From the NCBI RefSeq assembly GCF_009674665.1, contig NZ_WKJD01000019.1, forward strand, positions 62,001-126,000: DNA of 64,000 nt, read 5' to 3'. Every line of letters begins with the position of its first letter. Position 1 is the first letter of the stretch. The notes beneath the pieces were generated by a model. It ran no database searches, was not told where the DNA came from, and saw only the letters and a program-made list of their open reading frames with translations. Shown here piece by piece: positions 1 to 64,000 of the stretch. Made by a program: the position numbers and the translations under genes. Source of the stretch: Agromyces kandeliae (GTDB lineage Bacteria; Actinomycetota; Actinomycetes; Actinomycetales; Microbacteriaceae).

Positions 1-111
1 GGTGGGACCGTCGTCGACGACAGCGACGCGCCGTCGCTCACCGTGATCGCCGACCAGGACGGCAACACCGGAGTCGTCTGCGTCGACGCGTCCGCTGCGG
101 GCGGGGACTGA
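1..111 (+). CDS. C-terminal end of a VOC/glyoxalase-like protein (partial)
   Basis: Only the last 36 codons lie in the window; the gene begins before base 1 and ends with TGA at 109-111. The tail reads LTVIADQDGNTGVVCV near its end, which resembles the closing beta-strand of glyoxalase/VOC-superfamily domains (a 'D-P-E-G-N-x-F-C' type strand). That match is short, so the family is a guess. The next gene, a cyclase, begins 5 bases after the stop, so the two are probably co-transcribed. Confidence 0.45.
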   Translation, partial: GGTVVDDSDAPSLTVIADQDGNTGVVCVDASAAGGD

Positions 112-116
112 AGCGC

Positions 117-1685
117 GTGCGAGAGGTCGACCCGACGAGGCGAGAGTCGGGACCGTCGTCACGAGAGATCTCCCGCAGGGTCGCGATGCTCGTCTCGGGC
201 GCGAGCACCTTCGGTGCGCTGATCGTCTTCCTCTACTTCTCGCTGATCGACCCGATACCGGTCGACGACGAGGCGGTGCGGTCGATCGAGACCGAGGGCA
301 TCGTGACCTTCGCGGTCGTCGGAGCGGTGATCCTCGTCGGTGCGCTCGCGATGGTCATCTGGCTGGGGCGACCGATCCGGAAGTGGCTGGCCCTGATCGA
401 GGACGGCACGCCCGCCTCGGAGATGCCGCCGAGGGTCGCTCGCCTGGTCGTGGTGTGGCCGCTCGTCGGAGCCTCGCTCGTCGCCGTCAGCAGTCTCCTC
501 GTGGCCGTGTTCCTCGCGATCCTGTACGACGATCCGGGCAATTTCGTCGGCATCGCCATCGGCGGCGCCGTCGGGACGACCATCGTCTACTTCGGCACCG
601 ACCTGATCTGGCGGCAACAGGTTCCGACCTTCTTCCCCGATGGGCACCTGAGCAGCATCCCGGCCTTCCGGCTCCTGGTGCGGAGACGCCTGCTCCTGGC
701 CTTCATCCTCATCGGCGGGCTCACGCCGACGCTGCTCGTGGTCCTGTCGCAGGTACGCACGCGAGCCGTGCTCGACGCCGAGAATCCCCAGGCGATCCTC
801 GACAACCTCGTCGTCGTGCAGCTGTTCATCCTCGGGGTCGGGTTGGCCGCGGGCCTCATCACGGCGGTCCTCGTCGCGCGCGCCATCGTGGGGCCGCTGC
901 AGGCCCTGGAGGTGGCGATGGGTCGCGTGGAGGGCGGCGAGCTCGACACGACGGTCGTGGTGGCCACCAACGACGAGCTCGGCTACCTCGGCGAGCGATT
1001 CAACGTCATGACGGACGGGTTGCGCCAGGGGGAACGACTCAGGGAGCTGTTCGGCCTCTACGTCAGCGCCGAGGTCGCCCAGGCCGCCGTGGAAACCGGG
1101 GCCGGGCTCGGTGGAACGCTCGTCGACTGCTCGGTGGTCTTCTCGGACATCCGTGACTTCACGACGCTCAGCGAGCGGATGCCGCCCGCGCGACTGGTCG
1201 AGGTGATCAACCGGTACATGACCGCCATGGTGTCGGTCGTCGTCGATCACGGGGGCGTGGTCACGCGCTTCGGAGGGGATTCGATCCTGGCGGTCTTCGG
1301 AACGCCGCTGAACCCCATGGGCGATCATGCCGACCGAGCAGTGAGAGCGGCGTTCGGGATGCGTCGGGCGCTGGCGGCCTTCAACCGGGAGGCGACCATC
1401 GACCGCCTCCCGAACCTCGAGGCCGGGATCGGCATCGCGAGCGGGCCGGTCATCGCCGGCAACATCGGCGGCAAGGAGCGGATCGAGTACACGGTGATGG
1501 GGGATGCCGTCAACCTCGCCGCGCGATTGGAGGACCGGACCAAGGATGCCGGCGCCCCCATCCTCATGAGCGCCGAGACCTACCGGGCGATCGACGGACA
1601 CCAGGACCTGCCCGCCAGGGCGCTGACGGACCTGCAGATCAAGGGGAAGCGAGACCCGGTCACCGCCTACGCCATCTCCGATTGA
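117..1685 (+). CDS. Membrane-anchored HAMP/adenylate-guanylate cyclase (class III)
   Basis: 522 aa with a GTG start 5 bases after the upstream stop. About six hydrophobic segments fill residues 30-255 (near 30-47, 61-83, 110-137, 141-160, 191-211 and 231-256). A HAMP linker (about 250-305) and a class III nucleotide cyclase domain (about 333-522) follow. This six-TM + HAMP + cyclase plan is that of the mycobacterial Rv1318c/Rv3645 group. The two metal-binding aspartates are visible as D344 (FSDIRDFTTLSERM) and D388 (GGDSILAVFG), and the transition-state Asn/Arg lie in GDAVNLAAR (462-470). At the substrate-selecting position where most relatives have Lys, this protein has Arg (R384 in VTRFGGD). 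It should make a cyclic nucleotide, probably cAMP, on the cytoplasmic side of the membrane; the input signal is unknown. An internal ATG at codon 24 is an alternative start. Confidence 0.88.
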   Translation: MREVDPTRRESGPSSREISRRVAMLVSGASTFGALIVFLYFSLIDPIPVDDEAVRSIETEGIVTFAVVGAVILVGALAMVIWLGRPIRKWLALIEDGTPASEMPPRVARLVVVWPLVGASLVAVSSLLVAVFLAILYDDPGNFVGIAIGGAVGTTIVYFGTDLIWRQQVPTFFPDGHLSSIPAFRLLVRRRLLLAFILIGGLTPTLLVVLSQVRTRAVLDAENPQAILDNLVVVQLFILGVGLAAGLITAVLVARAIVGPLQALEVAMGRVEGGELDTTVVVATNDELGYLGERFNVMTDGLRQGERLRELFGLYVSAEVAQAAVETGAGLGGTLVDCSVVFSDIRDFTTLSERMPPARLVEVINRYMTAMVSVVVDHGGVVTRFGGDSILAVFGTPLNPMGDHADRAVRAAFGMRRALAAFNREATIDRLPNLEAGIGIASGPVIAGNIGGKERIEYTVMGDAVNLAARLEDRTKDAGAPILMSAETYRAIDGHQDLPARALTDLQIKGKRDPVTAYAISD

Positions 1686-1695
1686 CCCGGCGCGG

Positions 1696-1730
1696 AGCGG
1701 GACCGACGCGCCTCCGGCGTCGTTCCCGCT
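1696..1730. terminator. Bidirectional terminator hairpin between cyclase and ABC-F genes
   Basis: Arms at 1696-1709 and 1717-1730 (14 bases, one mismatch) enclose a 7-base loop. It lies between two convergent stop codons and overlaps the stop of the ABC-F gene. There is no U tract, as is usual in high-GC actinobacteria. Confidence 0.6.
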
Positions 1731-3327
1731 ACGCCAGCTCGATGAGCTCCTGGTACTCCCGGCTCCAATGATCCTCGACGCCGTCGGGCATGATCAGCAC
1801 GCGCTCGGGATTGAGCGACTCGACCGCACCGGGGTCGTGCGAGACGAGGACGACGGCGCCCTCGTAGTGCGCGAGCGCGTCGAGGATCTCCTCGCGGCTG
1901 GCGGGGTCGAGGTTGTTCGTCGGCTCGTCGAGGAGCAGCACGTTCGCGCCCGAGACGACGATCGTGGCCAGCGCGAGGCGGGTCTTCTCGCCGCCGGAGA
2001 GCACGCCGGCGGGCTTGTGCACGTCGTCGCCGGTGAACAGGAACGAGCCGAGGACCTTGCGAGCCTCGGTCTCGGTGAGGTTCGGCGAGGCGCTCACCAT
2101 GTTCTGCAGCACGGTCCGCGAGACGTCGAGCGTCTCGTGCTCCTGCGCGTAGTAGCCGATCCGGAGGCCGTGCCCGGCGTCGACGACCCCGGTGTCGGGG
2201 CGGTCGACACCCGCGAGGATGCGGAGCAGCGTCGTCTTGCCGGCACCGTTCAGGCCGATGATGACGACCTTCGAGCCGCGGTCGATCGCGAGGTCGACGG
2301 CCGTGAAGATCTCGAGCGAGCCGTAGCTCTTCGACAGGTCGGCGGCGGTCAGCGGCGTGCGCCCGCAGGGCGCGGGCGTCGGGAACCGCAGCTTCGCGAC
2401 GCGGTCGACCGTGCGGACCTCCTCGAGCCCGGAGAGGAGCTTCTCGGCGCGAGCGACCATCTGGTGGGCCGCGGCCGCCTTGGACGCCTTCGCACCGAAC
2501 CGCGCGGCCTGCTGCTGCAGGGCGGACGCCTTCTTCTCGGCGTTCGCACGCTCCTTCTTGCGGCGCTCCTCGTCGGCGGCGCGCTGGCGGAGGTAGTGCT
2601 TCCAGCCCATGTTGTACACGTCGATGATCGACCGGTTCGCGTCGAGGTAGAACACGCGGTTCACGACCTCGCCGACGAGCTCGACGTCGTGGCTGATGAC
2701 GATCACGCCGCCCTTGTAGTTCTTCAGGAACTCGCGGAGCCAGACGACGGAGTCGGCGTCGAGGTGGTTCGTGGGCTCGTCGAGGATCATCGTGTCGGCG
2801 TCGGAGAACAGGATGCGCGCGAGTTCGATGCGCCGCCGCTGGCCGCCCGAGAGGGTCTTCAGCGGCTGGTCGAGGATCCGGTCGGGCAGGTTCAGGTTGG
2901 ACGCGATCGAGGCGGCCTCGGCCTCGGCGGCGTAGCCGCCGAGCGCGGTGAACCGGTCGGTCAGCGTCCCGAAGCGCTTCATCGCCTTCTCGGCGACGAC
3001 GGGGTCGGTCGAGCCCATCCGCTCCGACGCCTCGCGCATGCCGACGACGAGCGAGCCGAGCCCCCGGGCATCGAGGATCCGCGTGCGGGCCAGCATCTCG
3101 GGGTCGCCCGAGCGCGGGTCCTGCGGGAGGTAGCCGATCTCACCCGAGCGGTCGATGCGGCCGCCGGTGGGCAGCGTCTCCCCCGCCAGCGTCTTCGTGA
3201 GCGTCGTCTTGCCCGCGCCGTTGCGGCCGACGAGGCCGATCTTGTCGCCCGAGGAGACGCGGAAGCTGACGTCCTCCATGAGCAGGCGCGCACCGACGCG
3301 GATCTCGAGGTCGTGGACGGCGAGCAC
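1729..3327 (-). CDS. ABC-F family ATPase (ribosome-associated)
   Basis: 532 aa with two ABC cassettes in one chain and no membrane segments, the layout of soluble ABC-F translation factors (EttA/Uup/resistance-type). First cassette: Walker A GLVGRNGAGKTT (31-42), signature LSGGQ (159-163), Walker B DEPTNHLD (183-190). A charged, Lys/Ala-rich linker (about 240-310) is the P-site tRNA interaction motif region. Second cassette: Walker A GLNGAGKTT (358-366), LSGGE (443-447), DEPTNNLD (467-474). The GTG start at 3327 follows a good GGAGG. ABC-F proteins act at the ribosomal E site to relieve stalling or protect against antibiotics; which subtype this is cannot be told from sequence alone. A TAGACT -10 candidate lies at 3385-3390 on this strand. 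Confidence 0.9.
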   Translation of the reverse strand: MLAVHDLEIRVGARLLMEDVSFRVSSGDKIGLVGRNGAGKTTLTKTLAGETLPTGGRIDRSGEIGYLPQDPRSGDPEMLARTRILDARGLGSLVVGMREASERMGSTDPVVAEKAMKRFGTLTDRFTALGGYAAEAEAASIASNLNLPDRILDQPLKTLSGGQRRRIELARILFSDADTMILDEPTNHLDADSVVWLREFLKNYKGGVIVISHDVELVGEVVNRVFYLDANRSIIDVYNMGWKHYLRQRAADEERRKKERANAEKKASALQQQAARFGAKASKAAAAHQMVARAEKLLSGLEEVRTVDRVAKLRFPTPAPCGRTPLTAADLSKSYGSLEIFTAVDLAIDRGSKVVIIGLNGAGKTTLLRILAGVDRPDTGVVDAGHGLRIGYYAQEHETLDVSRTVLQNMVSASPNLTETEARKVLGSFLFTGDDVHKPAGVLSGGEKTRLALATIVVSGANVLLLDEPTNNLDPASREEILDALAHYEGAVVLVSHDPGAVESLNPERVLIMPDGVEDHWSREYQELIELA

Positions 3328-3428
3328 GGTGACCTCCGGGGCCGGGAGCGGGTTGGGTTGGCGTGCCGAGCGGCACAGCCCTCCAGTCTAGCCTCGGGCG
3401 AGGGATGCCGCGTGTCGGCGGTGCGCGG

Positions 3429-3434
3429 CAGACT
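3429..3434 (+). promoter_or_regulatory. -10 hexamer for leaderless winged-helix gene
   Basis: CAGACT ends 6 bases before the ATG at 3441 and no Shine-Dalgarno lies between, the spacing expected when transcription begins at the start codon. Confidence 0.45.
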
Positions 3435-3440
3435 GGCCGC

Positions 3441-4559
3441 ATGCCGACCGCTTCCTCCCAGCTCGCGCGCGCCGTGCGCCTGCACTCGCACGGGTTCCGC
3501 ACACCGGCCGACGACGCCGCGAGCGTCGTCGACCGGCTGGGGGCGATCCAGGCGCAGGACCTGGGCGCCGCGAAGTGGGTCATCGGGTCGCGGATGACGC
3601 GGCCGACGCCCGGCGCGATCAACGCGGCGATCGCCGAATGCCGGGTCGTGCGCTCCTGGCCGATGCGCGGAACGCTGCACATCCTGCCGGCGCGGATGCT
3701 CCGACCCACGCTGCGGCTCACGTCACCACGCGTGCTCGCGAACGCGCGGCGGCGGCACGAGGCGCTCGAGCTCGGCGAGGCAGAGTACCGAACGGCGCGC
3801 GACGCGGTCGAGCGTGCGCTCGCCGGGGGCGCCACGGCGACCCGCGACGAGCTCTCCGCGCTGTGGAGCGCGGCGGGCATCGTGGCGAACGGGCCGCGCA
3901 CCTACCACCTGATCTGGTGGCTGGCGCTCGACGGCGTGCTGTGCGGCGGACCGGTCGACGGCCGCGTCCAGCACTTCGCGCTGCTCGACGACTGGGCACC
4001 GCCCGCTGCCGACGAGCCCGACTCCCCCGAGCAGACGCTCGCCGAGCTCTTCAGCTCCTACGTCCGCGGGCACGGCCCCGTGACGCTCGCCGATTTCGCC
4101 TGGTGGAGCGGGCTGACGATGCGCGACACGCGGACCGCGCTCGACGGAGCGGGCGAGCACGTCGAGCGGTTCGTCGATCGTCCCGCCGACGACGGGCCCG
4201 ACCGGTACGTCGAGGCCGGTGCGACGGATGCCGCGGCATCCCGCCCGAGCGGCGCGCTCGCCCTCGCGGGCTTCGACGAGTACTACCTCGGCTACGCCGA
4301 CCGCTCCGCCGTGTGCGATCCGCGGTTCGGCGACCTCGTGATCCCCGGCGGCAACGGGGTGTTCCAGCCGACCCTCGTGCTCGACGGGCGCGTCGTCGGC
4401 ACGTGGAAGCGCTCGGGCACCGCCGCCAAGCCGCGCGTGGAGCTGCGCTGGTTCGAGTCGAGGTCCGCCGACGCCGCGGCGCGGTTCGAGCGGCCGATCC
4501 GCGCGTGGGCGAGGTTCCAGGGGCTCGACCTGCACGGGATCGACTCGACGACGCCCTGA
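3441..4559 (+). CDS. Winged-helix DNA-binding domain protein (HTH_42/YcaQ-like)
   Basis: 372 aa. It matches the winged-helix family typified by an LGAIQAQ (residues about 33-39) then S-R motif near the N terminus and a PMRGTLHILPA segment (about 75-85). Both are hallmarks of the HTH_42 family, related to the DNA crosslink-repair glycosylases YcaQ/AlkZ. AlkZ relatives use a catalytic Q-x-Q motif, and the QAQ here fits that. The frame is open upstream to 3363, but ATG 3441 was chosen because a CAGACT -10 element sits exactly 6 bases before it and the family usually starts here. It stands alone, with the neighbours on both sides transcribed towards or away from it. Possible role: base excision of crosslinked or alkylated DNA, or DNA binding only. 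Confidence 0.8.
   Translation: MPTASSQLARAVRLHSHGFRTPADDAASVVDRLGAIQAQDLGAAKWVIGSRMTRPTPGAINAAIAECRVVRSWPMRGTLHILPARMLRPTLRLTSPRVLANARRRHEALELGEAEYRTARDAVERALAGGATATRDELSALWSAAGIVANGPRTYHLIWWLALDGVLCGGPVDGRVQHFALLDDWAPPAADEPDSPEQTLAELFSSYVRGHGPVTLADFAWWSGLTMRDTRTALDGAGEHVERFVDRPADDGPDRYVEAGATDAAASRPSGALALAGFDEYYLGYADRSAVCDPRFGDLVIPGGNGVFQPTLVLDGRVVGTWKRSGTAAKPRVELRWFESRSADAAARFERPIRAWARFQGLDLHGIDSTTP
4226..4241. repeat. Perfect 16-base copy of the genome-iterated palindrome GGATGCCGCGGCATCC
   Basis: Lies in frame inside the winged-helix gene, where it encodes D-A-A-A-S using GAT and GCA codons. Those codons are otherwise uncommon here. The identical 16-mer recurs at 9156-9171. Confidence 0.8.
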
Positions 4560-4628
4560 CCCGCCCCGACCGCGTGGGAATGCACGAGGGGCCGCACCGG
4601 CATGCGCCGACACGACCCCTCGCCGGGT

Positions 4629-4657
4629 CCGCTCGGCCGCGCTGCGCCGCCGAGCGG
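4629..4657. terminator. Terminator hairpin downstream of yceI-like gene
   Basis: Perfect 9-bp stem (4629-4637 with 4649-4657) and 11-base loop, directly after the stop of the minus-strand YceI gene and 70 bases beyond the end of the convergent winged-helix gene. A second, weaker repeat (4585-4591 with 4616-4622) lies between them. Confidence 0.55.
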
Positions 4658-4663
4658 TTGCGA

Positions 4664-5230
4664 TCACTCCTGGACGAGCGCCGCCTGCAGCTCGAGCGTG
4701 ATGGTGACCTGCTCGCCGAGGAGCACGCCGCCGGTCTCGAGGGCCGCGTTGTAGCTGAGGCCGAAGTCCTCGCGGTTCACGACGGCCTTCGCCGTGGCGC
4801 CGCCCTTGTAGTTGCCGTAGGGGTCGCCGCCGAAGCCGCCGAAGTCGAAGTCGAACGTGACGGGCTTGGTGACGCCGCGCATGGTGAGCTCGCCGTCGAC
4901 CTTGAACTCGCCGCCCTCGACGCGGACGCCGGTCGAGACGAAGTCGATGGTCGGGTACTGCTCGGCGGCGAAGAAGTCGCCGGTCCGGAGGTGCGCGTCG
5001 CGGTTGGGCTCGTTGGTGGTGATCGAGGCCACTTCGGCCGACGCGGTCACGCGCGACTCCAGCGGGTCCTCGGCGGTGATGAACGTGGCGTCGAAGCGCT
5101 CGAACTTGCCCTTGACCTTGCTGATCATGAGGTGGCGGATGCTGAACCCCACCTCGCTGTGCGTCGGGTCGATCGTCCAGGTGCCGGCGCGGTAGCCGGG
5201 GATCTCGAGGGTCGTCGCGGTCGTCGTCAT
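4664..5230 (-). CDS. YceI family protein
   Basis: 188 aa. YceI/polyisoprenoid-binding lipocalin-like fold: the opening GTWTIDPTHSEVGFSIRHLM (about residues 15-34), the middle R-D-A-H-L-R-T-G-D-F-F block (about 83-93), and the late G-E-L-T-M-R-G-V-T-K-P-V segment (about 118-129) are diagnostic. There is no signal peptide, so this copy is probably cytoplasmic, as common in actinobacteria. The family binds isoprenoid-type lipids; the cellular job is not established. The frame stays open far upstream, but the ATG at 5230 with preceding GGGAGAGA is the natural start. A 74-base gap separates it from the hydrolase gene upstream in the same direction, so they may share a transcript. Confidence 0.88.
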   Translation of the reverse strand: MTTTATTLEIPGYRAGTWTIDPTHSEVGFSIRHLMISKVKGKFERFDATFITAEDPLESRVTASAEVASITTNEPNRDAHLRTGDFFAAEQYPTIDFVSTGVRVEGGEFKVDGELTMRGVTKPVTFDFDFGGFGGDPYGNYKGGATAKAVVNREDFGLSYNAALETGGVLLGEQVTITLELQAALVQE

Positions 5231-5304
5231 TCGGGGTCTCTCCCAGTCGTTGCGTTCACGGGCCGGTTGGCCACGAAGGATGCAAACGCATGGACCGATG
5301 CGAT

Positions 5305-6489
5305 CTATTCCCCGGATCCCGTAACGAGTTCGCGCCGGAGCTCCATGACGCGGATCGCGGCCTCCTCGAGGCGCTCCGGCGGGATCCGCCCATCGGCCAC
5401 CGCACCGGCGATCGACGCGGCGAGCCCGTCGACGCTGATCCCGAACTCGGACGGGTCGGACGGGAGCACGTAGAGGAGCAGGTCGCTGCCGGCGGCGACG
5501 GCGCGGATGGCGTTCTCCCCCGGGTTCGCGTACTCCGGGAGCCCGTTGTGCTGGAGCATCAGCATGTCGTCGGTGACGAGCACGCCCTCGAACCCGAGTT
5601 CGTCCCGCAGGATCCGGTGCCACTCCGGGGAGAGCGACGCCGGCGCGGCGTCGACCGCCGGGTAGCTGAGGTGACCCGTCATCACGAGTTCGACGTCGGC
5701 ATCGATCGCCGCCTCGAACGGCACGGCCGGGCCCGCCTGCCACTGGTCGAGCGTGAGCGGCGCCGACGGCACCGACACGTGCGAGTCGCCGGGCGCCGCA
5801 CCGTGCCCCGGGAAGTGCTTGACCGTGCTCGCGACCGTGCCGCGCTCGCCCTCGACGGCCGCGGCGACGTGCTCGGCCGACGCCTGCGGGGAGGTCCCGA
5901 GGATGCGGTCGTAGATGAACGAGGCCGGGTCGTCCGTGACATCCGCCACGATGCCGAAGTTGACGTTCACGCCGGATGCCTCGAGCGCGGCCGCGCGCGC
6001 GGCGAACGCGTCGCGCGTCGCCGCCGCGGGCTGGTCGCGGAGCTCGTACGGACCGGGCGCGGGATCCCATGCGATGCGGCTCACGATGCCGCCCTCCTGG
6101 TCGATGCCGATCAGGGTCGCCGCATCCGGATCGGCCTGGAGGGCGGCCGTCAGTGCGGCGAGCTCGCCCTCGGAGCCCGGCATGTTGTCGCCCATCAGGA
6201 TGACGCCGGCGATGCCCTGCTCGACGAGGGCGCTCATCGCGGCCGGATCCGTTCCGGGCGCGTGCAGCATGAGCAGTGATGCCGCGCGCTCCTGATCGGA
6301 CATCGCGGCCACGCGCTCGGTCGCCCACTCGGACGGAGTGGGCGGCGTCGGGGTCGGCGTGGGTGACGGGGACGGCGCCGCAGCGCTCGTCGTGGGCGCC
6401 GTCGGCGCGCCGGGGGTCGCGCAGCCCGCGAGGACCGCCGCGCCGAGGACGATCGCGGCGACCGACAGCGAACCCGCATTCCGACGCAC
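5305..6489 (-). CDS. Lipoprotein beta-N-acetylhexosaminidase-type glycoside hydrolase family 3 (NagZ-like)
   Basis: 394 aa. An N-terminal signal with lipobox ending at C23 (V-L-A-G-C) is followed by a Pro/Thr/Ser-rich spacer to about residue 53, so the enzyme is tethered to the outside of the membrane. The GH3 domain shows GIDQEGGIVSRI (about 128-139), the NagZ His/Asp dyad motif KHFPGHG (214-220), and VTDDML (295-300), which carries the nucleophile Asp. Only the single TIM-barrel domain is present, as in NagZ. Expected role: removing terminal N-acetylglucosamine from cell-wall muropeptides or glycans. GTG start at 6489 preceded by TAGACT and exactly 6 bases, indicating a leaderless transcript. 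Confidence 0.88.
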   Translation of the reverse strand: MRRNAGSLSVAAIVLGAAVLAGCATPGAPTAPTTSAAAPSPSPTPTPTPPTPSEWATERVAAMSDQERAASLLMLHAPGTDPAAMSALVEQGIAGVILMGDNMPGSEGELAALTAALQADPDAATLIGIDQEGGIVSRIAWDPAPGPYELRDQPAAATRDAFAARAAALEASGVNVNFGIVADVTDDPASFIYDRILGTSPQASAEHVAAAVEGERGTVASTVKHFPGHGAAPGDSHVSVPSAPLTLDQWQAGPAVPFEAAIDADVELVMTGHLSYPAVDAAPASLSPEWHRILRDELGFEGVLVTDDMLMLQHNGLPEYANPGENAIRAVAAGSDLLLYVLPSDPSEFGISVDGLAASIAGAVADGRIPPERLEEAAIRVMELRRELVTGSGE

Positions 6490-6495
6490 CCGGGG

Positions 6496-6501
6496 AGTCT
6501 A
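6496..6501 (-). promoter_or_regulatory. -10 hexamer for leaderless NagZ-like gene
   Basis: TAGACT on the minus strand, 6 bases from the GTG start at 6489, with no Shine-Dalgarno between. Confidence 0.5.
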
Positions 6502-6538
6502 CGCGGCACGGCTGAACGCATCCCACCGCCGTGCGGTG

Positions 6539-6544
6539 GAGACT
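6539..6544 (+). promoter_or_regulatory. -10 hexamer for leaderless MpaB-family gene
   Basis: GAGACT ends 6 bases before GTG 6551. The first base deviates from TANNNT, but spacing and context match the other leaderless starts in this window. Confidence 0.35.
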
Positions 6545-6550
6545 GGTGGG

Positions 6551-7393
6551 GTGAGCGACGCGCATGGCCCGGAGGCCGAGCAGGCCGTGCTCCGTCGCCA
6601 CGCGGCCGACGCGACGCTGATGGCGGGAGGTGCGGCGGCCATCCTGCTGCAGCTCGCCGACCCACGCGTGGCCGCCGGCGTCGCACGGCACAGCCGCTTC
6701 CGCGACCGGCCGCTCGACCGACTCGTCGGCACGCACGCCTACCTCACCGCGCTCGTGTTCGGCGACGAGCGCGACATCCGCCACGTCGCCCGGATCGTGG
6801 ACGCGCGCCACTCGCGGGTCCGCGGTGACGGCGCCCACCCCGATGGTCCCGCCTACGACGCGCGCGATCCCGACGCGCAGCGCTGGGTGGCTGCGACGCT
6901 CCTGGCCGTGGCACTCGACCTCGAGGAGCGGCTGACCGGATCGCGCCTCGACGAGGCGACCGCCGACGCCCTCGTCCGCGGGTACGCACCGATCGCGGCG
7001 CGCCTCCAGGGCGGACCGGCGGGCTGGCCCGGGACGCGGGCCGAGTTCGAGGCGTGGTGGGACATCCGGCTCGCCGGCCTCAGGGTCGACGACGACGCGC
7101 GCGCGGTGGCGCGCGACCTCCTCGCGGGCACCGGGCTTCCGACGGCCCTCCTCCCGCTCATGGCCCCCGTACGGCTGATCACCGCGGCGCTGCTCCCGCC
7201 CACCCTGCGCACCGCCTACGGCATGCGCTGGACCCCGCGCGTGCAGCGGGCGGCGAACGGATGGCTCACCGCGCTCGCCGTGCTCCGCCGCCTCGTTCCG
7301 GCCGGTGTCCGCGCGATCCCGACGAGGGCATCGCTCCGTCGGCTGCGACGTCGCAGCCGGTACGCTGAGGGTGACCTGCGAGGACGAGGATGA
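6551..7393 (+). CDS. Oxygenase MpaB family protein (DUF2236)
   Basis: 280 aa from GTG 6551. The pattern G-G-A-A-A-I-L-L-Q-L-A-D-P-R-V-A near residues 24-39, then a histidine-containing T-H-A-Y-L-T-A-L-V-F-G (about 65-75) and a downstream D-x-x-x-x-W-V helix (about 113-118), is typical of the MpaB/latex-clearing-protein-like DUF2236 family. Members bind heme b; some cleave prenyl chains or rubber, others are uncharacterised. An upstream open frame to 6338 was rejected because it overlaps the divergent hydrolase. The stop overlaps the next start (ATGA at 7390-7393), so the downstream Lrp regulator is translationally coupled. The substrate is not predictable. Confidence 0.8.
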   Translation: MSDAHGPEAEQAVLRRHAADATLMAGGAAAILLQLADPRVAAGVARHSRFRDRPLDRLVGTHAYLTALVFGDERDIRHVARIVDARHSRVRGDGAHPDGPAYDARDPDAQRWVAATLLAVALDLEERLTGSRLDEATADALVRGYAPIAARLQGGPAGWPGTRAEFEAWWDIRLAGLRVDDDARAVARDLLAGTGLPTALLPLMAPVRLITAALLPPTLRTAYGMRWTPRVQRAANGWLTALAVLRRLVPAGVRAIPTRASLRRLRRRSRYAEGDLRGRG

Positions 7394-7884
7394 CCCAGCA
7401 CGCACCGCACCACGACGAGCCGCTCGACGCGATCGACCGGCGGATCGTCGCGGAGCTCAGCCGCGACGGCCGGCTCTCGGTGCGCACCCTCGCCGAGCGC
7501 GTGCACATCTCGCGGACGGCAGCCCACAACCGGGTCCTCGCGTTGCAGCAGCGCGGGGTGATCACCGGGTTCGGCGCGCAGATCGACCGCAAGTCGATCG
7601 GCCTGAACATCTCCGCGCTCGTCGTCGTCCGGATCGGCGACGTGTCGTGGGAGTCGATCGCCGCCAAGCTCGCCACGCTTCCGTTCGTCGAGAAGGTGCA
7701 GGCGGTGTCGGGCGACATCGACATCATCCTCACGGTGAGCGCGCCCGACCACGAGCAGCTCAGCCAGGCGATCCTGCGCGACATCCACGACATGCCCGGC
7801 GTCGTCTCCACGCGGTCGCACCTGATCCTGGAGGAGATCGACGGCCGACCGCCCGCTCAGTCGCTGGACATCTGGCGCCCCTGA
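7390..7884 (+). CDS. Lrp/AsnC family transcriptional regulator
   Basis: 164 aa. N-terminal AsnC-type winged helix-turn-helix (about residues 9-70: LDAIDRRIVAELSRDGRLS then S-R-T-A-A-H-N-R-V recognition helix) and C-terminal RAM/ligand-binding beta-alpha domain (about 80-155, with V-S-G-D-I-D-I-I-L-T-V). It overlaps the MpaB gene by 4 bases, and a TACGCT at 7360-7365 could be an internal -10. It sits 109 bases upstream of the E1alpha-E1beta-E2 operon on the same strand. In many actinobacteria such Lrp (BkdR-type) proteins control branched-chain keto-acid dehydrogenase genes, so a role as local regulator is likely, though inferred. Confidence 0.92.
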   Translation: MTQHAPHHDEPLDAIDRRIVAELSRDGRLSVRTLAERVHISRTAAHNRVLALQQRGVITGFGAQIDRKSIGLNISALVVVRIGDVSWESIAAKLATLPFVEKVQAVSGDIDIILTVSAPDHEQLSQAILRDIHDMPGVVSTRSHLILEEIDGRPPAQSLDIWRP

Positions 7885-7899
7885 GGCGCCTCGCGCGGG

Positions 7900-7937
7900 A
7901 CGATCGGTTCGAGTTCGGCCGTTCGCGTGCCGATCGT
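7900..7937. promoter_or_regulatory. Inverted repeat upstream of dehydrogenase operon (operator or terminator)
   Basis: Perfect 8-bp arms ACGATCGG (7900-7907) and CCGATCGT (7930-7937) enclose 22 bases, between the lrp stop and the E1alpha start. Length and place suit an Lrp-type operator; a weak terminator is the alternative. Confidence 0.35.
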
Positions 7938-7993
7938 TCACCGTTGTCTCGTACCCCGAGCGGGGGCCGTGCAGACTGGCGCACCATGGCCAC

Positions 7994-9130
7994 ATGAGCC
8001 TCAACGTCGAGCATCACGAGCCACGCGTCCTCCCCTCCGAGAAGCCGATCCGACTCCTCGACAACGCGGGGCATGCACTGCGCGGTCGTGAGACCGGCGG
8101 GTTCGAACTGCCGCCAGTCGAGCGCCTGCTCGACCTCTACCGGCGCATGGTCGTCGCGCGCCGCTTCGACGTGCAGGTGACCGCGCTCACCAAGCAGGGC
8201 CGGCTCGCGACGTACCCCTCCGCGTACGGCCAGGAGGCCTGCGAGATCGGCGTCGTCTCGGCGATCACCGCCGACGACTGGCTCTTCCCGACGTACCGCG
8301 ACAGCATCGCGCTGCTCACCCGGGGCCTCGAGCCCGGTGAGATCCTCCAGTCCTTCCGCGGCGACTGGCACAACGGCTGGGACCAGCACGAGCACCGCAC
8401 CGCCGCCATGGCCACGCCGCTCGCCACGCAGGCCCTGCACGCCGTCGGGCTCGCGCACGCCGCGAGGCTCCGCAGCGACCCGATCGTGACGCTCGCCTAC
8501 CTCGGCGACGGCGCCACCAGCGAGGGCGACGCGCACGAGGCGTTCAACTTCGCCGCCGTGTGGCAGACGCCGACCGTCTTCCTCGTGCAGAACAACCAGT
8601 TCGCGATCAGCACGCCGATCGCCCGCCAGACGCATGCGACGACCCTCGCCGACAAGGCGGTGGGCTACGGGATGCCGGGCTACCACGTCGACGGCAACGA
8701 CGTCGCGGCCATGTTCGCCGTGGCGACCGCCGCGGTCGACCGGGCGCGTTCCGGCGGCGGGCCCACGCTGATCGAGGGCCTCACGTACCGCATCGAATCG
8801 CACACGAACTCCGACGACCCCACGCGCTACCGCGCCGCCCGCGACGTGGAGCACTGGAAGCGGCGCGACCCGATCGAGCGACTCGAGAAGTACCTCGTGT
8901 CCGAGGGCGCACTCACCGACGACGTCCGCACCGCGATCGCCGAGGCCGGCGAGGCGCTCGCCGCGCGCACGCGCGACGCGATGAGCGTGTCGCCCGAGCT
9001 CGACCCGCTCGAGCTGTTCGACCACGTCTACGCGACCCCGCGCACGGCGCTCGCCGAGCAACGCGCCGCGCTCGAGGCGGAGCTCGCCGCCCACTCGGAG
9101 CACGCACGCGAGGAGGTGGCCGCCCGATGA
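7994..9130 (+). CDS. 2-oxoacid dehydrogenase E1 component, alpha subunit (probably branched-chain)
   Basis: 378 aa. The thiamine-diphosphate fold begins with GDG (171-173, within GDGATSEGDAHEAFNF) and closes with NN (200-201), the Mg-ThDP binding motif of E1alpha. Regulatory-loop and substrate regions fit the BCKDH/PDH alpha family, and S-H-T-N-S-D-D-P-T-R-Y is the usual branched-chain-type loop. With E1beta and E2 it would decarboxylate branched-chain 2-oxoacids (or pyruvate) and reductively acylate lipoate. ATG 7994 has no Shine-Dalgarno; a CAGACT -10 candidate lies at 7972-7977. An ATG at 7986 begins a 3-codon frame whose TGA overlaps this start. E1beta follows with a 4-base overlap (9127-9130). 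Confidence 0.92.
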   Translation: MSLNVEHHEPRVLPSEKPIRLLDNAGHALRGRETGGFELPPVERLLDLYRRMVVARRFDVQVTALTKQGRLATYPSAYGQEACEIGVVSAITADDWLFPTYRDSIALLTRGLEPGEILQSFRGDWHNGWDQHEHRTAAMATPLATQALHAVGLAHAARLRSDPIVTLAYLGDGATSEGDAHEAFNFAAVWQTPTVFLVQNNQFAISTPIARQTHATTLADKAVGYGMPGYHVDGNDVAAMFAVATAAVDRARSGGGPTLIEGLTYRIESHTNSDDPTRYRAARDVEHWKRRDPIERLEKYLVSEGALTDDVRTAIAEAGEALAARTRDAMSVSPELDPLELFDHVYATPRTALAEQRAALEAELAAHSEHAREEVAAR

Positions 9131-10155
9131 GCACACCCGTCACCGAACCCGCGACGGATGCCGCGGCATCCGCCCCCCAGCCCCTGACCATGGCGGGCGC
9201 GCTGAACGCCGCCCTGCGCGACGCGATGGCCGAGGACGACCGCGTGGTCGTCTACGGCGAGGACGTCGGACCGCTCGGCGGCGTCTTCCGGGTCACCGAC
9301 GGACTCCAGGCCGCGTTCGGCGAGGACCGCGTGTGGGACTCCCCGCTCGCCGAGTCGGGCATCGTCGGCACGGCCGTCGGCATGGCGATGTACGGACTCC
9401 GCCCGGTCGTCGAGATGCAGTTCGACGCGTTCAGCTACCCGGCCTTCGAGCAGATCGTCTCGCACGTCGCGAAGATGCGGAACCGCACCAAGGGCCGCGT
9501 GAGCCTGCCGATGGTCATACGCATCCCGTGCGCCGGCGCGATCGGCGGCGTCGAGCACCACTCCGACTCCTCCGAGGCGTACTGGGCGGCGACGCCGGGC
9601 CTCACGGTGGTCATGCCGTCGAATCCGGCCGACGCGTACTCGATGCTGCGCGAGGCCATCGACAGCGACGACCCCGTCGTCTTCATGGAGCCGAAGAGCC
9701 GCTACTGGTCGAAGGCCGAGCTGGCGCTCCCCGTGCGCACCGCGCCCATGAACCGGGCCGAGGTCGTCCGCGAGGGCACCGACGTCACCCTGATCGGGTA
9801 CGGGCCGACGGTGCGCACGGCGCTGGATGCCGCGGCCGCCGCCGAGTCGGAGGGGCTCTCGATCGAGGTGGTCGACCTCCGCAGCCTCTCGCCGTTCGAC
9901 GACGAGACGGTCGGCGCGTCGCTCCGCAAGACGTCGCGCGCGGCCGTCATCCACGAGGCCGCCCAGTTCGGCGGATACGGCGCCGAGGTCGCCGCACGGC
10001 TGACCGAGCGGAACTTCTTCCACCTCGCCGCCCCGATCCTCCGGATCACCGGCTACGACATCCCCTACCCGTCGCCGAAGCTCGAGGAACACTACCTGCC
10101 GACGCCCGACCGCGTGCTCGAAGCGCTGGCCTCGTGGGAATGGGACCTCGCATGA
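9127..10155 (+). CDS. 2-oxoacid dehydrogenase E1 component, beta subunit
   Basis: 342 aa, starting at ATG 9127 inside the E1alpha stop (ATGA). The transketolase pyrimidine-binding domain occupies about residues 20-195 (V-V-Y-G-E-D-V-G near 37-44, and the Y-P-A-F-E-Q segment). A C-terminal transketolase domain follows (V-T-L-I-G-Y-G, about 219-225, then S-P-F-D-D-E-T). It forms the alpha2beta2 E1 with the preceding subunit. The N-terminal 20 residues are Ala/Pro-rich and carry a perfect copy of the GGATGCC palindrome. The stop overlaps the E2 start by 4 bases, so all three subunits are translationally coupled. Confidence 0.93.
   Translation: MSTPVTEPATDAAASAPQPLTMAGALNAALRDAMAEDDRVVVYGEDVGPLGGVFRVTDGLQAAFGEDRVWDSPLAESGIVGTAVGMAMYGLRPVVEMQFDAFSYPAFEQIVSHVAKMRNRTKGRVSLPMVIRIPCAGAIGGVEHHSDSSEAYWAATPGLTVVMPSNPADAYSMLREAIDSDDPVVFMEPKSRYWSKAELALPVRTAPMNRAEVVREGTDVTLIGYGPTVRTALDAAAAAESEGLSIEVVDLRSLSPFDDETVGASLRKTSRAAVIHEAAQFGGYGAEVAARLTERNFFHLAAPILRITGYDIPYPSPKLEEHYLPTPDRVLEALASWEWDLA
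9156..9171. repeat. Second perfect 16-base copy of palindrome GGATGCCGCGGCATCC
   Basis: In frame near the E1beta N terminus, encoding D-A-A-A-S with GAT and GCA, exactly as at 4226-4241. The two host genes are unrelated. Confidence 0.8.
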
Positions 10156-11711
10156 GCGCCCGCGAGTTCATCCTGCCCGACCTCGGCGAGGGCCTGACCG
10201 AGGCCGAGGTCGTCGCGTGGCTCGTCGCCCCGGGCGACGAGGTGACCGTCGACCAGCCCGTCGTCGAGCTCGAGTCGGCCAAGTCGGTCGTGCAGCTGCC
10301 GACGCCGTTCGCGGGCGTCGTCGAGTCGCTCGGCGGCGAGGTCGGCCAGGTGCTGCACGCCGGCGAGGTGCTCATGCGGCTCGCGCCGGTGGGGGCCGAC
10401 GTCCGGGCCGAGGCGACGACGGATGCCGCGGGGCCCGCGGCAGCTGCGGAGAGCACGCCCGCGACGGCCGAGTCCGCGACGACGGGCGCCGGCCCGGTCG
10501 CGGCGGAGCCCGGGATCGCGGTGCCCACCGAGGCCGCGTCCGAGGAGTCCGGGGCCGTCCTCATCGGCTACGGCACGCGGGCCAGCGCGGCCACCGCACG
10601 ATCGGCGTCCGCGCCGTCGCGGTTCGGTCGTCGTCGCGACGCCGACCATGCATCTGAGGTGCCGCTGCCCGCTGGCGCACCCGCCGAGCACGCCCCGGAC
10701 GGTGCCGGCGCGACCTCCGCGACGGCGCCGGCCGGCACGCAGGACGACGTCGACGAGGCCGCGCTCGCCGAAGCGCACGCCGCACACACGCTCGAGCACG
10801 GCCGCCACTCCCCCGTCATCTCCCCGATCGTCCGCCGGCTCGCCCGCGAGCACGGCTTCGACGCGAGCGAGCTGCTCGGCAGCGGCCCGGACGGCCTCGT
10901 GGTCCGCGCCGACGTCGAGGCGTTCATCGCCGAGCTCGACGAGGCGCGCGCCGGCCGCGGAACACCGACCGCGATGCCGTCCATGCCCGACACCGTCGCG
11001 GCGCCCTCCGCGCCCCGCGCTGGCGAGCAGCGCGTGCCGCTCGACCGCATGCAGCGAGCCGCCGCCGCGCACTTCACGCGCTCTCGGCGCGAGATCCCCG
11101 AGGCGACGGTCTGGATGGACGTCGACGCGACCGAACTCCTCGCCGCACGACGCCAGCTCAACGCGGCGACGGGCGAGCGGTTCGGGATCACCGCGCTCGT
11201 CGCCCGGTTCGCGATCGCCGGGCTCCGGCGGCATCCGTCGCTGAACGCCAGCTTCGACGCCGACCGGAACGAGCTCGTCCTGCACTCCGGGATCAACCTC
11301 GGGCTCGCCGCACAGACCCCGCGGGGCCTGCTCGTGCCCGTCGTGCACGGCGTCGAGCGGATGTCGCTCCGCGACCTGCGCGACGCGATCCAGGCTCGGA
11401 CCGACCAGGCCTCGACGGGTGCCTTCCCGCCCGATGCGCTGACCGGCGGCACCTTCACGCTGAACAACTACGGCACGCTCGGCGTGGACGGCTCCGCGGC
11501 GATCATCAACCACCCCGAGGCCGCGATGCTCGGCATCGGTCGGCTCGTGGAGCGGCCGTGGGTGGTCGACGGCGCGATCGCCGTGCGCACGGTCACGGAG
11601 CTCACGATCTCGTTCGACCATCGCGTGTGCGACGGGGCCGAGGCGGCCGCGTTCCTCACGTTCATCGCCGGCTGCATCGAGCGCCCGATCTCGCTGCTCG
11701 CCGACCTCTGA
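10152..11711 (+). CDS. Dihydrolipoamide acyltransferase, E2 of a 2-oxoacid dehydrogenase complex
   Basis: 519 aa. One lipoyl domain (about 4-78) with the lipoylated lysine at K44 (ESAKS), and a long Ala/Thr/Pro linker containing V-L-I-G-Y-G, a phrase seen in actinobacterial branched-chain E2. Then comes a peripheral-subunit-binding domain (about 221-259) and a chloramphenicol-acetyltransferase-like catalytic domain with HRVCDG (H490, D494). A single lipoyl domain favours the branched-chain enzyme over actinobacterial pyruvate/2-oxoglutarate E2s. No E3 (lipoamide dehydrogenase) gene follows, so E3 must be supplied from elsewhere. The start ATG overlaps the E1beta stop. Confidence 0.92.
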   Translation: MSAREFILPDLGEGLTEAEVVAWLVAPGDEVTVDQPVVELESAKSVVQLPTPFAGVVESLGGEVGQVLHAGEVLMRLAPVGADVRAEATTDAAGPAAAAESTPATAESATTGAGPVAAEPGIAVPTEAASEESGAVLIGYGTRASAATARSASAPSRFGRRRDADHASEVPLPAGAPAEHAPDGAGATSATAPAGTQDDVDEAALAEAHAAHTLEHGRHSPVISPIVRRLAREHGFDASELLGSGPDGLVVRADVEAFIAELDEARAGRGTPTAMPSMPDTVAAPSAPRAGEQRVPLDRMQRAAAAHFTRSRREIPEATVWMDVDATELLAARRQLNAATGERFGITALVARFAIAGLRRHPSLNASFDADRNELVLHSGINLGLAAQTPRGLLVPVVHGVERMSLRDLRDAIQARTDQASTGAFPPDALTGGTFTLNNYGTLGVDGSAAIINHPEAAMLGIGRLVERPWVVDGAIAVRTVTELTISFDHRVCDGAEAAAFLTFIAGCIERPISLLADL

Positions 11712-11748
11712 TCGACGAAGGGCCTGACGAGGGACGCACCCGAGGCGT

Positions 11749-11782
11749 GGCGAAGGCGCATCCTGGCGGATGCGCCTTCGCC
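11749..11782. terminator. Bidirectional terminator after E2 gene
   Basis: Perfect 15-bp stem (11749-11763 with 11768-11782) and 4-base loop between convergent genes. The stem contains GCGCATCC/GGATGCGC, a close variant of the window-wide GGATGCC element. Confidence 0.75.
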
Positions 11783-11802
11783 GTTTCCGGGCTCCAGCCG
11801 GT

Positions 11803-12309
11803 CTAGAAGAAGTCGTCGGGGGTGCCGGCGGCACGCTGGACGTCGCGGGTCTCGATGCGAGCCGCCTCGAGCTTCGCGACCGCGACGCGCAGGCCGGACT
11901 CCATCTGCGCTGCCCAGGCGTCGGACTCGCGCGCGCTCGTCTCGGCCGCGCGGGCGCGGGCGTCGGCGGCATCGGCGGAGCGCCGTGCCTCCGCCACCTG
12001 CCGCAGCGCGAGCGAGATCCCGTAGTACGCCGCGACCATGGTCGCGATCGGAGCCGCGACGATCGCCAGCGCCGCGATGCCGGAGGCGTCGGGGCTGAAC
12101 GCGACGACGAGCGCGAACGCCAGGAACAGTGCCGCGATCGCGACGAGCACGACGAGCATGAAGCGGAGGTCGCGGCTCCAGGAACCGCGCTTGGCCGTCG
12201 CCTCCGCCTGCGTGTCGGCGGCCTCCGGCTCGGGCTGGAAGACGACGGTGTCGCCGTATGCGCCGTCGCCGCCCGTGTGGTCGACGGGGCGGGTGGTCGT
12301 GTCGCTCAT
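11803..12309 (-). CDS. Hypothetical two-TM membrane protein with coiled-coil tail
   Basis: 168 aa, family not recognised. A polar, acidic N-terminal 45 residues is followed by two hydrophobic helices (about 49-71 and 77-100) and then an Ala/Arg/Glu-rich helical tail (about 101-160) with coiled-coil character. Both ends are probably cytoplasmic. The start ATG at 12309 has a G-rich stretch (GGGGGAT) upstream as ribosome binding site. The frame continues open upstream through the tRNA region, but that extension is an artefact of high GC. Nothing in the neighbourhood suggests a function. Confidence 0.7.
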   Translation of the reverse strand: MSDTTTRPVDHTGGDGAYGDTVVFQPEPEAADTQAEATAKRGSWSRDLRFMLVVLVAIAALFLAFALVVAFSPDASGIAALAIVAAPIATMVAAYYGISLALRQVAEARRSADAADARARAAETSARESDAWAAQMESGLRVAVAKLEAARIETRDVQRAAGTPDDFF

Positions 12310-12430
12310 ATCGCGCAATCCCCCAGTGTTGGCATGTCCCCCAATTGTGGGCCGGGCCGCTGAGGCGGTCAAGCAAGCGCGCCGGATCGTCGGCCGCCGG
12401 AATGTCGGCGGGTCGTGAGAACCTCTCGAC

Positions 12431-12646
12431 ATGGGAATCGTCGAACTGATGCAGGCCAGGGAGCTCGCCGTGGGCGACGTCCTCGTCAGCGCGACCGGCG
12501 GCGCGTACGAGATCACCAGGGTCGCGCGGGTCGGGCGCGGCATTCGCGTGCAGTACCTGATCGAAGAGGGGCGGCAGGGCCGGTTCACGGCCGCGCCCGA
12601 GTCGGTCGTCCGAGCGCGTCGCTCGCACGCCACGCACGCCGCCTGA
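12431..12646 (+). CDS. Small hypothetical protein (71 aa)
   Basis: 71 aa, MGIVELMQARELAVGDVLVS at its start, not recognised. The pattern of alternating beta-type strands (V-G-D-V-L-V, Y-E-I-T-R-V, I-R-V-Q-Y-L-I-E-E-G) resembles a small SH3-like or nucleic-acid-binding barrel. No clear Shine-Dalgarno is seen. It diverges from the two-TM membrane gene and ends about 65 bases before the terminator shared with tRNA-Ala. The composition looks protein-like rather than random, but a database match is needed to be sure it is real. Confidence 0.5.
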   Translation: MGIVELMQARELAVGDVLVSATGGAYEITRVARVGRGIRVQYLIEEGRQGRFTAAPESVVRARRSHATHAA

Positions 12647-12711
12647 CCGGTTCGCGTGCCTCGGGCGACGGCCGCGGGCATCCGCCGGCACGAGGCCGCC
12701 GCTGAACGACG

Positions 12712-12742
12712 GAAGCCCCCGAGCGACTCGCTCGGGGGCTTC
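12712..12742. terminator. Terminator hairpin 3' of tRNA-Ala
   Basis: Perfect 14-bp stem (12712-12725 with 12729-12742), 3-base loop, starting 2 bases beyond the encoded CCA end of the minus-strand tRNA. It can also stop plus-strand transcripts from the 71-aa gene. Confidence 0.8.
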
Positions 12743-12744
12743 AG

Positions 12745-12820
12745 TGGTGGATCTGAGGGGACTCGAACCCCTGACCCCCTGCATGCCATGCAGGTGCGCT
12801 ACCAGCTGCGCCACAGACCC
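12745..12820 (-). tRNA. tRNA-Ala (anticodon GGC)
   Basis: 76 bases including an encoded CCA (complement of 12745-12747). The acceptor stem GGGTCTG/CAGATCC contains one G-U pair and is followed by discriminator A. The anticodon arm is CCTGC-ATGGCAT-GCAGG with U33 and anticodon GGC, reading GCC, the dominant Ala codon here. The T-arm has GGTTCGAGTCC. A strong terminator follows at once. Confidence 0.96.
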
Positions 12821-12912
12821 GTTCTGCACCGACTCGGTCGGTGTGCCGCCCCCTTGGGGGCAACGGATTCAGATTACACCAGCCCTCGGGAGGATGCGAA
12901 ATCGAGCCGGGC

Positions 12913-13320
12913 TCAGCCCTGCGACGAGGTCCCCGGGCCGGTCGACGAGCCGTCGCGCTCGAGCAGCGGACCCACCGGAATGGCCGGACAGTCGCGCCAG
13001 AGTCGCTCCAGCCCGTAGTACATCCGCTCCTCGCGGTGGAAGACGTGCACGACGAGGTCGCCGAAGTCGAGCAGGGCCCAGCGTCCTCCGTCGCGTCCCT
13101 CGCGACGCGAGATGTCCTGGCCCTCCTCGCGGAGCGCCTCGACGACCGCGTCGGCGATCGCGACGACGTTGCGTTCGGCAGTGCCGGTGACGAGCAGGAA
13201 GACGTCCGCGAACGGCAACGGCTCGGACACGTCGAGCGCGACGAGGTCCTCACCGCCCTTCGCGTCCGCCGCGCGCGCAGCGATGGCGAGCAGGCGGTGT
13301 GCGTGGTCGGTTGCGGTCAT
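12913..13320 (-). CDS. rsfS: Ribosome silencing factor RsfS
   Basis: 135 aa, RsfS/Iojap/DUF143 family: D-L-V-A-L-D-V-S-E (about 25-33), F-A-D-V-F-L-L-V-T-G-T-A-E-R-N (37-51) and W-A-L-L-D-F-G-D-L-V-V-H-V-F (about 81-94) are family hallmarks. It binds ribosomal protein uL14 and blocks subunit joining during starvation. The Gly/Ser/Pro-rich C-terminal 20 residues extend beyond the domain. It is the last gene of the nadD-(Pro-rich membrane protein)-rsfS cluster, the usual partner order in actinobacteria; a GAGGAC ribosome site precedes the ATG. Confidence 0.95.
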   Translation of the reverse strand: MTATDHAHRLLAIAARAADAKGGEDLVALDVSEPLPFADVFLLVTGTAERNVVAIADAVVEALREEGQDISRREGRDGGRWALLDFGDLVVHVFHREERMYYGLERLWRDCPAIPVGPLLERDGSSTGPGTSSQG

Positions 13321-13372
13321 GTCCTCGACTTCCCGGGAGCCGCCGTCCGGCCCGCCCCCATCATGTCCTCGA

Positions 13373-14641
13373 TCAGAAGAGCCCCGCCATCGCGCCGACG
13401 ACGAGCGTCGCCACCACGCCCAGTGCGAGCACGCCCGCAGTGACCGCGAGCACGAGGGGCACGTTCATGCCCTCCTTGCTCGGTGGCGCCATCATCGCCC
13501 TGCTCGGCTGCTGGGTGCTGATCGCCCGGGTCGCCGCGACGGGCGCGACGCCGGGGCCGGCGAGGTCCTCGACCGAGTCGAACAATCGGTCGATGTCGCT
13601 CGAGTCGACCTGGCTCGGATGCACGCCGGTCGCACCATAGCTGCGCGGCAGGTCGATCGACCCCGTCACGATGATCTCGCCGCTCGGGGCGAGCTGCTGA
13701 CCGAGCGAGCCCTGGTCGGGCAGCGACGGCAGGATGAGCGCGTTCGTCGTCGTCGGGACGCCGCGCGGTGAGCCGCCCCGCGAGAGGAGCTGGTCGTACG
13801 GCTCCGAGTGGTCGTCGGGGAGGTTCAGCTGCGAGGTCCAGTGCCCGACAGGCTTCGGTGCGACGACGGGCTCGTCGAGGCCGGCGTCGACCGTCGTGTG
13901 CGGTGCTGCGGCGCGCGTCGGCGCCGGCTGGTGCGGATGCCGCGGCGGCTGACCCTCGTCGTTCGGTCGGCCGGTGACCGGCGGCTGCGGCCGGCGCTGC
14001 GCCGAACCGCCAGCGGGCATCGGACGCGGCGGGGCCGCCTCGGGCTCGACGTCGTCGACGTCGTCGAAGCCGTCACCCGAGTGGGACTCGAGCATCGCAC
14101 GGAGCTCGCGGCGCGTGAGCGTGCGCTCCGGCGTGGTCTGCGGCGCGGGCGCGCTTCGCGGCGGGCCCTGCGGGGGACGCGGCGGAACGCCTCCGGGCGG
14201 GACCTGCCCCTGGCCGGGATGCGGTCGGTCGGCCGCGGGAACCGGCATCGGGCCGGACGTCGTCGCGGAGCGCGGTGGCTGCGGAGCGCGCTGCGGCGCG
14301 GGCGGTCCCTGCTGCCTGCGCGGTTCGTTCCAGCCCTGCGGCGGTCGCTGCGAGGGCGGGGCCTGGCGCGGATCCGCCTGGCGAGGGTCGGCCTGGCGCT
14401 GCGGAGGCATGCCGGACGGCCCGCCTCCGGCGGGCCGGGCGGGCTGCGCCGTCCGCGGGTCCTGGCCCTGCGGGTACGCGGGCCGAGCCTGCTGCTGCGG
14501 GTACGGCTGGGGCGGCGACGACGGCTGTGCGGGTGCGGCGGCGTCCGGCGCCGATGACGACGCGGCTCGCTGCTGCTCCAGCAAACGCTCGCGCTCGCGC
14601 ATCTCACGGCGCGTGAGCGGCGGTTCCTGCGACGACGTCAT
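13373..14641 (-). CDS. Pro/Gln/Arg-rich protein with C-terminal membrane anchor
   Basis: 422 aa, unrecognised. It opens with [19 protein letters not shown] (residues 9-27), a basic/acidic helix; a similar [10 protein letters not shown] recurs near residue 175. Residues about 28-170 and 190-250 are low-complexity (Pro, Gln, Arg, Ala). A more ordered part follows (about 260-370) with L-P-R-S-Y-G-A-T-G. One hydrophobic helix (about 394-419) at the very end makes it a tail-anchored cytoplasmic protein. Its start overlaps the nadD stop by 4 bases, so it is made together with NadD. Proteins of this type between nadD and rsfS are common in Microbacteriaceae, but I know of no assigned function. Confidence 0.75.
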
Positions 14642-15237
14642 TCGACACTCCGGTAGAGGTGGTGCTTGGAGATGTACTGGACGACCCCGTCAGGCACCAG
14701 GTACCACACCGGTGATCCCCGGTGCACTCGGTCCCGGCAATCGGTCGACGAGATCGCCAACGCCGGGACTTCCAGCAAGCTTACGTCCTGCTCGGGCAGA
14801 CCCGAAACGGACAGCACATGTCCCGGGCGACTCACAGCGACGAAATGCGCGAGGCTCCAGAGCTCCGCCACGTCCTTCCAGGACAGGATCTGGGCGATCG
14901 CATCGGAACCCGAGATGAAGAACAGGTCGGAATCCGGTCGCTCACGACGGAGGTCGCGCAGCGTGTCGATCGTGTACGTCGGCTTCTCGCGATCGATGTC
15001 GACCCTGCTGACCGTGAACCGCGGATTGGACGCGGTCGCGATCACGGTCATGAGGTAGCGGTGCTCGGCCGGCGTCACGACCTCCTTGTAGTAGGGCCGC
15101 CCGGTGGGCACGAAGACCACCTCGTCGAGGTCGAACTCCTGGGCGACCTCGCTCGCCGCCACGAGGTGCCCGTGGTGGATGGGGTCGAAGGTTCCGCCCA
15201 TCACGCCGAGGCGCGGGCGCCGCGCTGTCGAGGTCAT
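14638..15237 (-). CDS. nadD: Nicotinate-nucleotide adenylyltransferase
   Basis: 199 aa. Nucleotidyltransferase fold with [12 protein letters not shown] (about 15-26, HxGH motif) and the late [10 protein letters not shown] (about 168-177, the I-S-S-T-x-I-R class motif, here with Cys for Ile). F-F-I-S-G-S-D-A-I (about 106-114) lies in the substrate pocket. It adenylates nicotinate mononucleotide in NAD synthesis. The stop overlaps the start of the Pro-rich membrane protein gene, and rsfS lies further downstream. Confidence 0.95.
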
Positions 15238-15253
15238 GGCCGGATCGACGGAG

Positions 15254-15475
15254 TCAGTGACCGCCGTGGTCGTCTCCCGCGTGGCGGGCGGCGTACGCCT
15301 CGGCCTTGCTGCGGTGGCGGTTGGCCACGTCGCGGTACGAGTAGACGACGACGCCGAGCGCCGCGAAGATCCCGAAGACGATCACGCCGTACCAGATCGG
15401 GTCGAACGGGAGTTCCCTCGCGAACTCGGTCTCGGTCAGGACCGTGATCGTCTGCAGTGCGGTCGACAGGCTCAT
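15254..15475 (-). CDS. Small one-TM protein with His-rich tail
   Basis: 73 aa with one membrane helix (about residues 28-47, [18 protein letters not shown]), a basic stretch [10 protein letters not shown], and the end H-A-G-D-D-H-G-G-H. The ATG at 15475 has GGAGG upstream. It sits 16 bases upstream of nadD in the same direction, suggesting one transcript. Function unknown; the terminal histidines might bind metal, but this is speculative. Confidence 0.75.
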
Positions 15476-15544
15476 CAGCCGTTCCTCCAGGTGTTTCGGG
15501 TGACGCTCGGGACAGTCTATCGGTGGATCCGGACGCGGTGAGGC

Positions 15545-16825
15545 TCAGGCGCGCACGTGACCGGAGCCCCGCACGATCCACTTCGTGCTCGTGAGCTCGG
15601 GCAGGCCCATCGGGCCGCGGGCGTGCAGCTTCTGCGTCGAGATCCCGACCTCGGCGCCGAAGCCGAACTCGGCACCGTCCGTGAAGCGCGTCGACGCGTT
15701 CACCATGACCGCCGCGGCATCCACCTCGTCGAGGAACCGCTCGGCGTTGCCGAGGTCGTTCGTGACGATCGATTCGGTGTGCCTCGTCGAGTACCGCCGG
15801 ATGTGCGCGAGCGCGTCGTCGAGCGAGTCCACCACGCCGACGTTGAGGTCGAGGCTCATGTGCTCGGTGGCCCAGTCCTCGTCGGTCGTCGGCAGCGCGC
15901 CGGGGTGCAGTGCACGGACGCGGTCGTCGCCGTGAACCGTGACGCCGGATGCCTCGAGCCGGGCGAGCACGGGCGGCAGGAGCCGGTCGGCGGCATCGGC
16001 GTGCACGAGCAGCGTCTCGAGCGCGTTGCAGACGCTGGGTCGCTGCACCTTGGCATTGTGCACGAGGTCGACCGACCAGTCCTCGCGTGCACTCGCGTCG
16101 AGGAACATGTGGACGACGCCCGCTCCGGTCTCGATGACGGGCACGGTCGCCTCGTCGACGACGGCACGGATGAGCGCCGCACTCCCCCGCGGGATGAGGA
16201 CGTCGACGTGGTCGCGCGCGCGCATGAGGTGACGGGCTCCCTCGCGGCCGTAGTCGTCGACGGTCTGCACGACGTCGCCCGGGAGCCCGGCGCCCGCGAT
16301 GGCCTCGCGGAGCACCTCGACGAGCACCGCGTTGGTGCGCTCGGCGGCCGAGCCGCCGCGGAGGGCGACCGCGTTGCCGCTCTTCAGGGCGAGCGCCGCG
16401 ATGTCGACGGTGACGTTCGGGCGCGCCTCGTAGATGGCCCCGACGACGCCGAGCGGCACGCGGACCTGCTCGATGCGCACCCCGTTCGGGAGCGTGCGAC
16501 CGCTCACGGTCTCGCCCACCGGGTCGCCGAGCCCGACGACGTCGAGCACGGCGTCGGCGATGGCGCCGATGCGCGCGTCGTCGAGCGTGAGGCGGTCCAG
16601 CAGCCCCGTGCCGAGGCCCGCCTCCCGGCCCCGCTCGAGGTCCTCGCGATTCGCCGCGACGATGTCGTCGACCCGGGCTCGGAGCCGCTCCGCGATCGCC
16701 GCGAGCGCGGCATCCTTCTCGGCGGTCGTCGCACGGGCGAGGCGCCGCGACGCCTCCTTCGCGGCGGCGAGGCGCGCGTCGAGCACCTCGGCGAGGTCTG
16801 CGTGGGCGGTGCGGACGTCGATCAT
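15545..16825 (-). CDS. proA: Glutamate-5-semialdehyde (gamma-glutamyl phosphate) dehydrogenase
   Basis: 426 aa, full length for ProA. Aldehyde-dehydrogenase fold: [12 protein letters not shown] (about 131-142), [12 protein letters not shown] (about 147-158), and the catalytic Cys in [11 protein letters not shown] (about residue 265). It reduces gamma-glutamyl phosphate to glutamate semialdehyde for proline synthesis. The partner proB lies just upstream on the same strand (46-base gap), but a TAGGCT exactly 6 bases before the ATG indicates that proA also has its own leaderless promoter. Confidence 0.95.
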
Positions 16826-16831
16826 GCGTCC

Positions 16832-16837
16832 AGCCTA
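16832..16837 (-). promoter_or_regulatory. -10 hexamer for leaderless proA
   Basis: TAGGCT on the minus strand, followed by GGACGC and then the proA ATG. The same 15 bases precede and start the SufT-like gene at 36578. Confidence 0.55.
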
Positions 16838-16871
16838 GTTCCGCGCCGGGGGCCGGATGCCGCGTGTGACG

Positions 16872-17657
16872 TCAGCCTGCGGCGGGCTCGAACCACGTGC
16901 CGACGGGCTCCCCCGCGAGCGCCTCGTCGACGAGCGAGGTCGCCGTCACGAGCACCCCGGTGCCGGATGCCGCGGCGATCCGCGCGGCCGAGACCTTCGT
17001 CTCCGCGCCGCCGGTGCCGACGCCTGCGCGGCCGATCGAGCCGATCTCGATGCCCGCGAGCTCGTCGCCGAACGGCACGTGCGCGATGCGCTCGGCGCCG
17101 GGCAGGTGCGGCGGCCGCGTGTAGAGCGCGTCGACGTCGGAGAGCAGGACGAGCAGGTCTGCGCCCGTGAGCTCGGCGACCATCGCGGCGAGCCGGTCGT
17201 TGTCGCCGAATCGGATCTCGTGCGTGGCGACCGTGTCGTTCTCGTTCACGATCGGCAGGATGCGCAGGCCCAGCAGCCGCTCCATGGCGCGCTGCGCGTT
17301 GAGCCGGTGGGTCGAGTTCTCGAGGTCGCCCGCGGTGAGCAGGACCTGGCCGGCGACGATCCGGTATCGCCGCAGCGACTCCTGGTAGCGGTAGATGAGG
17401 ATGTTCTGGCCGACGGATGCCGCGGCCTGCTGGGTCGCGAGGTCGTCGGGCCGTGCGTCGAGCGCCAGGTAGGGCATCCCGGTCGCGATCGCGCCCGAGG
17501 AGACGAGCACGACCTCGGCACCGCGAGCGTGCGCGCCCGCGAGGGCGTCGACGAGCGGGGCGATCTGGCCGACGTTCTCCCCGGAGATCGAGGAGGAACC
17601 GACCTTCACGACGATGCGCCGTGCGGAGGCGATCCCGTCGCGGGTCAGACCGGTCAT
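16872..17657 (-). CDS. proB: Glutamate 5-kinase lacking a PUA domain
   Basis: 261 aa. Amino-acid-kinase domain with [10 protein letters not shown] near the start (15-24), [10 protein letters not shown] (about 52-61), the N-E-N-D-T-V (about 139-144) and the [12 protein letters not shown] motif (about 217-228). It phosphorylates glutamate as the first step to proline. Many ProB proteins are about 370 aa with a C-terminal PUA RNA-binding domain; this one ends right after the kinase domain. It overlaps the obgE stop by 4 bases, so it is the last gene of rplU-rpmA-obgE-proB. Confidence 0.95.
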
Positions 17658-19189
17658 CCCCGCCCCTCGTCGTCGGCGCCGGCGGCGTCCTGCTCGCCGA
17701 CCCAGATGCCGGCCTCGCGCTCGCGCTCGAGTTCGGCGCGGGCCTCGGCCTTCGCGTCCATGCGCTCGTGGTAGCCGCTGCGCCGTTCCGCGCGGGTGGC
17801 GCGGCGGCGCTCGTCGAGCCGGTCGTCGGTGCCGCGGGGCGACGACATCAGCTCGGCCGTGGAGGTGAGCGTGGGCTCCCAGTCGAAGACGACGCCGGCA
17901 CCCGGCCCGATGACGACGGTCGAGCCCGCGACCGCACCGGCGCGGACGAGTTCGTCCTCGACGCCGAGGCGGGCGAGCCGGTCGGCGAGGTAGCCGACGG
18001 CCTCGTCGTTCTGGAAGTCGGTCTGCGCGACCCAGCGCTCGGGCTTGGTGCCGAGCACGCGATAGATCGTGCCGTAGCTGCCGCCCTCGGGCTTGACCAC
18101 GAACTCGGCCTCGCGGACCGCCTTCGGACGGAGCACGATCCGGGGCGCCTCGGGCGCCTGGGCCGCCTCCGCGCGGGCGCGGTCGACCTCCTCGCCGAGC
18201 GCGAAGCCGAGCTGGCGGAGACCCTCGTGGCTCACCGTCGAGATCTCGAACACGCGGTAGCCGCGCGACTCCAGCTCCGGGCGGACGAACTCGGCGAGTT
18301 CCCGCGCCTCGGGGACGTCGATCTTGTTGAGCGCGACGAGCTGCGGACGCTCGAGGAGCGGCACCTGCCCTTCGGGCACCTCGTACGCCTCGAGCTCCCG
18401 GAGGATCACCTCGAGGTCGGTGACCGGGTCGCGGCCGGGCTCGAGCGTGGCGCAGTCGAGCACGTGGAGCAGCGCGGAGCAGCGCTCGACGTGGCGGAGG
18501 AATTCGAGCCCGAGGCCCTTGCCCTCGCTCGCGCCCTCGATGAGTCCGGGGACGTCGGCGACGGTGAACCGGTGGTCGCCGGCCTGCACGACGCCGAGGT
18601 TCGGGTGCAGCGTGGTGAACGGGTAGTCGGCGATCTTGGGTCGCGCGGCGGACAGCGCGGCGATGAGGCTCGACTTGCCGGCCGACGGGAAGCCGACGAG
18701 GGCGACATCCGCGATCGTCTTCAGCTCGAGCGTGACCTCGCCCTCGTAGCCGGGCGTGCCGAGCAGTGCGAAGCCGGGGGCCTTCCGCTTCGGGGAGGCG
18801 AGCGCCGCGTTGCCGAGTCCGCCCTGTCCGCCGGGCGCGACGACGAACCGCATGCCGGGCTCGGTGAGGTCGACGAGTTCGGTGCCGCCGTCGTCCTTCA
18901 CGACCGTGCCGACGGGCACGGGCAGCTCGAGGATCTCGCCCGCGGCCCCGGAGCGGTTGTCGCCCGCGCCGGGCTGGCCGTTCTCGGACGAGCGGTGCGG
19001 GCGGCCGTGGTACGACAGGAGGGTCGTGACCTGGGGGTCGGCCACGAGGACGATGTCGCCGCCGTCGCCGCCGTTGCCGCCGTCGGGACCGGCGAGCGGC
19101 TTGAACTTCTCACGGCGCACCGACACGCAGCCGTTGCCACCGTGGCCGGCGCGCAGGAACAGGCGCACCTGGTCGACGAAGCTCACCAT
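17654..19189 (-). CDS. obgE: Obg family ribosome-assembly GTPase
   Basis: 511 aa. Gly-rich Obg fold (1-158), then a GTPase domain with P-loop [10 protein letters not shown] (about 166-175), switch/Walker [17 protein letters not shown] (about 212-227) and N-K-I-D (about 288-291). An OCT domain follows (about 350-425) and then a charged Arg/Glu-rich tail to 511. The OCT domain is typical of actinobacterial and Firmicute Obg. It acts in 50S maturation and stringent-response coupling. It follows rpmA by 75 bases that hold a hairpin, so its expression is probably lower than that of the two ribosomal protein genes. Confidence 0.96.
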
Positions 19190-19219
19190 CGCCGCATCAC
19201 TACTCCTTCTCGGGAAACA

Positions 19220-19249
19220 CGTGAGGGCGAGCCGAAGCCCGCCCTCACG
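19220..19249 (-). terminator. Hairpin between rpmA and obgE (partial terminator)
   Basis: Perfect 10-bp arms (19220-19229 and 19240-19249), 10-base loop, followed on the transcribed strand by TGTTTCCC. It lies inside a co-directional cluster, so it probably attenuates read-through from rplU-rpmA into obgE. Confidence 0.55.
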
Positions 19250-19264
19250 AAAACCGGTCGCTGC

Positions 19265-19522
19265 TTACGCGTCGACCGAGACGATGTTCACGACCTTGCG
19301 GCCGCCCTTGTTGCCGAACTCGACGGCGCCCGCCTCGAGGGCGAACAGCGTGTCGTCGCCGCCGCGACCCACACCCGCACCGGGGTGGAAGTGCGTGCCG
19401 CGCTGGCGGACGAGGATCTCGCCGGCCGAGACGACCTGGCCGCCGAAGCGCTTCACGCCGAGGCGCTTGGCGTTCGAGTCACGACCGTTGCGAGTGGAGC
19501 TCGCACCCTTCTTGTGTGCCAT
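19265..19522 (-). CDS. rpmA: 50S ribosomal protein bL27
   Basis: 85 aa, starting [20 protein letters not shown], the L27 signature (K-K-G-x-S-S-T-x-N-G-R-D-S), then [18 protein letters not shown]27 reaches toward the peptidyl-transferase centre. There is no N-terminal cleavage extension of the Firmicute type. It follows rplU by 21 bases with a GGAGACAGG ribosome site. Confidence 0.98.
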
Positions 19523-19543
19523 AGTCCCTGTCTCCTCTGGCCG

Positions 19544-19852
19544 TTACTTGATGCCGGTGATCTTGACGCGCGTGAGCTCCTGACGGTGGCCCTGGCGCTT
19601 CTTGTAGCCGGTCTTGTTCTTGAACTTCTGGATCACGATCTTCGGACCGCGCAGGTCGTTCAGGACCTCGGCCGTGACCGTGACCTTGGCGAGCGACTTC
19701 GCGTCGGAGGTGATCTTGTCGCCGTCCACGAGGAGGACGGGCGTGAGCTGGACGTTGCCGTCCTTGTCGGCCGCGATCCGGTCCATCGTCACGATGGTGC
19801 CGACCTCGACCCTCTCCTGCCGGCCACCGGCGCGCACTACTGCGTAAACCAC
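19544..19852 (-). CDS. rplU: 50S ribosomal protein bL21
   Basis: 102 aa with GTG start ([18 protein letters not shown]), and the C-terminal [14 protein letters not shown] characteristic of L21. First gene of the rplU-rpmA-obgE-proB transcript. A good vegetative promoter lies upstream at 19996-20024, leaving a leader of roughly 140 bases that might hold an autoregulatory structure. Confidence 0.98.
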
Positions 19853-19995
19853 TTCTCGTACCTATCTCCGGGGAGTCCTGCGACTCCGTCTACTTGATGG
19901 GATGTCACTGCGCGGGAGACCCCAGCGGGAAGGAGGGTCGTCACTGCCAGAAAACTGTGCGTGCCGGCCGGGATAAGCGGTGGCACCAACGGTCG

Positions 19996-20024
19996 AGTTT
20001 ACCGGATGGCCGCAAGGCGGTCAA
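19996..20024 (-). promoter_or_regulatory. Vegetative promoter of rplU operon
   Basis: On the minus strand: -35 TTGACC (complement of 20019-20024), 17-base spacer, -10 TAAACT (complement of 19996-20001). This is the best sigma-A-type promoter in the window and sits about 145 bases ahead of rplU. Confidence 0.75.
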
Positions 20025-20077
20025 ACGGGCGCCGACCGCGTGTCGCAGGGCCCCGAGCGGATGCCGCGGCGGCGGCG

Positions 20078-20083
20078 TACACT
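20078..20083 (+). promoter_or_regulatory. -10 hexamer for leaderless DUF4031 gene
   Basis: TACACT, 7 bases before ATG 20091, no Shine-Dalgarno. Confidence 0.5.
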
Positions 20084-20090
20084 CGCCCCC

Positions 20091-20357
20091 ATGGCCGTGC
20101 TGATCGACCCGCCGCTCTGGCCGAAGCACGGCACCGTCTGGTCCCACCTGGTGAGCGACACCTCGATAGAGGAGCTCGTGGCGTTCGCCGACCGGACGGG
20201 CATCCCGCGTCGCGGCTTCGACCTCGACCACTACGACGTTCCCGCCGAACGGTACGACGAGCTCGTCGCGGCCGGGGCGGAGCCCGTCCCGGCGCGCGAC
20301 CTCGTCCGCCGGCTCGCGGCGAGCGGCCTGCGCATCACCCCGCGCGAGCGGCGCGCC

Positions 20358-20372
<15 letters not shown>
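20091..20372 (+). CDS. DUF4031 domain protein
   Basis: 93 aa, starting MAVLIDPPLWPKHGTVWSHL, the usual opening of the DUF4031 family, with the later I-P-R-R-G-F-D-L-D-H-Y-D-V-P and R-R-L-A-A-S-G-L-R-I-T. Function of the family is unknown. The TACACT element 7 bases upstream and the family alignment support ATG 20091 over an earlier in-frame ATG at 19980. The 3' end overlaps the end of the convergent RNase gene by 15 bases. Confidence 0.85.
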
Positions 20373-23177
<2,805 letters not shown>

Positions 23178-23449
23178 CTCTGGTGCACTCCTACACCGGG
23201 TCCGACGGCCGCGCCATCGTTCCCGTACTCCTCAGAGCGGACCAGCGCCGTTCGCGCTGTTCCGCCAATCCTTCACTGCTGCGCCCGGCGGGTGCCGGTG
23301 ACGCCAAATCTCGCGGTTCCTCCGCGGATGGGATGCGGTGCATCCTCGAAGCCCTCGTTGGCGTCGCACCGGGCGCGGCCCGGGCGACTGCATCGATTAT
23401 CGCACGCTCACCCAGCGGACCGTCGAATCGCCGTGCCAGAATCGTGGGC
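23178..23449. promoter_or_regulatory. Divergent intergenic region rne / VKOR gene with long rne leader
   Basis: 272 bases. On the minus strand an extended -10, TGCGATAAT (complement of 23396-23404), is a good rne promoter candidate with no clear -35; it implies an untranslated leader of about 210 bases. RNase E leaders often mediate autoregulation. The VKOR gene on the other strand appears leaderless. Confidence 0.45.
23437..23442 (+). promoter_or_regulatory. -10 hexamer for leaderless VKOR-like gene
   Basis: CAGAAT, 7 bases before ATG 23450, without a Shine-Dalgarno. Confidence 0.4.
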
Positions 23450-24073
23450 ATGCCCGACTCCCCCCGCGCATCCCGGCCGATCGGCGTCGCCGTCTTCCTC
23501 CTCGTCGCAGGGGCCCTGGGACTGCTCGCGGCCTTCGAACTCTCGCTCGAGAAGGTCCTCACGCTCGCCGACCCGACCCACGTCCCGAACTGCAACGTGG
23601 GCGTCCTCGTCGGCTGCAGCACGAACCTCGCGTCGTGGCAGGGCAGCCTCTTCGGCTTCCCCAATCCGTTCATCGGCCTCATGGCCTGGCCCGTGGTCAT
23701 CACGATCGCGATGGCCCTGCTCGCCGGCGCGCGGTTCGCGCGATGGTTCTGGATCGGGTTGAACGTCGGCGTCACCGGTGCCGTCGTCTTCGTCGGCTGG
23801 CTGATCTACCAGAGCATCTACGCGCTCGACGTGCTGTGCCCCTGGTGCATGCTCACCTGGGCGGTGACGATCCCGACGTTCCTCGTCGTCACCCTGCGGA
23901 ACCTCCGCGAGGGCGTGTTCGGCGATTCGGCCGGGCTCCGTCGGTTCGGGGCGTCCGCCATGGGCTGGATCGTCGTGATCACCGCCGCGTGCTACGCGAT
24001 CGTGATCGTCCTGGCGCAGGCGCAGATGAACGCGATCCCGCGCGTCGTCATCGACCTGCAGAACCTCTTCTGA
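23450..24073 (+). CDS. Vitamin K epoxide reductase (VKOR) family membrane protein
   Basis: 207 aa with about five membrane helices (near residues 12-28, 70-90, 96-118, 128-148 and 170-190). The outer conserved cysteines appear in V-P-N-C and V-G-C-S-T (about residues 46-56) and the active-site pair as CPWC (about 129-132), followed by M-L-T-W. Bacterial VKOR homologues pass electrons from DsbA-like thioredoxins to quinone, driving disulfide formation outside the membrane. No DsbA gene adjoins it here. The open frame extends far upstream over the rne gene; the true start is set by the leaderless -10. Confidence 0.9.
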   Translation: MPDSPRASRPIGVAVFLLVAGALGLLAAFELSLEKVLTLADPTHVPNCNVGVLVGCSTNLASWQGSLFGFPNPFIGLMAWPVVITIAMALLAGARFARWFWIGLNVGVTGAVVFVGWLIYQSIYALDVLCPWCMLTWAVTIPTFLVVTLRNLREGVFGDSAGLRRFGASAMGWIVVITAACYAIVIVLAQAQMNAIPRVVIDLQNLF

Positions 24074-24116
24074 GCCGCTCGGCGCGCCGCTGCGGCGTGT
24101 CGGCGACCGGACGACC

Positions 24117-24157
24117 GCGGGGCCGCGGCATCCGCTGATCGGATGCCGCGGCCCCGC
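24117..24157. terminator. Bidirectional terminator built from GGATGCC repeats
   Basis: Perfect 18-bp stem (24117-24134 with 24140-24157) and 5-base loop between the convergent VKOR and ndk genes. Each arm contains the iterated element (GCGGCATCC / GGATGCCGC). Confidence 0.85.
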
Positions 24158-24169
24158 GATTCGACGACG

Positions 24170-24592
24170 TCAGGCGAACCAGAGCGACAGCTCGCGCTCG
24201 GCCGACTCGACCGAGTCGGAACCGTGGACGAGGTTCTGCTGGACCTTCAGGCCCCAGTCACGGCCGAAGTCGCCGCGGACCGTGCCGGGCAGCGCGGTCG
24301 TCGGATCGGTCGCCCCCGCGAGCACGCGGAACCCCTCGATCACGCGGTTGCCGGCGACGCGCATCGCGACGACGGGGCCCGACTCCATGAACTCCATGAG
24401 CGGCTCGTAGAAGGGCTTGCCCTCGTGCTCGGCGTAGTGCTGGGCGAGGAGGTCCCGGTCGGCCTGCACCATGCGGATGTCGACGAGCGAGTAGCCCTTC
24501 GCCTCGATGCGGCGGAGGATCTCGCCGGTGAGGTTGCGCGCGACGCCGTCTGGCTTGACGAGGACGAGGGTCTCTTCGATGGCGGTGGTCAT
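24170..24592 (-). CDS. ndk: Nucleoside diphosphate kinase
   Basis: 140 aa, normal length. E-T-L-V-L-V-K-P-D-G-V (7-17), and the phosphohistidine H123 in N-L-V-H-G-S-D-S. It equilibrates NTP and NDP pools. ATG 24592 overlaps the stop of the DUF4233 gene by 4 bases; it is the last gene of ileS-folC-DUF4233-ndk. Confidence 0.97.
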   Translation of the reverse strand: MTTAIEETLVLVKPDGVARNLTGEILRRIEAKGYSLVDIRMVQADRDLLAQHYAEHEGKPFYEPLMEFMESGPVVAMRVAGNRVIEGFRVLAGATDPTTALPGTVRGDFGRDWGLKVQQNLVHGSDSVESAERELSLWFA

Positions 24593-25095
24593 GCGGATTC
24601 CTTTCCAGGTTCGGCGTCCGCGGCGGCGGCCGCCTCGCGGGCACGATCGATGCGCGCGCCGACGATCATGCAGTACGCCCACATGCCGCCGAACAGCGCG
24701 CCGACGACGAACATCGCCGGGTTGAGGAGCCCCGAGACGAGGAGCAGCACCTGCAGGGCCCAGCCCAGCACGTACGCCCACTCGTACCGGAGCAGGGGGA
24801 TGGTGACGACCAGGCCGAGGATGACCACGCCGCCCGCGGCGAGCGGCGCCCAGGTCGGCAGGCCGAACGCGCCGCCGCCCTCGCGGGACAGGCCCCAGAT
24901 CACGAGGGCCGCGAGGAAGACGACGACGATCTCGAACGTGAGCACGATCGAGGCGAGGCTCTCCCGCACGGACCGCGCGCGGCGGGCCGGGCGGCGCGGT
25001 GCGGGGTCCGCGCCGTCGGCCTCGGAGTCGCGCCCGTCGAGGGGCCCGCGGGCCCCGGTCGGCTCGTCGCTCGGCGCCGGCGCCTCGGCGGTCAT
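24589..25095 (-). CDS. DUF4233 membrane protein
   Basis: 168 aa with four hydrophobic helices (about 47-68, 79-102, 108-125 and 126-146) between a polar Asp/Pro/Arg-rich N-terminal 40 residues and a short Ala/Glu tail. DUF4233 genes lie between folC and ndk in most actinobacteria, as here, with 4-base overlaps on both sides (ATGA with folC and with ndk). Function unknown. Confidence 0.85.
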   Translation of the reverse strand: MTAEAPAPSDEPTGARGPLDGRDSEADGADPAPRRPARRARSVRESLASIVLTFEIVVVFLAALVIWGLSREGGGAFGLPTWAPLAAGGVVILGLVVTIPLLRYEWAYVLGWALQVLLLVSGLLNPAMFVVGALFGGMWAYCMIVGARIDRAREAAAAADAEPGKESA

Positions 25096-26465
25096 CGATC
25101 GCTCCAGCCGCGGTCGTCCGCGATCGCGAGCACGTCGCCCACGAGGGTGATCGACCCGGTCACCACCACGCCGCGCTTCTCAGCGCGGCCCGCCCAGTCG
25201 CGGGCCTCGTCGAGCGCGTCGTCGAGCCGCTCGGCGACGTCGACCCGCTCGGGGCCGACGACACCCGCGACGACCGCCGCGAGCTCGTCGGCGGGAACGG
25301 CCCGATCGGACTCGGAGCGGGTCACGATGAAGTGCGCGCCGGTCGGCTCGAGTGCGCGGACGATGCCCACGGCGTCCTTGTCGCCGAGGACGCCGAGCAC
25401 GATCACGAGCTCGTCGAAGTCGAACACCTCGCCGAGCGCCGCGACGAGCGCCGCGGCACCGTGGGGGTTGTGGGCGGCGTCCACGAGGATCGTCGGGTCG
25501 GTCGAGACGAGCTGCAGTCGGCCCGGCGAGGTCACGGCGCCGAGGCCGGTCTCGAGCACGTCGTCGGCCAGCCGCACGGCGCGTCCGAGGAACGCCTCGA
25601 CGGCGGCGATCGCGACGGCGGCGTTCTCGGCCTGGTGGCGGCCGTGCAGGGGAAGGGCGAGCTCGCGGTACTCCCCCGCGAGACCCCGGACCGACACGAG
25701 CTGCCCGCCCACGGCGACCCGCGAGTCGAGCACGGCGAACGCGCCGCCCTCGACCGCGAGGCTCGCGTCGTTCCGCTCGGCGGCCTCGCTCAGCACCGTC
25801 AGCGCAGCAGGGTCCTGGAAGGCGGTCACGACCTCGGCGCCCGGCTTGATGATGCCGGCCTTGGTCCGCGCGATCTCCGCGATGGTCCGGCCGAGTCGCT
25901 GCTCGTGGTCGATCGCGATCGGCGTGATCACGGCGACCTGGCCGTCGGCGACGTTCGTGGAGTCCCACTCGCCGCCCATCCCGACCTCGAGCACGACGAC
26001 GTCGACGGGCGCGTCGGCGAACGCCGCGAAGGCGAGTGCGGTGAGCGCCTCGAAGAACGTCAGCGCCTCCTCGCCGCTCGCGGCGAGTTCGTCGTCGACG
26101 ATCGCGACGACCGGCGCGATCTCCTCCCAGATCCGGGCGACGGCCTCGTCGGCGATCGGCTCGCCGTCGATGCGGATGCGCTCGGTGAACCGCACGAGGT
26201 GCGGACTCGTGAGCAGGCCCGTCCGGAGCCCCTGCGCGCGCAGGATCGACTCGATCATGCGGCTCGTCGAGGTCTTGCCGTTCGTTCCCGTCAGGTGGAT
26301 GACGGGCGCGGCGCGATGCGGATCGCCGAGCAGCTCGACGGCGCGTCGGGTCGCGTCGAGACGCGGCTGCGGCGCCGACTCGCCGACGCGCGCCAGGAGG
26401 TCGGCGTACACGGCGTCGGCCGCGTCGCGCTCCTCGGGCGTGGAATCCGGGATCGCGTCGGTCAT
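25092..26465 (-). CDS. folC: Dihydrofolate/folylpolyglutamate synthase
   Basis: 457 aa. Mur-ligase fold with P-loop [10 protein letters not shown] (about 60-69), the E-V-G-M-G-G-E-W-D (about 160-168) and [10 protein letters not shown] (about 322-331) motifs of FolC. It adds glutamates to (dihydro)folate. It overlaps ileS upstream and DUF4233 downstream by 4 bases each, so all four genes of the operon are translationally coupled. Confidence 0.95.
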
Positions 26466-29400
26466 CGGGCGGCCTCCCCCAGCTTCGCTACCGAGACGAG
26501 GAGCTTCGACCCCTCGCCGACCTTGTGCGCGCCCTCGCCGTCGACCTCGCCGACCGAGACGAGCACCTCGGGGGCGAGCGTCTCGCGGCCGATCAGGTCG
26601 CGATGCGCCTCGGCGGCCGCCGCGCCGGCGGCGTCGAGCGTGAGGTCGAGGCGGATGCGGTCGCCGACCTCGAGGCCCGCAGCCTTCCGCGACTCCTGGA
26701 CGGCACGCACGATGTCGCGTGCGAGCCCCTCGGCCTCGAGCTCGGGCGTGGTGCGCACGTCGAGGATCGCGAAGCCGCCATCGGCGAGGAGGCCGAGCGC
26801 GTTGCCGCCCTCGGCACCGCCGCTCGCCTCGAGCACGAGCTCGTACTCGCCGGGCTCGAGCGCGATGCCGCCGGCCGCGACCACGTCGCCGTCGAGCGCC
26901 CAGTCACCGGCGCGCGCGGCACGGATGGCCTGCTGCACCTGCTTGCCGAGGCGCGGACCCGCCGCACGGGCGTTCACCGTGAGGCGCTTCGTGACGCCGT
27001 ACGCGGCCGCGCTCGAGTCGTCGAGCTCGACGAGGTCGACGCGCTTGACGTTGAGCTCGTCGCGCAGGATCGACTCGAACGGCGCGAGGCTCGCGGCATC
27101 CGTCGTCACGACCGTGAGCGATGCGAGCGGCAGGCGCACGCGGCGACCGGCCTGCTTGCGGAGCGCGAGCACCGCACCCGTCACCTCGCGGACGGCGTCC
27201 ATCGCGGCGACGAGTTCTGCGTCGGCCGGGAACTCGTCGGCGACCGGCCAGTCGGCGAGGTGCACGCTGCGACCCCCGGTGAGCCCGCGCCAGACCTTCT
27301 CGGTCACGAGCGGCAGCATCGGCGCCGCGAGGCGCGTGAGCGTCTCGAGCACCGTGTACAGCGTGTCGAACGCCTCCGCGCCCGAGCCGTCGGCGCCCAC
27401 GCCCTGCCAGAACCGGTCGCGCGACCGGCGCACGTACCAGTTCGTGAGCACGTCGCCGAAGTCGCGGAGCTTCTGCGAGGCGAGCGTCGTGTCGAAGTCC
27501 TCGTAGTCGGCCGTGACGGCCTCGACGAGGTCGCGCAGCTTCGCGAGCAGGTACCGGTCGAGCACGTCGGTCGACGCGGTCGAGCGGGATGCCTCGTAGC
27601 CGCCCTCGCGCGCCGTGTTGGCGTAGAGGGAGAAGAAGTACCAGGTGCTCCAGAGCGGCAGCATGAGCTGGCGCACGCCCTCGCGGATGCCCTCCTCGGT
27701 CACGACGAGGTTGCCGCCGCGCAGCACCGGGCTCGACATGAGGAACCAGCGCATCGCGTCGGAGCCGTCGCGCTCGAACACCTCGGAGACGTCCGGGTAG
27801 TTGCGCAGCGACTTCGACATCTTCTGCCCGTCGCTGCCGAGCACGATGCCGTGGCTCACGACGTTCTTGAACGCCGGGCGATCGAACAGCGCGGTGGCGA
27901 GCACGTGCATGACGTAGAACCAGCCACGGGTCTGCCCGATGTACTCGACGATAAAGTCGGCCGGGTTGTGCGTGTCGAACCAGTCCTGGTTCTCGAACGG
28001 GTAGTGCACCTGGGCGAACGGCATCGAACCCGAGTCGAACCACACGTCGAACACGTCGCTGATGCGGCGCATCGTGGACTTCCCGGTCGGGTCGTCGGGG
28101 TTCGGCCGCGTGAGCTCGTCGATGTACGGGCGGTGCAGGTCGGGCTCGCCCTCGGGGTTCGTCGGCACGCGGCCGAAGTCGCGCTCGAGCTCCTCGAGGG
28201 AACCGTACACGTCGACGCGGGGGTACTCGGGGTCATCGCTCTTCCACACCGGGATCGGCGAGCCGAAGTAGCGGTTGCGGCTGATCGACCAGTCGCGGGC
28301 GTTGCCCACCCACTTGCCGAACTGGCCGTACTTGACGTTCTCGGGCACCCAGGTGATGTCCTCGTTGAGCTCGCTCATGCGATCGCGGAACTCGGGGACG
28401 CGAACGAACCAGCTCGAGACCGCCTTGTAGATCAGCGGGTTCCGGCAACGCCAGCAGTGCGGGTACGAGTGCTCGTAGCTCGCCTGGCGGAGCAGGCGGC
28501 CCTCCGCCTTGAGGAGCTGGGTGAGCGGCTTGTTCGCGTCGGACCATAGCAGCCCCGCGACATCCGTCACCTCGGGGAGGAAGCGACCCGAGTCGTCGAC
28601 CGAGATCACGACGGGGATGCCGTGCGCCTCGCAGACCTTCTGGTCCTCCTCGCCGTAGGCGGGAGCCTGGTGAACGATGCCCGTCCCGTCCTCGGTCGTG
28701 ACGTAGTCGGCCACGAGCACGCGCCAGGCACGTTCGAGGCCGAACCGCTCGACGTCGGCGTAGTAGTCGAAGAGTCGGTCGTAGGTGACGTCCTCGAGCT
28801 CGGCGCCCAGGACCGTGCGCGACACCGCGGCGCGCGCCTCGTCGGCCGACTCGTAGCCGAGCTCCTTGGCGTAGTTGCCGACGAGGTCGAGGGCGAGCAG
28901 GTACTCGGCTCCCAGCACCTCGGTGTCGTCGGTGCCGCCCGGTGCGTGCTCGCGGAGCACGGTGGCGTCCGGGGTGCCGTTCGGGCCGGCCGGGACGACC
29001 GCGTAGGTGATCCCGGGCCCGACGGCGAGCGCGAAGTTCGTGGGCAGGGTCCAGGGCGTCGTCGTCCAGGCGAGCGCCCGCACCGCGGTGAGGCCGAGGG
29101 CCTCGGCCTTCGGGCCGGTGAGCGGGAACGTGACCGTGACCGTCTGGTCCTGGCGCGGCTTGTAGACGTCGTCGTCCATGCGCAGCTCGTGGTTCGACAG
29201 CGGCGTCTGGTCGCGCCAGCAGTAGGGCAGCACGCGGTGGCCCTCGTAGGCGAGGCCCTTCTCGTGCAGCGTCTTGAACGCCCAGAGCACGGACTCCATG
29301 AAGGTCACGTCGAGCGTCTTGTAGTCGTTCTCGAAGTCGACCCAGCGCGCCTGGCGCGTGACGTAGTCCTGCCACTCCTCGGTGTAGCGCAGGACGGCGT

Positions 29401-29788
29401 CGCGGGCGGCGCGGTTGAACGCCGCGATGCCCATCTCCTCGATCTGCACCTTGTCGGTGATGCCGAGCTGGCGCTCGGCCTCGAGCTCCGCGGGCAGGCC
29501 GTGGGTGTCCCAGCCGAACCGGCGGTGCACCTGCTTCCCGCGCATGGTCTGGAAGCGGGGGAAGACGTCCTTCGCGTAGCCCGTGAGGAGGTGCCCGTAG
29601 TGCGGCAGGCCGTTGGCGAACGGCGGGCCGTCGTAGAAGACCCACTCCTCGGCGCCCTCGCGCCGGTCGATCGAGGCCTGGAACGTGCCGTCGGCCTTCC
29701 AGTGCGCGAGCATCTCCTGCTCGATCGCCGGGAAGGACGGCGACGGCGTGACGGACTGCTGCTCGGGGTCGTGGCCCTTGGGGTACAA
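26462..29788 (-). CDS. ileS: Isoleucyl-tRNA synthetase
   Basis: 1108 aa. Class I HIGH motif as PHYGHL (about 62-67), KMSKS as K-M-S-K-S (near residue 650), a CP1 editing domain between them, and a C-terminal extension. Length and C terminus fit the long, eukaryote-like IleS type usual in actinobacteria. This type is often less sensitive to mupirocin; that is a family property, not seen directly. The start is TTG 29788 (reading YPKGHDP next), with AGGAG 8 bases upstream; no in-frame ATG or GTG lies between it and the conserved region. A T-box riboswitch covers the leader. First gene of ileS-folC-DUF4233-ndk. Confidence 0.96.
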
Positions 29789-29794
29789 CGCTCG

Positions 29795-29995
29795 CTCCTG
29801 CTGGATCTCGCCGGTTCACGAGGACGGCCGGCTCGTCGAGCCCAACCGCGGTACCACCCCGCTTGCCCCGGCGATGCGGGACCACTCGTTCGTCAGCTGT
29901 GACGGGCTGGACCCGTTCGGTTCTAGTGACGGTGCGGATGCCGTGGCATCCGTTCCGCGTTCTTCCGAAGACTCCCCGGTGATGGCCGGATCGGC
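29795..29995 (-). promoter_or_regulatory. T-box riboswitch (ultrashort stem I, Ile specifier) of ileS
   Basis: On the minus strand the leader holds the T-box core GGGTGGTACCGCGG (complement of 29847-29860), which pairs with the free NCCA end of uncharged tRNA. Upstream is a minimal stem I: CCGG (29986-29989), loop CCAUCA, CCGG (29976-29979). Specifier AUC (Ile) lies in the loop at 29981-29983. This ultrashort stem I is the form described for actinobacterial ileS. The ileS Shine-Dalgarno AGGAG (29795-29799) follows the T-box, so control is probably translational. A GGATGCC/GGCATCC hairpin (29936-29951) lies in the middle of the leader. Confidence 0.9.
29936..29951. repeat. Near-perfect copy of the iterated palindrome (one mismatch) in the ileS leader
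   Basis: GGATGCCGTGGCATCC: 7-bp arms around 2 bases, so it folds as a hairpin in the T-box leader between stem I and the T-box core. Confidence 0.7.
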
Positions 29996-30052
29996 GTCGT
30001 TGCCGTCAATGCTACCGCGCACTCCCCCCGCGTCGCGCGCCGGCACCGACCG

Positions 30053-30403
30053 TCAGCGCCAGGCCGCGCGCACGAGGGCGAGCAGCGCCTCGCGGTCCAC
30101 CCCGTTCAGCTTGGCCTCCTCGACGAGGTCGTGGATGGCGCCGGCCAGCGCGGTGTGGTGGCCGAGTCGCTTCGCGACCGTCGCGCCGCGGCCGGGATGG
30201 AGGTCGATGAACCCCTCGTCCCTGAGGAGCCGATACGCGCGGAGGGCGGTGTTGACGTTGACGCCGACTTGGCCGGCCAGCCCTCGGGCGGGCGGCAGGC
30301 GCTCGCCGAACCCGATCCGCCCGTCGACGATCGCGGCGCGGAGGCCTGCGGCGAGCCGTTCGAAGATCGGCCCGGGGCCGTCGGGGTCGATCGTGATCCG
30401 CAC
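30053..30403 (-). CDS. GntR family regulator, YtrA-like
   Basis: 116 aa. N-terminal GntR winged helix (about 10-72: P-I-F-E-R-L-A, then R-L-P-P-A-R-G-L-A, N-V-N-T-A-L-R-A-Y and G-R-G-A-T-V). Only a short helical tail (about 75-116) follows instead of a large effector domain, which is the YtrA subgroup. GTG start, with TAGCAT exactly 6 bases upstream, indicating a leaderless mRNA. It diverges from the MFS transporter gene across 90 bases, so it probably regulates itself and the transporter. Confidence 0.9.
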   Translation of the reverse strand: MRITIDPDGPGPIFERLAAGLRAAIVDGRIGFGERLPPARGLAGQVGVNVNTALRAYRLLRDEGFIDLHPGRGATVAKRLGHHTALAGAIHDLVEEAKLNGVDREALLALVRAAWR

Positions 30404-30493
30404 CGGCCGATGCTAGCACTTGCGATACTCGATATAGCACATCTGTCGCATTTGGCTTGTCGAGGCATCCGCTCGCTGTCAGGATGGCTCCCC
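30404..30493. promoter_or_regulatory. Overlapping divergent promoters and operator candidate, gntR / MFS
   Basis: 90 bases, unusually AT-rich for this window. Plus strand: extended -10 TGCGATACT (30421-30429) for the transporter. Minus strand: TAGCAT (complement of 30410-30415) for gntR. Between and around them are TGCTA (30411-30415) with TAGCA (30435-30439), and TGCGA (30421-30425) with TCGCA (30446-30450), as dyad candidates for the GntR protein. Confidence 0.5.
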
Positions 30494-31834
30494 GTGACCA
30501 CCGAAGCCCCATCCCCCGCTTCCCTTCCCGCCTCGTCGTCGCCGGTCCGGCGCGTCGCCTGGGCGTCCATGATCGGCACGTCGCTCGAGTCGTTCGACTT
30601 CTACGTGTTCGCGTACTTCAGCGCCTACTTCATCGGACCGCTGTTCTTCGACCCGCTCGGGCAGTTCGGCGGCACGCTCGCCGCGTTCGCCACGATCGGC
30701 GTCGCGTTCGTCGTCCGCCCGCTCGGCGCCGCGATCTTCGGCCACATGGGCGACCGGTTGGGCCGACGCGCGACCCTGCTCTGGACGATCGGCATCATGG
30801 GCGTCGCGACCGGCCTCATCGGCCTGCTCCCGACGTACGCGCAGGCCGGATGGCTCGGCGCAGTGCTGCTCGTCCTGCTGCGCGTGGCGCAGGGCCTCTC
30901 GCTCGGCGGCGAGTGGGGCGGGTCGATCCTGCTCGCGACCGAGCACTCCAGCCCCGTCAAGCGCGCCTTCTACGCGGCGGTGCCGCAACTCGGCTCACCC
31001 GTGGGCTCGATCCTCTCCGCCGTCGTGTTCATCGTGATGACGCTCGCTCTGCCGGCCGAGGAGCTCGCGGCGTGGGGTTGGCGCATCCCGTTCCTCCTCG
31101 CGATCCCGCTCCTGGCCGTCTCGCTCTACCTCCGCCTGACCATCGACGAGACGCCCGTCTTCAAGGCCGTCGTCTCCGAGCAGCGACGCGACCGCGTGCC
31201 GTTCGCCACGATGTTCCGCGCGCAGCCGACCGCGCTCCTCATCGCGTTCGGCGCGGCACTGCTCGGCATCGGCTCTTACTCGTTGATGAACACGTACACG
31301 ATCAACTACGGCGTGACGACGCTCGGATTCAGCTTCCAGGACCTGCTCGTCGCCACGACGATCGGCGGACTCCTGCAGCTCGTGACCATCCCGCTCTTCG
31401 GATGGTGGGCGACCCGCATCGGCTCCGCGCGGGTCGTCGCCTACGGCGCCCTCGGCACGCTGCTCATCACGTTCCCGATGTACTGGCTGCTGCAGTTCTC
31501 GAGCTTCCCGGTGCTCGTCGGCACGATGATCGTCGGCGGAATCCTCCCGACCATGTCGTGGGCCGCACTCGGCGGGCTCATGAACGACCTGTTCGCCGAC
31601 CACTACCGGTACTCGGCGCTCTCTGTGGCCTACGCGGTCGCGGCGGCGGTGAGCGGGTTCATCCCGCTCGTGACGACGCTGCTCGGCGAGTCGACCGGAT
31701 ACGTCTGGTGGCACCCCGGCGTCGTCCTCGCGCTGCTCTCCGCGATCACGCTGGTCTCGGCGTGGGCGGCGAACCGCGTCCGACACGCGCCGATCTCCGA
31801 GGACGGCCGCGAGGTCCAGCCCGCAGCCGTCTGA
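30494..31834 (+). CDS. MFS transporter, metabolite:H+ symporter (MHS) type
   Basis: 446 aa from GTG 30494. About twelve membrane helices. Typical MHS features: G-T-S-L-E-S-F-D-F-Y-V-F in TM1 (about 28-39), the MFS loop motif G-D-R-L-G-R-R (about 93-99), and Q-G-L-S-L-G-G-E-W-G-G (about 136-146). This family imports organic acids, betaines or shikimate with protons; the substrate cannot be read from sequence. An AGGA at 30481 may serve as ribosome site. An open frame continues upstream to 30131 but overlaps the gntR gene. It is followed by a terminator made of GGATGCC arms. Confidence 0.9.
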   Translation: MTTEAPSPASLPASSSPVRRVAWASMIGTSLESFDFYVFAYFSAYFIGPLFFDPLGQFGGTLAAFATIGVAFVVRPLGAAIFGHMGDRLGRRATLLWTIGIMGVATGLIGLLPTYAQAGWLGAVLLVLLRVAQGLSLGGEWGGSILLATEHSSPVKRAFYAAVPQLGSPVGSILSAVVFIVMTLALPAEELAAWGWRIPFLLAIPLLAVSLYLRLTIDETPVFKAVVSEQRRDRVPFATMFRAQPTALLIAFGAALLGIGSYSLMNTYTINYGVTTLGFSFQDLLVATTIGGLLQLVTIPLFGWWATRIGSARVVAYGALGTLLITFPMYWLLQFSSFPVLVGTMIVGGILPTMSWAALGGLMNDLFADHYRYSALSVAYAVAAAVSGFIPLVTTLLGESTGYVWWHPGVVLALLSAITLVSAWAANRVRHAPISEDGREVQPAAV

Positions 31835-31872
31835 GCTCCCAGGCGATCGTGCTCCAGTCGCCCGAGGTCCGG

Positions 31873-31909
31873 GGGCGGATGCCGCGGCGCGAGCTCGCGG
31901 CATCCGCCC
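31873..31909 (+). terminator. Terminator of MFS gene built from GGATGCC repeats
   Basis: Perfect 14-bp stem (31873-31886 with 31896-31909) 39 bases after the stop. Arms contain GGATGCCGC and GCGGCATCC in inverted orientation, as at 24117-24157. Confidence 0.8.
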
Positions 31910-32048
31910 TCGGCCCGCCTCGACGCCACGGCACGCCGACCCGCATCCCCGCAGGTCACGGCGGATTCCCCCGACTCCGGTAGGCTGGACTGTCGCATAT
32001 TCAGGCACCCCAGTGGACTCGGTGCCGCACATACCGAACCGGAGCATC

Positions 32049-34643
32049 ATGACCGACACCGCGCGCATCCCCGACAAGCCCGCTCTCGAGGGCCTCGAAT
32101 CCAAGTGGGGCGGCGTCTGGGAGACCGAGGGGACCTACCGGTTCGAGCGCGAGGGGGCGACCCGCGAGGGCATCTACTCGATCGACACGCCGCCGCCCAC
32201 GGCCTCCGGCTCGCTGCACATCGGCCACGTCTTCTCCTACACGCACACCGACGTCATGGCGCGCTTCCAGCGCATGCGCGGCAAGCACGTGTTCTACCCG
32301 ATGGGCTGGGACGACAACGGCCTGCCCACCGAGCGCCGAGTGCAGAACTACTACGGCGTGCGCTGCGACCCGACCCTGCCGTACGAGCCCGACTTCACGC
32401 CGCCGTTCGAGGGCGGCGAGGGCAAGAGCGTCAAGGCCGCCGACCAGAAGCCGATCAGCCGCCGCAACTTCATCGAGCTGTGCGAGCGGCTCACCGTCGA
32501 GGACGAGCAGCAGTTCGAGGCGCTCTGGCGCCAGCTCGGCCTCTCGGTCGACTGGACCCAGACCTACCGCACCATCGCCGACGAGGCGCTGTTCACGTCG
32601 CAGCTCGCATTCGTCCGCAACGTCGAGCGCGGCGAGGCCTACCAGGCCCTCGCGCCGACGCTCTGGGACGTCACCTTCCGCACTGCCGTCGCGCAGGCCG
32701 AGCTCGAGGACCGCGAGCAGCCGGGCCACTACCACCGGGTGGCGTTCGCCAAGCCCGACGGCGGCCACGTCGAGATCGAGACGAGCCGTCCCGAGCTGAT
32801 CCCCGCGTGCGTCGCGCTGGTGGCGCACCCGGATGACGAGCGGTACCAGCCGCTGTTCGGCACGACCGTGACCACGCCCGTCTTCGGCGTCGAGGTGCCC
32901 GTCGTCGCGCACCACCTCGCCCAGAAGGACAAGGGCACCGGCATCGCCATGATCTGCACCTTCGGCGACGTGACCGACGTGGTGTGGTGGCGCGAGCTCG
33001 ACCTGCCGAACCGCGCGATCATCGGCTTCGACGGCCGCATCATCGCCGAGGCGCCCGACGCGATCACCACCGAGGCCGGCCGCGAGGCGTACGCGAAGCT
33101 CGCGGGCAAGACCGCGTTCTCGGCCAAGCAGGCCGTCGTGGAGCTGCTCCGCGAGTCCGGCGACCTCCTCGCCGACCCGAAGGCGATCACCCACCCGGTG
33201 AAGTTCTTCGAGAAGGGCGACCGCCCGCTCGAGATCGTCTCGACCCGCCAGTGGTACGTCGTGAACGGCGCGCGCGACGAAGCGCTGAAGGACCGCCTGC
33301 TGGAGCGCGGACGCCAGATCGGATGGCACCCCGACTTCATGCGCGTGCGCTACGAGAACTGGGTCGGCGGGCTCTCGGGCGACTGGCTCATCTCGCGGCA
33401 GCGCTTCTTCGGCGTGCCGATCCCCGTCTGGTACCCGATCGACGCCCAGGGCGACCCCGTGTTCGACGAGCCCATCGTCGCCACGCGCGAGATGCTCCCC
33501 GTCGACCCGTCCTCGACGGCGGCGCCCGGCTACGACGAGTCGCAGCGCGGGCAGGCCGGCGGCTTCGTCGGCGAGCACGACGTCATGGACACCTGGGCCA
33601 CCTCATCGCTCACCCCGCAGCTCGCGGGCGGCTGGGAGCGCGACCCCGAGCTCTTCGACCTCGTCTTCCCCTATTCGCTTCGCCCGCAGGGCCAGGACAT
33701 CATCCGCACGTGGCTCTTCTCCACCGCCCTGCGCGCCGAGCTCGAGCACGGCGTCGCCCCGTGGTCGAACGCCGCGGTCTCCGGCTTCATCGTCGACCCC
33801 GACCGCAAGAAGATGTCGAAGTCGAAGGGCAACGTCGTCACGCCTGCGGGCCTGCTGGACCAGCACGGCGCCGACGCGGTGCGCTACTGGGCGGCGTCCT
33901 CGCGCCTCGGCACCGATGCCGCGTTCGACCCGCAGAACCCGACGCAGGTGAAGATCGGCCGGCGCCTCGCCATCAAGGTACTGAACGCCGCGAAGTTCAT
34001 CCTCGGCTTCGAGGGCGCAGCGGATGCCGCCGTGACCGTGCCCGTCGATCGCAGCATGCTCGCCGGACTCGCGACCGTCGTCGACCAGGCGACGCGCGCG
34101 CTCGAGTCCTACGACCACGCGCGCGCCCTCGAGGTCTCGGAGACGTTCTTCTGGACGTTCTGCGACGACTACCTCGAACTCGTGAAGGAGCGCGCGTACG
34201 GTGAGGCGAGCGCCGAGCAGGCCTCGGCCGTCGCCGCGCTCAAGACCGCGCTCAGCGTGCTGCTGCGCCTGTTCGCGCCGGTGATCCCGTACGCCGCGGA
34301 AGAGGCCTGGAGCTGGTCGAACCCCGGATCGGTGCACGTGGCCGACTGGCCGGCCGTCGACGAGCTCGCCGCGCGCGGCGAGGCCGGGGTCGAGCTGCTC
34401 GAGCTCGCGAGCCTCGCACTCACCGGCATCCGTCGCGCGAAGACCGACGCGAAGGCCTCGCAGAAGACCCCGGTCGCGAGCGCCGTCATCGCCGCCCCCG
34501 CCGCGGCGACCGCCCTCCTCGCCTCGGCCGAGGGCGACCTGCGCGCCGTCGGACGCATCGCCGACCTGGGCTTCGAGGAGGCCGAGGTGCTGCAGGTGCG
34601 CGACGTCGTGCTCGAGGTTCCGAGGGAGGAGGCGAGCGCATGA
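32049..34643 (+). CDS. valS: Valyl-tRNA synthetase
   Basis: 864 aa. HIGH motif as SLHIGH (about residues 53-58), KMSKS as K-K-M-S-K-S-K-G-N (about 587-595), and W-D-D-N-G-L-P-T-E-R (about 86-95). A CP1 editing domain lies between the halves. A long C-terminal coiled-coil tail is not evident. It charges tRNA-Val. ATG 32049 with GGAGC upstream; a TAGGCT -10 candidate lies at 31981-31986. No T-box motif is seen in this leader, in contrast to ileS. The stop overlaps the GNAT gene start. Confidence 0.96.
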   Translation: MTDTARIPDKPALEGLESKWGGVWETEGTYRFEREGATREGIYSIDTPPPTASGSLHIGHVFSYTHTDVMARFQRMRGKHVFYPMGWDDNGLPTERRVQNYYGVRCDPTLPYEPDFTPPFEGGEGKSVKAADQKPISRRNFIELCERLTVEDEQQFEALWRQLGLSVDWTQTYRTIADEALFTSQLAFVRNVERGEAYQALAPTLWDVTFRTAVAQAELEDREQPGHYHRVAFAKPDGGHVEIETSRPELIPACVALVAHPDDERYQPLFGTTVTTPVFGVEVPVVAHHLAQKDKGTGIAMICTFGDVTDVVWWRELDLPNRAIIGFDGRIIAEAPDAITTEAGREAYAKLAGKTAFSAKQAVVELLRESGDLLADPKAITHPVKFFEKGDRPLEIVSTRQWYVVNGARDEALKDRLLERGRQIGWHPDFMRVRYENWVGGLSGDWLISRQRFFGVPIPVWYPIDAQGDPVFDEPIVATREMLPVDPSSTAAPGYDESQRGQAGGFVGEHDVMDTWATSSLTPQLAGGWERDPELFDLVFPYSLRPQGQDIIRTWLFSTALRAELEHGVAPWSNAAVSGFIVDPDRKKMSKSKGNVVTPAGLLDQHGADAVRYWAASSRLGTDAAFDPQNPTQVKIGRRLAIKVLNAAKFILGFEGAADAAVTVPVDRSMLAGLATVVDQATRALESYDHARALEVSETFFWTFCDDYLELVKERAYGEASAEQASAVAALKTALSVLLRLFAPVIPYAAEEAWSWSNPGSVHVADWPAVDELAARGEAGVELLELASLALTGIRRAKTDAKASQKTPVASAVIAAPAAATALLASAEGDLRAVGRIADLGFEEAEVLQVRDVVLEVPREEASA

Positions 34644-35086
34644 GCGTGAGCGTGCGGGACGTCGCGGACAACGACTTCTTCGCCTGGCTGCCCCTGTTCG
34701 ACGCGTACTGCGCGGGCCGTGGCCGCCGGCTCGACGACACCAAGGCCCTCATCGTGTGGAGCTGGATCCAGGACCCGCGGAACGCACTGCGCGCTGCGGT
34801 CGCGGTCGACGACGAGGGCATCCTCGTCGGCCTCGTGCACGCGCATCCCGAGCCGCGCACCGTCGACGCGAGCACCGGCATCGTCGTCGACGACCTCTAC
34901 GTCGTCGAGGCGCACCGCGGGAACGGCGTCGCCGGCAGGCTCCTCGAACGCGTCCGCGCGCTGGCGGGCGAGCTCCGCGCGACGCGCCTCACCTGGGCCA
35001 CCGACCCCGGTGACGTCGACGGGCTGCGCCTCTCCGACGAGATCGCCCGGCGCTCCCCCGAGATCGTGTTCGAGATGGAGATCTGA
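34640..35086 (+). CDS. GNAT family N-acetyltransferase
   Basis: 148 aa. GNAT fold with the acetyl-CoA loop R-G-N-G-V-A-G-R-L-L (about 93-102, the Q/R-x-x-G-x-G/A motif) after the beta4 strand I-V-V-D-D-L-Y-V. The acceptor is unknown. ATGA overlap with valS upstream and TGATG overlap with the 76-aa gene downstream, so it is made with ValS. Confidence 0.88.
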   Translation: MSVSVRDVADNDFFAWLPLFDAYCAGRGRRLDDTKALIVWSWIQDPRNALRAAVAVDDEGILVGLVHAHPEPRTVDASTGIVVDDLYVVEAHRGNGVAGRLLERVRALAGELRATRLTWATDPGDVDGLRLSDEIARRSPEIVFEMEI

Positions 35087-35316
35087 TGCAGCTGGGCACA
35101 CGTTGGGCCTTCGGCGACGAGCCGCCGCGATCCGTGCCGATGGAGCTGCGTCCCGGCATCGCCGCGGCGGAGTCCGGCACCCCCGACGGCGCCGGCCGCC
35201 ATTGGACGCTCACCTGGCTGGAGGGCCGGCCGATCGCCGAGCTCGACGACGGCACGGTCGTGACGCTGGAGCACTCGAGCGGCGGCGCCGCGGACGACGA
35301 CGGCGACGACTGGTAG
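35086..35316 (+). CDS. Small hypothetical protein (76 aa)
   Basis: MQLGTRWAFGDEPP at its start, then H-W-T-L-T-W-L-E-G-R-P-I-A-E-L-D-D-G-T-V-V-T-L (about 43-65), which reads as two beta strands, and an acidic end (D-D-D-G-D-D-W). TGATG overlap with the acetyltransferase gene. Similar short proteins follow valS in related genomes, as I recall, but no function is known. Confidence 0.75.
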   Translation: MQLGTRWAFGDEPPRSVPMELRPGIAAAESGTPDGAGRHWTLTWLEGRPIAELDDGTVVTLEHSSGGAADDDGDDW

Positions 35317-35338
35317 CCCGTCGGCCTGAGCCCGGCAC

Positions 35339-36160
35339 CTACGCGCGCGCGAGGATCTCGCCGTGCGGCATGAGGAACCAGCCGTCGGGATCCGAGGCCC
35401 AGCGGCTCCACGCGGACGAGATCGCCTCGAGTTCCGCGTGGGACGCGTGCCCGGATTCGATCGCATGCGCCGCGAAGGTGGAGTGCAGCGCGCGCTCCGC
35501 CCAGTTGCCGCCCCACCACTCGCGATCGCGGTTCGACGAGAACACCCACACGGACCCGCTCGCCTCGACGTCGGCGAAGCCCGCCGCCCGCGCCCAGCGC
35601 GTGAGGTGCCTCCCGGCGTTACCGTCGCCGCCGTTCCAGGCGCAGATGAGCTCGTTCAACTCGCGCCAGCGTGCGAGCTCTGGTGACTCCGGGCTCCAGA
35701 TCACGCCGCCGTAGTCCACGTCGCGGGCGGCCACCATTCCGCCCGGCCGCAGCACGCGGCGGAACTCGCGCAGCGCGTCGACCGGACGAGCCAGGTGCTG
35801 CAGCACCTGGTGCGCATGGACGACGTCGAACACCCCGTCGGGGAAGTCGAGGCGGTAGGCGTCCCCCGTGCGGAACTCCGCGTTGGGGACGCCCTCGCTC
35901 TGGGCGAGTCCCTGGGCTCGCGCGACGACCTCGGCGGACGCGTCCACGCCGACGGCCTTCCCCGGTCGGACCCGGCGGGCGAGGTCGAGCGTGATCGTGC
36001 CGGGGCCGCTCCCGATGTCGAGCACCCGCATCCCCTCGCGGAGGTGCGGCGCGAGGTAGGCCGCCGAGTTCTCGACCGTGCGCCACTCGTGCACTCGGAG
36101 GACGCTCTCGTGGTGGCCGTGCATGTACGCGTCGCGGGCGGACGCGGCCGTTCCCTGCAT
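35339..36160 (-). CDS. Class I SAM-dependent methyltransferase
   Basis: 273 aa. Motif I V-L-D-I-G-S-G-P-G-T-I (about 46-56), D75 region A-V-G-V-D-A-S-A, motif II-IV F-D-V-V-H-A-H-Q-V-L-Q-H-L (about 111-123) and post-I R-P-G-G-M-V-A-A-R-D (about 138-147): UbiE/Methyltransf_11/25 type. The substrate is unknown. It stands alone between convergent and co-directional genes. ATG 36160 with TAGGCT exactly 6 bases upstream: leaderless. Confidence 0.9.
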   Translation of the reverse strand: MQGTAASARDAYMHGHHESVLRVHEWRTVENSAAYLAPHLREGMRVLDIGSGPGTITLDLARRVRPGKAVGVDASAEVVARAQGLAQSEGVPNAEFRTGDAYRLDFPDGVFDVVHAHQVLQHLARPVDALREFRRVLRPGGMVAARDVDYGGVIWSPESPELARWRELNELICAWNGGDGNAGRHLTRWARAAGFADVEASGSVWVFSSNRDREWWGGNWAERALHSTFAAHAIESGHASHAELEAISSAWSRWASDPDGWFLMPHGEILARA

Positions 36161-36166
36161 GCCCCG

Positions 36167-36172
36167 AGCCTA
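36167..36172 (-). promoter_or_regulatory. -10 hexamer for leaderless methyltransferase gene
   Basis: TAGGCT (minus strand), 6 bases before the ATG at 36160. Confidence 0.5.
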
Positions 36173-36209
36173 TTCCTCGACGGGCCCGGACACGCCGGGG
36201 GAACCGAAA

Positions 36210-36233
36210 GGGAGGCCCCTTCCGGGACCTCCC
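36210..36233 (-). terminator. Terminator of the SUF operon
   Basis: 10-bp stem (36210-36219 with 36224-36233, one G-U pair), GGAA tetraloop on the transcribed strand, followed by CTTTCGG; 16 bases after the SufT-like stop. Confidence 0.75.
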
Positions 36234-36248
36234 TCGACGATGTGCGGT

Positions 36249-36578
36249 TCAGATCGCGAAGCCGAGCGCACGCATCATGTCGCGTCCGTCGTCCGTGATC
36301 CGCTCGGGACCCCACGGCGGCATCCACACCCAGTTGATGCGGAACCGTTCGACGGTGCCGTCGAGCGCCTCGGCGGTCTGCTCCTCGATGACGTCGGTCA
36401 GCGGGCAGCCCGCGCTGGTCAGGGTCATGTTGACGACGAGGGCGTCGTTCTCGTCGTCCCAGTTCAGGTCGTAGATGAGGCCCAGATCGACGATGTTGAC
36501 GCCCAGCTCGGGGTCGACGACATCCTTCAGCGCCTCGCTGATCTGGTCGTAGCGCTCGGGTGCGAGTGAGGTGACCAT
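36249..36578 (-). CDS. sufT: MIP18/DUF59 Fe-S assembly factor (SufT-like)
   Basis: 109 aa. DUF59 family: A-L-K-D-V-V-D-P-E-L-G-V-N-I-V-D-L-G (about 16-33), then T-S-A-G-C-P-L-T-D (about 55-63) with the family cysteine, and W-x-P-P-W-G-P-E-R-I (about 87-96). Members help deliver Fe-S clusters. It ends the SUF cluster, 19 bases after sufC, yet has its own TAGGCT -10 exactly 6 bases before the ATG, so it is probably also transcribed separately as a leaderless mRNA. Confidence 0.88.
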   Translation of the reverse strand: MVTSLAPERYDQISEALKDVVDPELGVNIVDLGLIYDLNWDDENDALVVNMTLTSAGCPLTDVIEEQTAEALDGTVERFRINWVWMPPWGPERITDDGRDMMRALGFAI

Positions 36579-36584
36579 GCGTCC

Positions 36585-36590
36585 AGCCTA
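36585..36590 (-). promoter_or_regulatory. -10 hexamer for leaderless sufT-like gene
   Basis: TAGGCT then GGACGC then ATG, the same 15 bases as at the proA start. It overlaps the region just before the sufC stop. Confidence 0.5.
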
Positions 36591-36597
36591 CGCCCGA

Positions 36598-37365
<768 letters not shown>

Positions 37366-37432
37366 GGTGATTCGGTGTCTCTTTCGGTTCGTGTCCGGCC
37401 GCGCGGGCCGGGAGTTCATGGGAGTTCGGAGG

Positions 37433-37759
37433 TCAGACGGCGAGCTTCACCGCGGGATCGATGAAGACGCCCCCGTCGGTGATCTCGACCTGGTACACGG
37501 GAACGGGCTCGTACGCCGGCAGCGTGAGCGGCTTTCCCGTCAGGAGGGAGAACTTCGAGCCATGGGCCCAGCACTCGAGCGTGTCGTCCTCGACGAACCC
37601 CTCCGACAGCGAGATGTCGCCGTGGGTGCAGGTGTCGCCGATCGCGAAGACGTCTCCGGCGGAGTCCTTCACGACCGCGATAGGCACGCCGTCCACGACG
37701 AACTTCTGCGCCTCATTGACGGCGAGGTCGTCGACCCCGCACACGCGAGTGGATGCCAC
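37433..37759 (-). CDS. Rieske-type ferredoxin of the SUF cluster
   Basis: 108 aa. Rieske [2Fe-2S] ligands C44-T-H46 and C63-W-A-H66 (C-x-H ... C-x-x-H). GTG start at 37759, one base after the sufD stop, so coupled to it. Rieske proteins between sufD and sufC are common in actinobacterial SUF operons and are thought to supply electrons for cluster assembly; this role is inferred. It resembles non-heme oxygenase ferredoxin subunits. Confidence 0.92.
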   Translation of the reverse strand: MASTRVCGVDDLAVNEAQKFVVDGVPIAVVKDSAGDVFAIGDTCTHGDISLSEGFVEDDTLECWAHGSKFSLLTGKPLTLPAYEPVPVYQVEITDGGVFIDPAVKLAV

Positions 37760-37760
37760 G

Positions 37761-38942
37761 TCAGCTCCCCTGGAGTTCCGCTTCGAGCGCCCGGATGAGA
37801 CGCTCCTCGAGCTCGGCGTCGCCGATCTGCTGCACGACCTCGGCGAGGAAGCCGCGCACGACGAGACGGCGCGCCTCGTCCTCCGGGATGCCTCGCGCCT
37901 GGAGGTAGAACAGCTGCTCGTCGTCGAACCGGCCCGTGGCCGACGCATGACCGGCGCCCTCGATGTCGCCGGTCTCGATCTCGAGGTTCGGGACCGAGTC
38001 CGCCCGGGTGCCGTCCGTGAGGACGAGGTTGCGGTTCTGCTCGTAGCTGTCGGTGCCGGTCGCGGCGTTGCCGATCAGGACGTCGCCGATCCACACGCTG
38101 CGCGCGCCCTCGCCCTGCAGCGCGCCCTTGTAGGTCACGCGCGAGCGGGTGTGCGGTGCGTCGTGGTGGACGAAGACCTGCTGCTCGAGGTGCTGGCCCG
38201 CGTCGGAGAAGTACAGGCCGAGCGCCTCGACGTCGGCGCCCTGCTCTGCGAGGTGCGTCGACGGGTTCACGCGCACGACCTTCCCGCCGAGCGAGACGAC
38301 GATGTGCTTGAGCTTGGCGTCGCGGCCGATGCGCGCGAAGTGGCTCGCGAGGTGGACCGAGTCGTCGGTCCACTCCTGGAGGGAGACGACCGTGAGGTTC
38401 GCTCCTTCGCCGACGACGACCTCGACGTTCTCGCTGAGGCGTGCATCGCCGATGCCGCGCAGCACGACGAGCGCGCGGCTGTTCGGCGCGGCCTCGACGA
38501 CGGTGTGCGCGGCGCGCGGGGTCGTGCCCAGGCCCGAGCGGGTCACGGTGATGGTCTTCGCCTCCTCGCCGGCGACCTCGACGAGGAGCGCCTCGCCGAA
38601 GCTGGACCACGCGTTCGCCGAGGCGCGCTCCTCGGGCGTCCCGGCGCGGCCGATGCGGGCATCGTCGCGCGGGATCCACGAGAGGGACAGGCCCGCGGCA
38701 TCCGTGGCCTCGACCTCGAGGCGCGAGCCGTCGAGCTCACCGGAGGTGAGATCGGCGAACGCGGCGACGGGCGAGTACTTCCACTCGTGCTCGCGGCCCG
38801 TGATGGGCGCGAAGTCGGCGACGTCGGTCGAGCGGAACCGCTCGGAGCGCGTCTGGACGGGCACGATCGGGCCGTCGGAGTGCGCACGGATGCCGTGCTG
38901 CTCGGGGGTGGGCAGGGCGGTGCTCTGCATCGCGGTGCTCAT
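37761..38942 (-). CDS. sufD: Fe-S assembly protein SufD
   Basis: 393 aa. SufB/SufD beta-helix core with the C-terminal helices: T-Y-K-G-A-L-Q-G-E-G-A-R-S-V-W (about 268-282), T-D-S-Y-E-Q-N-R-N-L-V-L (about 294-305), S-A-T-G-R-F-D-D-E-Q-L-F-Y-L-Q-A-R-G (about 333-350). It forms the SufB-SufD scaffold on which SufC acts. It begins 3 bases after the sufB stop. Confidence 0.95.
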   Translation of the reverse strand: MSTAMQSTALPTPEQHGIRAHSDGPIVPVQTRSERFRSTDVADFAPITGREHEWKYSPVAAFADLTSGELDGSRLEVEATDAAGLSLSWIPRDDARIGRAGTPEERASANAWSSFGEALLVEVAGEEAKTITVTRSGLGTTPRAAHTVVEAAPNSRALVVLRGIGDARLSENVEVVVGEGANLTVVSLQEWTDDSVHLASHFARIGRDAKLKHIVVSLGGKVVRVNPSTHLAEQGADVEALGLYFSDAGQHLEQQVFVHHDAPHTRSRVTYKGALQGEGARSVWIGDVLIGNAATGTDSYEQNRNLVLTDGTRADSVPNLEIETGDIEGAGHASATGRFDDEQLFYLQARGIPEDEARRLVVRGFLAEVVQQIGDAELEERLIRALEAELQGS

Positions 38943-38945
38943 CGG

Positions 38946-40364
38946 TTAGCCGACCGATCCTTCCATGCCCATCTCGATGAGCTTGTTGAGTTCCATCGCG
39001 TACTCCATGGGCAGCTCTCGCGCGATCGGCTCGATGAAGCCGCGCACGATCATGGCCATCGCCTCGTCCTCCGGGAGACCCCGCGACATGAGGTAGAAGA
39101 GCTGCTCCTCGCTGACCTTCGAGACCGTGGCCTCGTGGCCGAGCTGCACGTCGTCGACGCGGATGTCGATCGCCGGGTAGGTGTCGGAGCGCGAGATCGT
39201 GTCGACCAGCAGCGCGTCGCAGCGCACCGTGTTGGCCGAGTGGTGCGCGTTCGCGTCGACGCGGACCTCGCCGCGGTAGCCGGCGCGGCCACCGCCGCGC
39301 GCGATCGACTTGGAGACGATCGACGACTGCGTGTACGGCGCCATGTGGATCATCTTCGCGCCGGCGTCCTGGTGCTGGCCCGGGCCCGCGAACGCGACCG
39401 AGAGGGTCTCGCCCTTGGCGTGCTCGCCCATGAGGAAGATCGACGGGTACTTCATCGTGACCTTCGAGCCGATGTTGCCGTCGACCCACTCCATGGTGGC
39501 GCCCTCGTGCGCGACGGCGCGCTTGGTCACGAGGTTGTAGACGTTGTTCGACCAGTTCTGGATCGTCGTGTAGCGCACGCGGGCGTTCTTCTTCACGATG
39601 ATCTCGACGACCGCCGAGTGCAGCGAGTCGGACTTGTAGATCGGTGCCGTGCAGCCCTCGATGTAGTGGACGTAGCTGTCCTCGTCGGCGATGATCAGCG
39701 TGCGCTCGAACTGGCCCATGTTCTCGGTGTTGATCCGGAAGTAGGCCTGGAGCGGGATCTCGACGTGCACGCCCTTCGGGACGTAGACGAAGGAGCCGCC
39801 CGACCAGACGGCCGTGTTGAGCGCGGCGAACTTGTTGTCGCCCGCCGGGATCACCGTGCCGAAGTACTCCTCGAAGAACTCGGGGTGCTCCTTGAGCGCG
39901 GTGTCGGTGTCGAGGAAGATGACACCCTGCTCCTCCAGGTCCTCGCGGATCTGGTGGTAGACGACCTCGGACTCGTACTGCGCGGCGACGCCCGCGACGA
40001 GGCGCTGCCGCTCGGCCTCGGGGATGCCGAGGCGCTCGTAGGTGTTGCGGATGTCCTCGGGGAGGTCCTCCCAGGTCTGGGCCTGCTTCTCGGTGGACCG
40101 GACGAAGTACTTGATGTTGTCGAAGTCGATCTCCGACAGGTCGGCGCCCCAGGACGGCATCGGCTTCCGGTCGAACAGCTGCAGCCCGCGCATGCGGCGC
40201 TGCAGCATCCACTCGGGCTCGTCCTTCAGGCGCGAGATGTCGGCCACCACTTCGGGCGCCAGGCCGCGGCGAGCGGATGCCCCGGCGACGTCTGAGTCGG
40301 ACCAGCCGAACTCGTACGTGCCGAGCCCCTCCAACTCGGGGCGGTCGATGAGTACGTCCGTCAT
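38946..40364 (-). CDS. sufB: Fe-S assembly scaffold SufB
   Basis: 472 aa. SufB family: [21 protein letters not shown] (about 216-236, with the conserved Cys), [13 protein letters not shown] (about 273-285), and the C-terminal [12 protein letters not shown] (about 424-435). No intein interrupts it, unlike some mycobacterial SufB. ATG 40364 with GGGAGAG upstream; an open frame to 40505 is an artefact. First gene of the SUF operon; no SufR repressor gene precedes it. Confidence 0.96.
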
Positions 40365-40610
40365 GCTCTCCCTCTTCTCCTCCCGCGCACCGGCTATCAG
40401 TCCGGCCCACCCCCGGCCTTCCGGTCGAGGTGCCGGTTCGGTCGTGGGGTGATGTGCGGGTGGCTTCGTCGCGAACCTACAATGGTGATGCGCCGCGCCG
40501 CACACGCGCGCGGAACCGCGTCAACCAATCAAGTCTATAGGGTCGAAGGTCCCGGAGTCCCGACTCCCAGTACCCTCACACTCCGACCCGGATCAGGAAC
40601 TCGACGAGCC
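40365..40610. promoter_or_regulatory. Divergent intergenic region sufB / ctaA
   Basis: 246 bases. Plus strand: TACAAT (40478-40483) is a -10 candidate for ctaA. Minus strand: TAGACT (complement of 40532-40537) is a -10 candidate for sufB. Neither has a convincing -35. The AT-richer patch 40520-40540 is where a regulator would most likely bind; no SufR-like dyad was recognised. Confidence 0.35.
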
Positions 40611-41549
40611 GTGAACCGCGTCATCGCCTGGCTGCCCGACCGCATCGACCGCCGCGTGCGCGTCGCCGCATGGCTCTCGTTCCTCGCCCAGACGATCATC
40701 ATCGCCACAGGCGGCGCGGTCCGCCTGACCGGCTCCGGACTCGGCTGCCCCACCTGGCCGATGTGCACGGCCGACTCGCTCGTCACGACGCCCGAGATGG
40801 GCATCCACGGCGTGATCGAGTTCGGAAACCGACTCATGACCGGCGTCGTCGGCATCGTCGCGCTGCTCGTGCTGCTCTCGATCTGGCGCCTGCGCCGTGA
40901 GCGCCGCGACCTCTGGAGGCTCGCGCTGGTCGTGCTCCTCGGCATCGTCGCGCAGGCCGTGGTGGGCGGCGTCACCGTGTGGACCGGCCTCAACCCCTTC
41001 ATCGTCGGCTTCCACTACGTCGCCTCGCTCGCGCTCGTGTGCGTGACGGCCTCGTACCTGGTGCGCCTCGACGCGACGCCCGGCGCGCGCGAGCTCGCCG
41101 CACCGCGCTGGTTCGCCATACTCACGCACGCCACGACCGCGGTGCTCGCGATCTCGATCGCCTTCGGCGTGCTGACCACCGCCTCCGGCCCGCACTCCGG
41201 CGACGCCGACGCCGGCCGCACGGGCTTCAACGCCGAACTCCTCGAGCACGTGCACGCGTGGCCCGGCTACGCCCTGTTCGCGCTGACCGTGGTGCTCGCG
41301 ATCGCCGCGTGGCGCCTGCGGCTGCAGGTCGCGCGCTGGTCGATCGTGCTCCTGGCCGTCGAACTCGTCCAGATCGGCGTCGGCCTCTACCAGGCGCGCA
41401 ACGGCCTCCCGCCGCTCGCCGTCGGCATCCACATGGTCCTCGCGGCGCTCACGGCCGCGACGATGACCGTCGTGGTGATGAAGCTCACGCGCCCGGTGGC
41501 GACGGATGCCTCGTCCGACGCGGCGGCCATCGCGGCATCCGCTCGCTGA
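40611..41549 (+). CDS. ctaA: Heme A synthase
   Basis: 312 aa from GTG 40611. Eight membrane helices. COX15/CtaA motifs: G-G-A-V-R-L-T-G-S-G-L-G-C-P-T-W-P-x-C (about 33-51, with the Cys pair in the first outer loop), E-F-G-N-R near residue 70, H in G-F-H-Y-V-A-S (about 137), E-H-V-H-A-W (about 211-216), and G-I-H-M-V (about 271-275) as heme-ligand histidines. It converts heme O to heme A for cytochrome aa3 oxidase. The partner ctaB lies 3.4 kb away across the regulator/peptide insertion. Confidence 0.93.
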   Translation: MNRVIAWLPDRIDRRVRVAAWLSFLAQTIIIATGGAVRLTGSGLGCPTWPMCTADSLVTTPEMGIHGVIEFGNRLMTGVVGIVALLVLLSIWRLRRERRDLWRLALVVLLGIVAQAVVGGVTVWTGLNPFIVGFHYVASLALVCVTASYLVRLDATPGARELAAPRWFAILTHATTAVLAISIAFGVLTTASGPHSGDADAGRTGFNAELLEHVHAWPGYALFALTVVLAIAAWRLRLQVARWSIVLLAVELVQIGVGLYQARNGLPPLAVGIHMVLAALTAATMTVVVMKLTRPVATDASSDAAAIAASAR

Positions 41550-41559
41550 CCGCGACGAC

Positions 41560-44484
41560 TCACGGCGCGCCGTCCGCGTCGGTGCGGCCGTCCTCGCCCT
41601 CGTCCCCGTGCTCCAGCCGACGGACCAGCCGCGCCAGTTCGACCCGGTTCGCCGACCCGGTCTTCGCCAGCAGGTGCGACACGTGCGTGCTGACGGTCTT
41701 CTCGCTGATGACCAGTGACCGGGCGATCTCGGAGTAGGTCCGTCCGACCGCGATGAGCGCGAGGACCTCGCGCTCCCGGGCGGTGAGGCCGGGCACCTCG
41801 GACCCGGGTGGCGGGCTCGTCGGATCGGGCTCGCCGATCGGCACGCGCGCCCGGCGTGCGAGGTCGACGAGTTCCTCCTCGACCGGCTTCGCACGGAGCC
41901 GTCGAGCGAGGGCGAGACCCGTCCTGAGCATCTCCGCCCCGGCCGATCGATCTGCGCCCCGCCCGAGCCACTCCTCCGCCGCTCGCCATCGGGCGTACGC
42001 CTCCTCCCACGGGAGGCGCGCGGCCGAGCACTGCGCCACCGCGAGCGACCACGACTCGGCGGCCTCGGGTGCGGCTCGGGCGCGGGCGCACTCCGCCGCG
42101 TACAGGCCGTCGAGTGCGGCGACCTGCCGTCGGATGATCTCCGTCGACGTGCTCATGTCCTCGATGACGTGGGGGAAGCGTTCGACGAGTGCATCGAGCC
42201 GGCGGAGCACGTCCCCGGCGGGTTCGCCGGCGTCGCGCGCGGACTGCGCCTGGTCTGCGAGGGCGCGGGCCGCGAAGGGCATCAGCCATTCGGCCATGGT
42301 CGGCGTCGTCCCCCGATCGACGGCGCCCGCGACCGCCGCGTCGTACGCGCCGGCCGTGTCGCCGGCCGCGAGGCGGACCTCTGCGCGCACCGCGTCGTAC
42401 TCGAGGGGAAGGAACGCCGACCCGTCGACGACGAGTTCCTCGACACGCCGAAGGTGCGCCTCCGCCTCATGGACCTGCCCCTGGAGCGCTGCGAGCCGTG
42501 CCGCGGTCAGGCGGGCCTCGACATCCCCCAACGGGCCGGGATCGGAGCCGAGGGCGACGCGCAGCCGCTCGTCGGCTTCGCGCCAGGCTCCCCCGGCCAG
42601 GCGCGCGTTGGCCTCGACGGCCGACAGCCAGGCGAGGTACGCGTGGGGGCCGCCGCTCGATTCGAGCTCCCGGCGGCAGGCTCCGATCCGTTCCGCATAG
42701 GCCTCGGTCGCCCAGGACTGCGTCGCGTTCGCCGCCCACAATGCAGCGTGGACGTACCCGAACCAGTCGCGTGCCTCGAGCGCCGGCGGCATCGCCTGCT
42801 CGCCGAACTCGGCCGCAGCCGCGATGTCGCCCGCGAAGGTCGCGTTCATGGACGCGACGGTGAGTGCGAACGACAGCGCCCTCGGATCGCCGACGGCGCG
42901 CGCGTGCGCCAACGCCCCCGTTGCGTGTTCGTCGGCGGCCGCGCTTCCGTGCCACCGCTCCGTCTGGGCGAGCTCCGCCAGCGCGAGCGCGTACTCGGGA
43001 CTTGCGATGTCGGCCGACGCGAGCCGCACCGCATGCTCCATCTCCGGCAGCTCGGGGAACGCCAGCCCACGCATGAACCGGAGGTGCATGCGTCGCACGC
43101 GGAGCGCTGCCGCGCGAAGCGGATCGACCTCCTCGTCGATCCGTTCCAGGAGCATCTCCACCGCCTCGAGCTCCTCCGCCGTCGCACCCGCGTCCTCGGC
43201 GGCCCGGCGGAGTCGACGCAGCACGTCCTCCATCGATGGCTCGGCATCGGGCATCTGCGCTCGGAGGTCCACCGCGCGGCGGAGCAGCCGCAGCTCCTCC
43301 CCAGTGCCCGCCGCCCCTCGGACCGCATCCGCCGCGCGCAGTGCCCAGTCGAAGGCCGCCTCCGGCTCCCCCGCGCGGTAGCGGTGGTCCGCCACGGCGA
43401 CGGCCGAGGACACGGATGCCGCGGCCCCGCCGTCGGCCTCGATGGCGTCGGCGAACCTCCGATGCCACTCGCGGCGCTCGTCGGCGCCGAGCGCGGCCTC
43501 GAGGGCCTCCGCGTTGAGCGGATGGTGGAACCAGAAGCCGCCGTCGTCGAGCAGGTCCAGTGTTCCCTCCGCGACCGCCTCGAGCAGCAGCGACCGGGTC
43601 CTCGCGACGTCCGCGTCGCCCACGACCGCCGCGAGGTCGTCGGCCCGCATCGCTCGCCCTCCGACCGCGAGCCGGGTCGCGAGCTGCCTCGTCGGCTCGG
43701 AGAGCCGGTACCACGACTGCAGCACCGCCGAGCTCAGGTCGGCCGGGAACGAGGCGGGCACGGCTCGCGCGTCCGGAGCGAGCCCGGTGACGAGCAGGCG
43801 CGTGAAGTAGGGGTTGCCCCTGCTGTGCGCGTGCACGTCGTCGATCAGCGACTGGTGCGGCAGGGTGCCGAGCAGCCTCTGCACCTGGGCAGCGGTCCCC
43901 GCACGGTCCAGCGGTCCGAGCTCGAGTTCGGTCGTCCGGGGCAGGCGCCGGACGTCGGCGAGCCACCGCTGGAGCGGATGTCCGAGGCCGACCTCGCCGG
44001 AGCGCAACGTCACGACGATCGCGAGGCGGCGCGACGCCGGACCGGCGACCGCGTACATCAGCGTGTCGAGCGTGCTGCGATCGGCCCACTGGACGTCGTC
44101 CACCACCAGCGCGAGCGGCCGCCGGTCGCTCTGCTCGTCCAGCCACGCGTCGAAGCGCACGGCGAAGTCGCGGCCCGCGCCGTCGGCCTGCGAGAGCGGC
44201 GGAGCGATCAGGCGCGGATTCCCACGCAGCGCCGAGCGGATGGGGAGGAACGGGATCGACATCGAGGTGAGCGGCAGGCACGCGCCGACGAGGATCTCGC
44301 CAGCTCCCTGCCGGACTTCGCACGCCCCGGCGACGAGGGCGGTCTTGCCGACTCCGGCGTCACCGGAGACGACGAGGGTCTGGGCCTCCTCGCCCCACGC
44401 CCGGTCGAGGAGTCCCCCCACGATCTCGAGCTCCCGCTCGCGGCCGATCAATTGCGGCCCGGCGGTCGCGACTGCCACGACCAC
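41560..44484 (-). CDS. LuxR family regulator of the large ATP-binding (LAL) type
   Basis: 974 aa from GTG 44484. N-terminal AAA/NTPase domain with Walker A GDAGVGKTAL (41-50), Walker B L-A-L-V-V-D-D-V-Q-W-A-D (about 125-136), then a long TPR-like helical middle rich in Ala/Glu/Arg. C-terminal LuxR HTH (about 900-965: L-T-A-R-E-R-E-V-L-A-L-I-A, then S-E-K-T-V-S-T-H-V). This is the MalT/LAL plan: an ATP-dependent activator with a ligand-sensing helical repeat. CAGACT exactly 6 bases before the start shows a leaderless mRNA and settles the start against a longer frame to 44874. It diverges from the small secreted-peptide gene across 144 bases, a likely target. Confidence 0.92.
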   Translation of the reverse strand: MVVAVATAGPQLIGRERELEIVGGLLDRAWGEEAQTLVVSGDAGVGKTALVAGACEVRQGAGEILVGACLPLTSMSIPFLPIRSALRGNPRLIAPPLSQADGAGRDFAVRFDAWLDEQSDRRPLALVVDDVQWADRSTLDTLMYAVAGPASRRLAIVVTLRSGEVGLGHPLQRWLADVRRLPRTTELELGPLDRAGTAAQVQRLLGTLPHQSLIDDVHAHSRGNPYFTRLLVTGLAPDARAVPASFPADLSSAVLQSWYRLSEPTRQLATRLAVGGRAMRADDLAAVVGDADVARTRSLLLEAVAEGTLDLLDDGGFWFHHPLNAEALEAALGADERREWHRRFADAIEADGGAAASVSSAVAVADHRYRAGEPEAAFDWALRAADAVRGAAGTGEELRLLRRAVDLRAQMPDAEPSMEDVLRRLRRAAEDAGATAEELEAVEMLLERIDEEVDPLRAAALRVRRMHLRFMRGLAFPELPEMEHAVRLASADIASPEYALALAELAQTERWHGSAAADEHATGALAHARAVGDPRALSFALTVASMNATFAGDIAAAAEFGEQAMPPALEARDWFGYVHAALWAANATQSWATEAYAERIGACRRELESSGGPHAYLAWLSAVEANARLAGGAWREADERLRVALGSDPGPLGDVEARLTAARLAALQGQVHEAEAHLRRVEELVVDGSAFLPLEYDAVRAEVRLAAGDTAGAYDAAVAGAVDRGTTPTMAEWLMPFAARALADQAQSARDAGEPAGDVLRRLDALVERFPHVIEDMSTSTEIIRRQVAALDGLYAAECARARAAPEAAESWSLAVAQCSAARLPWEEAYARWRAAEEWLGRGADRSAGAEMLRTGLALARRLRAKPVEEELVDLARRARVPIGEPDPTSPPPGSEVPGLTAREREVLALIAVGRTYSEIARSLVISEKTVSTHVSHLLAKTGSANRVELARLVRRLEHGDEGEDGRTDADGAP

Positions 44485-44628
44485 CCGACCAGTCTGGCAT
44501 CGGACCGCCCGAGAATCAGGTGTTTCGTCATCCATCTCAGGGTCGGGCTCCGATCCGGCGGCGCGCGGCGGCGCGCATCGTCGTGGGTGTCGACACGAGG
44601 TCGACCCCATCCCGGAAGGACCACGATC
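44485..44628. promoter_or_regulatory. Divergent region between LAL regulator and secreted-peptide gene
   Basis: 144 bases. Minus strand: CAGACT (complement of 44491-44496), 6 bases before the regulator start. Plus strand: Shine-Dalgarno GGAAGGA at 44613-44619 for the peptide gene. A hairpin-like dyad centred on two GTCGAC sites (about 44587-44609) lies just upstream and could be an operator. Confidence 0.45.
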
Positions 44629-44892
44629 ATGCGCACCACCACCACCACCACCACCACCATCGCCACCTCGGCGCTGGTCGCCACGGCCGCCGCCGTGCTC
44701 GCCGCCATCACGGCCGCTCCCGCGGTCGCGCGTCCCGAGCCGGCCCCGGAACCGGCTCCCGCCGTGGTCTCCGTCGCGCGAACGGATGCCGGGATGTGCA
44801 CGCTCGAGCGCATCGGCACCCAGTTCGTCCGGTGCGACGACCTCACGGGCGCGGGTGTCGCCGCCCCGTCCCACATTCCCGAACAGCGCTGA
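44629..44892 (+). CDS. Small secreted Cys-containing peptide
   Basis: 87 aa. Positively charged start followed by eight consecutive Thr (residues 3-10) and a hydrophobic Ala/Val/Ile core to about residue 34, ending A-V-A-R: a Sec signal peptide with likely cleavage after A34. The mature part of about 53 residues has a Pro/Glu/Ala spacer (36-45) and two cysteines, C57 and C69, which could form one disulfide. ATG 44629 has a good GGAAGGA 9 bases upstream. No family recognised. It diverges from the LAL regulator, which suggests it is regulated by it; the longer frame that runs across the regulator gene on this strand is an artefact. Confidence 0.7.
   Translation: MRTTTTTTTTIATSALVATAAAVLAAITAAPAVARPEPAPEPAPAVVSVARTDAGMCTLERIGTQFVRCDDLTGAGVAAPSHIPEQR
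44635..44658 (+). repeat. (ACC)8 trinucleotide repeat in signal peptide
   Basis: Eight perfect ACC triplets in frame, encoding Thr3-Thr10 of the secreted peptide. Such a tract can change length by slippage without shifting the frame. Confidence 0.9.
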
Positions 44893-44992
44893 CGAGAGGG
44901 TTCCCTTGCGAGCTCTGACGCCACGGGGTCGTGGCTCCGAGCGCGTCCCGGGGGGGGCGCGACGGGGATTCGCGGCAGGCGGCGCCGCGAGA
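44893..44992. other. Intergenic gap with weak hairpins and a G8 run
   Basis: 100 bases between the convergent peptide gene and ctaB. It holds a 5-bp hairpin (CCACG at 44926 and CGTGG near 44939) and a run of eight G (44950-44957). A weak terminator is possible; nothing stronger is seen. Confidence 0.3.
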
Positions 44993-45913
44993 CTAGAAGG
45001 GCAGCAGCGGGTCGACGCCGACCGCGAGGAAGAGCAGCGACAGGTAGACGATCGAGCCGTGGAACACCCGCATCGGCGACACCTCCTGGCCGCGGATCGC
45101 GAGGTTGTAGAGGCGGTGGCACTCGGCGACGAACCAGATGCCGGACACGAGTGCGACGCTCGAGTAGAGCAGCCCCATCCCCGCGACGGGGATGAGCAGG
45201 AGCGAGGCGGCGACCGTCGCGTAGGCGTAGAGGATGACCTGCAGGCCCACCTGGGCCCGGCCGCGCACGACGGCGAGCATCGGGACGCCGGCGGCCGCGT
45301 AGTCGTCCTTGTACTTCATCGACAGCGGCCAGTAGTGGGGCGGCGTCCAGAGGAAGATGATGAGGAAGAGGATGAACGGCGCCCAGCTGAGGCTCTCGGT
45401 CACCGCGGCCCAGCCGATCAGCACCGGCATGCAGCCGGCCACGCCGCCCCAGACGATGTTCTGCGCGGTGCGCCGCTTCAGGATCAGGCTGTAGAAGACG
45501 ACGTAGAGCAGGATCGCGGCGAGCGAGAGCAGTGCGGCCAGCCAGTTCGCGAAGACCCAGAGCCAGACGATGGATGCCGCGCCGAGCGCGTACGCGAAGA
45601 CCAGCGCCTCGCGGTCGGTGAGCTCGCCGGTGACGAGCGGGCGACCCTTCGTGCGCTTCATGACGCGATCGATGTCGCGGTCGATGTAGCAGTTGAAGGC
45701 GCCCGCGGAACCGGCGCTCATCGCGCCGCCGATGAGGGTCGCGAGCAGGAGCCAGACGTCGGGCAGGCCGTTCGATGCGAGGATCATCGTCGGCGCGGTC
45801 ACCACGAGCAGGAGCTCGATCACGCGAGGCTTGGTGAGTGCGACGTATGCGGCGACCTTGCGTCGCACGTTCGTCGTCCGTCGAGCGTCACGGATGGTCG
45901 GCGCGGCCTGCAT
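44993..45913 (-). CDS. ctaB: Protoheme IX farnesyltransferase (heme O synthase)
   Basis: 306 aa from ATG 45913 (GGAAGAGGA 5-10 bases upstream); a longer frame to 46012 was rejected. UbiA-type prenyltransferase with about eight or nine membrane helices. Asp-rich sites [15 protein letters not shown] (about 80-94) and the second Y-K-D-D-Y (about 203-207), plus T-K-P-R-V-I-E near the start. It makes heme O, the substrate of CtaA. -10 candidate TAGAAT lies 50 bases upstream. Divergent from tkt, as in other actinobacteria. Confidence 0.95.
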
Positions 45914-45963
45914 TGAATCCTCTTCCGGCGCGCGCCGACGAGGCAGGGCGCGCGACCCGTTCG

Positions 45964-45969
45964 ATTCTA
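45964..45969 (-). promoter_or_regulatory. -10 candidate for ctaB
   Basis: TAGAAT on the minus strand, about 50 bases before the ctaB start; no clear -35. Confidence 0.4.
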
Positions 45970-46030
45970 GGCCATCCGGTCGTCGCCGGACGGACGCGTC
46001 AAGCCCCGTCATAGAGTGAGGGCGACTCCA

Positions 46031-46036
46031 TATACT
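46031..46036 (+). promoter_or_regulatory. -10 candidate for the tkt operon
   Basis: TATACT in the 283-base ctaB/tkt divergent gap, implying a leader of about 155 bases before tkt; -35 not convincing. Confidence 0.4.
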
Positions 46037-46196
46037 GAACCCAGCGCGCCCGGTGGCGCGGATTCGACGTGCAACTCCACCTGACGCATGACCGGATCGG
46101 TCCCGGGCTCCACCGCGCCGTCGCGTTTCCCGGCGGGTCCGGGAGCCGAATGGAGAGGCTCCCCGACTCCGTCACGACCGGAAGGAACCCCAACCC

Positions 46197-48293
46197 GTGG
46201 CAACTCTGCACTGGGACCCCATCGACGATCGCGCGGTCGACACGGCGCGCGTGCTCGCCGCCGATGCCGTGGAGAAGGTCGGCAACGGCCACCCCGGCAC
46301 GGCGATGAGCCTCGCGCCCGTCGCGTACCTGCTCTTCCAGAAGGTGATGCGCCGTGACCCGGCCGACCACGACTGGCTCGGGCGGGACCGCTTCATCCTC
46401 TCGGCGGGCCACAGCTCGCTGACGCAGTACGTCCAGCTGTACCTCGCCGGCGACGGCCTCGAACTGTCCGACCTCGAGGCGCTGCGCACGTGGGGCTCGA
46501 AGACCCCCGGCCACCCCGAGTACGGCCACACGGCCGGCGTCGAGATCACGACCGGACCGCTCGGCCAGGGCCTGGCGTCGGCGGTCGGCTTCGCCTACGC
46601 CGCACGCTACGAGCGCGGCCTGTTCGACCCCGAGGCGGCAGACGGCGAGAGCCCGTTCGACCACCACGTGTACGTGATCGCCTCCGACGGCGACCTCGAG
46701 GAGGGCGTGACGAGCGAGGCCTCCTCGCTCGCGGGCCACCAGCAGCTCGGCAACCTCGTCGTCATCTACGACTCGAACCAGATCTCGATCGAGGACGACA
46801 CCGACATCGCCTTCACCGAAGACGTCGCGAAGCGCTACGAGGCCTACGGATGGCACGTGCAGACGGTCGACTGGAAGAAGACCGGCGACTACGTCGAGGA
46901 CGTCGCCGAGCTCAACGACGCCATCGAGGCCGCCAAGGCCGAGACAGGCAAGCCGTCGATCATCGTCCTGAAGACGATCATCGGCTGGCCCGCGCCCAAG
47001 AAGCAGAACACCGGCAAGATCCACGGTTCCGCGCTCGGCGCGGAGGAGCTCGCCGCGACCAAGGAGGTGCTCGGGTTCGACCCCGCGCAGAACTTCGCCG
47101 TGGCCGACGAGGTCATCGAGCGCACCCGCGGCAACGCGCGGGACCGCGCCGCCGAGGCCAAGCAGGCCTGGCAGGCGTCGTTCGACGCGTGGGCCGCCGC
47201 GAACCCCGAGCGCAAGGCGCTGCTCGACCGACTCGAGGCCGGCGAGCTGCCCGAGGGCCTCGAGGCCGCCCTCCCGGTGTTCGAACCGGGCAAGGACGTC
47301 TCGACGCGCGCCGCGTCCGGCAAGGCGATCAATGCGCTCGCCGCTCACCTCCCCGAGCTCTGGGGCGGATCCGCCGACCTCGCGGAGTCGAACCTGACCA
47401 CGATCAACGGTGCGCCGTCGTTCGTCCCCGCCGAGCACTCGACCCACGAGTTCCCCGGGAACCGGCACGGCCGAGTGCTGCACTTCGGCATCCGCGAGCA
47501 CGCCATGGGCGCGATACTGAACGGCATCGTCCTGCACGGACCGACGCGCGCCTTCGGCGGCACGTTCCTCATCTTCAGCGACTACATGCGCCCGGCCGTC
47601 CGTCTCGCCGCGCTCATGCAGATCCCGTCGATCTTCGTCTGGACGCACGACTCCGTCGCCCTCGGCGAGGACGGACCGACGCACCAGCCGATCGAGCAGC
47701 TCAGCGCCCTGCGGGCGATCCCGCACCTGTCCGTCGTGCGGCCGGCCGACGCGAACGAGACCGCCTGGTCCTGGCTCGAGATCCTGAAGCGCCGCGGCGG
47801 CCCCGCGGGCATCGCCCTGACCCGTCAGAACGTGGCCGTGTTCGAGCGCGGCGAGGGCGAGGCATCCGGCGACACGCTCGCAGCGGCGTCGAACGTCGCG
47901 AAGGGCGCGTACGTCCTGGCCGAGGCCGCGTCGGGCACTCCCGACGTGATCCTCATCGCCACCGGCTCCGAGGTGCAGGTCGCGCTCGCCGCGCGCGAGC
48001 AGCTCGCCGCCGACGGCGTGGCCGCCCGCGTGGTGTCCGCGCCGAGCCTCGAGTGGTTCGAGGAGCAGTCGGCGGAGTACCGCGAGTCGGTGCTGCCGTC
48101 GTCCGTGACCGCCCGAGTCAGCGTCGAGGCGGGGCTCGCCCTCAGCTGGTACCGCTACCTCGGCACGCGCGGCCGCGCGGTGTCCATCGAGCACTTCGGC
48201 GCCTCCGCCGACTACAAGACCCTGTTCCGCGAGTTCGGCATCACGCCTGAGCACGTCGTGGCCGCCGCGAAGGAATCGCTCGCGTCGAGCTGA
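46197..48293 (+). CDS. tkt: Transketolase
   Basis: 698 aa, full length, GTG start with GAAGGA 10 bases upstream. ThDP motif [13 protein letters not shown] (about 164-176) to D-S-N-Q-I-S (about 192-197); [12 protein letters not shown] (about 29-40) and the [14 protein letters not shown] (about 485-498) are transketolase signatures. First gene of tkt-tal-pgi-zwf-opcA-pgl, the pentose phosphate operon. Confidence 0.97.
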
Positions 48294-48316
48294 CCGAGCA
48301 CGAAGGAGACATCATC

Positions 48317-49426
48317 ATGAGCACCACTCCCACCGCCGCCCTCTCGCAGGCCGGCGTCAGCATCTGGCTCGACGACCTCTCGCGCGAGCGGATCACCTCG
48401 GGCGGCCTCGAGCGGCTCATCGCCGAGCGCGACGTCGTCGGCGTCACCACGAACCCGACGATCTTCGCCGGGGCGCTCGCCAAGGGCGACGCCTACCGCG
48501 ACCAGGTCGCCGCGCTCGCGGCCGACGGTGCCGACGTCGACCGCGCCGTCTTCGAGATCACCACCGACGACGTGCGCGACGCCGCCGACCACTTCCGTCC
48601 GGTCTACGACCGCACCGACGGCTACGACGGCCGCGTCTCGATCGAGGTCTCCCCCGACCTCGCGAACGAGACCGATGCGACCATCTCCGAGGCGCACCGT
48701 CTCTGGGACAAGGTCGACCGTCCCAACGTCATGATCAAGATCCCCGCCACCAAGGCCGGCCTCCCGGCGATCACCGCGGCGATCGGCGCGGGCATCAGCG
48801 TCAACGTGACGCTGATCTTCAGCCTCGACCGGTACCGCGAGGTCATCGACGCCTACCTGACCGGGCTCGGGCAGGCGAAGGCGGCCGGCATCGACCTGTC
48901 GACGATCCACTCCGTCGCCTCGTTCTTCGTCTCGCGCGTCGACACCGAGATCGACAAGCGCCTCGAGGCGATCGGCTCGCCCGAGGCGATCGCGCTCAAG
49001 AGCCGGGCCGGCGTGGCCAACGCCCGGCTCGCGTACGAGCTGTACCTGCAGCAGTTCGCCGCGCCGCGCGCGGTCGCGCTCCTCGACGCAGGCGCCAACC
49101 GGCAGCGCCCGCTGTGGGCCTCCACCGGCGTCAAGGACCCCGCACTTCCCGACACGCTCTACGTGACCGAGCTCGTCGCCCACGGCGTGGTGAACACCAT
49201 GCCCGAGAAGACCCTCGAGGCGACCTTCGACCACGGGGTCATCGAGGGAGACACCGTCACCGGCGCATTCGCCGAGGCGGGACGCGTGCTCGACGCGCTG
49301 GCCGGCGTCGGCGTCGACTACGACGACGTCACGGAGCTCCTCGAACGCGAGGGCGTCGACAAGTTCATCGTCTCCTGGAACGAGCTCCTCGACACCGTGC
49401 GCTCCGCCCTGGAGGCAGCTCGGTGA
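48317..49426 (+). CDS. tal: Transaldolase
   Basis: 369 aa, the longer actinobacterial type. Schiff-base lysine in V-M-I-K-I-P-A-T (about 136-143), T-T-N-P-T-I-F near residue 45, and V-N-V-T-L-I-F-S (about 162-169). A GAAGGAG ribosome site lies upstream. The stop overlaps the pgi GTG start by 4 bases. Confidence 0.97.
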
Positions 49427-51027
49427 ATGTCCGGATCTCCGTGAGCGGCCCAGCGGCCGACGCGGTGCGCCGCATCGTGCCGCAGCTGGTGGCCGACCGG
49501 GTGGCGACGGGCATCACCTCGCTCGACGCGAGCCTGTGGGGGCCGGCCGCCGAGGAGGAGGCCGCGAACCGTCTCGGCTGGACCGAGGCGATCGCGGTGT
49601 CCCGGCCGCTCCTGCCCGAGATCGCGGCGCTCCGCGACGAGCTCCGCGCCCGCGGGATCGATCACGTGGTGCTCGCGGGCATGGGAGGCTCCTCCCTCGC
49701 TCCCGAGGTCATCGCCCGCACGGCAGGCGCCGATCTCACCGTGCTCGATTCGACCGAGCCCGGCCAGGTCCGGTCGGCGATCGCCGACCGACTCCAGCGG
49801 ACGGTGCTCGTCGTCGCGTCGAAGTCCGGATCCACCGTCGAGACCGATTCGCAGCGTCGGGCCTACGAGCAGGCGTTCCTCGACGCCGGCATCGACCCTG
49901 CGACGCGCATCGTCGTCGTCACCGACCCGGGTTCGCCGCTCGAGGGGTCCGCACACGCGGCGGGCTACCGGGTCTTCACGGCGGACCCGACGGTCGGCGG
50001 ACGCTACTCGGCGCTCACGGCCTTCGGCCTCGTGCCGACGGGCCTCGCCGGAGTCGACCTCGGGGAGCTCCTCGACGAGGCGGAGGCGATCGAACTCGCC
50101 CTCGCGATCGATTCAGAGGAGAACCCCGGGCTGGTCCTCGGCGCCGCGATCGCCGGGACCGACCCGCGCAGGGACAAGCTCGCGATCGTCGCCGACGGCA
50201 CCCACATCGTCGGGTTCGCCGACTGGGCCGAGCAGCTCATCGCCGAATCGACGGGCAAGGAGGGCACGGGCATCCTGCCCGTCGTCCTCGGCCCGGGTGC
50301 CCCGGAGCTCGTGTCCCGTCCGTCCGACCTGCAGGTCGTGCGCCTCGTCGACGACGCGGGCACCGAGCGCTTCGCGGAGGGCACCGACGGGGAGATCCGC
50401 GTCTCGGGCACGCTCGGCGCGCAGCTGCTCGCCTGGGAGTACGCGACGGCGGTCGCCGGGCGGCTCCTCGGCATCAACCCGTTCGACCAGCCCGACGTGG
50501 AGTCGGCGAAGGTCGCCGCGCGCGGTCTCCTCGAGGCGCGGCCGGAGCCTGCTCCGGCCGCATTCGTCGCCGGCGCGATCGAGGTCCGCGGCACGCCCGA
50601 CGTGATCGGTGCGGCAAGCGACCCGGCGTCCGCGGTCGAGGTCCTCCTCGAGGAGATCCCGGTCGACGGGTACCTCGCCGTGCAGGCCTACGTCGACCGG
50701 GTGGCGCACCCCGAGTTCGGACGGCTCCGCGACCTGCTCGCCGAGCGCAGCGGCCGCCCGGTCACGTTCGGCTGGGGTCCGAGATTCCTGCACTCCACCG
50801 GCCAGTACCACAAGGGCGGGCCCGCGCACGGGGCGTTCCTGCAGCTCGTGCAGCGCCCGACCGACGACCTCCCGATCCCCGGTCGACCGTTCACGTTCGG
50901 CGACCTCATCGCGGCCCAGGCCTCCGGCGACGCATCCGTCATCGCCGAGCACGGCCGGCCGGTCCTCACCCTGACCCTGCCCGATCCGAGCGCCGACCTG
51001 CGGTCGCTGCGCGCGGCCATCGGCTGA
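49423..51027 (+). CDS. pgi: Glucose-6-phosphate isomerase
   Basis: 534 aa, GTG 49423 overlapping the tal stop (GTGA). SIS-fold isomerase: [12 protein letters not shown] (about 84-95), [11 protein letters not shown] (about 129-139), and [16 protein letters not shown] (about 451-466), the conserved late motif with the active-site His/Lys. It belongs to the shorter actinobacterial/cyanobacterial form that occurs beside tal. It links glycolysis to the pentose phosphate genes around it. Confidence 0.92.
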
Positions 51028-51040
51028 TCCTGGAGCACGC

Positions 51041-52582
51041 ATGCATCCGGTCGAGATCACGGCGACGCACAACCCGTTGCGGTCGCCCAAGGACTACCGC
51101 CTGAACCGGATCGCCGGTCCGTCGAGCCTCATCATCTTCGGCGTCACCGGCGACCTCTCCCGCAAGAAGCTCATGCCCGCGGTCTACGACCTCGCGAATC
51201 GGGGGCTGCTGCCGCCGGGCTTCGCGCTCGTCGGCTTCGCCCGGCGCGACTGGGAGGACCAGGACTTCGCCGCAGTCGTGCACGACTCGGTGAAGAAGTA
51301 CGCCCGCACCGAGTTCCGCGAGGACGTCTGGAAGCAGCTCTCGCGCGGCATCCGCTTCGTCCAGGGCACCTTCGACGACGACGAGGCGTTCGCGCGCCTT
51401 CGACGCACCGTCGAGGGCCTGGACCGCGAGCGGGGCACCATGGGCAACCACGCGTTCTACCTGTCGATCCCGCCGAAGTCCTTCCCGCAGGTCACCGAGC
51501 AGCTCAAGCGCTCCGGCCTGACGGAGCAGAAGGGCGACCAGTGGCGGCGCGTCGTCATCGAGAAGCCGTTCGGATCCGACCTGAAGACGGCGATCGAACT
51601 GAACGACGTCGTCGCGTCGGTCTTCCCGCCCGACTCGGTCTTCCGGATCGATCACTACCTCGGCAAGGAGACGGTCCAGAACATCCTCGCGCTGCGGTTC
51701 GCCAACCAGCTCTACGAGCCCATCTGGAACGCCAACTTCGTCGACCACGTGCAGATCACGATGGCCGAGGACATCGGCGTGGGCGGGCGTGCCGGCTACT
51801 ACGACGGCATCGGCGCCGCACGCGACGTCATCCAGAACCACCTGCTGCAGTTGCTCGCGCTCACCGCGATGGAGGAGCCCATCTCGTTCGACGCGGCGGA
51901 CCTCCGTGCGGAGAAGGAGAAGATCCTCCGTGCGGTGCGCCTTCCGTCGGACCTCGCGACGGCGACTGCGCGCGGACAGTACTCGGGCGGATGGCAGGGC
52001 GGCGAGAAGGTCACCGGATTCCTCGACGAGGACGGGATGAATCCCGAATCGACGACCGAGACCTACGCGGCCATGAAGCTGCTCATCGGGACGCGCCGTT
52101 GGGCCGGCGTCCCCTTCTACCTCAGGGCCGGCAAGCGCCTCGGCCGCCGGGTGACCGAGATCGCGGTCGTCTTCAAGCGCGCGCCCCAGCAGGTGTTCGC
52201 CGACAGCCAGACGTCCCAGCTCGGCCAGAACGCGCTCGTGATCCGGGTGCAGCCCGACGAGGGCGTGACCATCCGGTTCGGCTCCAAGGTGCCCGGCGCG
52301 GGCATGCAGGTCCGCGACGTGACGATGGACTTCGGCTACGGACACGCGTTCACCGAAGCCAGCCCCGAGGCGTACGAACGACTCATCCTCGACGTGCTCC
52401 TCGGCGACCCGCCCCTCTTCCCCAGGCAGGAGGAGGTCGAGCTGTCCTGGAAGATCCTCGACCCGATCGAGGAGTTCTGGGCGTCGCAGGGTCGACCCGA
52501 GCAGTACAAGCCCGGATCGTGGGGCCCGGCCTCGGCCGACGAGCTCCTCGCCCGCGACGGACGCACCTGGAGGCGCCCATGA
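51041..52582 (+). CDS. zwf: Glucose-6-phosphate 1-dehydrogenase
   Basis: 513 aa. Rossmann motif G-V-T-G-D-L-S-R-K-K-L (about 32-42), the active-site R-I-D-H-Y-L-G-K-E (about 201-209), and the E-K-P-F-G (about 174-178). Oxidises glucose-6-phosphate with NADP (or NAD) as the entry to the oxidative pentose phosphate pathway. Its stop overlaps opcA, whose product assembles or activates it in actinobacteria. Confidence 0.97.
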   Translation: MHPVEITATHNPLRSPKDYRLNRIAGPSSLIIFGVTGDLSRKKLMPAVYDLANRGLLPPGFALVGFARRDWEDQDFAAVVHDSVKKYARTEFREDVWKQLSRGIRFVQGTFDDDEAFARLRRTVEGLDRERGTMGNHAFYLSIPPKSFPQVTEQLKRSGLTEQKGDQWRRVVIEKPFGSDLKTAIELNDVVASVFPPDSVFRIDHYLGKETVQNILALRFANQLYEPIWNANFVDHVQITMAEDIGVGGRAGYYDGIGAARDVIQNHLLQLLALTAMEEPISFDAADLRAEKEKILRAVRLPSDLATATARGQYSGGWQGGEKVTGFLDEDGMNPESTTETYAAMKLLIGTRRWAGVPFYLRAGKRLGRRVTEIAVVFKRAPQQVFADSQTSQLGQNALVIRVQPDEGVTIRFGSKVPGAGMQVRDVTMDFGYGHAFTEASPEAYERLILDVLLGDPPLFPRQEEVELSWKILDPIEEFWASQGRPEQYKPGSWGPASADELLARDGRTWRRP

Positions 52583-53544
52583 TCGTCGAACTGCCCGACA
52601 CGACCACGAGCCAGGTCTCGAAGACGCTCGTGAAGATCCGCGAGGAGGGCGGCGTCGTGGCCCTCGGCCGCGTGCTGACCCTCGTCATCGCGACCACGCA
52701 CGACGCCGAGGAGGAGGCGATCGAGGCGGCGAACGACGCGTCCAGGGAACACCCGATGCGCGTCATCGTCGTCTCGACCGTCGACCAGGGCGACCCCGAC
52801 GTCAGCCGGCTCGACGCGGAGATCCGCGTGGGCGGCGACGCGGGGGCGAGCGAGGTCGTCATCCTCAGGGCGAGCGGAGACGCCGCCCAGGACGAGCAGG
52901 GTCTCGTGATGGGGCTCCTCCTCCCCGACGCCCCGGTGGTCACCTGGTGGCCGGGCGCGGCGCCCGAGGTACCCGGCGACTCCCCGCTCGGCAGGATCGC
53001 CCAGCGGCGCATCACGGACGCGTCCATGCAGTCCGACCCGCAGGCCGCGCTCGACGCGCTCGCCGCGAGCTACCGGCCCGGCGATGCCGACTTCGCGTGG
53101 ACTCGGCTCACGCTGTGGCGGGCGCAGCTCGCGGCCGTGCTCGACCAGCCACCGTACGAATCGGTGACCACGGTGCAGGTGACCGGGTCGATCGATTCCC
53201 CGTCGACGACGCTGCTCGCCGCCTGGTTGTCCATGCAGCTCGGCGCATCGACGAACTGCGCACTGACCGGACTCGAGCACGGCTCGCACGGCATCCGCGG
53301 AGTCTCGCTCGGCCGGGCGACCGGCACGATCGAGCTCGTCCGGGACCTGCCGGGCGTCGCCACGCTGCGTCAGCCCGGCCAGCCGGTGCACGATGTCGCA
53401 CTCCCCCGGCGCAGCCTCCGTGACTGCCTCGCCGACGAGCTGCGCCGCCTCGATCCCGACGAGCTGTACGGTGAGGTGATCACCCGGGGGCTCGGCCTGC
53501 TCCCCGACCACCGCACCCCCGCGAGCGAAGGAGCCACCGCATGA
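52579..53544 (+). CDS. opcA: Glucose-6-phosphate dehydrogenase assembly protein OpcA
   Basis: 321 aa, starting MIVELPDTTTSQVSKTLVKI, the OpcA N terminus, with V-V-T-W-W-P-G (about 115-121) and D-A-S-M-Q-S-D-P (about 147-154) in the conserved core. OpcA acts as allosteric/assembly partner of Zwf. ATGA overlaps with zwf upstream and pgl downstream. Confidence 0.94.
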   Translation: MIVELPDTTTSQVSKTLVKIREEGGVVALGRVLTLVIATTHDAEEEAIEAANDASREHPMRVIVVSTVDQGDPDVSRLDAEIRVGGDAGASEVVILRASGDAAQDEQGLVMGLLLPDAPVVTWWPGAAPEVPGDSPLGRIAQRRITDASMQSDPQAALDALAASYRPGDADFAWTRLTLWRAQLAAVLDQPPYESVTTVQVTGSIDSPSTTLLAAWLSMQLGASTNCALTGLEHGSHGIRGVSLGRATGTIELVRDLPGVATLRQPGQPVHDVALPRRSLRDCLADELRRLDPDELYGEVITRGLGLLPDHRTPASEGATA

Positions 53545-54311
53545 CGAACGAGCGGCGCGTACTCGTCCATCCCGACAAGGACACCCTCGCCGGGGCGGTC
53601 GCCGCTCGCTTCATCACCAAGGTCCTCGACCTGCTCGATGCGCAGGAGACGGTCCACGTGGTGCTCACCGGAGGTTCCATGGGCGCCGCCGTGCTCGAGG
53701 CCGTCCGCGCGTCCCCAGCGCACAAGTCCATCGACTGGCAGCGCATCCACTTCTGGTGGGGCGACGAGCGATGGGTCCCCGCGGGCGACGACGAGCGCAA
53801 CGACCGGCAGTCGCGCGAGGCGCTCCTGGACGCACTGCACCTGCCCGACGACCACGTCCACCCGTTCCCGGCGTCGGATTCCGGGCTCTCGCTCGACGAG
53901 GCGGCCGACGCCTATGCGTCGGAGCTCGCCGCGCACGGGGCCGACGGCCTCCCGCATCCGGTGTTCGACATCGTGTTCCTCGGAGTGGGACCCGACGGCC
54001 ACATCGCCTCGCTGTTCCCGCACCGGTCGGGAATCCAGGTCGTGGATCGGCCCGTGATCGCCGTCCGCGACTCGCCGAAGCCGCCGCCCGAGCGTCTGAG
54101 CCTGACCCGACCGGTCATCAACGCGGCGCAACGTGTCTGGCTGGTTCTGGCCGGCGCCGACAAGGCGTCGGCGCTCGGTCTCGCGCTCGCCGGAGCGAGC
54201 CGCGACGAAGTGCCCGTCGCGGGGATCAAGGGTCGGCGACGCACCGTCTTCTTCGTCGATCGGGATGCCGCGGCCGAGGTCCCCGACGCGCTCATCGCCC
54301 GCGACTACTGA
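53541..54311 (+). CDS. pgl: 6-Phosphogluconolactonase
   Basis: 256 aa. V-L-T-G-G-S-M-G (about 39-46, usual T-G-G-S), H-F-W-W-G-D-E-R-W-V-P (about 71-81), and G-V-G-P-D-G-H-I-A-S-L-F-P (about 149-161), the 6PGL/NagB-type active site with D and H. Last gene of the operon, followed by a very strong hairpin. No gnd gene follows. Confidence 0.96.
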   Translation: MTNERRVLVHPDKDTLAGAVAARFITKVLDLLDAQETVHVVLTGGSMGAAVLEAVRASPAHKSIDWQRIHFWWGDERWVPAGDDERNDRQSREALLDALHLPDDHVHPFPASDSGLSLDEAADAYASELAAHGADGLPHPVFDIVFLGVGPDGHIASLFPHRSGIQVVDRPVIAVRDSPKPPPERLSLTRPVINAAQRVWLVLAGADKASALGLALAGASRDEVPVAGIKGRRRTVFFVDRDAAAEVPDALIARDY

Positions 54312-54340
54312 GACGACGCGACGACCGTCCTGCCGGCGCG

Positions 54341-54390
54341 CCGGGTACGACGAAGGGCCGCCCCGCGGGGCGGCCCTTCGTCGTACCCGG
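54341..54390. terminator. Bidirectional terminator, 24-bp perfect stem
   Basis: Arms 54341-54364 and 54367-54390 are perfect complements with only 2 bases between them. It separates the convergent pentose phosphate operon and rbpA. Confidence 0.9.
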
Positions 54391-54398
54391 GTCGGGAT

Positions 54399-54764
54399 TC
54401 AGTCGTTCGCAGCGGTCCCGCGACGGGCGCGCAGCTGCTGCAGCGCCTCCTCGAGGAGGGCGGCAGCCTCCTCCTCGCTGCGGCGCTCCTTCACGTACGC
54501 GAGGTGCGTCTTGTACGGCTCGAGCTTCGCCACAGCGGGCGGGTTGTCCTTGTCACGGCCGGCCGGCAGGCCGGTCGACGGGCTGTCGATGACGTCCGGG
54601 ATCTCCTCCTCGGGCACGTTGGCCGCGAAGTACCGCACGGTCTCGTTGCCCTGGGCGTCCCAGTAGCTCACGGCGACGCGCTCGGCGTGGAACCCACGGT
54701 CCTGCTCGCCCATCGGACCCGAACCGACCCGCGAACCGCGGATCGCGCTGTTTCCAGAAACCAC
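54399..54764 (-). CDS. rbpA: RNA polymerase-binding protein RbpA
   Basis: 121 aa, GTG start with GGAGGAGA upstream. The RbpA N-terminal tail, core R-G-F-H-A-E-R-V-A-V-S-Y-W (about 23-35), R-Y-F-A-A-N-V-P (about 44-51), and the linker/sigma-interaction domain T-H-L-A-Y-V-K-E-R-R-S-E-E-E (about 86-99) match the actinobacterial factor that stabilises RNA polymerase with the principal sigma. The core lacks the zinc cysteines present in the Streptomyces version. It lies just downstream of secG. Confidence 0.93.
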   Translation of the reverse strand: MVSGNSAIRGSRVGSGPMGEQDRGFHAERVAVSYWDAQGNETVRYFAANVPEEEIPDVIDSPSTGLPAGRDKDNPPAVAKLEPYKTHLAYVKERRSEEEAAALLEEALQQLRARRGTAAND

Positions 54765-54774
54765 GTCTCCTCCG

Positions 54775-55026
54775 TCAGATTCCGGCGTCGAACTTGGTGA
54801 TGAGTCCGAGCACCACGATGCACGTCACCCAGACGAGTCCGAGGATGATCGTGATGCGGTTGAGGTTGCGCTCCGCGACCCCGGACGCACCGAGGTTCGA
54901 CGTGACGCCGCCGCCGAACATGTCGGACAGCCCGCCGCCGCGGCCCTTGTGCAGCAGGATCAGGAGCGTGAGCAGGATGCTCGTGAGGCCGAGCAGCACC
55001 TGCAGGACGACCTGGAGAATCTCCAC
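54775..55026 (-). CDS. secG: Preprotein translocase subunit SecG
   Basis: 83 aa from GTG 55026, with two membrane helices (about 4-24 and 54-74) and the G-R-G-G-G-L-S-D-M-F-G-G-G loop between, the SecG signature. It helps the SecYEG channel. An upstream in-frame ATG at 55107 was rejected because GGAAAGG precedes the GTG and the family starts here. TATACT lies about 48 bases upstream. Confidence 0.93.
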   Translation of the reverse strand: MEILQVVLQVLLGLTSILLTLLILLHKGRGGGLSDMFGGGVTSNLGASGVAERNLNRITIILGLVWVTCIVVLGLITKFDAGI

Positions 55027-55073
55027 GGTGAAACCTTTCCGGGCATGACCGGGTATGTCGATGCCGCCTGTCG

Positions 55074-55079
55074 AGTATA
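55074..55079 (-). promoter_or_regulatory. -10 candidate for secG
   Basis: TATACT on the minus strand immediately after the tpiA terminator stem, so its -35 region falls inside the hairpin. Confidence 0.5.
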
Positions 55080-55080
55080 G

Positions 55081-55133
55081 CCGCAGCGCCGTCCGGCCAA
55101 CGCCCACGCGGGCGCGGCCGGACGGCGCTGCGG
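55081..55133 (-). terminator. Terminator of gap-pgk-tpiA operon
   Basis: Perfect 18-bp stem (55081-55098 with 55116-55133); the 17-base loop holds a further GCCC/GGGC pairing. It begins 19 bases after the tpiA stop. Confidence 0.85.
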
Positions 55134-55152
55134 TGGAATCGGGGTCCTCGGA

Positions 55153-55931
55153 TCAGGCCCCGACGTGCTTCTTGAAGCGGACGATGCTCGAGAACTCGTC
55201 GAGGTCGAGGCTCGCACCCCCGACCAGCGCGCCGTCGACATCGGGCTCCCGCATGAAGGCAGCGATGTTGGCCGCCTTCACGGAGCCGCCGTAGAGGATG
55301 CGGGTCGACGCCGCGAGCTCGGCACCGGCGATATCGGCGAGCACGCCGCGGAGGGCCGCGGCGACCTGCTGCGCCTGCTCGGGCGTGGCCGCCTGGCCCG
55401 ACCCGATCGCCCAGACGGGCTCGTAGGCGACGACGAGTCCCTTGGACACGTCGACGCCCTCCAGCGCGGCACGGAGCTGCGCGACGGGCACGGCGCTGGC
55501 GCCGTGCTGCTCGAGGTCCTCCGCGGTCTCGCCGACGCACAGCACCGGAACGAGCCCATGGCGGTGCGAGGCGATCACCTTGGCGTTCACGACGTCGTCG
55601 GCCTCGGCGTGCATGGTGCGGCGCTCCGAGTGGCCGATGATGACGTACGCGCAGTCGAGCTTGGCCAGGAAGGCACCCGACACCTCGCCGGTGTAGGCGC
55701 CCGAGTCCTTGGCCGAGAGGTCCTGCGCGCCGTACTTCACCGGCAGGTCGTCGGCCGACACGAGCGTCTGGACGGAGCGCAGGTCGGTGAACGGCGGGAA
55801 GACCGCCACCTCGGCGTCGGCGAAGTCGTGCTTCGCGTCCGAGAGGTTCCACGCGAGCTTCTGGACGAACGCGATCGCCTGCAGGTGATCGAGGTTCATC
55901 TTCCAGTTGCCCGCGATGAACGGGGTGCGGG

Positions 55932-55941
<10 letters not shown>
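55153..55941 (-). CDS. tpiA: Triosephosphate isomerase
   Basis: 262 aa. I-A-G-N-W-K-M-N (about 9-16) with the active-site Lys, I-G-H-S-E-R-R (about 102-108) with catalytic His, and [10 protein letters not shown] (about 173-182) with catalytic Glu. Overlaps the pgk 3' end by 10 bases. Last gene of gap-pgk-tpiA. Confidence 0.97.
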
Positions 55942-57146
<1,205 letters not shown>

Positions 57147-57157
57147 GTCAGCTCGAT

Positions 57158-58884
<1,727 letters not shown>

Positions 58885-59011
58885 TGCTTCTCCTTGTCAG
58901 CAGCCGGGTGAACCGGACGTCTGCCCGGGGACCGCGGCGTTCTCGATCCTATGCCCGTGGTCGGGCCGGATGACGGGGGTTGACGGCGTTCGGGCGCCGT
59001 TCGGGCGCCGT

Positions 59012-59992
59012 TCAGACGTCGTCGAGGTCGGCCGGCAGGTTCGCCTCGGTGCCCGGCACGCCGAGTTCGACGGCGCGCTTGTCGGCCATCGCCAGCAGTC
59101 GACGGATGCGTCCTGCGACCGCGTCCTTCGTCAGCGGCGGGTCGGCGTGGTGGCCGAGCTCGTCGAGGCTCGCGTCGCGATGGGCCAGGCGCAGGTCGCC
59201 GGCGTACTTCAGGTGGTCGGGGATCTCGTCGCCGAGGATCTCCATCGCCCGCTCGACCCGGGCGCAGGCCGCCACGGCGGCCTGCGCGGAGCGGCGGAGG
59301 TTCGCGTCGTCGAAGTTCACGAGCCGGTTCGCCGTCGCCCGGACCTCGCGTCGCTGACGCAGCTCCTCCCAGTTCCGGACCGTCTCGTCGGCGCCCATGA
59401 GTGCGAGCATCGCACTGATGGCCTCGCCGTCGCGGATCACGACCCGATGCACGCCGCGCACCTCGCGGGCCTTCGCGGAGACGCCGAGCCGCCCGGCGGC
59501 GCCCACGAGCGCCATGGCCGTCTCGCCGCCGGGGCAGGTCACCTCGAGCGCCGCGGACCGACCCGGGTCGGTGAGGCTCCCCCGCGCCAGGAACGCGCCG
59601 CGCCACACTGCCGCCACCTCATCGCGCGAACCGGTGGTCAGCTTGTTGGGCAGCCCGCGCACCGGCCGTCGGCGCGCGTCGAGCAGCCCGGTCTGGCGCG
59701 CGAGCGTCTCACCGCCATCGAGCACGCGCACGAGGTACTGGTTCGTCCGGCGCAGGCCGGATGCGGAGATCACCGAGACGTCGGGCCGGACGCCGTACAG
59801 CTCGCCGAGGTCGCGGGTCACCCTGCGCGCGATCGACGGCGCGTCGAGCTCGGCCTCGATGGCGATCCGGCTCGAGATGATGTGGAGTCCCCCGGCGAAT
59901 CGGAGCACGGATGCCAACTCCGCGGCTCGAACCGAGGTCCGGGTGACCTCGACCTTCGCCAGCTCCTCTTTCACCTCAGCGGTCAGGGCCAC
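59012..59992 (-). CDS. whiA: Sporulation/cell-division regulator WhiA
   Basis: 326 aa. N-terminal degenerate LAGLIDADG homing-endonuclease-like domain ([12 protein letters not shown] at 3-14, with [10 protein letters not shown] near 131-140) and C-terminal helix-turn-helix (about 230-318, R-I-R-R-L-L near the end). In Streptomyces it acts with WhiB at division promoters; the gene is conserved in non-sporulating actinobacteria. Downstream of rapZ with a 43-base gap; the yvcK gene usually between them is missing. Confidence 0.95.
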
Positions 59993-60035
59993 GTGGTCGT
60001 CCTCTCTGTGTTGCGTCGGCGCCGTCGGCGCCGGT

Positions 60036-60908
60036 TCATTCCCGTCCGAGATCGCGGTGCTTCACGCTCACCGCGAGCCCCGGGATCGATCTCAGTCGCG
60101 CCGCGAGCTCGCGGACCAGCGCGACCGAGCGGTGCTTTCCGCCGGTGCAGCCGAGTGCGATGGTCGCATGGCGCTTGTTCTCCCGCTGGTAGCCCTCGAG
60201 GACGGGGCGCAGCGCAGCGACGTAGGCGTCGAGGAACTCGCGCGCACCGGGCTGGCCGAGCACGAACTCCGCGACCTCGGGGTCCTCGCCGGTGTGGGCG
60301 CGAAGCTCGGGCTCCCAGAACGGGTTCGGCAGGAATCGCGCATCGGCGACGAGGTCCGCGTCGGGGGGCAGGCCGTACTTGAACCCGAAGCTCTGGACGA
60401 TCACGCGCAGGCCCGCGCGGTCCTCCTCGGCGAAGGTCTCGGTGACGAGGGTCGCGAGCTGGTGGATGTTGAGGTCGGAGCTGTCGACGATGATGTCGCT
60501 CGATTCGCGCACCTCGGCGAGCCGTGCACGCTCGGCCGTGATGCCGTCGAGCAGCGTGCCGTCACCCTGCAGCGGGTGCGGCCGGCGCACGGACTCGAAA
60601 CGGCGCACGAGCACCGCGTCGTTCGCGTCGAGGAAGACCACGCGGACGTCCACCTTGTCGCGGAGCGACTCGACCATCTCCTGCAGTTCCGAGAAGAACG
60701 TGCCGCCACGGATGTCGACGACCGCGGCGATCCGCGGCAGCGACGCGCCCGCCCGCTGCGCGAGCTCGACGAGGGGGCGGAGCATCTGGGGCGGGAGGTT
60801 GTCGACGACGTACCAGCCGAGATCCTCGAGTGCGTCGGCGACGGTGGAGCGTCCTGCTCCCGACATCCCCGTGACGATGAGCATCTCCTGGCGATCGCCG
60901 TCGGTCAT
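60036..60908 (-). CDS. rapZ: RapZ/YvcJ-type nucleotide-binding protein
   Basis: 290 aa. P-loop G-M-S-G-A-G-R-S-T (about 14-22, Arg where many have Lys, as is common in actinobacterial members), Walker B-like V-V-F-L-D-A-N-D (about 94-101), and the C-terminal V-S-V-K-H-R-D-L tail. The C-terminal [10 protein letters not shown] (about 254-263) is family-specific. In E. coli RapZ controls GlmS small RNAs; in actinobacteria the role is unclear. It lies between uvrC and whiA. Confidence 0.94.
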
Positions 60909-60950
60909 CTCGCTCGGCGCTCCCTTCCTGCATTCCCCCGGTGGTCCAGC

Positions 60951-62909
60951 CTAGTCCGCGGCGGACCGGTGCGATCCCTCCAGGTGCGAGCGGATGGCCG
61001 ATGCGAGGCTCGGGCCGATGCCCGGGACCTCGGCGATCGCCGACTCGTCGGCCCCGCGGAGTCGCGCGACCGAGCCGAAGTGCTTGAGCAGCGCCTTCAC
61101 GCGGGCGGGACCGAGCCCGGGCACCTCCGACAGGACGGTCGCGATGTCGCGCTTGCGGCGCTGCCGCTGGTGGGTGATCGCGAAGCGGTGCGCCTCGTCG
61201 CGGATGCGCTGGAAGAGGAAGAGGGCGTCGCTGTTCCGGGGCAGGATCACCGGGAAGTCGGAATCCGGGGTCCAGATCTCCTCGAGGCGCTTGGCGATGC
61301 CGCAGAGGTAGACGCCGCCGACCCCGGATTCGCGCAGGGCCCGCTCGGCCGCAGCGACCTGCGGCTGCCCGCCGTCGACGACGAGAAGGTTCGGCCGGTA
61401 CGCGAACTTGGCACGTCGCGGCGACACGACGGCCTCGCCCTCGTCGACCGGCGGTTCCGGCGTTCCCGCGCCATCGTCGCCGACGGGCGCCCGGGTCGCG
61501 GCATCCGCCTCGTTCGCACCGTCGCCTGGAGATGCGAGGTACGCGAGACGACGCGTGAGCACCTGGTGGATCGAGTCGGTGTCGTCGGTGGTGCTCGGGA
61601 TCGTGAAGCGGCGGTACTCGTCCTTCCGCGGCAGTCCGTCCTCGAAGACGACCATCGACGCGACGACATTGGTGCCGCTCAGGTGCGAGACGTCGAAGCA
61701 CTCGATGCGAAGGGGCGCGTCGGCCATGCCGAGCGCCTCCTGGATGTCCTCGAGCGCACGGGAGCGCGCGGTGAAGTCGGCGCTCCGTCGGGTCTTGTAC
61801 AGCACGAGCGTCTGGCGTGCGTTCTGCGTCGCCGTCTCGAGGAGCGCCGCCTTGTCTCCTCGCCGGGCGGCCCGGAGCCGCACCCTGCGGCTCCCGAGCG
61901 CCGCGAGCCAGCCTTCGAGCGCCTCGGCGTCATCGGGCAGCGCCGGGACCACGACCTCGGCCGGCGGACGGATGTCGCCGCCGTAGGCGTTCTGCACCAC
62001 GGAGTCGACGAGATCGCCGAGGCTCATGTCGAGCTCGGTGTCGACGGTCCAGGAACGCACGCCCCGGATCCGGCCGCCTCGGACCATGAAGAGGTGCACG
62101 GCCGCCGCCAGCTCGTCGTGGTCGATGCCGAACACGTCGACGTCGACGTGGTCGCGGAGGACGACCGCGCTCTTCTCGAAGAAGGACTCGGCCGCCTGCA
62201 GCTCGTCGCGCCGCCGCGCCGCGGTCTCGTAGTCCTGCACCGCCGCGGCCGCACGCATCTGCTGCGTGAGGTCGGTGATGATGCGGCGGTCCTGGTTCTG
62301 CATGAACGCCACGAACCGGTCGACGTTCGCGCGGTGCTCGGCGATCGTGACCCGACCCGAGCACGGGCCGAAGCACCGCCCGATCTGACCGGCGAAGCAG
62401 GGCTTGCCGGTCTGCATCGCCCGCTTGTAGTCGGAGTCCTTGCAGGTGCGGATCGGGAAGAGCTTCAGCAGCAGGTCGAGCGTCTCGTTGACCGCCCACA
62501 CCTTCGGGTACGGGCCGAAGTACCTCGCACCGGGGATGCCGCGGCGCCGTGTCACGATCGCCCGGGGCGCCTCGTCGGCGAGCGTCACCGCGAGGTAGGG
62601 GTACGACTTGTCGTCGCGGTACTTGACGTTGAACGGCGGATCGAACTCCTTGATCCACGTGTACTCGAGCTGGAGCGCCTCGATGTCGTTGCCGACCACG
62701 GTCCATTCGACGGACGCCGCGGTCGTGACCATGCGGCGGGTGCGCTCGTGGAGCGTGTGCAGCGGCGCGAAGTAGTTCGACAGCCGCGCGCGGAGGTTCA
62801 TCGCCTTGCCGACGTAGAGCACGCGTCGGTCGGCGTCTCGGAATCGGTAGACGCCCGGATCGGTCGGGATCTCGCCCGGCCGCGGACGGTACGGGACGGT
62901 GTTCGCCAT
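60951..62909 (-). CDS. uvrC: Excinuclease ABC subunit C
   Basis: 652 aa from ATG 62909. GIY-YIG nuclease (about 14-95: P-G-V-Y-R-F-R-D, then V-L-Y-V-G-K-A), the Cys-rich C-F-G-P-C (about 176-180), a UVR domain (about 215-250), the RNase H-like endonuclease domain (about 390-560, C-F-D-V-S-H and V-D-G-G-Q-P-Q), and helix-hairpin-helix pair (about 590-645). Makes both incisions in nucleotide-excision repair. Two bases separate it from the uvrA stop. Confidence 0.96.
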
Positions 62910-62911
62910 GT

Positions 62912-64000
62912 TCAGCTGGCGGCGACCGCCGGGCCGGCGGCGGCCTCGAAGATCTCGCGCAGGAAGTACCCCGTGTGGCTCTCGTGGACCTCGGCGACCT
63001 GCTCCGGCGTGCCCGTCGCGACGACCTGGCCTCCGCCCGAACCGCCCTCGGGTCCGAGGTCGATGATCCAGTCGGCGGACTTGATCACATCGAGGCTGTG
63101 CTCGATCACGATGACCGTGTTGCCCTTCTCGACGAGCTTCCCGAGCACCTTCAGCAGCTTCCGCACGTCTTCGAAGTGCAGCCCGGTCGTGGGCTCGTCG
63201 AGCACGTACACGCTGCGCCCGTTCGACCGGCGCTGCAGCTCGGTCGCGAGCTTGACGCGCTGCGCCTCGCCGCCGGAGAGCGTCGTCGCACTCTGACCGA
63301 GCTGGACGTAGCCGAGGCCGACGTCGACGAGCGTCTTGAGGTAGCGGTGGATCGCCGAGATCGGCTCGAAGAACTCGGCCGCCTCGCTGATCGGCATCTC
63401 GAGCACCTCGGCGATGTTCCGGCCCTTGTAGTGCACCTGCAGCGTCTCGCGGTTGTAGCGCTTCCCGCCGCAGACCTCGCACGCGACGTACACATCGGGC
63501 AGGAAGTTCATCTCGATCTTGATCGTGCCGTCGCCCGAGCACGCCTCGCAGCGGCCGCCCTTGACGTTGAAGCTGAACCGCCCGGGCAGGTAGCCGCGGG
63601 CCTTGGCCTCGGCGGTCTCGGAGAACAGCGTGCGGATGCGGTCGAACACACCGGTGTAGGTCGCCGGGTTCGACCGCGGGGTGCGCCCGATCGGGGCCTG
63701 GTCGACGTGGACCACCTTGTCGAGGTGCTCGAGGCCGCTCACGCGACGATGCTTGCCGGGCACCTTGCGCGCCCCGTTCAGCCGGTTCGCGAGCACCCGG
63801 TAGAGGATGTCGTTCACGAGCGACGACTTGCCCGACCCGCTCACGCCCGTGACGGCCGTGAAGGTCCCGAGCGGGAACTCGACATCGACGCCGCGGAGGT
63901 TGTTGGCCTGTGCCCCCTCGACCCGGATCACGCGCGCGGGATCGACCGGTCGACGCGCCGACGGGATCGCGATCTCCTTGCGCCCGGCGAGGTAGTCGCC
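62912..64000 (-). CDS. uvrA: Excinuclease ABC subunit A, C-terminal part (cut by window edge)
   Basis: The last 362 codons are in the window; the frame stays open to base 64000 and the start lies beyond. Visible are the second ABC cassette Walker [10 protein letters not shown], zinc-finger Cys pairs CEAC and CEVC, the signature [10 protein letters not shown] and Walker [10 protein letters not shown]. UvrA finds DNA damage and loads UvrB. Upstream residues [10 protein letters not shown] confirm that the frame continues past the apparent internal GTG at 63931. Confidence 0.97.

Follow-up and report, generated by a model that had tools for sequence, protein, structure and literature searches.

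Iterated words of bacterial chromosomes and how the Agromyces word compares

HIP1 of the cyanobacteria is a highly iterated, octamer-class word that forms a perfect palindrome, is found in genes on both strands, and has an unsettled function. Chi and KOPS are short, over-represented, strand-polar chromosomal words read by DNA-translocating machines, and the USS of the Pasteurellaceae possess AT-rich flanks. DNA uptake sequences have been reported only in the Neisseriaceae and the Pasteurellaceae, both Proteobacteria, according to the sections of the source available to us (PMC12616744). Those of the Neisseriaceae (DUS) are described, in the accessible part of another study, as asymmetric words of 10-12 bp that are present in thousands of copies, form dialects with a constant core, and include terminator-associated inverted pairs (PMC3630211).

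The word from Agromyces kandeliae considered here resembles the DUS, as far as these sources describe them, in its asymmetry, its thousands of copies, its lineage dialects and its inverted pairs. Unlike the DUS, whose receptor is ComP, it belongs to a high-GC Gram-positive family, where it is known from sequence alone; the word itself is unrelated, with a GGATG core in the main dialect, and its dialects seem to drop a base or to change more (GGATGCCGC/GGATGCGC/GGATCC/GGAGGCGCGG). It is an enriched word like the USS, which in the available excerpts measure about 9-12 nt and have two dialects, but it differs from them in word, phylum and envelope, and in showing no AT-rich flanks. With HIP1 it shares high iteration in genes on both strands, yet the main word lacks the symmetry of HIP1, its hairpin pairs lie past gene ends, and other genera have different words in its place. 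Chi and KOPS are likewise short and over-represented in chromosomes, but the Agromyces word is non-polar. The initial annotation had named HIP1, Chi, DNA uptake and chromosome-organising motifs as possible parallels. DNA uptake fits best because of word length, copy number, dialects and the inverted pairs behind genes; Chi and the polar motifs are contradicted because the word has no strand polarity, and HIP1 is palindromic, unlike the asymmetric main word.

The whole 64-kb stretch of DNA that we analyzed, referred to here as the window, contains exactly 68 copies of GGATGCC/GGCATCC (39 + 29) and 34 of GGATGCCGC/GCGGCATCC (18 + 16). These counts confirm the earlier observation of about 66 and 33 copies, and the rough expectation of 15 and 2 that accompanied it lies near the 16.9 (7-mer) and 2.6 (9-mer) of an order-2 Markov model. 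The span had been placed at 1502..62540; the first copy lies slightly earlier, at 1177, and the last ends at 62542. The individual sites are listed below by coordinates and strand; for 11-mers (letters CGGATGCCGCG), coordinates refer to the 9-mer core.

1177..1185, +, 9-mer copy GGATGCCGC, first in window
1502..1508, +, 7-mer copy GGATGCC
1544..1550, +, 7-mer copy
3403..3411, +, 9-mer copy, intergenic
4226..4241, inverted pair, offset 9 (11-mer +, core 4226-4234; 9-mer -, 4233-4241)
5974..5980, +, 7-mer copy
8670..8676, +, 7-mer copy
9156..9171, inverted pair, offset 9, two overlapping 11-mers, 18-bp palindrome
9825..9833, +, 9-mer copy
10421..10429 (core), +, 11-mer copy CGGATGCCGCG
11228..11236, -, 9-mer copy
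12677..12683, -, 7-mer copy, intergenic
13935..13943, +, 11-mer copy
15714..15722, -, 9-mer copy
15947..15953, +, 7-mer copy
16707..16715, -, 9-mer copy
16855..16863, +, 11-mer copy, intergenic
16965..16973, +, 11-mer copy
17415..17423, +, 11-mer copy
17473..17479, -, 7-mer copy
20059..20067, +, 11-mer copy, intergenic
20199..20205, -, 7-mer copy
22737..22773, inverted pair in RNase E/G-family gene (7-mer +, 22737; 9-mer -, 22765-22773)
24125..24149, intergenic inverted pair, two 11-mers, convergent predicted genes with 3' ends 53 and 22 bases away
27093..27101, -, 11-mer copy, class I tRNA synthetase gene (probably ileS)
27587..27593, +, 7-mer copy, same gene (probably ileS)
27685..27691, +, 7-mer copy, same gene (probably ileS)
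28615..28621, +, 7-mer copy, same gene (probably ileS)
29936..29951, intergenic inverted pair, offset 9, two 7-mers, gene 3' end 101 bases away
30464..30470, -, 7-mer copy, intergenic
31877..31905, intergenic inverted pair, two 11-mers, offset 22, 42 bases past gene 3' end
34022..34030, +, 9-mer copy
34425..34431, -, 7-mer copy
34817..34823, -, 7-mer copy
36317..36325, -, 9-mer copy
36762..36768, +, 7-mer copy
37751..37757, +, 7-mer copy, intergenic
37886..37892, +, 7-mer copy
38695..38703, -, 11-mer copy
38888..38894, +, 7-mer copy
40022..40028, +, 7-mer copy
40275..40281, +, 7-mer copy
40800..40806, -, 7-mer copy
41424..41430, -, 7-mer copy
41504..41540, inverted pair in a gene (7-mer +, 41504; 11-mer -, core 41532-41540)
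43414..43422, +, 11-mer copy
44784..44790, +, 7-mer copy
45572..45580, +, 9-mer copy
47487..47493, -, 7-mer copy
47861..47867, -, 7-mer copy
50269..50275, -, 7-mer copy
51345..51353, -, 11-mer copy
53290..53296, -, 7-mer copy
54263..54271, +, 9-mer copy
56109..56115, +, 7-mer copy, phosphoglycerate kinase gene
56371..56379, -, 11-mer copy, phosphoglycerate kinase gene
56845..56853, -, 9-mer copy, phosphoglycerate kinase gene
57343..57349, +, 7-mer copy
59909..59915, +, 7-mer copy
61498..61506, -, 11-mer copy, uvrC gene
62534..62542, +, 9-mer copy, uvrC gene, last in window

The initial annotation had proposed a comparison of k-mer counts with a Markov null and a look at the rest of the genome, and both bore it out. 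Among the 1,117 9-mers with at least eight copies in the window, GCGGCATCC/GGATGCCGC ranks first under Markov orders 2, 3 and 4, and the A. kandeliae genome (3.78 Mb) contains 2,075 copies of it vs. 91 of its reversed control. The full motif is an asymmetric 11-mer, RCGGATGCCGCG, in which the GGATG core is strict and some other positions are tolerant; it was observed 168 times in 300 kb where 3.1 were expected (55-fold). Like the genome-wide 9-mer count, this is the kind of strong excess of a 9-12 bp word that uptake sequences show. Beyond the 11-mer the flanks carry almost no information, and no AT-rich flanks were observed. The majority of copies stand alone within genes, where the word is often read as Asp-Ala; its density outside predicted genes is at least as high as inside them. 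The spacing from word to word is random except for the inverted pairs (CV 0.99 vs. 0.99).

Selection on the word, and the arrangement of its inverted pairs

GAT accounts for 10.8% of the Asp codons and GCA for 5.8% of the Ala codons, so the earlier remark that the word draws on otherwise avoided codons is valid. A codon-shuffling null that reproduced the counts had been set as the result that would overturn the observation, and neither of two shuffles did so. In the window genes, 27 copies of GGATGCCGC were observed vs. 4.2 after within-gene shuffling (maximum 7 in 60) and 6.3 after shuffling that preserves neighboring bases (maximum 11 in 60); the corresponding values for a 409-kb genome sample were 196 vs. 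27.9 or 37.0. Reversed control words stayed close to the codon null, with the biggest gap for the reversed 7-mer (25 vs. 17.2). When related species were compared, small numbers showed GAT kept within GGATGCC in 9 of 10 cases vs. 25 of 72 elsewhere, GCA kept within GGCATCC in 9 of 9 vs. 17 of 82, and GAC within GGACGCC changed to GAT in 3 of 12, vs. any change of GAC elsewhere in 33 of 787. The equally small numbers for a second species were 4 of 5 vs. 7 of 31 (GAT), 7 of 7 vs. 14 of 48 (GCA), and 2 of 6 vs. 32 of 454 (GAC to GAT vs. any change of GAC elsewhere). Some copies arose by single substitutions between related species, and the conservation of GGATGCC as a whole word is high, albeit not unique (8th of 248 and 3rd of 105 7-mers). 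In five phages, the 9-mer and the 11-mer were not significantly above the codon null; GGATGCC alone exceeded codon expectation there (61 vs. 40.5; maximum of 60 shuffles 49). That selection acts on the DNA word itself, as initially suggested, is strongly supported by the codon nulls, by the synonymous-site conservation (small numbers), and by the phages, in which the 9-mer shows no significant excess.

Among word copies less than 40 bases apart in samples of two genomes, 52 neighbors were inverted vs. 10 on the same strand. Palindromic 20-bp units and intergenic hairpins are found among the paired copies, and 34 inverted pairs are situated inside genes. Intergenic inverted pairs occupied none of 82 divergent gaps, 5 of 65 convergent gaps and 14 of 252 tandem gaps (Fisher p 0.018); single sites had a density of 1.38/kb in divergent gaps vs. 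2.69/kb in the others (p 0.005). Sixteen of the 20 intergenic pairs lie at most 60 bases from a gene 3' end. In tandem gaps, 4 of the 14 pairs are closer to where the downstream gene starts than to where the upstream gene ends. Inverted pairs at gene ends also typify DNA uptake sequences; their role as terminators is putative here.

Dialects and transformation genes in the Microbacteriaceae

The word is enriched and strand-balanced in each of 60 genomes examined from one genus, presumably Agromyces, with 413-3,596 copies per genome, and many Microbacteriaceae, which are soil bacteria, carry hundreds to thousands of copies per chromosome. The GGATGCC-type word is largely limited to this one family, in which the words of other genera are GGAGGCGCGG, AGCGGATGCG, GGATGCGC and CGGATCC. 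Genome-wide, GGAGGCGCGG attains 842-1,378 copies in all four genomes of genus g36 and background levels in 12 others; AGCGGATGCG is present in 1,223 and 1,169 copies in the two genomes of genus g73, and in 14 genomes from outside g73 at no more than about 2.6 times its control. Some sister genera favor other words and have GGATGCC at or below expectation. G221, from the same genus as some GGATGCC-rich genomes, shows GGATGCC at expectation and an excess of CGGATCC (113 vs. 35.6 under order 2; 111 vs. 47 under order 3), a dialect that includes the palindrome GGATCC. A test for seven words at p<1e-6 gave no detection in 44 of the 66 sets sampled (63 genera), the majority of which were only 20 kb long. 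Lineage dialects inside a family are again a property of DNA uptake sequences. Two of the other-genus words form hairpins resembling those of the main word, and 3 of 6 inverted pairs in 60 kb of g36 and both pairs in 60 kb of g73 are intergenic and past gene ends; no inverted pairs were found for g21, and g48 had palindromes within genes only.

ComEC is near-universal in the family (293/299), including genera in which no word was detected, and hence does not track the word. ComEA-like matches were obtained in 17 of 17 cases at E<=0.001, nine of them above the curated cut-off; the match of the A. kandeliae genome is below it (44.4 vs. 53.1 bits), and the same search also matches genomes such as that of E. 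coli. DprA was present in 10 of 10 and TadE in 9 of 10; TadE was not found in the single g36 genome tested, although the g36 dialect is strong. The machinery is thus present, which constitutes weak evidence for DNA uptake since transformation genes are common in bacteria. The actinobacterium Micrococcus luteus is, in the excerpts available to us, described as naturally transformable, with Flp pili and comEA and comEC homologs. In the accessible portions of the open-licence literature, we found neither natural transformation nor uptake specificity reported for the Microbacteriaceae.

A possible uptake word and competing explanations

By analogy, we give about even chances to the view that RCGGATGCCGCG is a self-recognition word working like a DNA uptake sequence. 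Its reader would belong to the natural-transformation machinery and be located at the surface or in the membrane; the most plausible candidate would be a receptor of the pilin-like or ComEA type that acts before ComEC. Such a receptor would recognize double-stranded DNA in which the word is present and favor its import, and the imported fragments would recombine by homology. Word-bearing alleles would be imported more often than word-less ones, so that under this recombination drive copies would build up and stay, inside genes as well as between them and in either orientation. Inverted pairs would be tolerated and might find a second use in terminating transcription downstream of genes, and the shift of the word between genera would skew exchange toward relatives. 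Tentatively, and at slightly less than even chances, we propose that the Microbacteriaceae possess a DNA uptake system of their own, the first in Actinobacteria or any Gram-positive, with an origin independent from that of the Neisseriaceae and Pasteurellaceae, at least five GGA(T)-core dialects, and a gene-exchange barrier between dialect groups. If true, self-tagging of DNA would have been found for a third time, independently and in a large Gram-positive family, and would thus be seen to evolve repeatedly; the origin and dialect change of such words could be put to the test in many genera. For Agromyces and Microbacterium, one would then predict a hidden natural competence and a tag of practical use in transformation.

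It is rather unlikely, in our estimation, that the word is HIP1-like, a site on the chromosome at which a DNA-binding, methylating or repair protein acts inside the cell, and is kept for in-cell use in nucleoid organization, repair or self-marking against defense systems. The high copy number on both strands and mainly in genes is that of HIP1, and the synonymous-site conservation, the palindrome GGATCC of one dialect (as in many methyltransferase sites), and the phages without significant 9-mer enrichment would all suit such a site. However, instead of a perfect palindrome the main word is an 11-mer that is asymmetric, one half being the strict GGATG; an internal site does not predict pairs past gene ends in three dialects, and word switching between genera has been reported for uptake sequences in the accessible part of the source (PMC3630211). 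Even with an internal reader, a word that extends across the family, reaches thousands of copies and has a dialect by genus is, to judge from our searches, an undescribed chromosomal feature; the initial annotation knew of no description, and we found none in the parts of the open-licence literature available to us.

A REP/MITE-like mobile repeat or terminator family that spreads as hairpins and leaves single copies as debris would explain the 20-bp palindromic units and intergenic hairpins, but is very improbable given that the majority of copies are single and in genes, share neither flanks nor a larger unit, and were in some cases gained through single substitutions. Still less credible is a polar signal for recombination or segregation, akin to Chi or to FtsK-orienting sites: the word is short and has many copies, core genes included, yet 15 stretches of the 2.85-Mb contig of G030 were devoid of the strand bias of Chi and KOPS (chi-square 7.9, 15 df), and among 5,000 simulations a distribution as even as observed never occurred at a 75:25 polarity and in only 0.4% at 60:40. 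Equal orientations without replication polarity, the latter established on this one contig, are found in DNA uptake sequences as well. Least likely of all is a functionless effect of bias in codons, amino acids or mutation, or of repair that depends on sequence context, to which the frequent Asp-Ala reading and the raised GGATGCC of the phages would conform; the two codon-preserving nulls, the density outside predicted genes, the 55-fold excess of the 11-bp extension, the phage 9-mer and 11-mer counts, and the preference of some sister genera for other words all argue against it.

Excess of the word in the window and the genome

The iterated GGATGCC element seen in the initial annotation is real. 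Its by-eye tally for the window, about 66 copies for GGATGCC together with its complement, and about 33 for the 9-mer, lies close to the exact counts of 68 and 34 (GGATGCCGC), and the expectations of about 15 and 2 estimated from base composition agree with the 16.9 (7-mer) and 2.6 (9-mer) given by an order-2 Markov model of the window. Among the 1,117 9-mers present there in at least eight copies, GGATGCCGC ranked first under Markov models of orders 2, 3, and 4. Enrichment beyond the window, proposed as a check, was found as well: a search of all 22 contigs of the genome (3.78 Mb) returned 1,079 + 996 copies of the 9-mer, against 51 + 40 of the same word read backwards. Since this reversed control contains TAG and is rare in its own right, we gave more weight to codon nulls. 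In 342 predicted genes from a 409-kb sample, the 9-mer occurred 196 times, compared to 27.9 after the within-gene synonymous shuffling that had been suggested and 37.0 when neighboring bases were preserved as well; reversed words stayed near the codon null, the largest deviation being that of the reversed 7-mer (25 vs. 17.2). On the Markov models and the codon-preserving nulls, we rejected a codon or Markov artefact. Word density outside predicted genes (0.75/kb) was at least equal to that within them (0.56/kb); all gene positions derive from a simple gene finder made for this analysis, and no annotation was used. Other 9-mers were over-represented more weakly than the main word, namely AGCGCCTCG and AGACGCTCG in the window and CGAGTCCGA in G030, the genome of the same genus with the highest copy count.

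Shape, placement, and retention of the word

In 300 kb sampled from G030, CGGATGCCGCG occurred 168 times (3.1 expected) and ACGGATGCCGCG 66 times (0.5 expected), and beyond RCGGATGCCGCGG the information content drops near background. Over 709 kb of two species, the perfect 11-mer was found 316 times (7.4 expected), and we computed the ratios for each of its single changes. Any single change in positions 2–6 (GGATG) brought the word to or near background, with ratios of at most 3.6, the highest stemming from a single copy; changes at positions 8 and 10 left 1.2–4.4x. Positions 1, 7, and 11 were partly free (changed forms at 4–12x), and position 9 was almost free (13–23x). Because of these position-by-position ratios, we regard the 11-mer as a sharp, asymmetric putative recognition site.

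The orientation of the word showed no replication polarity along the 2.85-Mb contig of G030, and on this absence of strand polarity we rejected a polar Chi/KOPS reading. Nor did we find the even spacing of an architectural element: apart from close pairs, placement was random (gap CV 0.99, simulated 0.99). Close pairs were in excess (33 of 435 gaps were 40 bases or shorter), and among neighbors less than 40 bases apart in the samples of two genomes, 52 were inverted vs. 10 on the same strand; 13 had an offset of 9, several of them forming the palindrome GCGGATGCCGCGGCATCCGC. Predicted genes separated by 10–400 bases had an inverted pair between them in 5 of 65 tail-to-tail and 14 of 252 tandem arrangements; the 82 head-to-head gaps had none, and another 34 pairs lay entirely inside genes. 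For 16 of the 20 intergenic pairs, a gene 3' end was no more than 60 bases away, 10 of the 14 pairs in tandem gaps were closer to one gene's 3' end than to the other's 5' end, and single-copy density was twofold in gaps having a gene 3' end. Word density was low in the stretch L017, considered as a possible mobile island, whose predicted proteins resemble by eye a sugar-utilization region; the stretch L018 consists of N bases only.

To follow the word at synonymous sites, we aligned two congeners with the window, one over 47.0 kb (90.2% identity) and the other over 28.9 kb (87.2%). The proposal that the word itself is under selection was borne out, as rare codons were retained where they form the word and lost elsewhere, in counts that are small and come from related species. 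GAT was kept in 9/10 cases within the word vs. 25/72 elsewhere for the first congener and in 4/5 vs. 7/31 for the second; for GCA, the values were 9/9 vs. 17/82 and 7/7 vs. 14/48. The near-word GGACGCC had become GGATGCC in 3/12 and 2/6 cases, respectively, while GAC elsewhere showed any change in 33/787 and 32/454. The conservation of GGATGCC is high, though not unique: compared with other 7-mers that contain five G/C and occur at least 20 times, it ranked 8 of 248 and 3 of 105.

Distribution and dialects

The 9-mer was enriched in all 60 genomes searched of the window's genus, with 413 to 3,596 copies evenly split between strands, outnumbering the reversed control by a factor of about 4.5 to 35. 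We infer this genus to be Agromyces from a locus of Agromyces luteolus that is 89% identical across 8.1 kb. Over 299 genomes from 85 genera of the family, the ratio of the 9-mer to its reversed form ranged from <1 to about 38; in other families of the order (111 genomes) it was mostly <3. Four genomes of the neighbor family f4 (G372, G388, G417, G430) had GGATGCCGC at 3.5- to 7-fold over the reversed control, in low counts (e.g., 94 vs. 13); a faint presence of the word there is possible, and either an ancestral remnant or sequence composition may account for the excess. A scan of species genomes found the inverted pair RCGGATGCCGCGGCATCCGY in at least 116 stretches. Among the 80 matches listed, 77 were in Microbacterium, Agromyces, Cryobacterium, Salinibacterium, Galbitalea, or Lacisediminihabitans, all of which we take to be Microbacteriaceae, and the other three were in Cupriavidus, Massilia, and a Lachnospiraceae MAG (one each).

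Some genera without GGATGCCGC (numbered g) bear a different word, a dialect, as distinct from the own word with GGATG inside (RCGGATGCCGCG): AGGAGGCGCGG in g36, GAGCGGATGCGG in g73, GGATGCGC in g21, CGGATCC in g35, and GCAGGATCC in g48. Genome-wide, GGAGGCGCGG reached 842–1,378 copies in four of four g36 genomes (reversed control 103–148) and background in 12 others, and AGCGGATGCG reached 1,223 and 1,169 in both g73 genomes (reversed control 69 and 52), being low in 14 others (maximum 110 vs. 43, in a g21 genome). Dialect words tend to be mutually exclusive. The g35 sample had 9 copies of GGATGCC (19.7 expected) and 136 of CGGATCC (34.5 expected). In g85, the main 9-mer numbered 1,436–1,856 in three of four other sampled genomes and 646 in the fourth, compared to only 138 in genome G221; in 80 kb of the latter, GGATGCC was near expectation (24 vs. 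20–21), and CGGATCC occurred 113 times vs. 35.6 (order 2) or 111 vs. 47 (order 3). Dialect hairpins also lie behind genes, with three of six pairs in g36 and two of two in g73 being intergenic, 2–93 bases past the gene end; no inverted pairs were found for the g21 word, and g48 had palindromic ones inside genes only. At p < 1e-6, at least one of seven words was found in 22 of 66 sampled sets and none in 44, mostly of 20 kb only (66 of 68 sets, 63 genera; g41 and g44, with <15 kb of known bases, were dropped). In the negative genera, words may be weak, different, or absent.

We excluded CCCACG of g17, TCTCGATACG of g46 and G030, and CCCTTCGAC of g22 and g72 as dialects; they are probably tandem or dispersed repeats. 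Dispersed words such as GTATCGAGAC/TCTCGATACG and GGTCTCGTGAC, at 6–9 copies per 20–300 kb sample (L043 of g46, L084 of g50, and G030), probably represent an unrelated repeat family, and words such as TCCCTTCGAC and GCTCAGGGA, repeated 5–7 times per 20 kb in L071 (g22) and L097 (g72), are probably pieces of one longer repeat.

Phages, a possible DNA-uptake word, and transformation machinery

The long word does not seem to arise from replication in a host alone. In predicted genes of five Microbacterium phages (100 kb), the 9-mer occurred 12 times vs. 7.9 under the codon null, whose 60 shuffles gave 13 at most; for the 11-mer, there were two copies vs. 1.0. The chromosomal comparison consisted of genes from 33 Microbacterium loci, which were picked for holding an inverted pair; the pair or, for the counts given here, the gene around it was taken out beforehand. 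In these loci, the 9-mer occurred 55 times vs. 9.6 and the 11-mer 21 times vs. 1.6. GGATGCC alone was raised in phages as well (61 vs. 40.5), and more so in chromosomes (223 vs. 78.8).

Micrococcus luteus belongs to a family other than the Microbacteriaceae. This actinobacterium is reported to undergo transformation with Flp pili and to carry homologs of both comEA and comEC (PMC6370729). The word also closely resembles the DNA uptake sequences of Neisseriaceae, as these are described in PMC3630211, in length, copy number, and strand balance, in inverted pairs behind genes, and in dialects with a common core. Because of these matching features, the presence of the machinery, and the transformability of M. 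luteus, we propose that the word may be a DNA-uptake word, a reading whose chances we consider about evenly balanced. Its main rival is an internal site similar to HIP1, the iterated palindrome of cyanobacteria. No description of the word or of uptake sequences in Microbacteriaceae was found in searches of open-licence papers. Among the papers listed as containing the 9-mers, most are unrelated work, and the single one on a member of this family has them in a detection probe (PMC12089995).

Core transformation machinery was found in the family, and it is widespread in bacteria generally. Since ComEC is nearly universal, its presence or absence was uninformative as a correlate of the word. ComEA-like matches above the curated cut-off were obtained in only 9 of 17 cases, and TadE had no match in the single g36 genome tested. 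For a comparison of ComEA with dialect, the reading frames translated showed a recognizable end of the protein at L307, L309, L321, and L322 only, out of 17 loci. In G056, a genome of the window's genus listed as 99% complete, a full IleS or UvrC ortholog match was absent from the sequence searched. Two DprA-like matches, rather than one, were present in the genomes G271 and G106.
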